64,000 nucleotides of DNA from Sphaerotilus microaerophilus. GTDB lineage: Bacteria > Pseudomonadota > Gammaproteobacteria > Burkholderiales > Burkholderiaceae_C. Within the stretch, counting starts at the first letter, position 1, and every line of letters starts with the position of its first letter. Positions 1-64,000 of the stretch are shown piece by piece. The stretch spans positions 682,001 through 746,000 of the forward strand of contig NZ_AP025730.1 of the NCBI RefSeq assembly GCF_023734135.1, in the 5' to 3' direction. A program made the translations under genes and the position numbers. The notes beneath the pieces are model-generated. The model worked only from the letters and a program-made list of their open reading frames with translations. It ran no database searches and was not told the origin of the DNA.

Positions 1-1
1 A

Positions 2-3000
2 ACTTCCCCATCCTCAGGGAACCCCTCTGCTGGCTCGAATGCAGGCATATCCGGCGATGGCGGAACCGGCAGTGCGGGCGGCACGTCTGCCGGCGGGCGG
101 GGCACGTCAGCTGCCGAGAACACGCCAGCAGTGATTCCGGCGGTAACGCTCGTCGCCCTGACAGCGTCCGTGGACGAACAGGTCGGCCCGATTCACTACG
201 TCCTGCGCCTTTCCGCGGCCACGACCCAGCCAGTGACCGTCACATTGAGGGTCGACTCTGGCGCCGCTGCCGGGCGTGTGGCTGACGGAACCTACCAAGT
301 GGTGGTCCAACCCGGCACGACGGAAGTGAGCTTCGACGTGCCGCTGCGGCCCGACACGGTGCGTGATGTCTCGGCCCCGGTCCAGGTCACGATCGTGGAT
401 GTCCTCAACGGCACTGTTGGGGTGGGCAGCGTCACCGTAGACCTGGTGGACAACCTGCCCATCGCAGGGGGCAGCTCCAGTGACTCTGTTGTCGGTGGTA
501 CCGGTGGTGACTCGGTCGACGGTGGATTGGGTGATGACAGTGTCGACGGTGGCGAAGGCAACGACAGCGTCTCGGGTGGAGCCGGCAACGACACGGCCCA
601 AGGTGGGTCGGGCGACGACAACGTCGACGGCGGCGAGGGTGACGACAGTGTCGGTGGTGGCGCTGGCCACGACACCGTGCAGGGTGGCACGGGCAATGAC
701 ACCGTGACCGGCGGCGACGACACCGGGTCGGATGATCTGGACGGCGGCGAAGGCGACGACAGCGTCTCGGGTGGCGCGGGCAACGACACGGCCCAGGGTG
801 GGTCGGGCGACGACAACGTCGACGGCGGTGCCGGTGACGACAGCGTCTCCGGCGGCAGCGGCGATGACACCGTGCAAGGTGGCACGGGCAACGACACCGT
901 GACCGGTGGCGACGACAGCGGGTCTGATGACCTGGATGGCGGCGAAGGCAGCGACAGCGTTTCCGGCGGAGCTGGCAACGACACGGCTGCAGGCGGCACC
1001 GGAGACGACAACGTTGACGGCGGCGAGGGTGACGACAGCGTTGGTGGCGGCACTGGCAACGACACCGTGCAGGGCGGCACGGGTAACGACACCGTGACGG
1101 GTGGCGACGATGCCGGCTCTGACGACCTGGATGGCGGCGAAGGCAACGACAGCGTTTCCGGCGGAGCTGGCAACGACACGGCTCAAGGTGGCTCAGGCGA
1201 CGACAACGTTGACGGCGGCGAGGGTGACGACAGCGTCGGTGGTGGCACCGGCAACGACACCGTGCAAGGCGGCACGGGCAACGACTCCGTGACGGGTGGC
1301 GACGACAGCGGCTCCGACGATGTGGACGGCGGCGAAGGCAGCGACAGCGTTGCCGGCGGAGCTGGCAACGACACGGCTGCAGGCGGCACCGGAGACGACA
1401 GCGTTGACGGCGGCGAGGGTGACGACAGTGTCGGTGGTGGCACTGGCAACGACACCGTGCATGGCGGCACGGGTAACGACACGGTGACCGGCGGTGACGA
1501 CAGCGGCTCCGACGATGTGGACGGCGGCGAAGGCAACGACAGCGTTTCCGGCGGAGCTGGCAACGACACGGCTGCAGGCGGCACGGGCGACGACAACGTT
1601 GACGGCGGCGAGGGTGACGACAGCGTCGGTGGTGGCGCCGGCAACGACACCGTGCAAGGTGGCACAGGCAACGACAGCGTCTCGGGTGGCGCGGGCAACG
1701 ACACGGCCCAGGGTGGGTCGGGCAACGACAACGTCGACGGCGGTGCCGGTGACGACAGCGTCTCCGGCGGCAGCGGCGATGACACCGTGCAAGGTGGCGC
1801 GGGCAACGACACCGTCACCGGTGGCGACGACGACAGCGACACCGGCGCGGACGACCTGGACGGCGGCGAAGGCAACGACTCGGTCAGCGGCGGCGCAGGG
1901 AACGACACGGCCCAGGGCGGCACGGGCGACGACAACGTCGACGGCGGCGAGGGGGATGACAGCGTCGGTGGTGGCACCGGCGACGACACCGTTCAAGGCG
2001 GATCGGGCAACGACACCGTGACGGGCGGTGACGACGCCGGCTCCGACGACCTGGACGGTGGCGAAGGCAACGACTCAGTCAGCGGTGGTGCCGGCAACGA
2101 CACGGCTGCAGGCGGCACGGGCGACGACAACGTTGACGGCGGCGAGGGTGACGACAGTGTCGGTGGCGGCACCGGCAACGACACCGTGCAAGGCGGCACG
2201 GGTAACGACACGGTGACCGGCGGCGACGACGCCGGCTCCGACGACCTGGACGGTGGCGAAGGCAACGACTCGGTCAGCGGCGGCGCAGGGAACGACACGG
2301 CCCAGGGCGGCACGGGCGACGACAACGTCGACGGCGGCGAAGGGGATGACAGCGTCGGTGGTGGCACCGGCAACGACACCGTCACCGGCGGCGACGACAG
2401 CGGGTCCGATGACCTGGATGGCGGCGAAGGCAACGACAGCGTTTCCGGCGGAGCTGGCAACGACACGGCCCAAGGTGGGTCGGGCGACGACAACGTTGAC
2501 GGCGGCGAGGGTGACGACAGCGTCGGTGGCGGCACCGGCAACGACACCGTGCAAGGCGGCACGGGTAACGACACGGTGACCGGCGGCGACGACGCCGGCT
2601 CCGACGACCTGGACGGTGGCGAAGGCAACGACTCGGTCAGCGGCGGCGCAGGGAACGACACGGCCCAGGGCGGCACGGGCGACGACAACGTCGACGGCGG
2701 CGAGGGTGACGACAGCGTCGGTGGTGGCGCCGGCAACGACACCGTGCAGGGTGGCGCGGGCAATGACACCGTCACCGGCGGTGACGACGCCGGCTCCGAC
2801 GACCTGGACGGTGGCGAAGGCAGCGACTCGGTCAGCGGTGGCGCCGGCAACGACACGGCCCAAGGTGGGTCGGGCGACGACAACGTTGACGGCGGTGAGG
2901 GTGACGACAGCGTCGGTGGTGGCACCGGCAACGACACCGTGCTGGGTGGCACGGGCAACGACACCGTGACCGGTGGCGACGACGACAGCGACACCGGCGC

Positions 3001-6000
3001 GGACAACCTGGACGGCGGCGAAGGCAACGACAGCGTCTCGGGTGGCGCGGGCAACGACACGGCTCAAGGTGGCTCAGGCAACGACAACGTCGACGGCGGT
3101 GCCGGTGACGACAGCGTCTCCGGCGGCAGCGGCGATGACACCGTGCAAGGTGGTTTTGGCAACGACACCGTGACGGGTGGCGACGACCAGACCGACACCG
3201 GGTCGGATGATCTGGACGGTGGCGAAGGCAACGACAGCGTCTCGGGTGGCGCGGGCAACGACACGGCTCAAGGTGGCTCAGGCAACGACAGCGTCGACGG
3301 CGGTGCCGGTGACGACAGCGTCTCAGGTGGTAGCGGCAACGACACGGTGCAAGGTGGCACGGGCAACGACACCGTCACCGGTGGCGACGACGACAGCGAC
3401 ACCGGCGCGGACGACCTGGACGGCGGCGAAGGCAACGACAGCGTCTCGGGTGGCGCGGGCAACGACACGGCCCAAGGTGGGTCAGGCGACGACAACGTCG
3501 ACGGCGGTGCCGGTGACGACAGCGTCTCCGGTGGCAGCGGCGATGACACCGTGCAGGGTGGTTCTGGCAACGACACCGTCACCGGTGGCGACGACGACAG
3601 CGACACCGGCGCGGACAACCTGGACGGTGGCGAAGGCAACGACAGCGTCTCGGGTGGCGCGGGCAACGACACGGCCCAGGGTGGGTCGGGCGACGACAAC
3701 GTCGACGGCGGTGCCGGTGACGACAGCGTCTCAGGTGGTAGCGGCAACGACACGGTGCAAGGTGGCACGGGCAACGACACCGTCACCGGTGGCGACGACG
3801 ACAGCGACACCGGCGCGGACAACCTGGACGGCGGCGAAGGCAACGACAGCGTCTCGGGTGGCGCCGGCAACGACACGGCCCAGGGCGGCACGGGTGACGA
3901 CAACGTCGACGGCGGTGCCGGTGACGACAGCGTCTCCGGTGGCAGCGGCGATGACACCGTGCAGGGTGGTTCTGGCAACGACACCGTCACCGGTGGCGAC
4001 GACGACAGCGACACCGGCGCGGACAACCTGGACGGTGGCGAAGGCAACGACAGCGTCTCGGGTGGCGCGGGCAACGACACGGCCCAGGGTGGGTCGGGCG
4101 ACGACAACGTCGACGGCGGTGCCGGTGACGACAGCGTCTCCGGTGGCAGCGGCGATGACACCGTGCAGGGTGGTTCTGGCAACGACACCGTCACCGGTGG
4201 CGACGACGACAGCGACACCGGCGCGGACGACCTGGACGGCGGCGAAGGCAACGACAGCGTCTCGGGTGGCGCGGGCAACGACACGGCTCAAGGTGGCTCA
4301 GGCAACGACAACGTCGACGGCGGTGCCGGTGATGACAGCGTCTCCGGTGGCACGGGCAACGACACCGTGCAAGGTGGTTCTGGCAACGACAGCGTCTCGG
4401 GTGGCGCGGGCAACGACACGGCCCAGGGTGGGTCGGGCGACGACAACGTCGACGGCGGTGCCGGTGACGACAGCGTCTCAGGTGGTAGCGGCGATGACAC
4501 CGTGCAAGGTGGCACGGGCAACGACACCGTCACCGGTGGCGACGACGACAGCGACACCGGGTCGGACGACCTGGACGGCGGCGAAGGCAACGACAGCGTC
4601 TCGGGTGGCGCGGGCAACGACACGGCCCAGGGTGGCTCAGGCGACGACAACGTCGACGGCGGTGCCGGTGACGACAGCGTTTCAGGTGGTAGCGGCGATG
4701 ACACCGTGCAAGGTGGCACGGGCAACGACACCGTCACCGGTGGCGACGACGACAGCGACACCGGCGCGGACAACCTGGACGGCGGCGAAGGCAACGACAG
4801 CGTCTCGGGTGGCGCCGGTAACGACTCGGTCAGCGGCGGCGCGGGCAACGACACGGCCCAGGGTGGGTCGGGCGACGACAACGTCGACGGCGGTGCCGGT
4901 GACGACAGCGTCTCAGGTGGTAGCGGCAACGACACCGTGCAAGGTGGCGACGACGACAGCGACACCGGGTCGGATGATCTGGACGGCGGCGAAGGCAACG
5001 ACAGCGTCTCGGGTGGCGCGGGCAACGACACGGCCCAGGGTGGCTCAGGCGACGACAACGTCGACGGCGGTGCCGGTGACGACAGCGTCTCAGGTGGTAG
5101 CGGCAACGACACCGTGCAAGGTGGTTCTGGCAACGACACCGTCACTGGTGGCGCGGGCAACGACACGGCCCAGGGTGGGTCGGGCAACGACAGCGTCGAC
5201 GGCGGTGCCGGTGACGACAGCGTCTCAGGTGGTAGCGGCAACGACACCGTGACCGGTGGCGACGACCAGACCGACACCGGCTCGGACGACCTGGACGGCG
5301 GCGAAGGCAACGACTCGGTCAGCGGCGGAGCCGGCAACGACACGGCCCAAGGTGGGTCAGGCGACGACAACGTCGACGGCGGTGCCGGTGACGACAGCGT
5401 CTCCGGCGGCACGGGCAACGACACGGTGCAAGGTGGCACGGGCAACGACACCGTCACCGGTGGCGACGACGACAGCGACACCGGGTCGGACGACCTGGAC
5501 GGCGGCGAAGGCAACGACTCGGTCAGCGGCGGCGCGGGCAACGACACGGCCCAAGGTGGGTCGGGCAACGACAACGTCGACGGCGGCGCCGGTGATGACA
5601 GCGTCTCCGGCGGCAGCGGCAACGACACCGTGCAAGGTGGTTCGGGCAACGACACCGTCACCGGTGGCGATGACGACAGCGACACCGGCTCGGACGACCT
5701 GGACGGCGGCGAAGGCAACGACTCAGTCAGCGGCGGCGCGGGCAACGACACGGCCCAAGGTGGGTCGGGCAACGACAACGTTGACGGCGGCGAAGGTGAC
5801 GACAGCGTCGGTGGTGGCACCGGTGACGACACCGTGCAAGGTGGCACGGGCAACGACACCGTGACCGGCGGCGACGACCAGACCGACACCGGCGCGGACA
5901 ATCTGGACGGTGGCGAAGGCAACGACAGCGTCTCGGGTGGCGCCGGCAACGACACGGCCCAAGGTGGGTCAGGCGACGACAACGTTGACGGCGGTGCCGG

Positions 6001-9000
6001 TGACGACAGCGTTTCCGGCGGTGCTGGCAACGACACGGCCCAGGGTGGGTCGGGCAACGACAACGTCGACGGCGGCGCCGGTGACGACAGCGTCTCCGGC
6101 GGCAGCGGCAACGACACCGTGCAAGGTGGTTCGGGCAACGACACCGTCACCGGTGGCGATGACGACAGCGACACCGGCTCGGACGACCTGGACGGCGGCG
6201 AAGGCAACGACTCGGTCAGCGGCGGCGCGGGCAACGACACGGCCCAAGGTGGGTCAGGCGACGACAACGTCGACGGCGGTGCCGGTGACGACAGCGTTGG
6301 TGGAGGCACCGGCAACGACACCGTGCAAGGTGGTTCTGGCAACGACACCGTCACTGGTGGCGACGACCAGACCGACACCGGGTCGGATGATCTGGACGGC
6401 GGCGAAGGCAACGACAGCGTCTCGGGTGGCGCGGGCAACGACACGGCCCAGGGTGGCTCAGGCGACGACAACGTCGACGGCGGTGCTGGTGACGACAGCG
6501 TCTCCGGCGGCAGCGGCGACGACACCGTGCAAGGTGGTTCTGGCAACGACACGCTCGATGGCGGTGCGGGGGATGACACGCTTCAGGGCGGAGACGGTGC
6601 AGACGAGATCAGCGGCGGTGAAGGCGACGATGTCATCGATCACTACGACGCTGCAGACGCACTGATCGACGGCGGTGCGGGCAACGACCGTCTGATCATT
6701 CGAGACGCCGTGGTGGACTTCGCCACTATCGACGACGCGACGGTGGTCGGCATTGAGCAACTGGACCTGCGTGCGTCGAGCGGTGTGAGCGGAAGCAATA
6801 TGGTGACGCTTGGTGTCAGCGACGTGCTGGCACTGGCTGGAGCGAGCGGCACGCTGACCGTGCTTGGCGATGCCGAAGATGCGCTGACCTTTGCCGACAC
6901 CTGGGTCGAAATGACCGCTCAGGTTGTTGACGGTGTCAGTTTCAGGGTCTTCGAGCGTGACGGACTCACCATTCGCGTCGCGGCGCACATGCAACTGAGC
7001 ACGGTCGCCGAAGGCGGCGCAGGCGACGACACGCTGGTAAGCGGATCCGACAACGACTCCCTGGGGGGCGGTGAAGGCAACGACTCGGTCGACGGCGGAG
7101 AGGGCAACGACACGGTTGCGGGCGGAGAAGGCAACGACTACGCGGGTGGTGGCTCGGGAGACGACACGGTGTCGGGCGAATCGGGCGACGACACGGTCGA
7201 TGGCGGCACCGGCAACGACGTGATCAGCGGCGGAGAAGGCAACGACACGACGCGTGGTGGAGACGGGGAAGACACCGTCGACGCGGGCGTTGGCGACGAC
7301 AGCGTGGAAGGCGCAGCGGGCAACGACAGCGTGGACGGCGGCCTGGGAGACGACATCGTCGACGGCGGAGAGGGCAACGACACGGTTGCGGGCGGAGAAG
7401 GCAACGACTACGCGGGTGGTGGCTCGGGAGACGACACGGTGTCGGGCGAATCGGGCGACGACACGGTCGATGGCGGCACCGGCAACGACGTGATCAGCGG
7501 CGGAGAAGGCAACGACACGACGCGTGGTGGAGACGGGGAAGACACCGTCGACGCGGGCGTTGGCGACGACAGCGTGGAAGGCGCAGCGGGCAACGACAGC
7601 GTGGACGGCGGCCTGGGAGACGACATCGTCGACGGCGGAGAGGGCAACGACACGGTTGCGGGCGGAGAAGGCAACGACTACGCGGGTGGTGGCTCGGGAG
7701 ACGACACGGTGTCGGGCGAATCGGGCGACGACACGGTCGATGGCGGCACCGGCAACGACGTGATCAGCGGCGGAGAAGGCAACGACACGACGCGTGGTGG
7801 AGACGGGGAAGACACCGTCGACGCGGGCGTTGGCGACGACAGCGTGGAAGGCGCAGCGGGCAACGACAGCGTGGACGGCGGCCTGGGAGACGACATCGTC
7901 GACGGCGGAGAGGGCAACGACACGGTTGCGGGCGGAGAAGGCAACGACTACGCGGGTGGTGGCTCGGGAGACGACACGGTGTCGGGCGAATCGGGCGACG
8001 ACACGGTCGATGGCGGCACCGGCAACGACGTGATCAGCGGCGGAGAAGGCAACGACACGACGCGTGGTGGAGACGGGGAAGACACCGTCGACGCGGGCGT
8101 TGGCGACGACAGCGTGGAAGGCGCAGCGGGCAACGACAGCGTGGACGGCGGCCTGGGAGACGACATCGTCGACGGCGGAGAGGGCAACGACACAGTGTCG
8201 GGCGAATCGGGCGACGACACGCTCGACGGCGGTACCGGCAACGACAGCCTGGACGGCGGCGCGGGCGACGACAGCGTCGATGGCGGCGAAGGCAGCGACA
8301 CCGCGCTGGGCGGTGCGGGTGACGACACCCTGACGGGCGGGGATGCCAACGACACGGGCGACGACAGCCTGGACGGTGGCGAAGGCAACGACTCCGTCAG
8401 CGGTGGCCAGGGCAACGACAGCCTGGGCGGTGGTGGCGGCAACGACACCCTGCTGGGTGGCGCGGGCACGGACACGCTCGACGGCGGTACCGGCAACGAC
8501 AGCCTGGACGGCGGCGCGGGCAACGACAGCCTGGGCGGTGGCACGGGCAACGACAACCTCGACGGCGGCGCGGGCAACGACAGCGTCGACGGCGGCGAAG
8601 GCAATGACACGGCCACCGGCGGTGCGGGGGACGACACCCTGACGGGCGGTGACGCCAACGACACGGGCGACGACAGCCTGGACGGTGGCGAAGGCAACGA
8701 CTCCGTCAGCGGCGGCCAGGGCAACGACACCCTGGTCGGCGGTGACGCCAACGACACCGGCAGCGACACGCTCGACGGCGGCGCAGGTGACGACAACGTT
8801 GGCGGCGGTGCCGGCAACGACAGCCTGGGCGGTGGCACGGGCAACGACAACCTCGACGGCGGCGCGGGCAACGACAGCGTCGACGGCGGCGAAGGCAGCG
8901 ACACCGCGCTGGGCGGTGCGGGCGACGACACCCTGACGGGCGGTGACGCCAACGACACGGGCGATGACAGCCTGGACGGCGGCGAAGGCAACGACTCCGT

Positions 9001-12000
9001 CAGCGGTGGCCAGGGCAACGACACCCTGGTCGGCGGTGACGCCAACGACACCGGCAGCGACACGCTCGACGGTGGCGCAGGTGACGACAGCGTTGGCGGC
9101 GGCGCGGGCAACGACAGCCTGGGCGGTGGCACGGGCAACGACAACCTCGACGGCGGCGCGGGCAACGACAGCGTCGACGGCGGCGAAGGCAGCGACACGG
9201 CCACCGGCGGTGCCGGTGACGACACCCTGACGGGCGGTGACGCCAACGACACGGGCGACGACAGCCTGGACGGTGGCGAAGGCAACGACTCCGTCAGCGG
9301 TGGCCAGGGCAACGACACCCTGGTCGGCGGTGACGCCAACGACACCGGCAGCGACACGCTCGACGGTGGCGCAGGTGACGACAGCGTTGGCGGCGGCGCG
9401 GGCAACGACAGCCTGGGCGGTGGCACGGGCAACGACAACCTCGACGGCGGCGCGGGCAACGACAGCGTCGACGGCGGCGAAGGCAATGACACGGCCACCG
9501 GCGGTGCGGGGGACGACACCCTGACGGGCGGTGACGCCAACGACACGGGCGACGACAGCCTGGACGGTGGCGAAGGCAACGACTCCGTCAGCGGCGGCCA
9601 GGGCAACGACACCCTGATCGGCGGTGACGCCAACGACACCGGCAGCGACACGCTCGACGGCGGCGCGGGTGACGACAGCGTTGGCGGCGGTGCCGGCAAC
9701 GACAGCCTGGGCGGTGGCACGGGCAACGACAACCTCGACGGCGGCGCGGGCAACGACAGCGTCGACGGCGGCGAAGGCAATGACACGGCCACCGGCGGTG
9801 CGGGGGACGACACCCTGACGGGCGGTGACGCCAACGACACGGGCGACGACAGCCTGGACGGTGGCGAAGGCAACGACTCCGTCAGCGGCGGCCAGGGCAA
9901 CGACACCCTGATCGGCGGTGACGCCAACGACACCGGCAGCGACACGCTCGACGGCGGCGCGGGTGACGACAGCGTTGGCGGCGGTGCCGGCAACGACAGC
10001 CTGGGCGGTGGCACGGGCAACGACACGCTCGACGGTGGCACCGGCAATGACAACCTGGATGGCGGCACGGGCAACGACAACCTCGACGGCGGCGCGGGCA
10101 ACGACAGCGTCGACGGCGGCGAAGGCAGCGACACCGCGCTGGGCGGTGCGGGCGACGACACCCTGACGGGCGGTGACGCCAACGACACGGGCGATGACAG
10201 CCTGGACGGCGGCGAAGGCAACGACTCCGTCAGCGGTGGCCAGGGCAACGACACCCTGGTCGGCGGTGACGCCAACGACACCGGCAGCGACACGCTCGAC
10301 GGTGGCGCAGGTGACGACAGCGTTGGCGGCGGCGCGGGCAACGACAGCCTGGGCGGTGGCACGGGCAACGACAACCTCGACGGCGGCGCGGGCAACGACA
10401 GCGTCGACGGCGGCGAAGGCAGCGACACGGCCACCGGCGGTGCCGGTGACGACACCCTGACGGGCGGTGACGCCAACGACACGGGCGACGACAGCCTGGA
10501 CGGTGGCGAAGGCAACGACTCCGTCAGCGGTGGCCAGGGCAACGACACCCTGGTCGGCGGTGACGCCAACGACACCGGCAGCGACACGCTCGACGGTGGC
10601 GCAGGTGACGACAGCGTTGGCGGCGGCGCGGGCAACGACAGCCTGGGCGGTGGCACGGGCAACGACAACCTCGACGGCGGCGCGGGCAACGACAGCGTCG
10701 ACGGCGGCGAAGGCAGCGACACCGCGCTGGGCGGTGCGGGCGACGACACCCTGACGGGCGGTGACGCCAACGACACGGGCGATGACAGCCTGGACGGCGG
10801 CGAAGGCAACGACTCCGTCAGCGGTGGCCAGGGCAACGACACCCTGGTCGGCGGTGACGCCAACGACACCGGCAGCGACACGCTCGACGGTGGCGCAGGT
10901 GACGACAGCGTTGGCGGCGGCGCGGGCAACGACAGCCTGGGCGGTGGCACGGGCAACGACAACCTCGACGGCGGCGCGGGCAACGACAGCGTCGACGGCG
11001 GCGAAGGCAATGACACGGCCACCGGCGGTGCGGGGGACGACACCCTGACGGGCGGTGACGCCAACGACACGGGCGACGACAGCCTGGACGGTGGCGAAGG
11101 CAACGACTCCGTCAGCGGCGGCCAGGGCAACGACACCCTGGTCGGCGGTGACGCCAACGACACCGGCAGCGACACGCTCGACGGCGGCGCAGGTGACGAC
11201 AACGTTGGCGGCGGTGCCGGCAACGACAGCCTGGGCGGTGGCACGGGCAACGACAACCTCGACGGCGGCGCGGGCAACGACAGCGTCGACGGCGGCGAAG
11301 GCAGCGACACCGCGCTGGGCGGTGCGGGCGACGACACCCTGACGGGCGGTGACGCCAACGACACGGGCGATGACAGCCTGGACGGCGGCGAAGGCAACGA
11401 CTCCGTCAGCGGTGGCCAGGGCAACGACACCCTGGTCGGCGGTGACGCCAACGACACCGGCAGCGACACGCTCGACGGTGGCGCAGGTGACGACAGCGTT
11501 GGCGGCGGCGCGGGCAACGACAGCCTGGGCGGTGGCACGGGCAACGACAACCTCGACGGCGGCGCGGGCAACGACAGCGTCGACGGCGGCGAAGGCAATG
11601 ACAAGGCCACCGGCGGTGCGGGGGACGACACCCTGACGGGCGGTGACGCCAACGACACGGGCGACGACAGCCTGGACGGTGGCGAAGGCAACGACTCCGT
11701 CAGCGGCGGCCAGGGCAACGACACCCTGGTCGGCGGTGACGCCAACGACACCGGCAGCGACACGCTCGACGGCGGCGCAGGTGACGACAACGTTGGCGGC
11801 GGTGCCGGCAACGACAGCGTCGACGGCGGCGAAGGCAGCGACACGGCCACCGGCGGTGCCGGTGACGACACCCTGACGGGCGGTGACGCCAACGACACGG
11901 GCGACGACAGCCTGGACGGTGGCGAAGGCAACGACTCCGTCAGCGGTGGCCAGGGCAACGACACCCTGGTCGGCGGTGACGCCAACGACACCGGCAGCGA

Positions 12001-15000
12001 CACGCTCGACGGTGGCGCAGGTGACGACAGCGTTGGCGGCGGCGCGGGCAACGACAGCCTGGGCGGTGGCACGGGCAACGACAACCTCGACGGCGGCGCG
12101 GGCAACGACAGCGTCGACGGCGGCGAAGGCAATGACACGGCCACCGGCGGTGCGGGGGACGACACCCTGACGGGCGGTGACGCCAACGACACGGGCGACG
12201 ACAGCCTGGACGGTGGCGAAGGCAACGACTCCGTCAGCGGCGGCCAGGGCAACGACACCCTGATCGGCGGTGACGCCAACGACACCGGCAGCGACACGCT
12301 CGACGGCGGCGCGGGTGACGACAGCGTTGGCGGCGGCGCCGGCAGCGACAGCCTGGGCGGTGGCACCGGCAACGACAACCTCGACGGCGGCGCGGGCAAC
12401 GACACGCTTGGCGGCGACGACGGCGACGACTTGCTCGAAGGCGGCGCTGGCACCGATTCGCTGCGCGGTGGTGCGGGCAATGACACCCTGGTGTTCGATG
12501 GCAGCGATGCGCTGATCGATGGGGGCGCGGGTGTCGACACCCTGCGCATCGATGCGGCGAGCCTGGACCTCCAGGCCGTCAGCGATGCGCTGCTGCGCAA
12601 CATCGAGGTGCTGGACCTGACCGCCGTGACGGCGCAGACGGTGCAACTCAAGCTGGCGGACGTGATCGCCATGTTGGATGGCGTCAACACCACGCTGACG
12701 GTGATCGGCGGGGCGGGTGATGCGCTGGTCTTCCGGGACGGCTGGTCGACGGCGGCCGATGTGGTGCGCGACGGTGTGACCTTCCACGTCTACACCAGCG
12801 GCGGCTACACGGTGGAAGTGCAGGCCGAGGTGAATGCCTCCATCTTCATCGAGGGCGGCAGCGGCCACGACTCGCTGGTCGGCGCCACGGGCGACGACTC
12901 CATCGTCGGTGCGGCGGGCAACGACACCCTGGTGGGCGACGCGGGACACGACACCATTGGGGGTGGTCTGGGCAATGACTCGGTCCTGGCGGGCGCCGGC
13001 AACGATTCGGTGTCCGGGGACGATGGTCACGACACCCTCCTGGGCGGTGACGGGAACGACTCGGTCCGCGGCGATGCCGGCAATGACTCGCTGCAGGGCG
13101 AGGCCGGCGACGACACCCTGCTGGGTGGCGCGGGCAATGACACGCTGGGCGGTGGCGCGGGGGCGGACAGCCTGGAAGGCAGTACCGGCAACGACAGCCT
13201 GGACGGCGGCGACGACAACGACCTGATCCATGGCGGCGATGCGGCCGACACGGTGAGCGGCGGTGCGCTGACACCGGACGACGACAGCATCAACGCCGGC
13301 GCTGGCGATGACACCGTGTTCGGCGGTGCCGGCAATGACACGGTGCGCGCGGGCAGCGGCAACGACTCGGTCGATGGCGGCAACGGCAACGACAGCCTGG
13401 CGGGCGAGGACGGTGACGACACGCTGGCGGGTTCCGCCGGGGACGACACCCTCGATGGCGGTGCGGGCCACGATGAATTGCGCGGCGGTGCCGGCAACGA
13501 CACGTTGACCGGCGGCCTGGGCAACGACCTGCTGGTGGCCGGCGAGTCCGGTGGCAGCGACAGCAACCAGCTGACCGGCGGTGCCGGTGATGACACCCTG
13601 ACCGGCAGCGGCGGCAACGACTCGCTCGACGCCGGCACAGGCAGTGACAGCGTGGCGGGTGGCGCGGGCAACGACACGCTGGTCTACGACGCGGCCGATG
13701 TCCTGATCGACGGCGGTGCAGGCATCGACACCCTGATCGTCAACGATGCCAACGTGGACTTCGGCGCCCTGGCCGCGGCGGGCCCGCTGAACGTGGGCAA
13801 CGTCGAGATCGTCACGCTGAATGGCAGCAGCGGCAGCCAGATCGACCTCACCGAGGATGCCGTGCTGGCGATGACCGCGTCGCCGCACGTCCTGTACGTC
13901 AACGGCGATGACCTGGACACCGTCAACCTGGTGGGCACCTGGGCGATCGACACCACCCCGGCCAACCAGGTCTCCGGCTACGTGACGTACGCCAGCACCG
14001 CCAATGACGCGGGTTCGACCGCGGTGCGGCTGTACATCCAGAACCAGGTCACCCTGGCCATCACCCAGATCGGCAATGACAACGCCAACCTGCTCAATGG
14101 CGGTCTGGCGGCGGACATCATCGAAGGCCACGGCGGCAACGACACCCTCAATGGCAATGACGGCTCCGACACCCTCATGGGTGGTGCCGGCAATGACGTG
14201 CTCGATGGCGGCGTGGGCATCGACACGGCCGACTACAGCGACGAGACAGGTGACCTGACGGTCAGCCTGGGTGCCCCGGGCAGCAGCACGGGCACCGACA
14301 CCGGCAGCGACAGCCTCAGCAACATCGAGAACCTGGTCGGCGGTGGCGGCAATGACCTGATCACCGGCGACGACAGCTTCAACCTGCTCGACGGCGGTGC
14401 CGGCAACGACACGATCCTGGCCGGCGGTGACGCCGACACCCTGGTCGGTGGCAGCGGTGCGGACCTGCTGCGCGGCGAGGGCGGCAACGACAAGCTGCGC
14501 GGCGGCGCCGGCAACGACACGCTGGACGGCGGCAGCGGCAACGACACCGCGGACTATGGCAGCGAGTCCAATGCCGTCACCGTGGACTTGGCTGGCGGCA
14601 CGGCCACCGATGGCAGCGGCACGACCGACACCCTGACCGACCTCGAGAACATCGCCGGTGGCAGTGGCAATGACGCGCTCAGCGGCAATGCCGGCGCCAA
14701 CCTGATCCAGGGCAACGCCGGTGACGACGTGATCAGCGGCGGTGCGGGCAACGACACCCTGCAGGGCGGTGCGGGCAGCGACACCCTGAGCTTCGCCGGC
14801 AGCAGCAGCGCCGTGGTGGTCAACCTGACCAATGCCGCGCTGACGCACAACGCGCTGTCGGTGGCCGCCTCCAGCGCCCGCTCGGGCAGCGAGGTGGACA
14901 CCCTGAGCGGCTTTGAGACCGTGGTCGGCGGCAACGCGGGCGACGCGCTCTATGGCAGCAGCGACGCCAACTTGCTGGATGGCGCCGCTGGTGCCGACCA

Positions 15001-18000
15001 CCTGGTCGGCGACGCTGGCGACGACACCCTGCGCGGCGGTGCGGATGCCGACACCCTGGTGGGCGGCACGGGCGCCGACTCGCTGGTCGGTGGCAGTGGC
15101 CGCGACCTGGCCGACTTCAGCGCCAGCACCAGCGCCACCACGGTCGACCTGTCGGCGGGCACCGCCAGCGGGGCCGACAGCGGCAGCGACGCCCTGGTCG
15201 AAATCGAGGACGTGGCCGGCGGCAGCGGTGCCGACAGCCTGACCGGTGACGCCGCGGCCAACCAGCTGTGGGGCAACGGCGGCGCTGACACGCTCGATGG
15301 CGGTGCCGGTGACGACAGCCTGCGCGGTGGCGCGGGCAACGACAGTCTGGTCGGCGGCGCGGGCAACGACACCGCGGTGTACGACGACGTGAGCGGTCCG
15401 CTGACGATCGACCTGGCCGCCGGCAACGTGGTCGGTGCCACTGGCTCCACGGCGGGCAGCGACACCCTGGTTGGCATCGAGAACGTGGTCGGCTCCGGCG
15501 GCGCCGACACCATCACCGGCAGCAGCGGCAGCAACCTGATCGTGGGCGGCGGGGGCGCTGACAGCATCGATGGCGGTGCGGGTGACGATGTCGTGGTGTT
15601 CGACGAGAACGACGCCGCCGTCTCCGGCGGTGCGGGCACCGACACCCTGTCCATCGCCAGCGGCCTGAGCCTGCTCGACCTGACCGTGACCCGCGACGAG
15701 GTCTTCACCCAGTTCGAGGTCGTGGACATCTCGGCCAGCGGTGCCCAGGTCATCAAGCTCTCGGACGCCGACATCCGCGCCCTGACCGGCGACGGCACCG
15801 GCCCGACCGGCGGCACCCTGACCGTCAAGGGCGGTGTGGACGACAGCATCCGCCTGGTGGGCGCCAACTGGCCGACCACCCCGACCGGCACCGAAACGGT
15901 GGACGGCATCACCTACAACGTCTATGCCTACAGCGTGGCCGGCGGCGTGACCACGGTGAGGGTTCAGCAGGGCGTCTCGGTTGGTTTCATCTTCCGCTCG
16001 GGCGAACTGCCGGAGCTGACGGTCGGCACGGCGGGCAGCGACGAATACCAGGGCAACGGTGGCAACGACACCTTCGTGGCCGGCGCGGGCGACGACATCG
16101 GCGATGGCGGCACCGGCGAAGACAGCCTGGAAGGCGGCTCGGGCAGCGACAGCCTGGTCGGCGGAGCCGGCAACGACAGCCTGTATGGCGGCGAGGCCAA
16201 TGACGAGACCGGCAGCGGTGCCGACAGCCTCGAAGCCGGCGCAGGCGACGACCTGGTGATCGCTGGCGATGGCGATGACACCGTGATTGGCGGCACCGGC
16301 AACGACAGCCTGTCGGCCGGCGCGGGCCGTGACAGCGTGGACGCCGGCGACGGCGCTGACACCATCACGGGCGGCAGTGGTGACGACACGCTGCTGGGTG
16401 GCGCGGGCAATGACAGCATCGACGCGGGCGAAGGCGCCGACGTGGTGCAGGCCGGCTCCGGCGACGACACCGTGATCGGCGGCACGGGCAACGACACCCT
16501 GACCGGTGGCAGCGGCGTGGACACGCTCGACTACCGTGCCGAGACGGCGGGTGTCAGCGTCAATCTCGACACCGGCCTGGCCAGCGGGACCGGCAGCGGC
16601 GACGACAGTTTCAGCGAGTTCGAGAACGTGCTCGGCGGTGCCGGCAACGACACCATCACCGGCAGCGGGTCGGCCAACTACGTGGACGGCGGCGCCGGTG
16701 GCGACCAGATCGGCACCGGCCTGGGCAACGACACCGTGCGCTTCGACGCGGCGGACACCGTCGATGCTGGCGAAGGCCAGGACGTGCTGGACATCACCAG
16801 CACCACCACCGTGGACCTGACCACGCTGGCCGGCAGCCAGATCGCCGGCTTCGAGGAGATCGACCTCAGCGGCGACGGCGTGCAGAGCCTCCGCCTGGAT
16901 GCCGCCTCGGTGGTCGCCTTCTCCAGCACCACCGACACCCTGAAGGTGCACGGGGACGTGGGCGACGTGGTCACCCTCAGTGGCAACTGGGTGAGCGCGG
17001 GCACCCAACCGGTGAGCTATGCCGGTGGCGCCAGCGAGCCCTACCTGAAGTACACCCTGGTCGATCCGGTCAGCGGCCAGACCGCCACCGTGCTGATCGA
17101 CCCGGCCATCGAGCTGGCCATCGAATACACCGGCGGGACCGGCAACGACACGCTGGGCGGCGGCGACGGCAATGACACCGTCAGCGGTGGCGCCGGCAAC
17201 GACACCCTGGGGGGCGGCCTCGGTGAAGACACCCTGCTGGGCGGCGATGGCAACGACCTGCTGATCTACGACGCCACCGACGTGTCGGTCGACGGCGGTG
17301 CCGGCACCGATACCCTGGCACTGGGCAGCACGGCCGATGCCGTGGTGATCGACCTGGGTGCCGTGGCGCGCCCTGCTGCTGGCGGCGTCCGCCCGGACAT
17401 TGCCAACGTCGAGGTCATCGACATCACCGGCCGTACCAGCGGCGGTACGGGCAACAACACCCTGGTGCTCAACGAGGTGGCGCTGATCGACCTGGTCGGC
17501 AGCACCGGCACGCTGACCGTCACCGGCAACGCGGGCGACAAGGTCTACCTGACCAACCTGACCGAGGTCAACCCGGACAGCACCAGCGGCTACACCACCT
17601 GGATCTACACGGACTCCGGCACGGGCGACACCGTCACGTTGCTGGTGGCCGATGCCGTGACCGTGGAGGCTGCCCTGATCGGCACCCCGGGCGACGACAC
17701 CCTGGTCAGTGGCACGGCCAACGCCGACCTGGTGCGTGGCCTGGCCGGTAACGACACCGTCGATGGCCTGGCTGGCGCCGACGTGCTGCGCGGCGATGCC
17801 GGCGATGACGTGCTGGTCTACGACGCCGCCGACCTGGTGGTCGATGGCGGCGATGGCAACGACACCCTGCTGGTGGACAACGAGTCCACCCTGAACCTCA
17901 CCACGGTCGATGACGCCGTGCTGCAGAGCCTGGCCACCATCGATCTGGTGAGCAGCGGCAACAACGTGGCCTTCAACGCGGGGGCCAGTGACATCCTGGC

Positions 18001-21000
18001 GCTCAACGGTGGCGATCCGGTCACTGTGCTGGGCGGCGCTGGCGACACCGTGGCCCTGCAGGGCAACTGGGTCAAGGGTGCCAATGATGGCAGCGCCACC
18101 ACCTACACGCTGGTGACGGCCGACGGCCAGACCGCCACGGTCCACGTGGCCAACGCGGTGCCGGTGAGCATCACCTACACCGGCCACGACAGCAGCGAGC
18201 GCGACATCATGGTGTCGGGCGCTGGCGACCAGACCCTCGATGCCCTGCGCGGCAACGACAGCCTGGACGGCGGCGCCGGCAACGACACCCTGCTGGGTGG
18301 CGCTGGCGACGACGTGCTGGTGTACGACGCCGCCGACGGCGTGGTCTCGGGCGGTGCCGGCTCCGACACCCTGCAGATCCGCGGCAGCGGCGTCACCGTC
18401 GACCTGACGACGGTGGCCAATGGCGTGATCACCGGCATCGAGACCATCGACCTGACCGGCAGCGGCAACAACACCGTGGTGCTGAACCCGGACGATGTCC
18501 AGGCGCTTTCCACCGATACCGACACCATCATCATCCAGGGCGACGGCGGGGACTCGGTGCGCCTGGCCGGCGAGGGCTGGGAAGCGCGCGGCTCCGAGCT
18601 GGTGGCCGGCATCACCTACAACAAGTTCATTTCTTACGCGAGCGACGGCTCCATCGTCACGGTGCTGGCCGGCCTGCGCGTGGTCAAGGGCGACCAGCTC
18701 GTCGGCGATCCGGTGCTGGCGGATTCGCTGACCGGCGGTGCCGGCGCGGACCTGGTCGAAGGCCGTGGCGGTGACGACACCTTGTCCGGTGCCGGTGGTG
18801 CCGACCTGGTCTATGGCGGCGACGGCAACGACACCGTGGTCTTCGACGCGACCGATGTCGCGCTGCACGGCGGCAATGCCGACGACGCGGCCGGTGCCCT
18901 GGACAGCGACACGCTGACCCTGGAGACCGCGGGCGAGATCATCGACCTGCAGGAAGCCGGCCGTCCGGCCGACGGCGCGCTGCAGCCCACGCTGTCGAGC
19001 TTCGAGAACCTGGACATCGACGGCAGCGGTGCCAACGTCCTGATCCTCGATGCCGCCAGCGCGGCGGCACTGGGCGGCGCCAGCCTGGCGATCACCGGTG
19101 GCAGCGATGACACCGTCTTTGTCGACGGTGATCCGGCGGCGCAGACCTTCACCGTCACCGGCGCGACCGTCAAGCAGGTCATCACCGACGACGGTGATGC
19201 CACCAGCGCGTCCGACAGCCTGAGCGGGACCTCGGGCCAGGACGCTGTCAAGGCCGGCGCCGGCAACGACACCGTCGATGCCGGCGCGGGCGCCGACATC
19301 GTCTACGCCGGCAGCGGCGACGACCGGGTGGTCTATGACCGCAATGACCTGCGTGTCTTCGGCGGCACCGGCACCGACACCCTGGTCATCACCGATGCCG
19401 ACACCGTCGACGGTGGTGCGGCCAGCACCGCCAGCCGCACCAACACCGCCTCGGGCGACGTGGACCTGACCGGCGTGGCGCTGACCACCGGTGGGCTGGG
19501 CCGCGTGGACGGCTTTGAGGCCATCGACCTGCGTGGCCACGGCAACCAGACCGTGCGTCTGGACGAGGCCTCGGTGATGGCGATGTCCGACTCCGGGCGT
19601 ATCACCGTCACGGGTGACCTCAACGACGTCGTCAAGCTGTACGGCAACTGGGCGACGCTGGGCATCGAGTCCGACCTCGAAGGCAAGATCTACACCGTCT
19701 TCCAGAAGAACGACGCCATCGTCGCAGTGGCCCAGGAGGTCACGGTCGCGATCACCAACGAGCTGGGTGGCGCGGTGATCATGGGGACCTCAGGGGCGGA
19801 CGACACCACCGTCACGAACTTCGCTGACGGTGCCTCCTCGGGGGATGGCGACGACGTCATCCGCCTGACGAGCATGAACTTCGTCGGCGTGGACGGTGGC
19901 CGTGGCTACGACAAGACCTACTTCGAGCTGAACGCCAACGCGACGATCAACACCGCGCTGCTGGCCAAGACGGCGCTGACGGGCGTCGAAGAGATCGACC
20001 TGCGCCAGGACTCGACCACCACCAACGACGACGCCTACGCCAATACCCTGATCCTGACCCCGGAAAAGGTGCTGGAGATGACCGACTCGGACGGCCTGCT
20101 GGTCGTCTCGGGCAGCAACAAGGACAGCATCAACCTCTACGGCGCCTGGAGCGACGTGGCCACCGCGCCGAGCGTGACCTACAACGGCGTCGTCTACAAG
20201 GAGCTGGTGGCTGACAACGGCGCACGCCTGTACTACGCGCCGGAGGTGACGGTCACCAAGATCGACCCGACCCTGCAGATGAGCGCGTTCTCCGTCGCCT
20301 ATGACGACGGCGCATACCTGGTGGCCTCCGGCATCGAGCAGTACACCGGCTGGAAGGTCGGCAATGCCGGCGACATCAACAAGGACGGCCTCGACGACCT
20401 GGTCATCAACAAGGTGGACGGCGCCTACGTGGTGTTCGGCACCGACTCGATGGCTGGCCAGATCGACCTGTCGAACCTGGGCACCCGCGGCTTCCAGATC
20501 ACAGGCAATGGCGTCACGCTCGACGACATCACCAACACGAACTACCAGAACGCCAACTGGAACTCGTACAACTTCGGTGTCTCCACCATCGGCGACATCA
20601 ACGGCGACGGCATCGGCGACCTGGCCACCACCAACGGCAATCCGAACTCGCTGACCGTCGTCTATGGCCGCACCGAGTGGGACAACGTCAACCTGGCGAG
20701 CTTCACGCCGGGCGCGTCCAGCGGCTTCACGATGACCTTCACCGGCTTCCCGGACGAGCGCTACACCTCGATCTCGGCGGTGGGCGACGTCAACGGCGAC
20801 GGCTACGCCGACTTCGCGGTGGGCAACTCCTTTGCCAACAGCGGCCAGGGCGAGGTCTATCTGGTGTTTGGCGGCACCCATGCCGACAACATCAACACGA
20901 CCGCAGCACAGACCAACCGCTGGATCAAGATCGGCTCCGACGGTGCCAACCGCACCAACGTCGGCGTCGACATCTCCGGCCTGGGCGACATCAACGGTGA

Positions 21001-24000
21001 CGGCTTCGCCGACTTCGTCGTCGGTGGCCCCGGCTATGTCAACTCGGTCACCACCGGCAGCTCCAGCCAGACCGACTACAGCGGCAGTGGCTACCTCATC
21101 TACGGCAAGGAGCAGGGCTGGTCCAACACCACCGTGGTCCAGCGTGACCATGTCAACCCGCTGCTGAGCAGCCTGTCGCCGAGCGACGACGCCAGCGGCG
21201 TGGCGGTCAACAGCAACCTGCAGCTGAACTTCAACGAGGGCGTGCAGTTCGGCAGCAGCGGCTTCGTCGGCCTGTACCGTGCGGGCAGTGACGTGCTGGT
21301 CGAGCGCTTCGACGTGGCCACCGGCATGGGCAACCTCGGCGGCCGGGCCTGGGTCAGCGGCTCCTCCGTGGTGGTCAACCCGGTCAACCCGCTGTCCTCC
21401 AGCACCGACTACTACGTCAAGGTGGATGCCGGCGCGGTCACCGACCTGAGCGGCAACCCCTTCGCCGGCATCAGCGACAGCACCGCGTGGAGCTTCACCA
21501 CCGGCAGCAACGGCGACAGCAGCTCGCCCAACCTGCGCGCGGCCTATCTGGAGGTGTTCGCCAACAGCAACACCACCTACGACGCGCAGCCGACGACCTA
21601 CGCCACCTACTACGGCACTCCTGCCAACCAGGGCGACATCAGCATGCTGTATGGCACGCTGACCAGCGGCGACATCTCTGCGCCGTACGCCTTCGACGCC
21701 AGCGACGTGCGCGCCAGCAACAACGTCGACATCTCGTCCACCGCCACCTCGGTGGACTACCGCAGCGAAGCGGACTTCAAGCTGTACTTCGCCTTCGACG
21801 AGGCGGTGCGCCCCTACGGCCAGATCCTCATCCGGCGGCCCGATGGCACGGTGGTCGAGAGCTTCGACCTGCAGACCGGCCGTGGCAGCCTGGGCGGCGG
21901 CATCAAGCCGACCAATGTCGACGAGTCGCGCCCGGACATCAACACCACCTCGGCGGCGCCGACCACCACCGACAGCACCGGCTTCGAGATCGACCCCGGC
22001 TTCACCTTCGCCCGCAACACCACCTACACGGTGGAACTGGTGGGCATCAAGGACGGCTCGGGCAACAGCCTCGACGCGGCCGATGCCAGCTTCACCTTCA
22101 CCACCACCTCCGCGGCCGACACCCTGGCGCCGCAGCTGGTGGCCTACAACCTCGGCAGCGCCTCCACGGCCTTCACCAACAGCACCAGCAATGGTGCGAC
22201 CAACGTGTCGGTGGAGTCGGACATCGTCTTCAAGGCGTCCGAGTCGCTCGTGCCGGGTGCCAGCGGCAGCGTGTCGATCAAGCTGTACAACAGCTACGCC
22301 GGCGCTGCCGTCGAGACCTTCTCGTGGAGCAGTGCGCCCACGGCCGGTGCCGATGGCTCCTACACCTTCACCGGCAGCCTGGGGGGCACGATGACCCTCA
22401 GTGGCCAGACGGTGCGCATCGACCCGGGCCAGAACCTGGCCTACGGTACCGCGTACTCGATCGCTGCCGCCGGCCTGAGCGACCCCTCGGGCAATGCGCT
22501 GGTGCTCAACACCAACACCGGCCACTACTTCACCACCGTCGCCCAGACCACCACGGTGCAGACGCTCAGCGGCAACGCCGTGCAGCACCCGACCACGGTC
22601 GGCCTGGACGACAACATCGTCATCCGCTTCGCGGAGTCGGTCGAGGCGGGCACGAACAGTGCCGGCACCCAGAGCATCCAGCTCTACAACCGCTCGGGCA
22701 CCCTCATCGAGAGCTTCGACGTGGCGACCGGCCTTGGCAACCACGGCGGCAGCCTGAGCTTCCAGGGCACGGATGTCACGCTGAACCCGGGCCAGACCCT
22801 GGCCTATGCCACGGGCTACTACCTGACGGTGAGCAGCCAGGCGATCCGCGCGGCGCATGAGAACGTCAGCGAGGACGCTGGCAACGCCGACGGCAATGCG
22901 GCCAGCACCCGCTACTACACCGGCGCCGGCATGTCCGGCTCCGGCTCGCCACTGTACTTCGCCACCGAGGCGGGCACGCAGATCGACCCGGGTTGGGTCC
23001 AGACCCCCTCCATCACCGCTGACGGGGTGCTCAACGCGGGCAGCTACGTGGGCAACATCTGGAATGGCAGCGGCTACAGCGCGCAATTCCCGAACGGCAC
23101 CACCAACTACAACCTTCAGCCGGGCGAGTGGACCGGGATGGAAGTCTCGGCCGCGGGTGACGTGGATGGCGACGGTATCCAGGACTTCATCATCGGCAGC
23201 CCGATGAAGGTCTGGGATCCGACGCTCAACCCCAGCGACAACGGCGACAACTACGTCTACGGCAAGTACTACCTGGTCTTCGGCCAGGCCGGCAACACCA
23301 GCACGACGCTCAACATCGCCAACCTGGCCGCCGCTGGTCGCGTGGTCCAGTTCTACGGCCCGAATACCAACTGGCTCAAGGGGGTCGTGGAGTTCGGTGA
23401 CCTGAACAAGGACGGCTACGACGACCTGCTGATCACCGCCGGAGGCAACGCCCCGGACACCGACCTCTCCAACAGCGACAACCTGGCCAGCAACGATGGT
23501 GACACCGACGCCGGTTCGGCCTTCGTGGTGTATGGCCAGGCCCGCTCGGCCTGGGTCTCCAGCCTCAACGTGACCCAGCTGGGCCAGCAGGGCCTGGAAA
23601 TCACCGGCGGCCTGCCGCAGGAGCAGCTCGGCTTCTCGGCCGCTTCCGGCGACTTCAACGGCGACGGCACCGTCGACCTGTTCTTCGGCATGCCCCGCAA
23701 CGACCGCGACGGTTTTGCCTCGGGCGAGGGCTTCGTCATCAACGGGGGCGACTTCAGCAGCTCGCTGATGAGCGTGGGCACCGATCAGGCCGACACGTTG
23801 CTGGGCGACTTCGGTGCCGACCGGCTCGCCGGCCAGCAGGGCAACGACCAGATCTACGGCCTGGGCGGCGCCGACATCCTGCGCGGGGGCCAGGGCAACG
23901 ACACGATCGGCCTGACCGATCTCGACTTCATCCTGCTCGATGGCGGCACCGGCACCGACACGCTGAAGTTCATCGGCCACGGCTTCGACCTCGACCTCAC

Positions 24001-27000
24001 CGGTTATGCGGGGGCCAGCCTGCGCAGCTTCGAGCGCATCGACCTGACCGGCGACGGTGACAACGCCATCACGCTGAACTACCGCGAGGCGATCTACCTG
24101 CTTGAGCGCGAGCTCTCCACCGCCTACGGCACCCAGACCCAGCTGACGATCGACGGCAACGTCGGTGACCGCGTGACGCTGGAAGGCCCGTGGTCCCTGA
24201 TCAACTCGGACAACACCTACAACTACTACGCCCTCGACGGCATCTTCGTCGCGGTCGATGCGGACATCACCCAGGCCACACCGACCTGGACCATCCCCTA
24301 CCGCGGCGCGACGATCGATTTCAACGCCTCGGCGCTGCCTGACGGCCTGCGTGTCGATGCGGTCGACTTCAGCATCGGCAGCAACCAGCAGCCCACGACC
24401 AGCTATGTCGAGGCGCTGGGCGACATCAACCACGATGGCTATGCCGACTTCGCGGTGGCGGACAACGACGTCGCAGGGACCAACCTGCCCTACGTCTACC
24501 GCGAGGCGGGCCAGTGGGAGTACTACTACTTCGATGACCCGAACGCGTCAGTGCCATTCATCGGCGGCCAGACGCTCTACACCTCGAGCGCCGGCCACTA
24601 CCGCGCAAGCAATGAGTGGACCTACGTCGGCAACACCGGCGCGGTGTACGTCGTCTACGGCCAGGCCGGCGGCTTGGGCAGTACCGATTTCAACCTGATC
24701 GGTACGGGCCAGGAGACCGATGTGATCCGCCTGGTCAGCGGCGCCGATCCGGGCGACGAGTTTGCCGACAGCATGGGCAGCCTGGGCGACGTGGACGGTG
24801 ACGGCCAGGCCGACTTCGTCATCAGCGCGTGGAACACGGCGCGCAGCTACACCTTCACCGAGGGCGGTGAGCTGAGCTGGGCCGACCCGACCGGTGCCAA
24901 CGGCGTCAACGCGGCCTACAACGGCTGGTGGGTCGGTGCCGAAGCCGACATGGCCCCGGGCAGCGCTTCCACCTCGCCCTGGGCCTACTCGTACACGGCG
25001 GACAGCTGGGCCTACAACCGCGCTGGGCGCCAGTACTTCTTCCTGGGCGGCAACCAGATGCTGGTCGACCAGGTCTCGGGTGCGATCACCGATACCTCCG
25101 TCAGCAACAACGCCAGCGGCCTGCAGGGCACCAGCACCCAACTGCCCAGCAGCTGGGATGGCGGCGTGGACCTGGTGTCCGACCTGCCGGACAACGGCGC
25201 CACCGCCGGCCAGCAGACCACGTACACCTTCACCGCCAACTCGACCACGGCCTCGCTGACCACCACCGGCCAGACCGCGTGGAGCCCGATCGCGCTGGGT
25301 GACGTCAACGGCGATGGCTACGACGACTTCATGGACAGCGCCGGCAGCGGCGTCGTCCACTTCGGCCAGCCGCTCGACAGCGGCATCGACCAGACGATCA
25401 ACTGGTCCACCATCGACCTGGGTGGCTTCAGCCGCGCCAGCGCCGCTGGCGACCTCAACGGCGACGGCTATGACGACCTGGTGCTGGGGTACAGCAACTT
25501 CAGCTACGTCGTGTTCGGCCAGGCCGGCGCCTGGACGGGTGTGCCGACCTTCAACACCAACAGCGCACTGAACGGCACCTTCGCGGCCAATGGGGGGACC
25601 CCGGCCATCGCGCGCATCGACGCCGAGTCCGGCTACACCGGCCAGCAAGGGGTCTACACCCGCCTGGGCGACATCAACGGCGACGGCTATGACGACCTGC
25701 TGGTGGCCGGTAACCCGGCCGACAACTACAACGCCAAGTCCAACGGCGCCGCCTATGTGGTGTTCGGCGGGGCCAATGTGGCCGGGGCCGGCAACGACAT
25801 CTGGGACGCCAATGTCAGCCTGGGCAACCTGGCTGCCCGCGGCCAGGGCTTCCGCATCACCGGCGCGATCGACGGTGACCTGTTGACCAATGCCAGCTGG
25901 ACCGGCGTTGGCGACGTCAACGGCGACGGCTACGACGACTTCATCATCCAGTCCAGCGGCGAGCTCGAAGGGGCCGCCGCGAACAACGCCACCTCGGGTT
26001 CCGGTTCGTCCTACCTCTTCCTGGGGCAGGGCAGTGCAGCCTGGCGCAACGTCGACACGCTGGAGGTGCAGGACTACGGCATCCAGATGCTGGGAACCGG
26101 CAACGGCGAGTGGACGGCGTTGGGCGACGTGGACGGCGACGGCTTCGACGACATGTCCCTCGTGAGCAACACGGGTGCACAGATCTTCTACGGTTCAACC
26201 GCGCTGTCGTCCTACAAGGACGCCACCTGGTCCGGCCTGGGCAATGGCCAGACCACCGTGCAGGTGGTCCAGGGCACCAGCGGGGCCACCCTGACCGGCC
26301 ACCGCGGCAACAGCACCGTGGCCCTGATCGGCCAGGACCGCCTGATCGGCAATGCCGGCAACGACACGCTGGTCAGCGACGGCGGTGCCGACGTGCTCAA
26401 CGGTGGTGCCGGCAACGACCTGCTGCAGGTCGTCGACAATCACTTCTTCCAGCTCGATGGCGGTTCCGGCGTCGACACGCTGGAGCTCCTGGGCTCGATG
26501 ACGCTGGACCTCACGGCCGTGGGCAATACCCGGGTCGCCAACATCGAGGTGGTGCAGCTGGGCAGCGGCAACCAGACCTTGACCCTGAGCGCCACGGACG
26601 TGCTGCGCATGACCGGGCAGACCAACACCACGGTCGCAGATGCCCGCTTCCAGCGCGGCAACGTGCTCGTGGTCAACAGCAGCGCAGGCAGCGACGCCCT
26701 GGTGCTCAACGGGGCCGACTGGAGCAGCACCGGCGTCACCACCGCGGTGGCGGGCAGCGCTGCCCTCTTCACGGTCTACCAGGCCAACGGCGGCAACCTC
26801 TTCGTCGTCACCAACCTGGTCCCGACCACCGGCACTGCGGGAGGCGCCCTGGCGGGTACCGCCGCAGGCGAGGTGCTCTACGGCGGCTCGGGTGCCGACA
26901 CGGTCACGGCCAACGCCGGCAACGACACGGTCTACGCCGGCGAAGGTGCTGACGCGGTGACCGGCGATGACGGCAACGATTCGCTGGTCGGCGGACTGGG

Positions 27001-30000
27001 CAACGACACCCTGGGTGGCGGCAACGGCGACGACACCTTCATCGCCGGCCGTGGCAACGACAGCGTGGACGGCGGCGCCGGCAACGACATGCTGGACTAC
27101 CGCAGCGCCAACGAAGGCCTGGCGATCACCTACAGCGCGGCGGGAGCCGGCACGGTCAGCGGCACGCAGACCGGCACCGACGGCTTCACGGCGGTCGAGA
27201 CCGTCTACGGCTCCAACCGCGCCGACACCATCATCGGCAGCGCCGGCGACGATGTGCTGACCTGGCATGCCGGAGCCGGCGGCAACGACAGCTTCGTCGG
27301 CGGCAGCGGCAACGACGCGCTGGACTACAGCGGCGTCGACTCGGCGGTGGTCGTCACCTTCACGGGGGCTACCTCGGGCACGGCGCGCACGGCCAACCAG
27401 GGCACCGACAGCTTCAGCGGCATCGAGACCGTCATCGGCGGCGGCTACAACGACGTCTTCGTCAACGCCGACGGCGCCGTGGTGGTCCAGGGCGGTGCGG
27501 GTACCGACACGCTGGATTACAGCGCCAACGGCAGCGGCGTCACGGTGCTCTTCACCGCCGATGGCACGGGCACCGTGGGTGGTAGCGTCGTGGCCAGCTT
27601 CACCTCCGTGGAGTCGGTCATCGGTGGCAGTGGCGCGGACTCGCTGACCGGTGCGGCCGGGACCCAATACTTCTCCGGCGGTGCCGGTAACGACACCGTC
27701 GACGGCGGGGCTGGCGGCGACAAGCTCGACTACACCGGTGTGAGTGCCGGCCTGAGCATCACCTACGGCGCGGCAGGCGGTGGCACGGTCACGGGCAGCA
27801 GCACAGGCACCGACAGCTTCAGCAACATCGAGACCGTCACCGGCGGTGGCGGCAACGACCAGGCCATCGGCGGCAGCGGTGCCGAGTACTTCGAGGGCGG
27901 TGCGGGCAACGACACGCTGCGCGGTGGTGCTGGCAACGACACCTTCTTCGGTGGCACGGGTACCGACATCGCCGACTACAGCGACGCGACCACGGCGATC
28001 AACGCCAACGTGTACTTCCAGTACGGTGGCTCGATCACGATCACCAGCGATGTTGGCGCGGCGGATCAGTTCTACGACGTGGACGGCATCATCGTCGGTT
28101 CGGGCAACGATGCAGTCAACATCTACAGCGGCAGCGGTTCGCTCGATGGTCGTGGCGGTCACGACTCGCTGAGTGGCGGCAGCGGCGACGACACCCTGAT
28201 CGGCGGTGCCGGCAACGACACCCTGGTCGGCAACAACGGCAATGACTGGTTCTACGGCGGCGCGGGCAATGACAGCTTCAATGCCGGTGGCGGCAACGAC
28301 GTGCTGGACTACCGTGGTGTTTCCGGCAACCTGAACGTCAACCTGTCCACCGGGGTCATCAGCTCCGACGGCGAAGCGGGCGCGGACGCCGTCACGACGG
28401 GGTCGATGGAGGCCGTGCTGGGCGGTTCGGGCAACGACAGCATCGTCGGCAGCCTCTACGCCGAGACGATCAGCGGCGGTGCCGGCAACGACACCATCGA
28501 CGGCGGCGCCGACAACGACACCGCCATGTACGCGACGGTGACCAACGCCCTCAACGTCAACCTCGCCACCGGCGTCGCCACCGGCGAGGGCACCGACACG
28601 CTGAGCAACATGGAGAACGTGGTCGCCGGCTTCGACAATGACCGCATCACCGGCAACAGCAGCAACAACGTGCTGTATGGCAGCGAGGGCAACGACACGC
28701 TGGAGGGTGGCAACGGCAATGACGCCCTGTACGGTGGTGATGGCAACGACGTCTTCGTGATGAACGACGACGCGGCGATGGACTCGATCTACGGCGGCAA
28801 CGGCTTCGACCTCCTCGACTTCTCGGCCGTCACCTACGACATCCGCTATTCGCAGGGGCGCGGTGACGCATTCCGCCTGTACAACCGCGATGAGTGGGTG
28901 CGCTTCCTGCTCGACATCCCGGGTAGCAACGACCCGGGCCAGGGGCGTGACGACGACTGGAACGGCAGTACGTCCAGCCTCTACGACGGCCACGACGACT
29001 GGTACAGCGGCATCGAGGGCATGATCGCCGGCAGCGGCAACGACTACATCTACATCGACGCGGGTGGCCAGGACGTCTACAACCCGGGCGAGCGCGACGG
29101 CTACCTCGATGGTGGGGCCGGCAATGACACCCTGCTCGGCCATGACGGCCGCGACACCCTGATCGGCGGCAGCGGCAATGACTCGCTCGACGGCAACACC
29201 GGCGACGACACCCTGATTGGCGGCGCCGGCAACGACACCCTCATCGGCAATGGCGGCAGCGACTGGGCCGACTACAGCGGCGCCGCGGCCGCCATCACGG
29301 CCGACCTGTCGCTGGCCAGCAACCAGGTCACTGCCGACGGCGATGCGGGCATCGACCACCTGAGCGGTGTGGAAGGCCTCATCGGCAGCGGACTTGCAGA
29401 CAGCATCAAGGGCAGTACCGGCGCTGACAGCCTGTATGGCGGCCTGGGCAACGACACCCTGGACGGCCACTCCGGCAACGACACGCTGGACTACAGCCGC
29501 CAGTCGACCGCGGTCAGCATCGACGTCGCTGCGGGCAGCGCCAACAGCGGCGCCGGCAATGTCGACACCATCAGCAACTTCGAGGCCTATGTCGGCGGTA
29601 GCGGCAATGACAGCATCGTCGGTGCCAGTGCCACAGCGGTCAACGAGACCATGAGCGGCGGTGCTGGCCACGACACCCTGTCGGGTGGCGACGGTGCTGA
29701 CTCCCTGCTGGGCGGCGTGGGCAACGACTCCCTGCTCGGCGGTGCCGGCAACGACACCCTGGTGGGGGGCCTGGGCAACGACGCGCTGGACGGCGGCGCC
29801 GGTACGGCCGACGTGCTGGACCTGACGCCGGCCACTGCCGCCATGGTGGTGGACCTGACCGCGGGCACCTCCACTGGCGAAGGCAGCGACACGGTCACCG
29901 GCATTGAAGTGGTGTGGGGCGGCAGTGGCTCCGACACCCTGACCGGCAGCACCGGCAACGACAGCCTGATCGGCAATGCCGGGCGCGACGTGCTTGCCGG

Positions 30001-33000
30001 TGGCGACGGCCAGGACACCCTGGACGGCGGGAACGCCAACGACTCGATCAATGGCGGCGCGGGCAATGACCTGGCCTACGGCGGCAACGACCAGGACACC
30101 GTCCTCGGCGGTGCCGGCGTGGACTCGCTGTACGGCGGTGAGGGCCTGGACTCGATCGACGGCGGCGACGACAACGACCTGCTGTACGGCGAGAACGGCA
30201 ACGACACCCTGATGGGTGGCGCCGGTGCCGATACGCTGGACGGTGGCTCGGGTTCCGACCTGATCCGCGGCGGTGCAGGCAACGACGTCTTCAACCAGTC
30301 CACGGAATCCGACCGCCTGCTGGGCGAGGCGGGGGATGACCTCTTCAACGTGATCGCCCTGACCGACAACGGCAGCTTCGAGCTGGACATCGACGGCGGC
30401 GACGGGGTCGACACAGTCAGCCTGAACGCTGGCGGCAGCTACGACTTCCGGGCCACGACCCAGGTCCGCCTGGCCAATGTGGAAATGCTGCGCATGGCCA
30501 CCACCAACCAGACGGTGGCCCTGGACAACACCAACGTGCGCACCTTCGCGGCCACCGGCAATGCGGCGGTCGACAACGCCAGCTACGGCGCGGCCAGCGG
30601 CAAGGCGCTGCTGGTGGTGGATGCGAGCAGCACCAGTGACCGCCTGCGCCTGTTCGGCGAGGGCTGGTTGGCGACCGGTGACAGCACCACGGTGCTGGGT
30701 GGCGGCAGCAGCTATGCCATCTACCGCTTCCGTGACGAGAACATCTATGTCGCCTGCAACACGGTGGTGGTGGTGGTCGACGGCGCGGGTAGCGACTCGA
30801 TGGTCGGCACCGCTGCGGCAGACAGCCTGGATGGCGGCGCCGGAGCCGACACCATCATGGCGGGTCTCGGCAACGACACCGTCTCCGGTGGCCTGGGCAA
30901 CGATGTCATGGACGGTGGTCTCGGCATCGACCTGCTGACCTTTGCGGGCACCAGCTCGCCGATCCACCTCGACCTGTCGCTGAGCACCGCGCAGGACACG
31001 GGCCTGGGCACCGACACCTTCACGGGCTTCGAGATGGTCCAGGGTGGTACGGGCACCGATTCGCTGATGGGCGGCTCCGCCGACGACACCCTGTGGGGTG
31101 GCGCGGGCTCCGACACGCTGGGTGGCAGCGCGGGTGCCGATTCGCTGATGGGCGAGTCGGGCCGCGATCTGGTCGACGGCGGTGACGGCAACGACATCCT
31201 GTACGGTGGCGACGATGCCGACACGCTGCAGGGCGGCGCCGGCGACGATCGCCTCTACGGCGAGAACGGCACCGATGCCCTGCTGGGCGGCGACGGCAAT
31301 GACTCGCTGTGGGGTGGCAATGACAACGACACCCTCCAGGGTGATGCCGGCATCGACCAGCTCTATGGCGAGGAAGGCAGCGACCTGCTGCTGGGCGGCC
31401 TGGGCAACGACACCCTCGATGGCGGCAACGGCAACGACACCCTGATGGGGGGTGGCGACAACGACAGCCTGCAGGGAAGCAATGGCAACGACCTGGTGCA
31501 GGGCGATGCCGGTGACGACACCCTGGACGCCGGTGCCGGCAACGACACCGTGCAGGGTGGCGATGGCAACGACCTGATCTACGGCACCAGCGGCAGCAAC
31601 CTGCTGCAGGGTGGCGCGGGCAATGACACCATCAACGGGGGCAGCCAGAACGACACCATCGCCGGCGGGCTCGGCAACGATTCGCTGGTGGGCAATGGCG
31701 GCTACGACGTGCTCGACATGTCGGCCAGCAGCACGGCGATGAACTTCGACATGTCGGCCGGCTGGCCCGGCACGATCACCGATGCCACCCTGGGCACCGA
31801 CACGATCAGTGGCTTCGAGGGGATCATCGGTGGCTCGGCCAATGACACGATCACCGGCAGCAGCGGTGCCGACATCATTGGTGGCGGCGTCGGCAACGAC
31901 AGCCTGACCGGCGGTGCGGGGCTGGATACGCTGGACTTCAGCAACGCCACCCGCTCCCTGAGTGTGGACCTGAGTCTGAACCGCACCAGCGCGGTGAGCG
32001 TTGGCGACGGCCAGAGCGGGACCGACAGCGTCGTCGGCTTCGAGAACGTCAACGGCGGCTCGGCCAGCGACTGGCTGCAGGGCTCACTCGACGCCAACGT
32101 GCTGCTGGGCAACGACGGCTCCGACATCCTGCTGGGCCTCGATGGCAACGACTCGCTCGACGGCGGCCTGGGCAACGACAGCCTGGACGGCGGCACTGGC
32201 AACGACACGCTGCTGGGCGGTGACGGCGTCGACAGCCTGCAGGGCGGCACTGGCAACGACAACCTGCAGGGCGGTGCCGGCGCAGACAGCTTCAGCGGCG
32301 GCGCGGGCCAGGACACCTTCTGGGGCGGCGATGGCGACGACGTGTTCTACGGCGAAGCCGACAGCTACCAGGACCGGTACTACGGTGAAGCCGGCTTCGA
32401 CGTCCTGAACTACCAGGCCATCACCGTCGACATCAACTTCCAGACCGGCAATGGCTTCTACGCGGGCTATGGCGGTGACCTGTGGTTCACCGTCGCCGGC
32501 CAGACCCAGTACTTCAACAACGTGGAGGGCCTGATCGGCGGTCAGGGCAACGACTACCTGAGGAACAACCACGGCGTCGCAGCCTACATGGACGGCTACC
32601 TCGGCAACGACACCCTGTACGGCCAGAACGCCAACGACACCCTGCTGGGCGGCGTGGGCGAGGACTCGGTCGACGGCGGCAACGGCAACGATTCGCTGCT
32701 GGGTGGCGATGGCAACGACAGCCTGTACGGCAGCTATGGCTCCGACATCCAGCTGGGCGGCGCCGGCAACGACGTCATCGCCGGCAGCTACGGTGACGAC
32801 TACCTGGACGGCGGCGCCGGCATCGACGCGCTGGTGCTGTGGGATGCGACCCAGGCGGTCTCCATCGACCTGAACACCAGCTGGCAGGGCACGCTGACCT
32901 TCAGCAACATCGGCACCGACACCGTGCGCAACTTCGAGGGCGTGGTCGGCAGCAATGGCAACTACGCCGACTCGATCACCGGCACCTCGGGCAGCGACAT

Positions 33001-35440: not shown

Positions 35441-35445
35441 TTGCC

Positions 35446-37350
35446 GTGAACGAAGACGAAATCCCGCCGCACTTGGCACGTGTTCCCGACCCTGACGGGG
35501 CCGGTACACCGGGCTTGCAGGAGCGCCTGCGGGCGGCCAGGTCGGGCTGGCGGTTCCTGCAGGCGGCGGATCAGCCGCCGGCGCAGGCGCTGCCCGCACC
35601 GGTTCCGAGCGGGGCGGGGTGGCTGTCCGAGGTGCTGAGGCCGCTGCGCCCGGCCTACCTGCAGGTCATCGTGCTGGCCTTCGGCGTGAACCTGCTCGGC
35701 CTGCTGGCGGCGGTGTTCTCGCTGCAGGTGTATGACCGGGTGATCGCCAAGGGCGGCATGACCACCCTGGTGGCGTTGGTGCTGGGCATGGGGTTGGCCA
35801 TCGCGTTCGACCACGGCCTGCGCCGGGGACGCGCCACGCTGATGCAGCGCATCGGTGCACGCATCGAGGTGGCCGTGGCCCGTGCCGTGTACGAGCGCCT
35901 GACGCGCCTGCCCGCGCTGGAGCTGGAAAGCCGCCCCCCGGCCTTCTGGCAGACGGTGTTCCGCGACATCGAGCTGGTGCGTGGCACCACCGCGGGCGCG
36001 GCGGCGCTGCTGGTCATCGACCTGCCGTTCCTGGTGCTGACGCTGGTGCTGGTCGGCTTCATCGCCTGGCCGATGTTGCCGGTCGCGCTGGGGGTGATGG
36101 CCGCCTTCGTGCTGCTGGCCTGGCGCTCCGAGCGGGTGCTCAAGACGGGCAGCGAGCAGGAGAAGGAGCGCCTGATGTCGCGCGACACCATGCTCTCGGA
36201 CCTGTCGGCCTCGCGCCTGCACCTCAAGACGCTGGGCCCGTCCGACAGCATGCGCACGCGCTGGGAGTCGCACTACGGCCGCTGGATGGAAGAGTCGCTG
36301 GCGCGCAGCCGGGAGATGGACCACTACCGCGACGTGGCCCAGGGCATGAGCACGGCGTCCACCGTGGCGATGACCAGCCTGGGCGCACTGGCCATCCTGA
36401 ACCAGCTGATGAGCATGGGCGCGCTGATCGCGGTGAACATCCTGTCGGGCAAGCTGGTGTCGCCGCTGGTGCAGCTGGTGGCGCAGTGGCGCTCGTTCGG
36501 CCAGTTCGTGGCGGCGCGCAAGCGGCTCGACGACCTGTTCGCGCTGCCGTTGGACCGTGAGCAGTCGCCCGTGGCGCTCCCGCGGCCACGGGGTGTGCTG
36601 ACGATGGAGGCGCTGCACTTTCGCTACCCGCGCATGGCGCAGGACCAGATCCACGCGCTGTCGGGCCAGCTCGGTCCCTTCGGCCTGCATGCGGTGGTGG
36701 GCAACAACGGCAGCGGCAAGTCGACCCTGCTCAAGCTGCTGCGTGGCCTGTACACGCCAGCGGCCGGCCGGGTGCTGCTCGATGGCGCCGACCTGCAGCA
36801 GTTCGGCCAGCGCGACCTGAGCGCCTGGATCGGCCTGCTGCCGCAGCAGCCGCGCCTGGTGGCGGGCAGCATCCGCGACAACATCGTGCTGGGCGCGCAG
36901 GGCGTCAGCGATGCGCAGATCCTGAACGCGGCCCGGCTGGCCGGGGCCTACGACTTCATCGTCAACCTGCCCGACGGCTTCGACACCGATGTGGGCGAGG
37001 GCGGGCAGCGCTTCTCCGGCGGGCAGCGCAAGCGCATCGCCATCGCGCAGACCCTGTTGAACGACCCGCCCGTGCTGCTGCTGGACGAGCCGACCTCGGA
37101 CCTCGACGCAGCGGCCGAGCAGGCCTTCGTGGCCACGCTCAAGGCGCTGGCGGTGGACCACACCGTGATCGCGGTGACCCACAGCCCGGCGGTGCTGACC
37201 CAATGCAACGGCATCCTGGTGCTCGATCGTGGCCGCCTGGCCGCCGCCGGTCCGGCGCGGGAGGTGCTGCCCCGGCTGGGCTACGCCCCGCCCCGCCCCG
37301 CCGTGGTGGTGAACCACGAAGACAAGACCCGTGAAGCGGAGGCCGCATGA
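35446..37350 (+). CDS. Type I secretion ABC transporter (permease-ATPase fusion)
   Basis: 634 residues. It powers export of the RTX protein across the inner membrane. Membrane helices lie at about residues 70-95, 103-120, 180-225 and 300-335, followed by an ATPase with Walker A GNNGSGKST (419-427), Q-loop near 465, signature FSGGQ (523-527), Walker B LLLDEP with D547/E548 and H-loop H579. Only about 65 residues precede the first helix, so there is no room for a C39 peptidase or the C39-like domain of HlyB. The protein thus resembles the short PrtD/HasD architecture. GTG start, 5 nt after the giant gene; the next gene overlaps its stop by 4 nt. Confidence 0.93.
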   Translation: MNEDEIPPHLARVPDPDGAGTPGLQERLRAARSGWRFLQAADQPPAQALPAPVPSGAGWLSEVLRPLRPAYLQVIVLAFGVNLLGLLAAVFSLQVYDRVIAKGGMTTLVALVLGMGLAIAFDHGLRRGRATLMQRIGARIEVAVARAVYERLTRLPALELESRPPAFWQTVFRDIELVRGTTAGAAALLVIDLPFLVLTLVLVGFIAWPMLPVALGVMAAFVLLAWRSERVLKTGSEQEKERLMSRDTMLSDLSASRLHLKTLGPSDSMRTRWESHYGRWMEESLARSREMDHYRDVAQGMSTASTVAMTSLGALAILNQLMSMGALIAVNILSGKLVSPLVQLVAQWRSFGQFVAARKRLDDLFALPLDREQSPVALPRPRGVLTMEALHFRYPRMAQDQIHALSGQLGPFGLHAVVGNNGSGKSTLLKLLRGLYTPAAGRVLLDGADLQQFGQRDLSAWIGLLPQQPRLVAGSIRDNIVLGAQGVSDAQILNAARLAGAYDFIVNLPDGFDTDVGEGGQRFSGGQRKRIAIAQTLLNDPPVLLLDEPTSDLDAAAEQAFVATLKALAVDHTVIAVTHSPAVLTQCNGILVLDRGRLAAAGPAREVLPRLGYAPPRPAVVVNHEDKTREAEAA

Positions 37351-38654
37351 CCGAAATGACTGCTCCCCGGAGCCTGGACGCGGTGCTGGAGCGGGTCGGC
37401 GAGACCCGCTGGCGCCTCTGGGACCTCCGCATTCTGCTGGCGCTGTTCGCACTGCTGGCGTGGTCGGTGCTGGCGCACGTGGACCGCGTGGTGACGACCC
37501 AGGGCAAGGTGGTGCCCTACGACAAGGTGAAGGTCATCCAGCACCTGGAGGGGGGCATCGTCAAGAAGCTGCTGGTGCGCGAGAGCCAGATCGTCAAGGC
37601 GGGCGAGCCGCTGATTGAGCTGGACCTGGCCACCGCCGGGGTCAACGGTGACGAGATGTCCGCCCGCATGGGCTCGTTCCGCTTCGTCAAGGCCCGCCTG
37701 GAAGCCGAGGCGCGTGGCACCCTGCTGGTCACCTCGCCCGAGCGTGACCCGCAGCTCAGGGCCTCTGCCGAGGCGGAGGTCGCCACCTTCCGCGCCCGCC
37801 GCGAAGAGCTGACCAATACGCTGGCCGCGCTGGACGGCCAGATCGCGCAGGGGCGCCAGCGCGTGGCCGAGCTGCGGGCCCGCATGAGCTCGCTGGAAGC
37901 CGGCCTGCGCATCGCGCAGCAGGAGCTGGCGATCTCGGAGAACCTGGTCAAGGACAAACTGGTGTCGGAGCTGGAGCACTTCCAGCGCCGCAGTGCGGTG
38001 GAGCGCATCAAAGGCGATCTGGAAGCCACGCGCCAGGCGATCCCGGGTGCGCAGGCCCAGGCCGACGAGGCTTTCGCGCGCCGCCGCGAGGAGGAGTCGC
38101 GCTTCCGCCGCCGGGCCTCCGATGAGCTGGGTGAGCTCGAACGCAAGATCGCCAGCCTGGGCAAGGAGCTCAACCGGGCGCAGGACCAGGAGCAGCGCGC
38201 CGTGATCCGCGCGCCCATCGACGGCATCGTCAAGAACGTCAAGTACCAGGCGGCCGGCAATGTGGTGAAGGCCGGCGAGCCCATCATGGAGGTGGTGCCC
38301 GTGAAGGACGAGCTCGTCATCGAGCTGCGCCTGAACCCGGCCGACCGCGGCTTCATCGAGGTGGGCCAGTCGGCCCTGGTGAAGGTCTCGGCCTACGACT
38401 ACTACCGCTTCGGTGGCCTGACCGGGCAGGTGCAGTCGATCGCGGCGGACACCGATGTGGGTCGCAACGACGAACAGTTCTACCGCGTCGTCGTCAAGAC
38501 CGACCGTGCCTATGTTGGCGACAGCGCCGCGGCGATGCCCATTTCGCCGGGCATGACGGCCGATGTTGACGTGCGCGTGGCCACCAATTCCGTCTTCTGG
38601 GCGCTGCTGCGCCCCATCCTCAAGCTCAAGCAAGAAGCCTTGCGAGAGGTCTGA
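37347..38654 (+). CDS. HlyD-family type I secretion membrane fusion protein
   Basis: 435 residues. It is the periplasmic adaptor linking the ABC exporter to the outer membrane channel. A single membrane helix lies at residues 29-50. A lipoyl-like half follows (VIQHLEGGIVKKLLV), then a long alpha-helical hairpin (about 100-285, Arg/Glu/Gln rich), the second lipoyl half (VIRAPIDGIVKNV) and the conserved HlyD C-terminal beta domain with SPGM near the end. The length is typical. ATG overlaps the upstream TGA (ATGA), with GGAGG 4 nt before it. Confidence 0.95.
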   Translation: MTEMTAPRSLDAVLERVGETRWRLWDLRILLALFALLAWSVLAHVDRVVTTQGKVVPYDKVKVIQHLEGGIVKKLLVRESQIVKAGEPLIELDLATAGVNGDEMSARMGSFRFVKARLEAEARGTLLVTSPERDPQLRASAEAEVATFRARREELTNTLAALDGQIAQGRQRVAELRARMSSLEAGLRIAQQELAISENLVKDKLVSELEHFQRRSAVERIKGDLEATRQAIPGAQAQADEAFARRREEESRFRRRASDELGELERKIASLGKELNRAQDQEQRAVIRAPIDGIVKNVKYQAAGNVVKAGEPIMEVVPVKDELVIELRLNPADRGFIEVGQSALVKVSAYDYYRFGGLTGQVQSIAADTDVGRNDEQFYRVVVKTDRAYVGDSAAAMPISPGMTADVDVRVATNSVFWALLRPILKLKQEALREV

Positions 38655-38694
38655 TTCCCCTCACCGCGACTGAACCGCATCCGGAGAACAAGCC

Positions 38695-40101
38695 ATGGCC
38701 ATCATGAAGATCAACAAGCTGTGGGCGGCTCTGCTGCCCGTCCTGGTGTGTGTCCAGACCCAGGGCAAGCCCCTGCAGGACGAGTTGTTGAACGTCCTGA
38801 CGGATCACCCGCTAATCCGCGCCAACCGGCACGCCACCGATGCGGCCAGGGAGCGCGTCGGTGCCGCGGAGGCGGCCAACCTTCCCCGCCTGTCGCTGAC
38901 CGGCGACGGCGGCCTCGAGTCGATCCGCTCCACCAGCTACCGGCCCAGCCAGACCATGGAACTGGGCAGCGATGGCGTTGTCACGCCGGGCACCTCCAGC
39001 GATCTGATCCGCCGCAAGGTGGGGGTGTCGGTGGAGCAGGTGGTCTATGACGGTGGCCGCAACCGTGCCGCCGTGGACCTGGCGACGGCCGATGTGAGCA
39101 TGCAGGGCCTGAACCTGCAGTCGCTCACACAGGACCTGTTGCTGGAGGCCCTCACGGCCTACCTGCAGGTGGGGCGCTACCAGACGCTGATCGGCCTGAG
39201 CCGGCTCAACGAGGACACCACCCGCAACCAGCTGGAGCTGGAGAGCAAGCGGGTCGAGGGCGGCGGCGGCATTGCCGTGGACGTGATGCAGGCCCGCACC
39301 CGACTCCAGATCGTGAAGGAGCGCCGCGTGTTCTACGAACAGGCCCTGCGTGACGCGATGGCCAACTACGAACAGACCTTCGGCCGGGCGCCCGACATCG
39401 CCCAGTTGCAGGACCTGGGCATCTTCCAGGCTGGCCTGCCGGCCTCGCTGCCCGAGGCCCTGAACCTGGGGTTGAACCAGAGTCCGCGGCTGAAGTTGTC
39501 TGCCATGCAGATCAGCAAGGCCGGCGACCAGATCCTGGCCGCGCGGGCCGGCGGCGGTCCGGTGGTGGACCTGGTGGGTGCGCGCAACTACGACCGCGGC
39601 GCCAACGCCACCGCCAAGCGCGACGACTACTCGATGCTGCTGCGCCTGAACTGGAGCTTCTCGGCCGGCAACGAGAACGACCACCGTGTCAGCGCCGCGC
39701 TGAAGGACAAGGACGAGCTGATGGAGCGCGACGTCGCGCAGCGCAACAAGGTGCGCGAAGCCATCCGCGTGTCGTGGAACCAGCTGGTCAACGGCCGCGA
39801 GCGCCTGGAGCTGCTCGACAGTGCCGCGGGCATTGCGCGTGACGTGATGCTCAACCGCAAGCGTCTGCGTGACGCCGGCAAGGAAACCGCGCTGAGCGCG
39901 CTGGACGCTGAGGTAGAGTATTTCGGTGTGCTTGCCAACAAGATCAACGCGATGTATGACACCCGCATCGGCGCCTACCGCCTGATGGCCGCCGTCGGCG
40001 GGCTCACGCCCGAGGCGGTGGGACTGGGCAACGGGTTCAAGTTGCCCGTGCAGCCTCTCAAGGTGGACCTGCAGGCGATCGCCGGGCAGGGCTTGCACTG
40101 A
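38695..40101 (+). CDS. TolC-family outer membrane channel
   Basis: 468 residues. It is the outer membrane exit duct for the type I system. It starts with a basic and hydrophobic stretch likely to be a signal peptide (cleavage near residue 23-25). It then shows the duplicated helical-hairpin layout of outer membrane efflux proteins, including the VSVEQVVYDGGRN strand and a long coiled helix with V-x-V-x-Q-A-R. GGAGA lies 7 nt before ATG; the gene sits 40 nt after the HlyD gene. Its stop overlaps the next start by 1 nt (TGATG). Having a dedicated TolC in the operon is common for RTX adhesin loci. Confidence 0.92.
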   Translation: MAIMKINKLWAALLPVLVCVQTQGKPLQDELLNVLTDHPLIRANRHATDAARERVGAAEAANLPRLSLTGDGGLESIRSTSYRPSQTMELGSDGVVTPGTSSDLIRRKVGVSVEQVVYDGGRNRAAVDLATADVSMQGLNLQSLTQDLLLEALTAYLQVGRYQTLIGLSRLNEDTTRNQLELESKRVEGGGGIAVDVMQARTRLQIVKERRVFYEQALRDAMANYEQTFGRAPDIAQLQDLGIFQAGLPASLPEALNLGLNQSPRLKLSAMQISKAGDQILAARAGGGPVVDLVGARNYDRGANATAKRDDYSMLLRLNWSFSAGNENDHRVSAALKDKDELMERDVAQRNKVREAIRVSWNQLVNGRERLELLDSAAGIARDVMLNRKRLRDAGKETALSALDAEVEYFGVLANKINAMYDTRIGAYRLMAAVGGLTPEAVGLGNGFKLPVQPLKVDLQAIAGQGLH

Positions 40102-41768
40102 TGGCGCAGGGCTCTGCGGGGGCGGCTGCCTTCCTGTTCAGCAGCGACGGCTACAGCACCCGCGGTGCCAAGCTCATGGGCCGGCAGTCTGCCGGTGCGG
40201 GCTTCCTGCGGGCCTTTGTCCAGTCCGCCGGCGCCGGCCCCGTGCAGACCCTGCTGACCAGCCCAACGCAGGCGCCTGCGGCGCGTGCTGCGCTGGCCGA
40301 GGCGGGCCACGACGGTCCGGTCGACCTGCTGGGCATGGATGGCCTGGGCCGCGTGGCCGAGTCCGGCTGCCTGTACCTGCCCATGCCCGGGCTCGCCGAG
40401 ATGGCCTGGCGCCGGGCCGCCGTGGGCGAACGCCGCTTCAGCGTCTGCGGGGTCACGCACACCATCGCCACGCATGCGGTGATGACCTCGCTCACCGAGC
40501 TGCTGACCGCACCGGTGCGGCCCTGGGATGCGCTGATCTGCACCTCGCATGCCGGGCGTACCGCCGTCAATGAGGTGCTGCAGGCGCAGGCCGACTATCT
40601 GCGCTGGCGCCTGGGGGCCACGCGCTTCGAGCTGCCCCAGCTGCCCGTCATTCCGCTGGGCGTGCACACGGCCGATTTCAGGTTCACGCCCGACGAGCGG
40701 GCCCAGGCGCGGACGCGGCTGGGGATCGCCGCCGACGAGCCCGTGGTGCTGTTTGCCGGGCGCCTGTCCTTCCACGCCAAGGCGCACCCGCACCCGCTGC
40801 TGGTGGCGCTGCAGCGCTGCGCGCAGGCCCGGCCGCAGCGGCGCATCCACTTGGTGATGTGCGGCCAGTACGCCAACGACGCCATCCGCCGCGCCTTCGA
40901 GGACGCGCAGGATCTGCTCGCGCCCGCCGTGCAGCACCACCATGCCGATGGCGGCGACGCCACGGCCTGGCGCACTGCCTGGGCGGCGGCCGACGTCTTC
41001 ACGTCCTTGTCCGACAACATCCAGGAGACCTTCGGCCTCACGCCGATCGAGGCCCTGGCCACCGGCCTGCCCTGCGTGGTCAGCGACTGGGATGGCTACA
41101 AGGACACCGTGCGCGACGGCATCGACGGATTTCGCGTGCCCACCACGCTGCCCCCGGCGGGCGCGGGGGTGGACCTCGCCGCCCGCTACGACAGCGGCCA
41201 GGACAACTACGACATTTACTGCGGTCAGGTCTGCGAACTGGTGGCGGTGGACGTCGACGCCGCCGAGCGGGCCTTCGCCCAATTGCTGGACGACCCCGCC
41301 CTGCGCCAGCGCATGGGCGCGGCCGGTCGCGAGCGCGCCCGCAGCGTGTACGACTGGACCGTGGTGATGCGCCAGTACCGTGACCTCTGGGCCCGGCTGG
41401 CCGAGCAGCGCCAGCATGCGCTCGACCTGCATGGTGCATTGCCGATGGCGCAGGCGCCCGATCGCATGGACCCATTCCGCATGTTCGGCGGCTACGCCAC
41501 CCACGTGCTGGGCGATGCCGACCGGCTGCACCTGCCGGCCCTGCCCGCGCGCGCCGACTACGACCGGGTGCGTGAACTGGCCTGCCACCGCTTCGCACGG
41601 CGCGTGCTGCCCAGCCATGACCAGGCCGCCCCGCTGTGGCGCCGCTGGGGCGAGGCGCCGGTGCGCACGGTGGCTGACCTGCTGGCGGGCCTGACACCGG
41701 AGCAGGACCGCCTGCTGCGGCGGGGTCTGGTGTGGCTGCTCAAGACGGGCTGGGTGCGGCGCGTCTGA
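40101..41768 (+). CDS. GT4-like glycosyltransferase in RTX operon
   Basis: 555 residues, GT-B fold type. The donor half contains VVLFAGRLSFHAK (beta strand plus basic loop) and the E-x7-E motif ETFGLTPIE (E309, E317), followed by ALATGLPCVVSDWDGY, all typical of GT4 retaining glycosyltransferases. The N-terminal third holds SSDGYSTRGAKLMGRQSAG, a glycine-rich acceptor-side loop. About 120 C-terminal residues go beyond the usual GT4 end and have no recognised domain. It is translationally coupled to tolC, so it is probably made with the secretion system. Acceptor and sugar are unknown; the RTX protein or a capsule-like polymer are the candidates. Confidence 0.8.
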   Translation: MAQGSAGAAAFLFSSDGYSTRGAKLMGRQSAGAGFLRAFVQSAGAGPVQTLLTSPTQAPAARAALAEAGHDGPVDLLGMDGLGRVAESGCLYLPMPGLAEMAWRRAAVGERRFSVCGVTHTIATHAVMTSLTELLTAPVRPWDALICTSHAGRTAVNEVLQAQADYLRWRLGATRFELPQLPVIPLGVHTADFRFTPDERAQARTRLGIAADEPVVLFAGRLSFHAKAHPHPLLVALQRCAQARPQRRIHLVMCGQYANDAIRRAFEDAQDLLAPAVQHHHADGGDATAWRTAWAAADVFTSLSDNIQETFGLTPIEALATGLPCVVSDWDGYKDTVRDGIDGFRVPTTLPPAGAGVDLAARYDSGQDNYDIYCGQVCELVAVDVDAAERAFAQLLDDPALRQRMGAAGRERARSVYDWTVVMRQYRDLWARLAEQRQHALDLHGALPMAQAPDRMDPFRMFGGYATHVLGDADRLHLPALPARADYDRVRELACHRFARRVLPSHDQAAPLWRRWGEAPVRTVADLLAGLTPEQDRLLRRGLVWLLKTGWVRRV

Positions 41769-41799
41769 GCCGGCCCGACCCCATCCGATCCCCTTTCCG

Positions 41800-43056
41800 A
41801 TGAAACTCCTCTTCGTCCACCAGAACTTCCCCGGCCAGTACAAGCACCTGGCGCCCGCCCTGGCTGCACAAGGGCATGAGGTCCGTGCCCTGGGCATGAC
41901 CGAGCGGGTGGACCTGCCTGGTGTGCAGTACCAGCGCTACGGTACGCGGCGCGCCAGCACCAAGGGCCTGCACCCCTGGGTGGTGGACTTCGAGGCCAAG
42001 GTGATCCGCGGCGAGGCCTGTGCCCAGGCGGCACGGCGGCTGCGGGAGAGCGGCTTCGTGCCCGACCTGATCTGCGTTCATCCCGGGTGGGGCGAGGCGC
42101 TGCTGCTGCGCGAGGTCTGGCCGGAGGCGCGGCAGCTGCACTACGTCGAGTTCTTCTACGGGACGCAGGGGCGCGATGTCGGGTTTGACCCCGAGTTTCC
42201 GCTCACCGACGCCTTCGAGGCCGGCTGCCGGCTGTCCATCAAGAACACCAACAACCTGCTCAACCTGGGCCTGATGGACTGGGGCATCAGCCCCACGCAG
42301 TGGCAGCGCGCCACCTTGCCCGCGGCGCAGCAGGGTCGCATCAGCGTGATCCACGACGGCATCGACACCGCGGCACTCTGCCCCGACGAGGCGGCGGTGC
42401 TGGAAGTGACGGACGACCAGGGGCGGCCGCTGCGCCTGACGCGCGCCGACCGGGTCGTCACGTTCGTCAACCGCAACCTGGAGCCCAGCCGGGGCTACCA
42501 CGCCTTCATGCGGTCGCTGCCGACCCTGCTGGCGCGTGACCCGCAGGTGCGGGTGCTGCTGATCGGTGGTGACGGCGTGTCCTACGGCGCGGCACCTCCG
42601 GCCGGCAGTTGGAAGCAGATCTACCTCGACGAGGTGGCCGGCCGCATCGATGCGCAGCGCGTGCACTTCCTGGGTAAGGTGCCCTACGCCACCTACCTGG
42701 CCGCGCTGCGGGTGAGCAGCGCGCACGTCTACCTGACCTACCCGTTCGTGCTGTCCTGGTCGCTGATCGAGGCCATGAGCCTGGGGGCGCCGATCATCGC
42801 CTCCGACACGCCGCCAGTGCGCGAGGCCATCGAGCATGGCCGCAACGGTTGGCTGGTGGACTTCTTCGACGCCGAGGCCCTGGCCGAGCGGATGCTGACC
42901 TGCCTGGCCGACCCGGCCGGCCAGCTGCCCCTGCGAGCGACGGCCCGCGAGGACGCCATCCGGCGCTATGACCTGCGCAGCGTCTGCCTGCCCGCGCAGT
43001 TGGCGCTGGTGCAGTCGGTCGCCCGTGGGGAACGACCGGACGGTGCCGCGCTTTGA
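41800..43056 (+). CDS. Glycosyltransferase with Glyco_trans_4_3-type N-terminus
   Basis: 418 residues. The start MKLLFVHQNFPGQYKHLAP is characteristic of the Glyco_trans_4_3 acceptor domain. A standard GT4 donor domain follows with VVTFVNRNLEPSRGYH, then VHFLGKVPY and LIEAMSLGAPIIASDTPPVREAI. E324 is present, but the first Glu of the usual E-x7-E pair is replaced (F316), a variant worth noting. The gene is 31 nt downstream of the other glycosyltransferase and closes the RTX/export operon. No strong Shine-Dalgarno is visible. It converges with the DUF445 gene, leaving 26 nt between the stops and no clear hairpin. Confidence 0.83.
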   Translation: MKLLFVHQNFPGQYKHLAPALAAQGHEVRALGMTERVDLPGVQYQRYGTRRASTKGLHPWVVDFEAKVIRGEACAQAARRLRESGFVPDLICVHPGWGEALLLREVWPEARQLHYVEFFYGTQGRDVGFDPEFPLTDAFEAGCRLSIKNTNNLLNLGLMDWGISPTQWQRATLPAAQQGRISVIHDGIDTAALCPDEAAVLEVTDDQGRPLRLTRADRVVTFVNRNLEPSRGYHAFMRSLPTLLARDPQVRVLLIGGDGVSYGAAPPAGSWKQIYLDEVAGRIDAQRVHFLGKVPYATYLAALRVSSAHVYLTYPFVLSWSLIEAMSLGAPIIASDTPPVREAIEHGRNGWLVDFFDAEALAERMLTCLADPAGQLPLRATAREDAIRRYDLRSVCLPAQLALVQSVARGERPDGAAL

Positions 43057-43082
43057 CCCGCCTGGCTTTGCCCCCTGCTGGC

Positions 43083-44369
43083 TCAGAGCTGGCGCAGCGC
43101 GTGCAACACCAGCCCCACCAGCCCGCCCACCAGCGTGCCGTTGATGCGGATGAACTGCAGGTCGCGGCCGATGGCCAGTTCCACCTTGTCGCTCATCTCC
43201 GCGGGTGACCAGCGCGCCAGCTGGGCTTCCAGGAAGCGCGCCGACGCACCGCGGTGACGCTGCACCAGGCCGGCCAGGGTGTCGGCCAGGGCCTGGTTGA
43301 TGCTGGCGCGCAGGGCGGGGTCCTGGTGCAGGCGGTGGCCCAGTTGCCGGACCAGGCCGCTCAGGCTGGCTGACAGGGGGGCGGGTGAGGTCGCGCCGGG
43401 CTGCGGATTCCCCTGCGCCGCCAGCAGCCGCGCCTTCAGGCGTGGCCACAGGCCGTGCAGCCAGGCCTGGGCGCTGGGGCTTGCTAGCGCCTCGGTCTGC
43501 CACTCGCCCAGGTGGGCGCGCCAGCCTTCGGACTGCGGCAGCGCCTGCACCCACTCCTGTACCCAGGTGTCCAGCTGCGTGCGCCAGGGGTGCTCCTCGG
43601 CGGCGCGCAGCTCGCCGAGCATGTGCGCCAGCGCCTGCGTGGCGCGCGGCGCGGCGGCCTTGATCATCGTCTTGTAGATCGCGTTGTCGAGGTTCAGCGC
43701 GCGCGCCAGGAACTCCGCGATCGCGCCCAGGTGCTCCGGGTCCGCGACGTAGCGCTGCAGGGCGCCGGCCACCGCATCGAGCACGCGCTGGTGCTGGCCG
43801 GCGTTGGCCAGTCGCGTGGCCGCCCGACCGGACAGCTCGGGCAGGTCCAGCCGCATCAGCTCGGCATGCACCGCCTCGGCCAGCCAGACGGCGAGGCGCT
43901 CGTCGTCGAGCGAGGCGAGCAGCTGCGGCGTGGCCTGCAGCAGCCAGCCGGCCAGGGCGTCGGCGGTTTCAGGCTGCTGCAGTGCCTCGGCCAGGCGCTC
44001 GGCCAGGTCGCCCTCGGCCACCTCCTTGCGCAGCGCCTCGGGCGTGAGCAGGTGGGTCTCGACGAACTCGCCCAGGTTGCGGGCGATGTCGTCCTTGCGC
44101 GCCGGGATGATCGCGGTGTGCCAGATCGGCAGCCCCAGCGGGCGGCGGAACAGCGCCACGACGGCGAACCAGTCGGCCAGCCCGCCCACCAGGGCGGCCT
44201 CGGCGAAGGCGCCCAGCCAGGCCCAGGCGGGGTGGGCGTCGCGCCAGACATGGGACGCCGCCAGCAGGGCCGCGGCAGCGCCAAGCAGCGCCGTGGCGCC
44301 GCGCTGCATGCGGCGCAGGCGGGCTTCGGGGGAATCGGCAGGATTGGCGAGGGCGGGGGCGGCGTTCAT
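43083..44369 (-). CDS. DUF445 family membrane-anchored protein
   Basis: 428 residues from the ATG at 44369, chosen because GGAG lies 6 nt upstream; a longer frame to 44453 lacks a good site. One or two N-terminal helices (about 20-65) contain the conserved AALVGGLADWFAVVALFRRPLGLPIWHTAIIP segment of DUF445 proteins (YjiN type), followed by repeated amphipathic helices and a C-terminal INGTLVGGLVGLVLHAL anchor. The function of the family is not established. It stands alone on the minus strand. Confidence 0.88.
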   Translation of the reverse strand: MNAAPALANPADSPEARLRRMQRGATALLGAAAALLAASHVWRDAHPAWAWLGAFAEAALVGGLADWFAVVALFRRPLGLPIWHTAIIPARKDDIARNLGEFVETHLLTPEALRKEVAEGDLAERLAEALQQPETADALAGWLLQATPQLLASLDDERLAVWLAEAVHAELMRLDLPELSGRAATRLANAGQHQRVLDAVAGALQRYVADPEHLGAIAEFLARALNLDNAIYKTMIKAAAPRATQALAHMLGELRAAEEHPWRTQLDTWVQEWVQALPQSEGWRAHLGEWQTEALASPSAQAWLHGLWPRLKARLLAAQGNPQPGATSPAPLSASLSGLVRQLGHRLHQDPALRASINQALADTLAGLVQRHRGASARFLEAQLARWSPAEMSDKVELAIGRDLQFIRINGTLVGGLVGLVLHALRQL

Positions 44370-44523
44370 GGTCGGCTCCAGCAGGCGGCCCGGGGGGCGC
44401 GCAAGGGGTTCGATCGACCTTAGCACGGCGGCTGCAGGCCCCGGTGCGGCCACGGGCTGCCCTGCCCCGGCAGGGCCATCAGGCGCTGCCGATAATCATT
44501 TCCCCACCGACCTGGAGCTGACC

Positions 44524-45078
44524 ATGTTCGACCTGAGCCCCCTTCGACGCCGCATCCTCCTGCCCGCGGGCCTGGCCTTGGCGGGCGCGGCGCAGGCCGC
44601 ATTGCCCGTGGGGGCGACGGCCCCGGACTTCACCGCCGAGGCGGCGGTGGGCGGCCGGACCTTCAGCTTCTCGCTGTCGAAGACGCTGGCGCAGGGGCCG
44701 GTGGTGCTGTACTTCTACCCCAAGGCCTTCACGAGCGGCTGCACCGTGGAGGCGCACCAGTTCGCCGAGGCCGCCGACCGCTTCAAGGCGCTGGGCGCGA
44801 CGGTGGTGGGCATGTCCAACGACGACATTGGCACCCTGCAGAAGTTCTCCGTCGAGGCCTGCCGCAACAAGTTCGCGGTGGCGGCCGATGCCGGCGCCAA
44901 GGTGATGAAGGCCTACGACGCCACGCTGACGCTGATGCCCAACACGGCCGACCGCATCTCCTACGTCATCGGCCCCGACGGCAAGGTGCTCTACGTCTAC
45001 GCCAACCTGAGCGCCAACGGCCACGTCGAGAACACGCTCAAGGCGGTCGAGCGCTGGAAGGCCGCGGCCGGGCGCTGA
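44524..45078 (+). CDS. Exported peroxiredoxin (AhpC/TSA, BCP-like)
   Basis: 184 residues. It probably reduces hydroperoxides outside the cytoplasm. The N-terminus has three Arg followed by a hydrophobic stretch ending AGAAQA, a likely signal peptide, possibly Tat-like but without a second full twin-arginine context. The peroxidatic motif P-x-x-x-T-x-x-C is intact (P66, T70, C73). A second Cys, C113 (VEACRNKF), could resolve the disulfide. GGAG lies 7 nt before ATG. It is divergent from the DUF445 gene. Confidence 0.88.
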   Translation: MFDLSPLRRRILLPAGLALAGAAQAALPVGATAPDFTAEAAVGGRTFSFSLSKTLAQGPVVLYFYPKAFTSGCTVEAHQFAEAADRFKALGATVVGMSNDDIGTLQKFSVEACRNKFAVAADAGAKVMKAYDATLTLMPNTADRISYVIGPDGKVLYVYANLSANGHVENTLKAVERWKAAAGR

Positions 45079-45094
45079 GAGCCCGCCGCGCACG

Positions 45095-45127
45095 AAAAAA
45101 AGCCCGGACCTGATGAGGGCCGGGCTT
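45095..45127 (-). terminator. Rho-independent terminator of the phasin gene
   Basis: On the minus strand an 8 bp stem AAGCCCGG/CCGGGCTT (45100-45107 with 45120-45127, 12 nt loop) is followed by a run of U from the A-run at 45094-45100. It lies about 90 nt beyond the phasin stop. In the plus direction only two T follow, so it mainly serves the minus strand. Confidence 0.8.
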
Positions 45128-45218
45128 GAAAGGAATCCTCGTCCGGCGTGCCACCGGGCAGGGGAACCTAGGAGACGAGAGACGCTGGTCGCAGGGCGAG
45201 GCCCGCGACCGAATGCGA

Positions 45219-45785
45219 TCAGGCGCGCTTGGTGGTCTTCTTGACCACGTCGGCGGCCGCTTGGGCGGTCGACTCGGCGGAAGCGCTCAGGGTCTTGAAG
45301 TTGGCTTCGGCGACGCTGGCGGCCTGCTTGGCGGCCTTTTGCACGGCGTCGAAGGCGCTGGTGGCGTTGGCCATGGCGTTCTTGACGGCGGCGACGGCGC
45401 TTTCGCTGCCGGCCGGGGCGTTCTTGGCGGCGGCTTCGACCATCGACTGGAACTGGGCCTGGGCCTGGGCGACCTGGGCTTCGGCGAACTTGGTCACTTC
45501 AGCTTGGGTGGCGGCGGCGATGTCGGCGACCTGCTTGCCGTAGGCAACGGCCTTTTCCTGCGCGGGTTGCAGCAGGTTGGCTTGCAGGCTCATGAATTCC
45601 TGCGGGTCCTTGGCGGACAGGGCGGCCTTGGTCTTCTCGGCGGCGTCGTCCAGCGTGCTGCGGGCGGCGGCCATGTTCAGCTCGACCAGCTGCTCGATGC
45701 CCTTGAAGGCTTGCTGGGCGAAACCGACCAGCGCGTCGAGGTTGGCCTTGTTGGCGGCGGCGATTTGCTCGGGGGTGATGGTCAT
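45219..45785 (-). CDS. phaP: Phasin (PHA granule-associated protein)
   Basis: 188 residues from MTITPEQIAAANKANLDAL, the typical start of beta-proteobacterial phasins. The ATG at 45785 has GGAG 7 nt upstream; the longer frame to 45896 would read through the promoter. The protein is almost entirely amphipathic helix, rich in Ala, Lys, Gln and Glu, with no membrane helix and a Lys-rich C-terminus. It coats polyhydroxybutyrate granules. Two PhaR-type palindromes flank its promoter and a clear terminator follows. Confidence 0.93.
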   Translation of the reverse strand: MTITPEQIAAANKANLDALVGFAQQAFKGIEQLVELNMAAARSTLDDAAEKTKAALSAKDPQEFMSLQANLLQPAQEKAVAYGKQVADIAAATQAEVTKFAEAQVAQAQAQFQSMVEAAAKNAPAGSESAVAAVKNAMANATSAFDAVQKAAKQAASVAEANFKTLSASAESTAQAAADVVKKTTKRA

Positions 45786-45840
45786 GGCAGAACTCCAGTG
45801 TGGCCTTGCGGCCGTGTGGTGATCCCTTGCGGGAGACTTT

Positions 45841-45855
45841 TGCTGCACTGCAGCA
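45841..45855. promoter_or_regulatory. PhaR-type operator 1
   Basis: TGCTGCACTGCAGCA is a 15 bp palindrome matching the CTGC-N3-GCAG core described for PhaR repressors. It lies just downstream of the phasin -10 box, near the expected transcription start, a position that would block transcription. Confidence 0.7.
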
Positions 45856-45863
45856 TGGAACGG

Positions 45864-45892
45864 AGTATTGGCGATGCGAACCCGAAATGCAA
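45864..45892 (-). promoter_or_regulatory. Candidate sigma-70 promoter of the phasin gene
   Basis: Read on the minus strand: TTGCAT (45892-45887), 17 nt, AATACT (45869-45864). It is 78 nt upstream of the phasin ATG and sits exactly between the two palindromic operators. Confidence 0.5.
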
Positions 45893-45899
45893 GCACTTT

Positions 45900-45914
45900 T
45901 GCTGCAGTGCAGCA
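45900..45914. promoter_or_regulatory. PhaR-type operator 2
   Basis: TGCTGCAGTGCAGCA is the same palindrome with a different centre, immediately upstream of the phasin -35 box. The centres are 59 bp apart. Two flanking sites fit cooperative repression relieved when PhaR binds PHB granules. Confidence 0.7.
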
Positions 45915-46045
45915 TTGATTAGGGATGAGACTCTACGGCGCCCCGTTGGCACGGGGAGCCGGCCCGATCTGTAACAATCGACCGCATCCCGACCCAGGCC
46001 CCGTTCCCCCGCGCCACACCGCACCGCATCATCCAGGACCCAGCG

Positions 46046-46690
46046 ATGAGCAACCCTTCACCGATCCGCGTGTTCGTCGCCGACGACCACCCGATGATCC
46101 GAGCCGGCCTGCGCGCCATGATCGACGCCGAGGCGGCCTTCAGCTTCGTCGGCGAGGCCACCCATGGCGAGGAGGCGGTGCAGCGGATGCCCGCCATCGC
46201 GCCCGACGTGGCGCTGATGGACCTGATGATGCCCCGGCTGGATGGCATCTCCGCGATCGCGCGGCTGCGCCCGCTGCTGCCGGCCACCCGCTTCGTGATC
46301 CTGACCAGCCTGCTCGACCCCGCTGAAGTGCGCCGTGCCATCGACGCCGGGGCCAGTGGCTACCTGATGAAGAACGCCTCGGCGCATGAGCTGGTCCATG
46401 TCATCCAGGCGGTCCATGCCGGGCGGCGCGTGCTCGATGCCGAGGTCACCGACGCCCTGGTCGGTGCGCAGCAGCAGCGCTCCCCCGGCGGTGACCTGAC
46501 CCAGCGCGAGCGCGAGCTGCTGGCGCTGATGGCCGAGGGCCTGAACAACCAGGAGATCGGCCAGCGCCTGGCCATCGCACTGCCGACGGTGAAGTTCCAC
46601 ATCACCAACATCCTCGCCAAGCTGCAGGTGGAAAACCGCACCGAGGCGGTGATCCTGGCGCTCAAGCACCGGCTCGTGCCGGCGCGCTGA
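46046..46690 (+). CDS. NarL/FixJ-family response regulator (orphan)
   Basis: 214 residues. The receiver domain (about 7-120) has acidic residues D13/D14, phospho-acceptor D59 in LMDLMMPRLDG, T87 and K109. A LuxR-type helix-turn-helix follows (about 148-210) with LTQRERELLALMAEGLNNQEIGQRLAI. AGGA lies 7 nt before ATG. No sensor kinase gene adjoins it, so its signal is unknown. The PhaR operator 2 lies about 130 bp upstream but is more easily explained by the phasin gene. Confidence 0.92.
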   Translation: MSNPSPIRVFVADDHPMIRAGLRAMIDAEAAFSFVGEATHGEEAVQRMPAIAPDVALMDLMMPRLDGISAIARLRPLLPATRFVILTSLLDPAEVRRAIDAGASGYLMKNASAHELVHVIQAVHAGRRVLDAEVTDALVGAQQQRSPGGDLTQRERELLALMAEGLNNQEIGQRLAIALPTVKFHITNILAKLQVENRTEAVILALKHRLVPAR

Positions 46691-46741
46691 CGGCGGCGGG
46701 CATCCGGCGAGCGCCCCGCGCACGGGGCCAGGGGCTCGCGC

Positions 46742-46759
46742 CCCCTACCTGGGTAGGGG
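46742..46759. promoter_or_regulatory. Inverted repeat between regulator and small secreted protein
   Basis: CCCCTACCTGGGTAGGGG has two 8 bp arms with a 2 nt centre and no U-tract. It lies 107 bp upstream of the next start, in a promoter-like position. It may be an operator, for instance of the neighbouring NarL-type regulator, or a weak termination hairpin. Confidence 0.4.
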
Positions 46760-46865
46760 TCACACCCCGACTGGCGGGTCGGGCGCAGCGGACCACGGTT
46801 GCCTAAGCTGAAACCCTGCGTCGACGAAGGTCGCTGGCGCCGTTTTCAGCCCGAGGAGTTCCGCC

Positions 46866-47108
46866 GTGCCTGCATCTGCCCATCCCGCTGCCATCCTGGC
46901 CGTCCTGCTGGCCTGTGCATCGAGCCCGCTGTGGGCCCAGGCGCTGGATGACCAGGCGCGTCAGCCGCTGCCTGCCTCGGTGCTGCGCCCGGCGGCCTGC
47001 CCGCTCGACGCCCGCCAGGCGCCGTTCGCGCTGCGCGAGCCGGCCTGTCGTGCGCTGCAGAGCCTGCCCTCCCTGCCTGGCGCCCTGCTGCGCCGCCACA
47101 TCCGCTGA
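46866..47108 (+). CDS. Small exported protein of unknown function
   Basis: 80 residues from a GTG with GAGGAG 7 nt upstream. The first 26 residues are a plausible signal peptide ending PLWAQA. The mature part is about 54 residues with two Cys (in AACPLD and EPACRA) that could form a disulfide. No family was recognised. An inverted repeat lies upstream. Confidence 0.6.
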   Translation: MPASAHPAAILAVLLACASSPLWAQALDDQARQPLPASVLRPAACPLDARQAPFALREPACRALQSLPSLPGALLRRHIR

Positions 47109-47178
47109 GCCTCGGCGACGGTTCCGGCCCCGCCCCTGCTTCCCGACCCTGCCTGTACTTGCCCGAGGAACGATTGCC

Positions 47179-47544
47179 ATGATCCGCCAATCGGTTTTCG
47201 ATCGCCTGCGTTGGTGGGCCACGCTGCTGGAGGGCCGCTCCATCGCCGACCGCCAGCATGGCTGGAGCGGCCTGTGGCTCAGCAGCGAGGACGCTGCCGC
47301 GCTGGTGCGCCTGATGCGTGACGCCGCCGCGCAGGGGGATTTCCGCCTGGAGAGCGCCCCACCCGGATCGGGCCACGGCAACGATGACGACTGGCCCGAC
47401 ACCCAGCCGGCCGGTTTCGATGCATCGACCGACTACCGCGCCCAGGTGCCGCTGCGTGAGGCGGGCACCTCAGGCGCCGCCAAGCTCCGCAGCCCTGCGC
47501 GTGTGCCGGGCCGCCTGTTCAGCAACCCGCTGCGGCTGCGCTGA
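47179..47544 (+). CDS. Hypothetical protein, 121 residues
   Basis: The ATG at 47179 has GAGGAA 9 nt upstream. The frame differs from the preceding small gene, 70 nt away. The N-terminus is Trp/Arg-rich (RLRWWATLLEG), with a helical middle and a polar, probably disordered C-terminus. No signal peptide, membrane helix or known motif was seen. It may be co-transcribed with the small exported protein. Confidence 0.6.
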   Translation: MIRQSVFDRLRWWATLLEGRSIADRQHGWSGLWLSSEDAAALVRLMRDAAAQGDFRLESAPPGSGHGNDDDWPDTQPAGFDASTDYRAQVPLREAGTSGAAKLRSPARVPGRLFSNPLRLR

Positions 47545-47615
47545 CGTCAGGCCCTCGGCGCGCAAGAATCGCCTCCTCGGCGCGGCCACCCGGCGGCGCC
47601 TCGTGGAGGAAGCCC

Positions 47616-48056
47616 ATGCCCACCGTGTTCGAGCGCCTGCTGTCGGGCGAGTGGCCCTGTGCCAAGGTCTACGAGGACGAACTCGTCTTCGCCTTCATGG
47701 ACGCTGGCCAGGTCAACGATGGCCACGTCATCGTCGCCACCCGCCGCCCCTGCGAAACCCTGCTGGACGCCAGCGAGGCCGAGGCCGCGGCGCTGATGCG
47801 CGCTGCCCAACGCATCGCCCGTGCCGTTCAGGCGGTGTTCCAGCCCGAGGGCATCACCGTGCTGCAGGCCAACCGGCCGGCCGGCTGGCAGACCGTGCCG
47901 CACCTGCACCTGCATGTGCTGCCGCGCTGGGCCGGCGACGGCGTCGAGCTGGGCTGGCCGCGCAAGGAGCCCGGCATCGACCGGCTGCGCGAGCTGGCGG
48001 CCCAGCTGCAGCCCCTGATGGAACCGCAGCCGGGATCGCAGCCGGCGCCGCCCTGA
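47616..48056 (+). CDS. HIT-family nucleotide hydrolase/transferase
   Basis: 146 residues. The histidine triad VPHLHLHVLPR (H96, H98, H100) is intact, preceded by the conserved FMDAGQVNDGHVIV segment (H37). HIT proteins hydrolyse phosphoramidates and dinucleotides such as AMP-X; the substrate here is not evident. GGAGGA lies 5 nt before ATG. It converges with the DUF481 gene across a 9 nt gap. Confidence 0.9.
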   Translation: MPTVFERLLSGEWPCAKVYEDELVFAFMDAGQVNDGHVIVATRRPCETLLDASEAEAAALMRAAQRIARAVQAVFQPEGITVLQANRPAGWQTVPHLHLHVLPRWAGDGVELGWPRKEPGIDRLRELAAQLQPLMEPQPGSQPAPP

Positions 48057-48065
48057 CCTTCACGG

Positions 48066-48845
48066 TCAGAACTTCATCGTCACGCCGGTGGTGAACAGGC
48101 TGTCGGTGCTCTTGATGCCGGCGCCCGGGTCGGAGTTGTAGGCCACGCCCAGGCCGACGTTCAGGCTGAGTGCCTGCGTCATCGCCACCGCCAGGCCCAG
48201 GTCCAGGTTGGCGCGGTACTCGCCGCGGTCCTTCAGGTTGGGCAACACCACCAGGCGCTGCTTCAGCGCGGTGGTGGGCGTCAGCGCCTGGGCGTACTCC
48301 TCGCCCAGCAGCAGCGAGGCGTAGCTGTAGCTGGTGCGTGGGGTGGCGCTGTCGCCGACCACGGTGCCGGCGACGTAGCGGTCCGCCGTGTAGGCCAGGC
48401 CGCCGAACACGTCCAGGCTCTGCGAGGGCGTCTTGATCAGGTGGTAGCCCGCGCCCACGCTGGCCAGGCCGCGCAGCTTCAGGTTGGCGAACTTGTTGCG
48501 TTCCAGGTCCAGGCCACCGAAGCCGAACACCGTGGGCGTGAAGTTCAGGTCGTAGCGGCCGCCAGCGCGCAGCTGGTCGCCGGTGGTCTCGCTCTGGCCC
48601 GTGGCCTGGTTCTTGGCGCTGGTGCGCAGCGCGCGGCCGTAGGCGGTGATCTTGTCGCCGGCGGTCTCGCGTACCGCGTCGGCGTTCAGCGATAGGCTGC
48701 TGGCCTTGGTGTTGCCGCTGGCCAGGCTGGCGCCCAGGCCCAGCGAGCCGCGCAGCACGCCATCAGGCTGGCTTTGCGCCAGGGCGCTGCCGGCGAGCAG
48801 GGCGCCGAGGGTGCCGATGAGGACGAAGGAGGGGGTGGAACGCAT
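48066..48845 (-). CDS. DUF481 (YdiY-like) outer membrane beta-barrel
   Basis: 259 residues from MRSTPSF at 48845 with GGAGAAAG upstream. The signal peptide ends GSALA-QS. The mature protein shows alternating amphipathic strands with G-x-G-A-S-x-A-S-G-N-T, the typical DUF481 first strand. It ends in a beta strand finishing with Phe (TTGVTMKF), as expected for a barrel assembled by Bam. Role unknown (outer membrane protein). A palindromic Crp/Fnr-like site lies upstream. Confidence 0.85.
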   Translation of the reverse strand: MRSTPSFVLIGTLGALLAGSALAQSQPDGVLRGSLGLGASLASGNTKASSLSLNADAVRETAGDKITAYGRALRTSAKNQATGQSETTGDQLRAGGRYDLNFTPTVFGFGGLDLERNKFANLKLRGLASVGAGYHLIKTPSQSLDVFGGLAYTADRYVAGTVVGDSATPRTSYSYASLLLGEEYAQALTPTTALKQRLVVLPNLKDRGEYRANLDLGLAVAMTQALSLNVGLGVAYNSDPGAGIKSTDSLFTTGVTMKF

Positions 48846-48909
48846 GGGGCTTTCTCCGGTTGGGGATGGAACCTGGCCGCCTTGGCGACCGGCTGGCGTC
48901 ATTGTTGTT

Positions 48910-48925
48910 CGTGATATTTATCACG
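48910..48925. promoter_or_regulatory. Crp/Fnr-type palindrome in divergent intergenic region
   Basis: CGTGATATTTATCACG is a perfect 6 bp-arm palindrome with a 4 nt AT-rich centre. It fits both the GTGA-N6-TCAC core of Crp and, with one mismatch per arm, the TTGAT-N4-ATCAA of Fnr/Dnr. It lies 65 bp upstream of the DUF481 start and 118 bp upstream of the gene at 49044. Confidence 0.55.
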
Positions 48926-49043
48926 ATCCCAGACCATGGTATGGGCCTGGCCCCATCCGACGGCGGAAGCCGGGGGCGCGAGCCCGGTCCAGCATGGCGG
49001 TGTGGCTTCTTGGCCACCGCACCGCCCACCGGAGTTCCCTGCC

Positions 49044-49322
49044 ATGCTCGCCTTCCTCCTCGACGCCCTGCCCTGGCTCGCCCTGGCCACCGTCCTGGGC
49101 TACCTGATCGGCGCGCTGGTCAGCCGGCACCACTGCGAGGTCCTGCGCGACGAGGTCGACGAGTGCCGCACCGAGGTGGCCCGCCGAGAGGCCGAGATCG
49201 ACCAGCTCGCCCGTTCGCTGGGCGATGCCCGGGCGCGCAGCGCCGAGTTCGCCCGCCATGCCGACCGGCTGGGGGCGCAGTACCTGGCGTTGCAGTCCGG
49301 TCAGGCGAACCTGCGGGTCTGA
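49044..49322 (+). CDS. Small membrane protein with coiled coil
   Basis: 92 residues. One helix (about 2-26, LDALPWLALATVLGYLIGALV) is followed by a 60-residue charged, heptad-like helix (EVDECRTEVARREAEIDQLARSL). GGAG lies 9 nt before ATG. No family was recognised; the layout is that of many inner-membrane scaffold or LapA-type small proteins. Confidence 0.65.
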   Translation: MLAFLLDALPWLALATVLGYLIGALVSRHHCEVLRDEVDECRTEVARREAEIDQLARSLGDARARSAEFARHADRLGAQYLALQSGQANLRV

Positions 49323-49364
49323 TTCGTCCCTTGGAAGCAGCTGGAACGGCTCTACCCGTTCGGA

Positions 49365-49967
49365 TCAGGCCGCGCCAGGTACCACCACCGACGCCCCCGT
49401 CGCATAGAACTGCCCGCCGGCCACGTAGTGCAGCGTGCGCAGCTCGGCCGGCGCGTCGTCGAAGTGCCAGCGGCCGTCGCAGAACACCCGCGCGTCGGCC
49501 CAGGCGGCAGTGACTTCGCCGAGGAAGAGGTCGTAGGCCTGCTGGTTGTGCGGCTCGGGCAGCACGCGGCAGGCCAGCCAGCCGACACAGCCGGCCACCA
49601 GCGGGAGCGTCTCATCCGCCGGGCTGAAGAGCTGCACGCCGTGGGCGGCCAGCTTGTCCGGCCGGGTCCGTGCGCTGTCGCTGCCAACGCCCAGCGTCAG
49701 CGCGGCCTGGGCGGCGCAGGGCAGGTTGAGGACAAAGCGACTGCTGGCCTCGATCAGCCCGCGGGTGAAGGTGGCCTTGTCGACCACCACCGCCACCTTG
49801 GGCGGTGCGAAGTCCAGCGGCATCGCCCAGGCGGCGGCCATGACGTTGGCGTGGCCGTCATGCTCGGCGCTGACGAGCACCGTCGGCCCGTGGTTGAGCA
49901 GGCGGTAGGCGCGGTCGAGGGGGACGGGGCGGATCGGGGCGATCGGTTGGATGGCGGCTTGGCTCAT
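49365..49967 (-). CDS. Flavin reductase-like FMN-binding protein
   Basis: 200 residues from MSQAAIQPI; upstream start codons lie in a stretch without coding character. The FMN-binding split-barrel pattern is visible: TVLVSAEHDGHANVMAAAWAMPLDFAPPKVAVVV near the start, then a FTRGLIEASSRFVLNLP segment and GEVTAAWADARVF. Such proteins reduce free flavin with NAD(P)H or bind FMN. The partner oxygenase is not nearby. No strong Shine-Dalgarno precedes the start. Confidence 0.82.
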   Translation of the reverse strand: MSQAAIQPIAPIRPVPLDRAYRLLNHGPTVLVSAEHDGHANVMAAAWAMPLDFAPPKVAVVVDKATFTRGLIEASSRFVLNLPCAAQAALTLGVGSDSARTRPDKLAAHGVQLFSPADETLPLVAGCVGWLACRVLPEPHNQQAYDLFLGEVTAAWADARVFCDGRWHFDDAPAELRTLHYVAGGQFYATGASVVVPGAA

Positions 49968-50112
49968 GGACTGGATGATGCCGTCGCTGGGCCCCGGGTC
50001 GGGCGGTTTCAGCCGTGTTTCAACCGGCGCTGGCACAGGCCGGCACCGCCACCCCGCGTGTACGATGCAGCGCAGCATTGACGGCCCGGTTGGCCGCACA
50101 GGAGTTGAGCCC

Positions 50113-51330
50113 ATGAACCCCCGCAAGATCCTCGTCGCCCAAGGTGGCGGCCCCACCGCCGTGATCAACCAGTCGCTGGTCGGCGTGGTGCTGGAAGCGC
50201 GTCGCCACCGTGGCGTGGAACTGGTCTACGGCGCGCGCCACGGCGTGCGCGGCATCATCAACGAGGACCTGGTCGACCTGACCCAGGAAACCAGCCACAA
50301 CCTGGAGCTGGTGGGCGCCACGCCGGCCGCGGCGCTGGGTTCGACGCGCGACAAGCCGGACCTGGCCTACTGCCAGGAGATCTTCAAGGTGCTGCAGGCG
50401 CACGAGATCGGGCAGTTCTATTACATCGGCGGCAACGATTCGTCCGACACGGTGCGCATCGTCAGCGAGCAGGCGCAGGCGGCCAACTACGAGCTGCGCT
50501 GCATCCACATTCCCAAGACGATCGACAACGACCTGGTCGGCAACGACCACACGCCGGGCTTCCCGAGTGCGGCGCGCTTCGTCGCCCAGGCCTTTGCCGG
50601 TGCCAACCTGGACAACGCCGCGCTGCCGGGCGTCTACGTGGGCGTGGTGATGGGCCGGCATGCCGGCTTCTTGACCGCGGCCTCGGCACTGGGCAAGAAG
50701 TTTGCCGACGACGGCCCGCACCTGATCTACGTGCCCGAGCGGGTGTTCGAGATCGACAAGTTCCTGGCCGACGTGAAGGCCACCTACGAGCGGCTGGGCC
50801 GCTGCGTGATCGCGGTGAGCGAGGGCATCCACGACGCGTCGGGCGCCCCGATCATCGCCTCGCTGGCCAAGGACCTGGAGCATGACGCGCACGGCAACGT
50901 GCAGCTCTCGGGCAGCGGCGCGCTGGCTGATCTGCTCTGCGAGGAGATCAAGGCCAAGCTGAAGATCAAGCGGGTGCGCGGCGACACCTTCGGCTACCTG
51001 CAGCGCAGCTTCATCGGCTGCGTGTCGGATGTGGACCAGCGCGAGGCCCGCGAGGTGGGCGAAAAGGCGGTGCAGTACGCAATGTGGGGCGGCCGGGATG
51101 GCTCGGTGGCCATCCAGCGCACGGGCACCTACAGCGTGGACTACGACCTGCTGCCGCTGTCGGCGGTGGCCGGCAAGACGCGCACGATGGAGGACCACTT
51201 CATCAGCGCCTGCGGCACCGACGTGACGGACGCCTTCCGCCTCTACCTGCGTCCGCTGCTGGGCTCGGGCATGCCGGATGCCTTCCGGCTGCGGCCGAAC
51301 CCGGTGGCGAAGGTGCTGAACCGGGGTTGA
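50113..51330 (+). CDS. pfp: 6-phosphofructokinase, pyrophosphate-dependent type
   Basis: 405 residues. Converts fructose 6-phosphate and a phosphoryl donor to fructose 1,6-bisphosphate. The nucleotide/pyrophosphate loop is GGNDS (106-110) and the catalytic loop is PKTIDND (134-140). Lys after Pro in that loop marks the PPi-using enzymes, whereas ATP enzymes have PGTIDND. MGRHAGFL (180-187) is the substrate-binding MGR motif. AGGAG lies 8 nt before ATG. PPi use makes the step reversible. The second Asp of GGDD is replaced by the Asn-Asp order, so donor choice should be tested. Confidence 0.9.
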   Translation: MNPRKILVAQGGGPTAVINQSLVGVVLEARRHRGVELVYGARHGVRGIINEDLVDLTQETSHNLELVGATPAAALGSTRDKPDLAYCQEIFKVLQAHEIGQFYYIGGNDSSDTVRIVSEQAQAANYELRCIHIPKTIDNDLVGNDHTPGFPSAARFVAQAFAGANLDNAALPGVYVGVVMGRHAGFLTAASALGKKFADDGPHLIYVPERVFEIDKFLADVKATYERLGRCVIAVSEGIHDASGAPIIASLAKDLEHDAHGNVQLSGSGALADLLCEEIKAKLKIKRVRGDTFGYLQRSFIGCVSDVDQREAREVGEKAVQYAMWGGRDGSVAIQRTGTYSVDYDLLPLSAVAGKTRTMEDHFISACGTDVTDAFRLYLRPLLGSGMPDAFRLRPNPVAKVLNRG

Positions 51331-51341
51331 GCATGGGCTGA

Positions 51342-51360
51342 GCCGCGGGCGATCCGCGGC
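51342..51360. terminator. GC-rich hairpin after the phosphofructokinase gene
   Basis: GCCGCGG, a 5 nt loop and CCGCGGC form a 7 bp stem, 12 nt after the stop and between two convergent genes. No U-run follows, so intrinsic termination would be weak. Confidence 0.35.
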
Positions 51361-51382
51361 GCCCCGGCCCGGTCTGTTGGGT

Positions 51383-51715
51383 TCAGCGGTCGTTGGCCGC
51401 GCGGCGCTGCCGGGCCGCGGCGCGCGCGGCGCGGCGGCGGTCGCGGCCGACGAAGGGCAGCTGCCGGGTGTCGCGGCGTTCGGCGGTTTCCACCAGCTGC
51501 AGCGCCGGCACGGGGGCCATGCTGCCAACCTCGGCCACATCTGCCGCTGAGGTGGTCAGCGCAGCGGCGTGCTCGTGGCGCGGCGCAAAGGCCTGGCGGG
51601 GTCGGGCATGCCACCAGCTGCGCCGGGAGGCCGGCAGCGCGGCGTCCACCGCGGCGGCCAGCAGCGCCATGCCGGCACCGCCGGCCAGGTACACACCCCA
51701 TTCGATCGACATCAT
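51383..51715 (-). CDS. Small hypothetical membrane protein
   Basis: 110 residues from the first Met of MMSIEWG at 51715, with AAGGA upstream. One N-terminal hydrophobic helix (about 6-28) is followed by a basic Ala/Arg-rich, probably disordered tail. No family was recognised. It lies 111 nt downstream of pbpC on the same strand. Confidence 0.5.
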   Translation of the reverse strand: MMSIEWGVYLAGGAGMALLAAAVDAALPASRRSWWHARPRQAFAPRHEHAAALTTSAADVAEVGSMAPVPALQLVETAERRDTRQLPFVGRDRRRAARAAARQRRAANDR

Positions 51716-51826
51716 CTTGCGTCCTTGTCGGTTGACATCGGGCCCCCCTTCGGGATCCCGCTCTTCCGCAGGGGTATCGGGTGCGGGTGACTGCGCTTGA
51801 GTCCCCTGTTTGCGGGGGGGGGGAGC

Positions 51827-54211
51827 TCAGCGGCGGGCCGGGGGTGGGGGCGACGCGTTCGGGGCAGCCGGCGCGGTCGGTGGGCTACCCGGCGCCGGGG
51901 CCCTTGCCTGTGCCCCCCGCACCTCGAAGCCGACCTGCTGGCGGCGCCCACCGGCCAGGCGCAGTTCGAGCCGGTGCCGGCCCGGCCAGGGTGGCCACGC
52001 GACCCGAGCGCCCTGGCCGAGGCGCCGGCCGTCCAGCCACCAGCTGCCGGCCTCGCCCTCGAAGACGATGCGCTGCACCGCCGGCGGGATGTCGGGGTCG
52101 AGCGCGTAGATGGCGCCATCGCGCGGGCTGGCGATGCCCTGCAGCGCGGTGCTGCCGGCCACGCGGGCGTGAGCGCCGCGCCGCAGTCGGGCCAGTTCGG
52201 TGCCGGCGAGGAAGTACTCGGCAACGCCGCCGCTGGCCGGTGCGTCGCCCGCAACGGTGATCTGCCGCACGACGCCGGCCGGCGGGGTGGGCGGCCGGGC
52301 CGGCTGGCCCTCGTGCAGCGCCTGCACCAGCGCACGCCAGACCGGTGCCGCGCCGCTGCTGCCGCTGACCTGCTGCATCGGCGCGCCGCTGGCGTTGCCG
52401 ACCCAGACGCCGACGGTGTAGCGATCGGTCCAGCCGATGCACCAGTTGTCGCGCAGGTCCTTGCTGGTGCCGGTCTTGACCGCCGCCCAGCCGCGCGTGA
52501 CCAGCGGGCTGTCCAGCCCGAAGGTGAGCGAGCGCGCCGCGTTGTCGGCCAGGATGTCGCCGACCAGAAAGGCCGCCGCCGGGCTGGCTGCAGGTTTCCA
52601 TGCGGTAACGGCGGGCCCAGCGGGCTCGGCGGGCCAGAGTCGCACCGGGCTGAAGCGCCCGCCGTTGGCCAGGCTGCGGTAGGCGTTGGTCAGCGCCAGC
52701 AGCGTGACCTCGGCGCTGCCCAGCGCGAGCGCCGGGCCGTGGTGGCCGCCGCTGTGCGTCAGCGCCAGGCCGTGGGCGTTGAGGCGCTCGAACAGCGCGT
52801 CCGGCGTCAGCCAGGTGGCCAGCTGCACCGCCGGCACGTTCAGGCTCGACGCCAGCGCGGTGCGTGCGCTGACCCAGCCGTGGAAGCGCCGGTCGTAGTT
52901 CTGCGGCGTGTACAGGCCGCTGCCGGCCATCAGTCGCGTGGGCGTGTCGTCCAGCAGGCTGGCAGGGGTGATGAGGCGGCGCTCGAAGGCCAGCGCGTAG
53001 ACGAAGGGCTTGAGCGTCGAGCCCGGCTGGCGGCGGGCCTGCACCGCGTCCACCTGGGCCGCATCCGACAGCGCCGCGCCGGAGGAGCCGACCCAGGCGC
53101 GCACCTCGCCGCTGGCGTTGTCCAGCACCAGCACGGCGCCGTCCTCGACGTGGCGCGCGTTCAGCTCGGCCAGCTGCTGGCGCAGCAGCTGCACCGCCAG
53201 GCGTTGCAGGCCAGCGTCCAGCGGGGTGCGCAGCGGGCCGGGCGTCGCACGGCGGGCCACATCGGCCGCCTGCCAGGCCGCGCGGGCGTAGTGCGGCGCC
53301 CAAGCCAGGTCGGCGGGCTGCCCGGCACGGGCGCCGGCACCGGTGGCCAGGGCGCGCCCGGCCAGGCCCTCCAACCCGGCGCAGGGCAGCTGCTGCAGGG
53401 TCAGCAGCTCGCAGGCGCGCCGGGTCACCGCCTCGCGTCCGGCATTGGGCGCGCGCAGCAGGGCGGCCAGCAGCGCGGCCTCCTGCGCGTCCAGCCCGCT
53501 GGGGTGCTTGCCCAGCAGGATGCGCGCCGCCGCCGGCACGCCGACCAACTCGCCGCGCAGCGGCACCAGGTTCAGGTAGGCCTCCAGGATGTCGCGCTTG
53601 CGCCAGCGGGCGTCGATCTGCCGGGCCGCCGCGATCTGCCCCACCTTGCCGAGCAGGCTGCGTCCGCCGGCCGGGCGGGCATGCTCGCCATCGATCAGGC
53701 CGGCGAGCTGCATCGTCAGCGTCGAGGCGCCCTGCACCTTGCCCGCGTGGCCCAGCGTGCGCAGGTTGGCCCAGGCGCTGCGGGCCAGGCCGCTCCAGTC
53801 CACGCCGCCGTGTTCGAGGAAGCGCCGGTCCTCGCTGAGCACCACCGACACGCGCAGCGCGGGGGAGATGTCGTCCAGCGCCACCCAGGGCAGGCGGCGC
53901 GAGCGTGCATCCACGCGCAGGCTCTGCAGCGGCTCGCCGTGGCGGTCGACGAAGGTCAGCTCCGACGGCTGGTGCGCGGCCCTCACCTCCGCCAGGCCGG
54001 GCAGGGCCCAGGCCGACCCGGCGAGCGTGACGCTGGCCAGGCCCACACCGAGGAGCCGGAACCCGAGCCTCACGCCGAACCGGCTCCAGCCAGGCGCGGC
54101 CGCCGTTCCCGCAGCGGCACGGCCGTGCCCAGCCGCGCCTCGATGGGCGGCAACGGCGTGCTGGGGGCGGGGCATCGGCGGGTCGGCATGGCCGGATTCT
54201 GGCGTCGGCAT
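51827..54211 (-). CDS. pbpC: Penicillin-binding protein 1C
   Basis: 794 residues. Bifunctional peptidoglycan synthase of the PBP1C type. A membrane anchor lies near 48-72. The GT51 transglycosylase has SEDRRF with catalytic E127 and QGASTLTMQ (160-168). The transpeptidase has STLK (S398, K401), SSLN (455-458) and KTGTS (579-583). The C-terminal 110 residues match the beta-rich PBP1C-specific domain with a proline-rich tail. In many bacteria pbpC is paired with an alpha-2-macroglobulin gene; none is adjacent here. An alternative start is M13 at 54175. Confidence 0.92.
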   Translation of the reverse strand: MPTPESGHADPPMPRPQHAVAAHRGAAGHGRAAAGTAAAPGWSRFGVRLGFRLLGVGLASVTLAGSAWALPGLAEVRAAHQPSELTFVDRHGEPLQSLRVDARSRRLPWVALDDISPALRVSVVLSEDRRFLEHGGVDWSGLARSAWANLRTLGHAGKVQGASTLTMQLAGLIDGEHARPAGGRSLLGKVGQIAAARQIDARWRKRDILEAYLNLVPLRGELVGVPAAARILLGKHPSGLDAQEAALLAALLRAPNAGREAVTRRACELLTLQQLPCAGLEGLAGRALATGAGARAGQPADLAWAPHYARAAWQAADVARRATPGPLRTPLDAGLQRLAVQLLRQQLAELNARHVEDGAVLVLDNASGEVRAWVGSSGAALSDAAQVDAVQARRQPGSTLKPFVYALAFERRLITPASLLDDTPTRLMAGSGLYTPQNYDRRFHGWVSARTALASSLNVPAVQLATWLTPDALFERLNAHGLALTHSGGHHGPALALGSAEVTLLALTNAYRSLANGGRFSPVRLWPAEPAGPAVTAWKPAASPAAAFLVGDILADNAARSLTFGLDSPLVTRGWAAVKTGTSKDLRDNWCIGWTDRYTVGVWVGNASGAPMQQVSGSSGAAPVWRALVQALHEGQPARPPTPPAGVVRQITVAGDAPASGGVAEYFLAGTELARLRRGAHARVAGSTALQGIASPRDGAIYALDPDIPPAVQRIVFEGEAGSWWLDGRRLGQGARVAWPPWPGRHRLELRLAGGRRQQVGFEVRGAQARAPAPGSPPTAPAAPNASPPPPARR

Positions 54212-54336
54212 GCTGGCTGGCGGCGATTTTCTTGACCCGCTTCAAGCCGGCCACCACCCCGGCGGCGCGGGTTTGGTCGGCTGGGCAGCTTTGCGGGCAG
54301 ACTGCACAGACTTGATTGAAGTCAGGTTTCATCGCG

Positions 54337-55641
54337 ATGCAGTTCATCCAGCTCGAAGAAGTCCGCCGTCCCGCCGTTCCCCCCGGCAGCTGGGCGCTGT
54401 GGGCACTCGGTTTCCGGCCTTTTTACCTCGTGGCCAGCGCCTTCGCGGCGCTGTCGGTGGCGCTCTGGGCGCTGCAGTTCGCCGGCGGGTCGGTGCCCCT
54501 GGCGCTGCCGGGGCTGCTCTGGCATGCGCATGAGATGGTGTTCGGCTACACCCTGGCGGTCGTCGTGGGCTTTCTATTCACCGCCGGGCGCAACTGGTCC
54601 GGCCAGCCCACGCCCACCGGGCGGCAGCTGCAGGCGCTGGTGGCGCTGTGGCTGACGGGACGGCTGGCGGTGTTCGCGCTGGGGGCCTGGCCGGGTGCAG
54701 CGCTGGGCTGGGTCACGCTGGGCTGGGTCACGCTGGGCTGGGTCGTGCTGGCCGTCAACGTGGCCTTTCCGATCGCTACCGGCTGGGCGCTGTGGCGGTC
54801 GCTGCGTGCCGGGGACAACCGGCGCAACGACTTCTTCCCGCTCGTGCTGGGCGGCATCGCGCTGGCGCAGCTGGCCTTCCACCTGTCGGAGCTGGGGGTG
54901 CTGCCCGGGCTGGGCCGGGGCGGGCTGCAGCTGGCGCTGGACGCGGTGCTCTTCGTGATGGCGGTGATGGGCGGGCGGGTGATCCCGATGTTCACCAACA
55001 ACGGCGTGCGTGGCGCCGGTGCCGAGCGCCTGCCGGGGGTCGAGCGCCTGGCGCTGGGCAGCGTGCTGGCGCTGTGGGCGGTCGATGCGCTGACCGGCGT
55101 GCTGTTGCCGATCCTGTGGCCGGCGCTGCCGGGCGACTCGCCACTGGCCGCCGCTGCTGGCGCCTGGCTGGTGGCCGCGATCGCGCTGCTGGCTGCTGGG
55201 GCGCATGCGCGGCGCTGGTGGCTCTGGCAGCCGCGCGCCACCACCGGTGTGCCGCTGGTGTGGGTGCTGCACCTGGCCTATGCGTGGATTCCCCTGCACC
55301 TGCTGCTGCGTGCCGCCGCCCAGGCCGGCTGGATCACGCCCAGCCTGGCGACGCACGCGCTGACGGTGGGGGCGATCGGCGGGCTGACCATCGGCATGAT
55401 GACCCGCACCGCGCGTGGCCACACCGGCCGGGCGCTGGAGGCGGACCGCTGGGAAGTCGCAGCCTACGGGCTGATCGCGCTGGCGGCACTGGCGCGGGTG
55501 GCGCTGCCGCTGGTGCTACCGGCCACCACGCTCGTGGCCATCCTGGCCAGCGCCCTGCTGTGGGCCACCGGGATGGGCGTGTACGCCTGGCGCTACTGGC
55601 CGATCCTGACACGGGCGAGGCTGGATGGACGCCCCGGCTGA
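54337..55641 (+). CDS. nnrS: NnrS family heme-copper membrane protein
   Basis: 434 residues with about twelve membrane helices. Conserved NnrS motifs are LGFRPFYL near the start, WHAHEMVFGY, NWSGQPTP, GRVIPMFTNN and GLTIGMMTRTARGHTGR. NnrS proteins protect against nitrosative stress and are usually controlled by NO-responsive regulators. The ATG at 54337 is preferred to an upstream TTG at 54316. A 15 bp direct repeat in three copies (54703-54747) encodes LGWVT-LGWVT-LGWVV inside one helix. Confidence 0.92.
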   Translation: MQFIQLEEVRRPAVPPGSWALWALGFRPFYLVASAFAALSVALWALQFAGGSVPLALPGLLWHAHEMVFGYTLAVVVGFLFTAGRNWSGQPTPTGRQLQALVALWLTGRLAVFALGAWPGAALGWVTLGWVTLGWVVLAVNVAFPIATGWALWRSLRAGDNRRNDFFPLVLGGIALAQLAFHLSELGVLPGLGRGGLQLALDAVLFVMAVMGGRVIPMFTNNGVRGAGAERLPGVERLALGSVLALWAVDALTGVLLPILWPALPGDSPLAAAAGAWLVAAIALLAAGAHARRWWLWQPRATTGVPLVWVLHLAYAWIPLHLLLRAAAQAGWITPSLATHALTVGAIGGLTIGMMTRTARGHTGRALEADRWEVAAYGLIALAALARVALPLVLPATTLVAILASALLWATGMGVYAWRYWPILTRARLDGRPG

Positions 55642-55698
55642 ACCGGCCCGTGCATTTCTATCTAGAGTAGGGCCCTGATCGAATCACAGGAGCCCGAC

Positions 55699-56487
55699 GT
55701 GCCCGAACCCAGCTTCCCACCTCCCCGCATCGCCCTCGTCACCGGTGCCGGCAGCGGCATCGGCCGGGCCACCACGCTGGCCCTGCTGCGTGCCGGCTGG
55801 AGCGTGGTGCTGGCCGGGCGCCGTGCCGAGCCGCTGCAGGCCGTGGTTGCCGAGGCGGCTGCGGCGATGCCCGATGCCGGCATCCCGGCCCGCACCCTCG
55901 CGGTGCCCACCGACGTGACCCAGGAGGCCGGCGTGGATGCGCTGTTCGCCGCCGCGGTGGCGCGCTTCGGCCGGCTGGACCTGCTGTTCAACAACGCTGG
56001 CGCCTTCACCAAGGGCGTATCGATCGAGGACATGACGCTGGCCAACTGGCAGCAGCTGGTGGATGTCAACCTCACCGCCGCCTTCCTCTGCACCCGCGCG
56101 GCCTTCCGGCAGATGAAGGCGCAGGTGCCGCAGGGCGGGCGCATCGTCAACAACGGCTCGATCTCGGCGCACGCGCCGCGCCCTGGCTCGGTGGCCTACA
56201 CCGCCACCAAGCACGCGCTCACCGGCCTGACCCGGACCGCGGCGCTGGACGGCCGGGCCTGGAACATCGCCGTCGGGCAGATCGACATCGGCAACGCGGC
56301 GTCGGACATGACCGCCGCGATGCAGGCCGGCATCCGCCAGGCCGACGGCTCGGTGAAGGTGGAGCCGGTGATGGACGTGCAGCACGCCGCCGACGCGGTG
56401 GTGCACATGGCCGGGCTGCCGCTGACGGCCAACGTGCTGTTCATGACGGTCATGGCCACCGCGATGCCCTTCGTCGGCCGGGGCTGA
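55699..56487 (+). CDS. SDR-family oxidoreductase
   Basis: 262 residues. A classical short-chain dehydrogenase with cofactor loop TGAGSGIG (15-22), NNAG (98-101) and catalytic S154, Y167, K171 (YTATK). The Arg pair after the second strand (AGRR) suggests NADP(H). GTG start with AGGAG 6 nt upstream. The next gene starts 4 nt after its stop, so the two oxidoreductases are probably co-transcribed. Substrate unknown. Confidence 0.9.
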
Positions 56488-56491
56488 CGCC

Positions 56492-57568
56492 ATGGCCACG
56501 TCGGCGCAGGATACCCCAGCGGCATCACGCCCCTGGCTGGCGATGGCGCTGGAGGCGCCGGGCCGGCCGCTGCAGCAGGTCTGGCGCGAGCACCTGCCCC
56601 GGCCCGGGCCCGGCCAGGTGCGCCTGCGCGTGGCGGCCTGCGGGGTGTGCCGCACCGACCTGCACATCGTCGACGGCGAGCTGGCCCACCCGGGCCAGCC
56701 GGTGGTTCCGGGGCACGAGGTGGTCGGGCGCATCAGCGCGCTGGGCGAGGGCGTCACCGGCGTTGCCCTGGGCCAGCGCGTCGGCGTGCCCTGGCTGGGC
56801 TGGACCTGCGGCGAGTGCGAGCCCTGCCGCGCCGGGCGGGAGAACCTCTGCGAGCGCGCCCGGTTCACCGGCTGGCAGATCGAAGGTGGCTATGCCGAGC
56901 ACGTGCTGGCCGATGCGCGCTACGTCTTTGCCTTGCCGGCGCGCTTCAGCGACGAGGAGGCGGCGCCGCTGCTGTGCGCCGGGCTGATCGGCTACCGCGC
57001 CTATGCGATGGCGCGGCGCTTCAACGACGGCGTCCTGCCGCGCCGGCTCGGGATCTACGGTTTCGGCGCCGCCGCGCACCTGATCGCTCAGGTGGCGGTG
57101 GCCGAGGGCTGCGAGCTGTTCGCCTTCACCCGCGCAGGGGACGAGGCGGCGCAGGACCTGGCTCGCTCGCTGGGGGCGGCCTGGGCCGGGCCGTCGGAGG
57201 CGCTGCCGCCCTCGGCGCTGGACGCGGCCCTGCTGTTCGCGCCGGTGGGCGCGCTGGTGCCGGCCGCGTTGCAGGCCGTGCGCCCGGGCGGCACGGTGGT
57301 CTGCGCCGGCATCCACATGAGTGACATCCCGGCCTTCCCGTACGCCTGGCTCTGGGGCGAGCGGCGCATCGTCTCGGTGGCCAACCTGACGCGGGCCGAT
57401 GGCGAGGCCTTCATGGCCCTGGTGGCGCACCTGCCGCTGCGCATCCACACCCATGTCTACGACCTGGCGGAGGCAAACCAGGCGCTGGACGACTTGCGTG
57501 CCGGGCGCTTCGGCGGGGCGGCGGTGCTGCGCCCGGCGGTATCGACGAGCCCCGAGTCCGGCGACTGA
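56492..57568 (+). CDS. Zinc-dependent alcohol dehydrogenase
   Basis: 358 residues, medium-chain dehydrogenase family. Catalytic zinc ligands are C53 (CGVCRTDLH), H75/E76 (PGHEVVG); structural zinc ligands are C106, C109, C112 and C120. The Rossmann loop is GFGAAAHL in place of the more common GxGGxG, as in the AdhA-like branch that has His after the loop. It is 4 nt behind the SDR gene with a weak ribosome site, consistent with coupling. It probably oxidises or reduces a small alcohol/aldehyde. Confidence 0.9.
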   Translation: MATSAQDTPAASRPWLAMALEAPGRPLQQVWREHLPRPGPGQVRLRVAACGVCRTDLHIVDGELAHPGQPVVPGHEVVGRISALGEGVTGVALGQRVGVPWLGWTCGECEPCRAGRENLCERARFTGWQIEGGYAEHVLADARYVFALPARFSDEEAAPLLCAGLIGYRAYAMARRFNDGVLPRRLGIYGFGAAAHLIAQVAVAEGCELFAFTRAGDEAAQDLARSLGAAWAGPSEALPPSALDAALLFAPVGALVPAALQAVRPGGTVVCAGIHMSDIPAFPYAWLWGERRIVSVANLTRADGEAFMALVAHLPLRIHTHVYDLAEANQALDDLRAGRFGGAAVLRPAVSTSPESGD

Positions 57569-57583
57569 GGACTGCCTGCCGAA

Positions 57584-57952
57584 TCAGAGCGGCGCGTCGG
57601 GCTCCGGGACGCAGGGAGTGGCCTGGACGTGGCGCAGGTAGAGATCGGTGTCGGGCAGCTCGGCACGCAGCACCGCAAAGGCCTCCTCGGCCACGTGGTG
57701 GGCGCTGTCGCAGTGGCCCGAGCCGATGCGCAGGGTCAGCGTGGCCTCCTCCGGGCCGATCTCCAGCGCCACCACCCGGCCGGCGCTGACCACGTCCGCA
57801 CCGGACACCGGATCGCGCACTTGGGTGAGCCGGGTCATCACACGCTCGATGGGGTCGGCGGGGCCGCTCAGTCGGGGCGGGGCGGCGGCGGGCGCAGCAG
57901 TGGGGGAGGGCGATACGGGCTGGAGCCAGATGGCCGGGCGGGGCGACGACAT
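57584..57952 (-). CDS. MIP18/DUF59-like protein, divergent copy
   Basis: 122 residues from MSSPRPAIW at 57952. After a Pro/Ala-rich N-terminus, residues 30-115 align by eye with the next upstream gene: DPIERVMTRLTQVRDPVSGADVV, a two-strand middle, HCDSAHHVAEEAFAVL and LPDTDLYLRHV. The pattern resembles the MIP18/DUF59 fold of iron-sulfur assembly factors, but the usual xCPL motif is HCDS here. Function inferred only from the paralogue. Confidence 0.6.
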   Translation of the reverse strand: MSSPRPAIWLQPVSPSPTAAPAAAPPRLSGPADPIERVMTRLTQVRDPVSGADVVSAGRVVALEIGPEEATLTLRIGSGHCDSAHHVAEEAFAVLRAELPDTDLYLRHVQATPCVPEPDAPL

Positions 57953-58055
57953 GGCGTGATCATGCCCTGAACACCCCGGTTCCCGGGGGGAGCGCAACGG
58001 TCTGGCGGCTTTGCGCGTCCGGCAACAGGGGGTGCGGCAGGTGCTGCGGTGGGGG

Positions 58056-58430
58056 TCAGCGGATGGCCGTCTTCCAGCCCTGGCGGGCGCGGGTGGCGGC
58101 GCTGGCGCGCGCCGGGCTCCATTCGACGTCGAGGTCGTGGGTCAGGTAGATGTCGGTGTCGGGCAGGGCGCGCTGGATGGCGCGAAAGGCGTCGTCGGCG
58201 GTCAAGTCACTGAGTGGGCAACTGGCGCCCGCGCTCACGAGGCGCAATTCCACCTCGCCGTCCGACAGCCGCAGCGATTCGATCATGCCCAGGTCGACGA
58301 TGTTCTCCCCCACGGCGGGGTCGCAGACGTGGCGCAGCGCGTCCAGGGTGCGCAGCAGGGCATCGACCGGGCCGGACAGCAGCATTTCCGGAGCGACTGG
58401 CGGGTGGGCGGGGGGGGCGGTGTGCAACAT
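58056..58430 (-). CDS. MIP18/DUF59 metal-sulfur cluster assembly-like protein
   Basis: 124 residues from MLHTAPPAH at 58430, with GGAGG 8 nt upstream. The core matches MIP18/PaaD-type proteins: LDALRHVCDPAVGENIVDLG, a hydrophobic strand pair, then SCPLSD with the conserved Cys, LPDTDIYL and a final W-S-P-A-R plus ARQGW. Members act in Fe-S cluster delivery. It is transcribed ahead of the divergent copy at 57584 (103 nt gap). Confidence 0.72.
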   Translation of the reverse strand: MLHTAPPAHPPVAPEMLLSGPVDALLRTLDALRHVCDPAVGENIVDLGMIESLRLSDGEVELRLVSAGASCPLSDLTADDAFRAIQRALPDTDIYLTHDLDVEWSPARASAATRARQGWKTAIR

Positions 58431-58675
58431 GGACGAAACCTCCACTCGGTACGGGTCTTTCCGGGCCTGTTCGGGCCGCGGACGGCCGTCGCGGTACGCT
58501 GACAACAGCCTGACTGGCTGGGGTCACACTATCCACAGCCTGGGTTGGTGAGCGTTTGCGTCGCATCAAGGCCTTGCCCCTGCTGGCGACGCCACGGCCA
58601 CGCAAGTGCAACAGATTGCGGCAGGTCAGGCCTTTGCGGTTGTCCAGGCGTGGCAGTCGGGTTGTGGCAGCTTGG
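58431..58675. other. Intergenic region upstream of nrdJ (left part)
   Basis: The gap between the DUF59 gene and nrdJ is 457 nt (58431-58887). No gene with coding character was seen. It contains a DnaA-box-like CTATCCACA at 58529-58537 and, further right, two NrdR boxes. Confidence 0.5.
58529..58537 (+). promoter_or_regulatory. DnaA-box-like site
   Basis: CTATCCACA differs by one base from TTATCCACA. A single site, 350 nt upstream of nrdJ; DnaA is known to regulate nrdAB in E. coli, but one 9-mer can occur by chance. Confidence 0.3.
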
Positions 58676-58691
58676 ACACTAGCCCTAGTGG
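58676..58691. promoter_or_regulatory. NrdR box 1
   Basis: ACACTAGCCCTAGTGG matches the NrdR consensus ACACWATATATWGTGT at 11 of 16 positions, with both conserved outer arms. It is 31 bp start-to-start from box 2. Confidence 0.75.
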
Positions 58692-58706
58692 GCGGATTGC
58701 TTTGAT

Positions 58707-58722
58707 ACGCTACGGCTAGTGT
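58707..58722. promoter_or_regulatory. NrdR box 2
   Basis: ACGCTACGGCTAGTGT keeps the two outer arms of the NrdR consensus (11 of 16). The 31 bp spacing, three helical turns, is the usual arrangement for paired NrdR sites in front of ribonucleotide reductase genes. Confidence 0.75.
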
Positions 58723-58887
58723 CTGCGTGCTATCCTTGCTGCCGTTGTGCCGATCCCGCCAGTGCCGTTCCCGGCCGGCCGGACCCACCACGGCAACCAC
58801 ACCGGGAGACCGGCATCGACGAGCGTGCGCAGGCGTGTTGCGCCCCGTCGCGGCCCACGTGCCACACAGGACAACAGGACCCTTGCG

Positions 58888-61800
58888 ATGAACGAACTAC
58901 TCGGGCAGGACATGCCCCTTTTCTCTGCCGACAGCCAGGGCGTGGCGCCCGCCGCCCCCCGCAGCGCCAGCACGCTGCCGCCGCAGCCTATCAGCGCGGA
59001 AGTGTTGATAGAGAAGTACGCCAAGGGTGACGAGACCAGCGTCTCGGCCGTGCGCCAGCGGGTGGCGCAGGCGTTGGCGGCTGTCGAGGCGCCCGAGCAG
59101 CGCGCCGAGTGGGCGCGGCGTTTCCTATGGGCGCAGGAGCGCGGCTTCGTGCCGGCCGGGCGGATCGCCTCGGCCGCCGGCACCACGCTGAGTGCCACGC
59201 TGATCAACTGCTTCGTCCAGCCGGTGGGTGACTCCATCGCCGAGGCCGAGGACGGCTTCCCGGGCATCTACACCGCGCTGACCGAGGCGGCCGAGACGAT
59301 GCGCCGTGGCGGTGGCGTGGGCTACGACTTCAGTCGCATCCGCCCGCAGGGCGCCTGGGTGGGTTCGACGCAGAGCCACGCCAGCGGTCCGGTGAGCTAC
59401 ATGCGCGTGTTCGACCGCAGCTGCGAGACGGTGGAATCCGCCGGTGCGCGCCGCGGTGCCCAGATGGGCGTGCTGCGCTGTGACCACCCGGACATCGAGA
59501 CCTTCATCCACGCCAAGGACCAGGGCGACCTGCGCAACTTCAACATCTCGGTGGGCGTGACCGACGCCTTCATGGAAGCCGTCGAGACGGACAGCGAGAT
59601 CGAGCTGGTGCACCGCGCCGAGCCCGGCGCCAAGCAGCGGGCCGCGGGCTCCTACCAGCGTGCCGATGGGCTGTGGGCCTACCGCAAGGTCCGCGCGCGC
59701 GACCTGTGGGACCAGATCATGCGTTCCACCTACGACCATGCCGAGCCCGGCGTGCTCTTCCTGGACCGCATCAACAACGACAACAACCTGGGTTACTGCG
59801 AGACCATCGCCGCGACCAACCCCTGCGCCGAGCAGCCGCTGCCGCCCTATGGCTGCTGCTGCCTGGGCTCGGTGGACCTGACCCACTTCGTCACCCGCCC
59901 CTTCGAGGCCGATGCCGGTTTCGACGATGCCGGCTTCGCCGAAGTCTGCGCGGTGGCCACCCGCATGCTCGACAACGTGCTGGACGCCACCGTCTGGCCG
60001 CTGCCCGCGCAGCAGCAGGAGGCGGCCAACAAGCGCCGCGTCGGCCTGGGCTTCACGGGGCTGGGCGACACGCTGATCATGCTCGGCCTGCGCTACGACA
60101 CGCCCGCCGCGCGTGACGCCGCCCGCCGCATCAGCGAGGTGATGCGCGACGCCGCCTACAACGCCAGCGTCGAACTGGCCAAGGAGCGCGGCGCCTTCCC
60201 GCTCTTCAACGCCGACCTGTACCTGAGCCGGGGCAGCTTCGCCTCGCGCCTGCCTGCGGCCGTGAAGGAGCGCATCCGCGAGCACGGCCTGCGCAACTCG
60301 CACCTGCTGTCGATCGCGCCGACCGGCACCATCAGCCTGGCCTTCGCCGACAACGCGAGCAACGGCATCGAGCCGCCCTTCAGCTGGACCTACACCCGCA
60401 AGAAGCGCGAGGCCGACGGCAGCTTCAAGATCTACAACGTCGAGGACCACGCCTGGCGCCTGTACCGCCACCTCAAGGGCCCGGACGCCCCGCTGACCGA
60501 CGCCTTCGTCACCGCGCTGGAGATGAGCGCCGAGGCGCACGAGGCCATGGTCGCCGCCGTGGCGCCCTGCATCGATACCGCCATCTCGAAGACGGTCAAC
60601 GTTCCCGCCGACTACCCGTACGAGGACTTCCAGCACCTCTACACGGTGGCCTGGAAGTCCGGCCTGAAGGGGCTGGCCACCTACCGGCCCAACAGCATCC
60701 TCGGGTCGGTGCTGAGCGTCGAGCCGGCCAAGACGGAAGCGCCCAAGGCCGAGGAGCCCAAGGCCGCCGAGCCGCCGCCGCTGACCGTGCAGCCCGCCCC
60801 ACTGGACGACAGCAACGCCAACCAGCGCCTGCGCCTGGACCGCCTGCCGCAGCCGGTGCTGGCCTCCCTGCGCTGGCCGAAGCGCCCGGACATGAACGCC
60901 GGCAACCCGGCCTGGAGCTACATGATCCAGCACCCGCACGGCGACTTCGCGCTGTTCGTGGGTGAGCTGCCGGCCGAGGCCGGCCCGGACGCCGGCCTGT
61001 TCGAGCGCAACGTGCCCTTCGAGGTCTGGGTCAACGGCGCCGAGCAGCCGCGCGGCCTGGGTGCGCTGGCCAAGACGCTGTCGCTGGACATGCGGGCCAA
61101 CGACCCGAGCTGGCTCAAACTCAAGCTCGACGCGCTGGCCACCGTGGCCGAGGAGCGCGCCTTCGAGATGCCCTTCCCACCGAACGGCGAGCGGCGCCTC
61201 TTCCCGGGCGTGGTCGCGGCCACCGCCGCGGTGATCCGCTGGCGCTGCGAGCAGCTCGGCGCGCTGCAGGAGGGGGGCTCGACGCCCGTGCTGGACGCCA
61301 TGTTCAGCCGCAGCGAGCCGCGCACTGGCACCGACGGCACGCTGGCCTGGGCGGTGGACATCGACAACCCCGCCACCGGCGAGCAGTTCACCCTCACGCT
61401 CAAGGAAGTCAGCCTGCCCACGCCGGACGGTGGCCACGTCACCCGCCCCTGCGCGATCGGCTTTGCCGGCAACTACCCGCGTGCGCTGGACGGCCTGGCG
61501 CGCCTGCTGTCGCTGGACATGCGCGTGATCGACCCCGCCTGGATCGGCATGAAGCTGCGCAAGCTGCTCAACGTCGGCGAGCCGCTGGGCCACTTCATGG
61601 CCCCGGTGCCCGGCCAGCGCCGCCAGCAGGTCTGGCCCAGTACGGTGGCCTACGTCGCCCGGCTGGTGCTGCACCGCTACGCGATGCTCGGCGTGCTCGA
61701 CGAAACCGGCGAGCCCGTCAACGCGATGGGCGTGCTGGCCGCGCCCGCCGAAGCCACGGAAGCGGTCGGATCGGCCGGCTCGGCAGCATCTGCCACCGCC

Positions 61801-61929
61801 CCGGCGGGCAAGGCCGCCACCCGGCCGATGGCCGGCAAGCCCTGTCCCGAGTGCGGCAACGCCACCATGATCCACAAGGACGGGTGCGACTTCTGCACCA
61901 GCTGCGGCTACGTCGGCGCCTGCGGCTGA
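58888..61929 (+). CDS. nrdJ: Class II (B12-dependent) ribonucleotide reductase
   Basis: 1013 residues from MNELLGQDM, chosen for AGGA 8 nt upstream and the lack of coding character before it. It reduces ribonucleotides using adenosylcobalamin and so needs no oxygen. Seen: first redox Cys C108 (INCFVQP), the radical-site motif NPCAE (311-315), C323-C325 (YGCCCLGS) for the second redox Cys, and IAPTGTISL. The C-terminal third has two related TSCPD-like domains (about 705-805 and 825-940) and then a zinc ribbon (C986, C989, C1003, C1006, with C1000 and C1012 near by). Two NrdR boxes precede it; apt follows after 13 nt. Confidence 0.95.
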
Positions 61930-61942
61930 GCGGACGGCAGCG

Positions 61943-62512
61943 ATGTCCTCCGCCCCGCGCGACCCCCTGATCAGCGACCCGGGCGCCTTCATCCGCGCCC
62001 ACATCCGCACCGTGCCCGACTGGCCCGAGGCGGGCGTGATGTTCCGCGACATCACCCCGCTGCTGGCCAACCCGAAGGTGTTCCGGGTGCTGATCGACCA
62101 GTTCGTGCACCGCTACTTCAGCCCCCGGCCGGACGTGGTGGCGGGGCTGGACGCGCGTGGCTTCATCATCGGCAGCGTGCTCGCCTACGAACTGGGCGTG
62201 AGCTTCGTGCCCATCCGCAAGAAGGGCAAGCTGCCCTTCACGACGGTCGAGGAAACCTACGAGCTGGAGTACGGCAGCGCCACGGTGGAGATCCACACCG
62301 ACGCCGTCAAGCCCGGTGACCGCGTGGTGCTGATCGACGACCTGATCGCCACCGGCGGCACCATGATGGCGGGGCGCCGCCTGCTGGAGCGCCTGGGCGC
62401 CCAGGTGATCGAAGGCGCCGCCATCGTCGACCTGCCCGAGCTGGGCGGCTCGCAGCGCCTGCGCGATAGCGGCCTGCCGCTGTTCACGCTGGTGGACTTC
62501 GAGGGGCACTGA
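61943..62512 (+). CDS. apt: Adenine phosphoribosyltransferase
   Basis: 189 residues. Purine salvage: adenine plus PRPP gives AMP. The N-terminus [17 protein letters not shown] and the PRPP loop [13 protein letters not shown] (about 127-139) are diagnostic. It lies 13 nt after nrdJ on the same strand, so NrdR may affect both, an uncommon pairing that still makes sense in nucleotide supply. Confidence 0.95.
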
Positions 62513-62560
62513 GGCGGCTGGTCGGGCGTCGCCCCCCGACCCAGGTCCAGAAGGCCGTCG

Positions 62561-63163
62561 TCAGTCCACCGCCTGCGGCGCGGCGTCGCTGCCCACCTCG
62601 AAGCGGTACAGCCGCATCTCGCCCCCGCTGCCCCGGTCGAACTCCATCGCCGCGGCCAGCCCCTGGCGGGCCACCGCGAGGGCGTCGGGGCGCTCACCGC
62701 CCATCTGCCAGCCCGCATGCATCGCCCCCAGCGCGTAGGGCCGGCCGGTGCCGTTGGCCCAGAAGCGGCCGAAGTTCAGCACCTCCCGGTGGGCGTACAC
62801 GCCATAGATGCCACTGCCGTTGGCCACCAGGGCCGAGATGTGATTGGCCTCGTAGGGGTCGTCCGGCTGCTTCTTGGGGTTCAGGAAGAAGTCGTCCTTC
62901 AGCCGCTTGTGCACGCGGGTGAAGGTGTTGAACACCTCCTCGTTGCTGCCCAAGCGGCAGTCGTCACCCAGGCTGCGCAGCGCCTGGATCAGCGCGGTGT
63001 AGTGCGCCACGCTGCCGGTCAGCCCGATGCAGCTGTGGCCGACGAGAAAGAGCTTCGGGTTGTCGCCATAGGCGTGGCCCAGCCGGGCCTCCCCCTGCAT
63101 CAGCAGGGTCTCGGCGCCGATGACGATGCTGTCGGCACTGCGGACCGCAACCACGGTGGACAT
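62561..63163 (-). CDS. Proteasome-like Ntn hydrolase, probably BPH
   Basis: 200 residues. The N-terminus MSTVVAVRSADSIVIGAET aligns with HslV (MTTIVSVRR...GD) so that after Met removal Ser2 stands where HslV has its catalytic Thr. K37 (NPKLFLVG) fits the proteasome Lys33 and E18 the Asp17 position. GLTGSVAHYTALIQAL matches the G-x-x-G-x-x-A-D region of proteasome folds. The betaproteobacterial proteasome homologue BPH is HslV-derived, has no known unfoldase and includes Ser-type subfamilies; that fits this gene. No hslU is adjacent. AGGAG lies 8 nt upstream of ATG. HslV itself is excluded by length and neighbours. Confidence 0.68.
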   Translation of the reverse strand: MSTVVAVRSADSIVIGAETLLMQGEARLGHAYGDNPKLFLVGHSCIGLTGSVAHYTALIQALRSLGDDCRLGSNEEVFNTFTRVHKRLKDDFFLNPKKQPDDPYEANHISALVANGSGIYGVYAHREVLNFGRFWANGTGRPYALGAMHAGWQMGGERPDALAVARQGLAAAMEFDRGSGGEMRLYRFEVGSDAAPQAVD

Positions 63164-63335
63164 GCGTGCAACTCCTGGACAGGGCCCGCCGGGCAGGCCA
63201 ATGGATCACCCGCCGCCGCCGTTGGAACGGCAGGCGGCAGCACGAGGCTGGCAGCGTAACGCCGGTGCAGACCGGCAGAGGCCCGATCTGCCGGCCGGCG
63301 CAGACCTTGTTCGCGGGCCCGTGCATCGCGGCGGT

Positions 63336-64000
63336 TCAGGCACCCGCTCCTGCCAGCCGCTCGCGCAGCCAGCGGTGCCCCGCATCGCCATGCCAGCGCT
63401 CGTGCCAGCACTGGCGCACGTCGAAGTCGGGCAGGGCGATCGGGGGCTCGGCCTGTTGCAGCGGGAGGTTGGCCGCCCACTGCGACGACCACTGCGCCGC
63501 CACGCTGCGCGGCACGATGGCCAGCAGGTCGGTGCAGGCGACGATGGCCGGCAGGCTGAGGAAGTTCTGCACCCGCAGCGCGATGCGCTCGCCCAGGCCC
63601 TCGGCGCGCAGCGTGGCCTCGACGACGCCGTGGCCGGTACCCGCGGGCAGCACCACCGCGTGGGCGGCCTGGCCGAACGCGGCGCGTGACAGCCGCCCGG
63701 CCCCATCCAGCAGCGGGTGGTCGCGCCGGGCGATGACGATGTAGTGCTCGCGCAGCAGGCGCTGCTGGTACCACCCCGCGCCGCTGAACTCCGGCAGGTT
63801 GCCGATCGCCAGGTCCACCTCGCCGCTTTGCAGCGCGGCCTGCGGGTCGTGCTCCGGCATCGGCAGCGTGGCGAGCTTGACGCCCGGGGCCTGCTCGCGC
63901 AGTTGCGCCAGCAGGCGCGGCAGGAAAAAGGCCTCGCCCAGGTCGGAGATGTAGAGCGTGAAGCGCCGCTCGCTGGTCGCGGGGTCGAAGGCCGCCGGCC
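63336..64000 (-). CDS. LysR-family regulator, C-terminal part only
   Basis: The frame runs off the right edge, so the DNA-binding N-terminus is missing. The visible 221 residues are the effector-binding domain: FDPATSERRFTLYISDLGEAFFLPRLLAQL, then GEVDLAIGNLPEF, YIVIARRDHPLL and VPRSVAAQW. The FDPATS..F opening and DLAIG are typical of NahR/PnbR-like LysR proteins that respond to aromatic compounds. A 172 nt gap separates its stop from the BPH start. The target genes are not in the window. Confidence 0.88.
   Translation of the reverse strand, partial: PAAFDPATSERRFTLYISDLGEAFFLPRLLAQLREQAPGVKLATLPMPEHDPQAALQSGEVDLAIGNLPEFSGAGWYQQRLLREHYIVIARRDHPLLDGAGRLSRAAFGQAAHAVVLPAGTGHGVVEATLRAEGLGERIALRVQNFLSLPAIVACTDLLAIVPRSVAAQWSSQWAANLPLQQAEPPIALPDFDVRQCWHERWHGDAGHRWLRERLAGAGA

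What the first reader, a model, noticed from the sequence alone, without database searches (positions are those of the whole stretch)
2..35440. RTX protein of at least 11,812 residues, among the very largest bacterial proteins
A single uninterrupted frame spans the first 35.4 kb and is still open at the window edge. Ca2+-binding nonapeptides make up most of it, with hundreds of copies. If translated as read, the protein is well over 1 MDa and micrometre-scale when extended. A protein this size would be a dominant surface or matrix component.
Basis: partly seen in the sequence, partly recalled or inferred. Interest (0 to 1): 0.85.

Follow-up and report, generated by a model that had tools for sequence, protein, structure and literature searches.

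The report
Giant calcium-binding surface protein operon
A sheath-forming sludge bacterium carries one intact gene for a protein of about 12,200 amino acids, largely calcium-binding repeats, with its own export machine and sugar-adding enzymes; it is probably an outer-surface adhesin or scaffold, very large but not a record.

Summary
The frame is real and closes upstream: 12,196 codons, 1.17 MDa, pI 4.05. Genome statistics match Sphaerotilus microaerophilus FB-5, assembled from PacBio HiFi reads. Repeat units show purifying selection (pN/pS 0.19-0.22). A partial orthologue of at least 8,401 residues, from another order, is co-linear over about 7,650 residues (58 % and 48 % identity) and sits in the same operon: giant gene, type I secretion ABC-HlyD-TolC, two glycosyltransferases. 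So it is no artefact, and the operon is the conserved unit.

Two RTX arrays without cap modules (348 in-phase nonapeptides) come before 14 of the 15 cap modules and two seven-blade FG-GAP propellers, the first split by four Ig-like domains. It lacks the tandem beta-sandwich arm called defining for biofilm RTX adhesins. "Micrometre-scale" holds only for an unfolded chain; 36,805- and 20,646-residue proteins are in print.

Most likely: a secreted, calcium-folded, possibly glycosylated surface adhesin or scaffold. Boldest reading: its central part was found in none of 12 other genus genomes, and FB-5 differs from other Sphaerotilus in that its sheath is unstable without calcium, so this protein may stabilise the sheath.

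The parts
2..35440 (+). Giant RTX gene, residues 385-12,196 of 12,196; the first 384 residues lie upstream of the window at G000:C1:680850-682001 (L009:18850-20000)
   Evidence: stop-free frame; N-terminal part holds a FecR-like domain just at the Pfam cut-off (24.3 vs 24 bits)
143..361 (+). single Ig/Calx-beta-like domain resembling a LapA extender (weak)
   Evidence: PF20579 17.6 bits, below cut-off 27, E 0.005
467..6640 (+). RTX array 1 without a cap module: 190 in-phase nonapeptides, 65/68-residue higher-order units
   Evidence: PF00353 69 stretches in window 2-7000
7067..12493 (+). RTX array 2 without a cap module: 158 in-phase nonapeptides; 90-residue unit x4 (about 7080-8204, no nucleotide difference over the 85 codons compared) and 98-residue units (about 8471-11733)
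6659..7015 (+). cap module A, copy 1 of 15
   Evidence: iterated HMM
12509..20272 (+). RTX stretches broken by cap modules A, copies 2-11 of 15
   Evidence: each is the best match of a G367 module in the same order
20306..23809 (+). FG-GAP propeller 1 (approximate limits): seven blades with DxxxDG-type Ca2+ motifs, split after blade 4
   Evidence: PF01839 4 stretches before the insert and 3 after it; seven motifs
21146..23090 (+). four Big_5 Ig-like domains inserted between blades 4 and 5 of propeller 1 (approximate limits)
   Evidence: PF13205, 4 stretches in window 21101-23098
23930..24292 (+). cap module A, copy 12
24356..26254 (+). FG-GAP propeller 2 (approximate limits): seven blades
   Evidence: PF01839, 7 stretches; seven motifs
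26447..26842 (+). cap module A, copy 13
26843..35047 (+). C-terminal RTX region with a second interspersed module type and cap module A copy 14 (30383-30787)
35048..35437 (+). C-terminal cap module A (copy 15); the protein ends here
   Evidence: AlphaFold2 pLDDT 86.5, pTM 0.83 on residues 12043-12196
35446..37350 (+). type I secretion ABC transporter, 634 aa, without the N-terminal part covered by positions 1-135 of the LssB model
   Evidence: TIGR03375 451.1 bits (cut-off 693.1), model 136-692; 61 % identity to G367
37347..38654 (+). HlyD-family membrane fusion protein
   Evidence: TIGR01843 356.7 bits, over its cut-off; 54 % to G367
38695..40101 (+). TolC-family outer membrane channel
   Evidence: PF02321 155.1 bits; TIGR01844 172.1 bits, below its cut-off; 44 % to G367
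40101..41768 (+). glycosyltransferase 1 (Glycos_transf_1)
   Evidence: 46 % to G367
41800..43056 (+). glycosyltransferase 2 (Glyco_trans_4_3)
   Evidence: 63 % to G367, the most conserved of the five downstream genes

Best explanation
The locus makes, exports and probably decorates one giant extracellular protein. The chain (pI 4, one cysteine, 14.5 % Asp, 22 % Gly) should stay unfolded in the calcium-poor cytosol, leave C-terminus first through the co-encoded ABC-HlyD-TolC channel, and fold outside as Ca2+ fills hundreds of nonapeptide sites; the cap modules would close and nucleate successive beta-rolls. The first third or so would then be a long Ca2+-loaded beta-roll rod. The two seven-blade propellers, the first split to project Ig-like domains (plus a laminin-G/lectin-like domain in the relative), would form the binding region. 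The two conserved glycosyltransferases most likely modify the protein or the glycan it holds, and the upstream two-component system most likely switches it on. Overall: a Ca2+-dependent giant surface adhesin or cell-envelope scaffold. Shown here: intact frame, domain order, co-linear relative, conserved operon. Inferred: secretion, Ca2+ folding, glycosylation, regulation, surface location, binding.
Confidence: 0.72

Rival explanations
1. Secreted Ca2+-binding matrix protein that is not cell-anchored: it works like CabA of Vibrio vulnificus, cross-linking exopolysaccharide in the biofilm or floc.
For: No retention module matched (NF033682 absent at E 0.1); tight linkage to two glycosyltransferases in both genomes; acidic, Ca2+-motif-rich. 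CabA is a Ca2+-binding protein of a biofilm operon (PMC4584020, title and abstract start in the listing).
Against: Propellers and split Ig insert look like a binding head rather than a plain gel former; the N-terminal 540 residues are non-repetitive and could anchor.
Confidence: 0.3
2. LapA-type adhesin retained in the TolC channel by an N-terminal plug and released by LapG under LapD control.
For: The genome has a LapD-like protein (NF045673, 388.8 bits but under its cut-off of 1020) and a LapG-like one (PF06035, 52.5 bits, over its cut-off); the FecR-like N-terminal region shares a short GD-rich motif with the retention-like region of the genome's own Lap adhesin (E 0.077); two di-alanine [TPA]AAG sites at residues 257 and 472 in the first 480.
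Against: No retention model match; LapD and LapG lie 3.4 Mb away beside another adhesin; no tandem beta-sandwich extenders; the ABC lacks the N-terminal part of the LssB model.
Confidence: 0.2
3. S-layer-like or sheath coat protein that tiles the surface, as RTX-based RsaA does in Caulobacter.
Against: A 12,000-residue modular chain with two propellers is unlike a lattice subunit; sheaths were not detected by TEM or SEM in FB-5, only by scanning probe microscopy (PMC11087309, passages).
Confidence: 0.1
4. Assembly or annotation artefact: collapsed or expanded repeats or a GC-rich chance frame.
For: Four 90-residue units without a nucleotide difference over the 85 codons compared; exact repeats up to 836 nt; antisense shadow frames.
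Against: Orthologous frame open for at least 8,401 codons in another order; pN/pS about 0.2; the main unit lengths are multiples of 3, so copy-number error would not break the frame; HiFi assembly of the matching genome.
Confidence: 0.02

Closest known systems
Cag_0614 and Cag_0616 of Chlorobium chlorochromatii (36,805 and 20,646 aa; PMC4053972, passages)
   Same: Giant proteins described as similar to adhesins of the RTX family with many repeated Ca2+-binding domains
   Different: About three and 1.7 times larger; described there as symbiosis-specific and in a genomic island; sequences not compared here
LapA / MpAFP (MpIBP) / AhLap type biofilm RTX adhesins (PMC7493085, PMC12077191, passages)
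   Same: Type I secretion, Ca2+ motifs, C-terminal RTX, binding domains emerging from split domains
   Different: Their length comes from tandem beta-sandwich extenders with a short RTX block; here RTX arrays supply the length, propellers stand where lectin or vWFA heads are, and no retention model matches
Bacterial integrin-type seven-blade FG-GAP propellers (PMC3192720, passages)
   Same: Seven FG-GAP blades, each with a Ca2+ motif; some reported bacterial sequences carry 14 signatures
   Different: Two complete sets of blades embedded in a 1.17 MDa RTX chain, the first split by Ig-like domains
Canonical RTX proteins (PMC6891781, passages)
   Same: Nonapeptide beta-rolls with capping elements, type I export
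   Different: Those have about 4 to more than 50 nonapeptides in blocks of six to eight; here 500-600, with 190 and 158 in two arrays without cap modules; no toxin or enzyme domain over its Pfam cut-off in the pieces scanned

Membership tests
RTX proteins secreted by type I systems | glycine/aspartate-rich nonapeptide repeats | tested here: met
   482 strict motifs (shuffles 6.2); PF00353
RTX proteins secreted by type I systems | cognate ABC-HlyD-TolC | tested here: met
   adjacent genes, conserved in G367
RTX proteins secreted by type I systems | C-terminal uncleaved secretion signal | tested here: inconclusive
   no NCBIfam type I C-terminal model among the 8 hits of window 33500-35437; C-terminal cap present in G367 too
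RTX proteins secreted by type I systems | Ca2+ binding and Ca2+-induced folding | not testable with these tools
   needs biochemistry
LapA-type biofilm RTX adhesins | expansive tandem beta-sandwich extender region | tested here: not met
   Pfam at E 0.001 finds only RTX repeats in window 2-20002; one weak extender-like domain; four Big_5 inside propeller 1 only
LapA-type biofilm RTX adhesins | N-terminal retention module | tested here: inconclusive
   NF033682 absent at E 0.1, but the genome's own Lap adhesin itself reaches only 26.2 bits (cut-off 50); FecR-like domain present
LapA-type biofilm RTX adhesins | LapG/LapD beside the adhesin | tested here: not met
   neither among the neighbours scanned; the single PF06035 match of the genome is at 4.097 Mb beside LapD and another adhesin
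Bacterial integrin-type beta-propeller | seven FG-GAP blades, each with a Ca2+ motif | tested here: met
   7+7 motifs in each of two orthologues; Pfam 4+3 stretches in propeller 1 and 7 in propeller 2
Bacterial integrin-type beta-propeller | propeller fold | tested here: inconclusive
   single-sequence AlphaFold2 failed, pLDDT 33
RTX toxins | toxin or pore-forming effector domain | tested here: not met
   none over its cut-off in the pieces scanned; sub-threshold only: TcdB_toxin_midN 13 of 24.8 bits over FG-GAP repeats, and RTX_toxin NF033943 143.9 of 1000 bits over nonapeptides
S-layer proteins (RsaA-like) | two-dimensional lattice on the cell | not testable with these tools
   needs electron microscopy

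The most novel reading that the evidence does not exclude
This protein is the Ca2+-responsive organiser of the sheath (or of cell-cell filament cohesion) in Sphaerotilus microaerophilus. Its two huge cap-free beta-roll arrays act as a calcium-set rod or spring, compact when Ca2+-loaded and micrometres long when Ca2+ is lost, and its split propellers hold the glycan made or attached with the help of the two linked glycosyltransferases. That would explain why this species, unlike others in its genus, forms an unstable sheath without calcium, and gain or loss of expression would explain its rough and smooth colony switching. It would define a new architectural class of giant type I-secreted proteins whose length comes from beta-roll rather than beta-sandwich repeats.
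Probability: 0.2. Interest if true: 0.82.

Novelty: new variant of a known kind. Interest (0 to 1): 0.58.

Why it matters
Giant bacterial genes full of repeats invite doubt about assembly. Here a 12,196-residue chain has a co-linear orthologue in another order, with 14 matched cap modules and 7+7 propeller blades, so its architecture is under selection, and the conserved operon includes two glycosyltransferases that should be counted as part of the system. The beta-roll-based arm differs from the beta-sandwich arm of studied RTX adhesins, which raises a physical question (how a cap-free roll of about 190 nonapeptides folds and bears load) that can be tested on fragments. If tied to the calcium-dependent sheath, it would give a protein handle on sheath formation, whose genes are described as not well understood (PMC13386937, passages).

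Tried and rejected
Rejected: (1) artefact or chance frame, by the orthologue and pN/pS. (2) Toxin: no toxin domain over cut-off in the pieces scanned. (3) LapG-controlled adhesin as first choice: no retention model, LapG/LapD elsewhere. (4) The 32-39 %-identity ABC relatives as the same system: of 20 other family genomes with hits, upstream stretches of 13 were fetched (two of them short, 4,750 and 10,900 bases), and none of the listed frames of 250 aa or more had more than one strict RTX motif; the other 7 were not fetched. (5) G685 and G819 (48 % and 43 % ABC identity): no matching operon; G685 has a separate RTX frame of 1,421 codons.

Led nowhere: the genome-contig scan with the ABC gave 3 weak relatives; the ABC has no match in plasmids at E 1e-100; the central part gave 10 weak plasmid records and no viral contig. 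The N-terminal region: 6 of 299 family genomes at E 1e-3, own included, the other five weak, and one solved structure at E 0.57. Propeller 2: no solved structure at E 0.01, and its single-sequence model failed. The cap profile matches 24 solved chains, best covering only its first, nonapeptide-like third. No tRNA in the window and no Rfam family in the window or L009; the promoter scan found no site. N-x-S/T sequons (368) were counted but can be a by-product of the RTX motif and were not used. Families missing from the VIA-align list are not taken as excluded.

Absence limits: family, class and phylum searches draw samples and score only 3-6 candidates per genome, so misses are possible; in the genus searches every candidate was scored, but two genus genomes are incomplete. 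Samples overlap.

Full report
Where it is. The window is G000:C1:682001-746000 of a 6,058,019-base genome in two contigs, 99.99 % complete, 0.26 % contaminated. Sphaerotilus microaerophilus FB-5 is printed with 6.06 Mbp, 99.99 %, 0.26 %, a chromosome and one plasmid, sequenced with PacBio HiFi reads and assembled with Flye (PMC11087309, passages). The match in four numbers makes this the organism with high probability; no tool named it directly, and the plasmid accession is not in the collections.

The frame. Window 2-35440 is one open frame. With 40 kb of upstream sequence the frame is 12,254 codons stop to stop, and from the ATG at 680850 the protein has 12,196 residues, 1.174 MDa, pI 4.05 and one cysteine. 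Repeat units of 65/68, 90 and 98 residues dominate the first third. Between units synonymous change exceeds replacement change (pN/pS 0.22 for 25 units, 0.19 for 13, using pairs at least 75 % identical in protein; the four 90-residue units do not differ over the 85 codons compared). The longest exact repeat is 836 nt, short for typical HiFi reads (read length recalled, not given in the passages seen).

The operon. Five nucleotides after the giant stop begins a type I ABC gene, then HlyD, TolC and two glycosyltransferase genes, with overlaps or gaps of at most 40 nt. Upstream lie a 7TMR-DISM histidine kinase and an OmpR-type regulator whose end is 286 nt before the giant start.

The orthologue. 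ABC searches at E 1e-80 in 299 family genomes, 1e-115 in 369 class genomes and 1e-130 in 398 phylum genomes (own genome included, samples overlapping) found one relative above 60 % identity besides the genome itself, G367; the rest were at 48 and 43 % (phylum) and 32-39 % (20 family genomes). G367 belongs to an order with two held genomes; the other, 58 % complete, has no match. Its contig of 34,493 bases carries the same order giant-ABC-HlyD-TolC-GT-GT, the five downstream genes at 61, 54, 44, 46 and 63 % identity. Its giant frame is cut by the contig end at 8,401 codons and aligns at residues 4395-7350 (58 %) and 7359-12060 (48 %), with the C-terminus in a further overlapping piece at 37 %. 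The 14 cap modules found there in the first two rounds match copies 2-15 here in order; in reverse 13 of those 14 copies choose the same partner, the last one does not, and later rounds add weaker RTX-linked hits on both sides (up to 36 and 37), one of them full-length at 5552. Blades are 7+7. G367 has a laminin-G/concanavalin-like domain between blades 3 and 4. GC3 is 0.48 there and 0.87 here, so a recent direct transfer is not indicated. In the 13 held genus genomes neither the N-terminal part (E 1e-3) nor the central part (E 1e-10) was found outside the own genome, 12 of 12 negative, two of them incomplete at 83 % and 68 %. Vertical loss and older acquisition are both open.

Mechanism. From established RTX biology (PMC6891781, passages) the chain should stay unfolded inside, leave C-terminus first and fold on meeting Ca2+. 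Split domains that project a binding domain mark ligand-binding regions in RTX adhesins (PMC12077191, passages); the Ig insert in propeller 1, and the additional lectin-like insert in the relative, fit that rule. I therefore favour a Ca2+-folded surface adhesin or scaffold. Secretion, folding, glycosylation, regulation and location are inferred.

The calcium link. FB-5 sheath formation is described as not particularly stable without calcium, which differs from other known Sphaerotilus species; filamentation is promoted by CaCO3, and rough, sheath-forming and smooth, mostly sheathless colonies interconvert (PMC11087309, passages). The giant gene is the longest RTX frame listed in the genome (150 of 199 matches listed) and was not found in genus mates. 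Against: Leptothrix cholodnii filaments also break up without Ca2+ (PMC8264430, passages; no RTX occurrence in that text); sheath fibrils there are held by disulphide bonding (PMC13386937, passages), whereas this protein has one cysteine; the Sphaerotilus-type sheath is mainly carbohydrate. I give the sheath reading 0.2.

Known or new. Giant RTX proteins are a known kind, and larger ones are printed (36,805 and 20,646 aa; PMC4053972, passages). Tandem beta-sandwich extenders are called a defining feature of biofilm RTX adhesins (PMC7493085, passages); that feature is not met here. A propeller-bearing Ca2+-dependent adhesin of 1,600 aa, BapP, is also printed (PMC12153261, passages). I file the present protein as a new variant of a known kind. 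Ten searches for print on giant, RTX, FG-GAP, sheath and Sphaerotilus terms listed no paper whose title or abstract start describes it; the lists are capped and the library is partial.

Noticed in passing
window 58747-61929 +: Adenosylcobalamin-dependent ribonucleotide reductase (TIGR02504, 594.8 bits); the species paper says vitamin B12 enhanced growth of FB-5 (PMC11087309, abstract passage).
   Followed up: partly
G000:C2 (L070): The 30.8 kb second contig has a conjugative-plasmid backbone (TraI/MobA(P) relaxase and TrfA under its best match); 63 % of its first 20 kb is covered at 100.0 % identity by an Aminobacter sp. MSH1 plasmid.
   Followed up: no
G000:C1 about 4.087-4.099 Mb (L072, L022): A separate Lap system: VCBS/cadherin-type adhesin with a weak retention module and a T1SS C-terminus (read as two pieces), LapD and LapG.
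   Followed up: partly
G000:C1 1484748-1495875 (L023): Two neighbouring RTX proteins (1,959 and 1,682 aa) share an identical C-terminal 60 residues downstream of HlyD and ABC genes; a 466-aa protein at 5.878 Mb ends similarly.
   Followed up: partly
window 6458-19540 -: A 4,360-codon open antisense frame, most likely a shadow of GC-rich repeats.
   Followed up: no
L077:15789-16406 -: The G367 orthologue carries a Laminin_G_3 domain (111.3 bits) inserted between blades 3 and 4 of propeller 1, absent in the window protein.
   Followed up: yes
L009:9617-11293 -: Subtilase with I9 propeptide about 7.5 kb upstream of the giant gene; no link tested.
   Followed up: no
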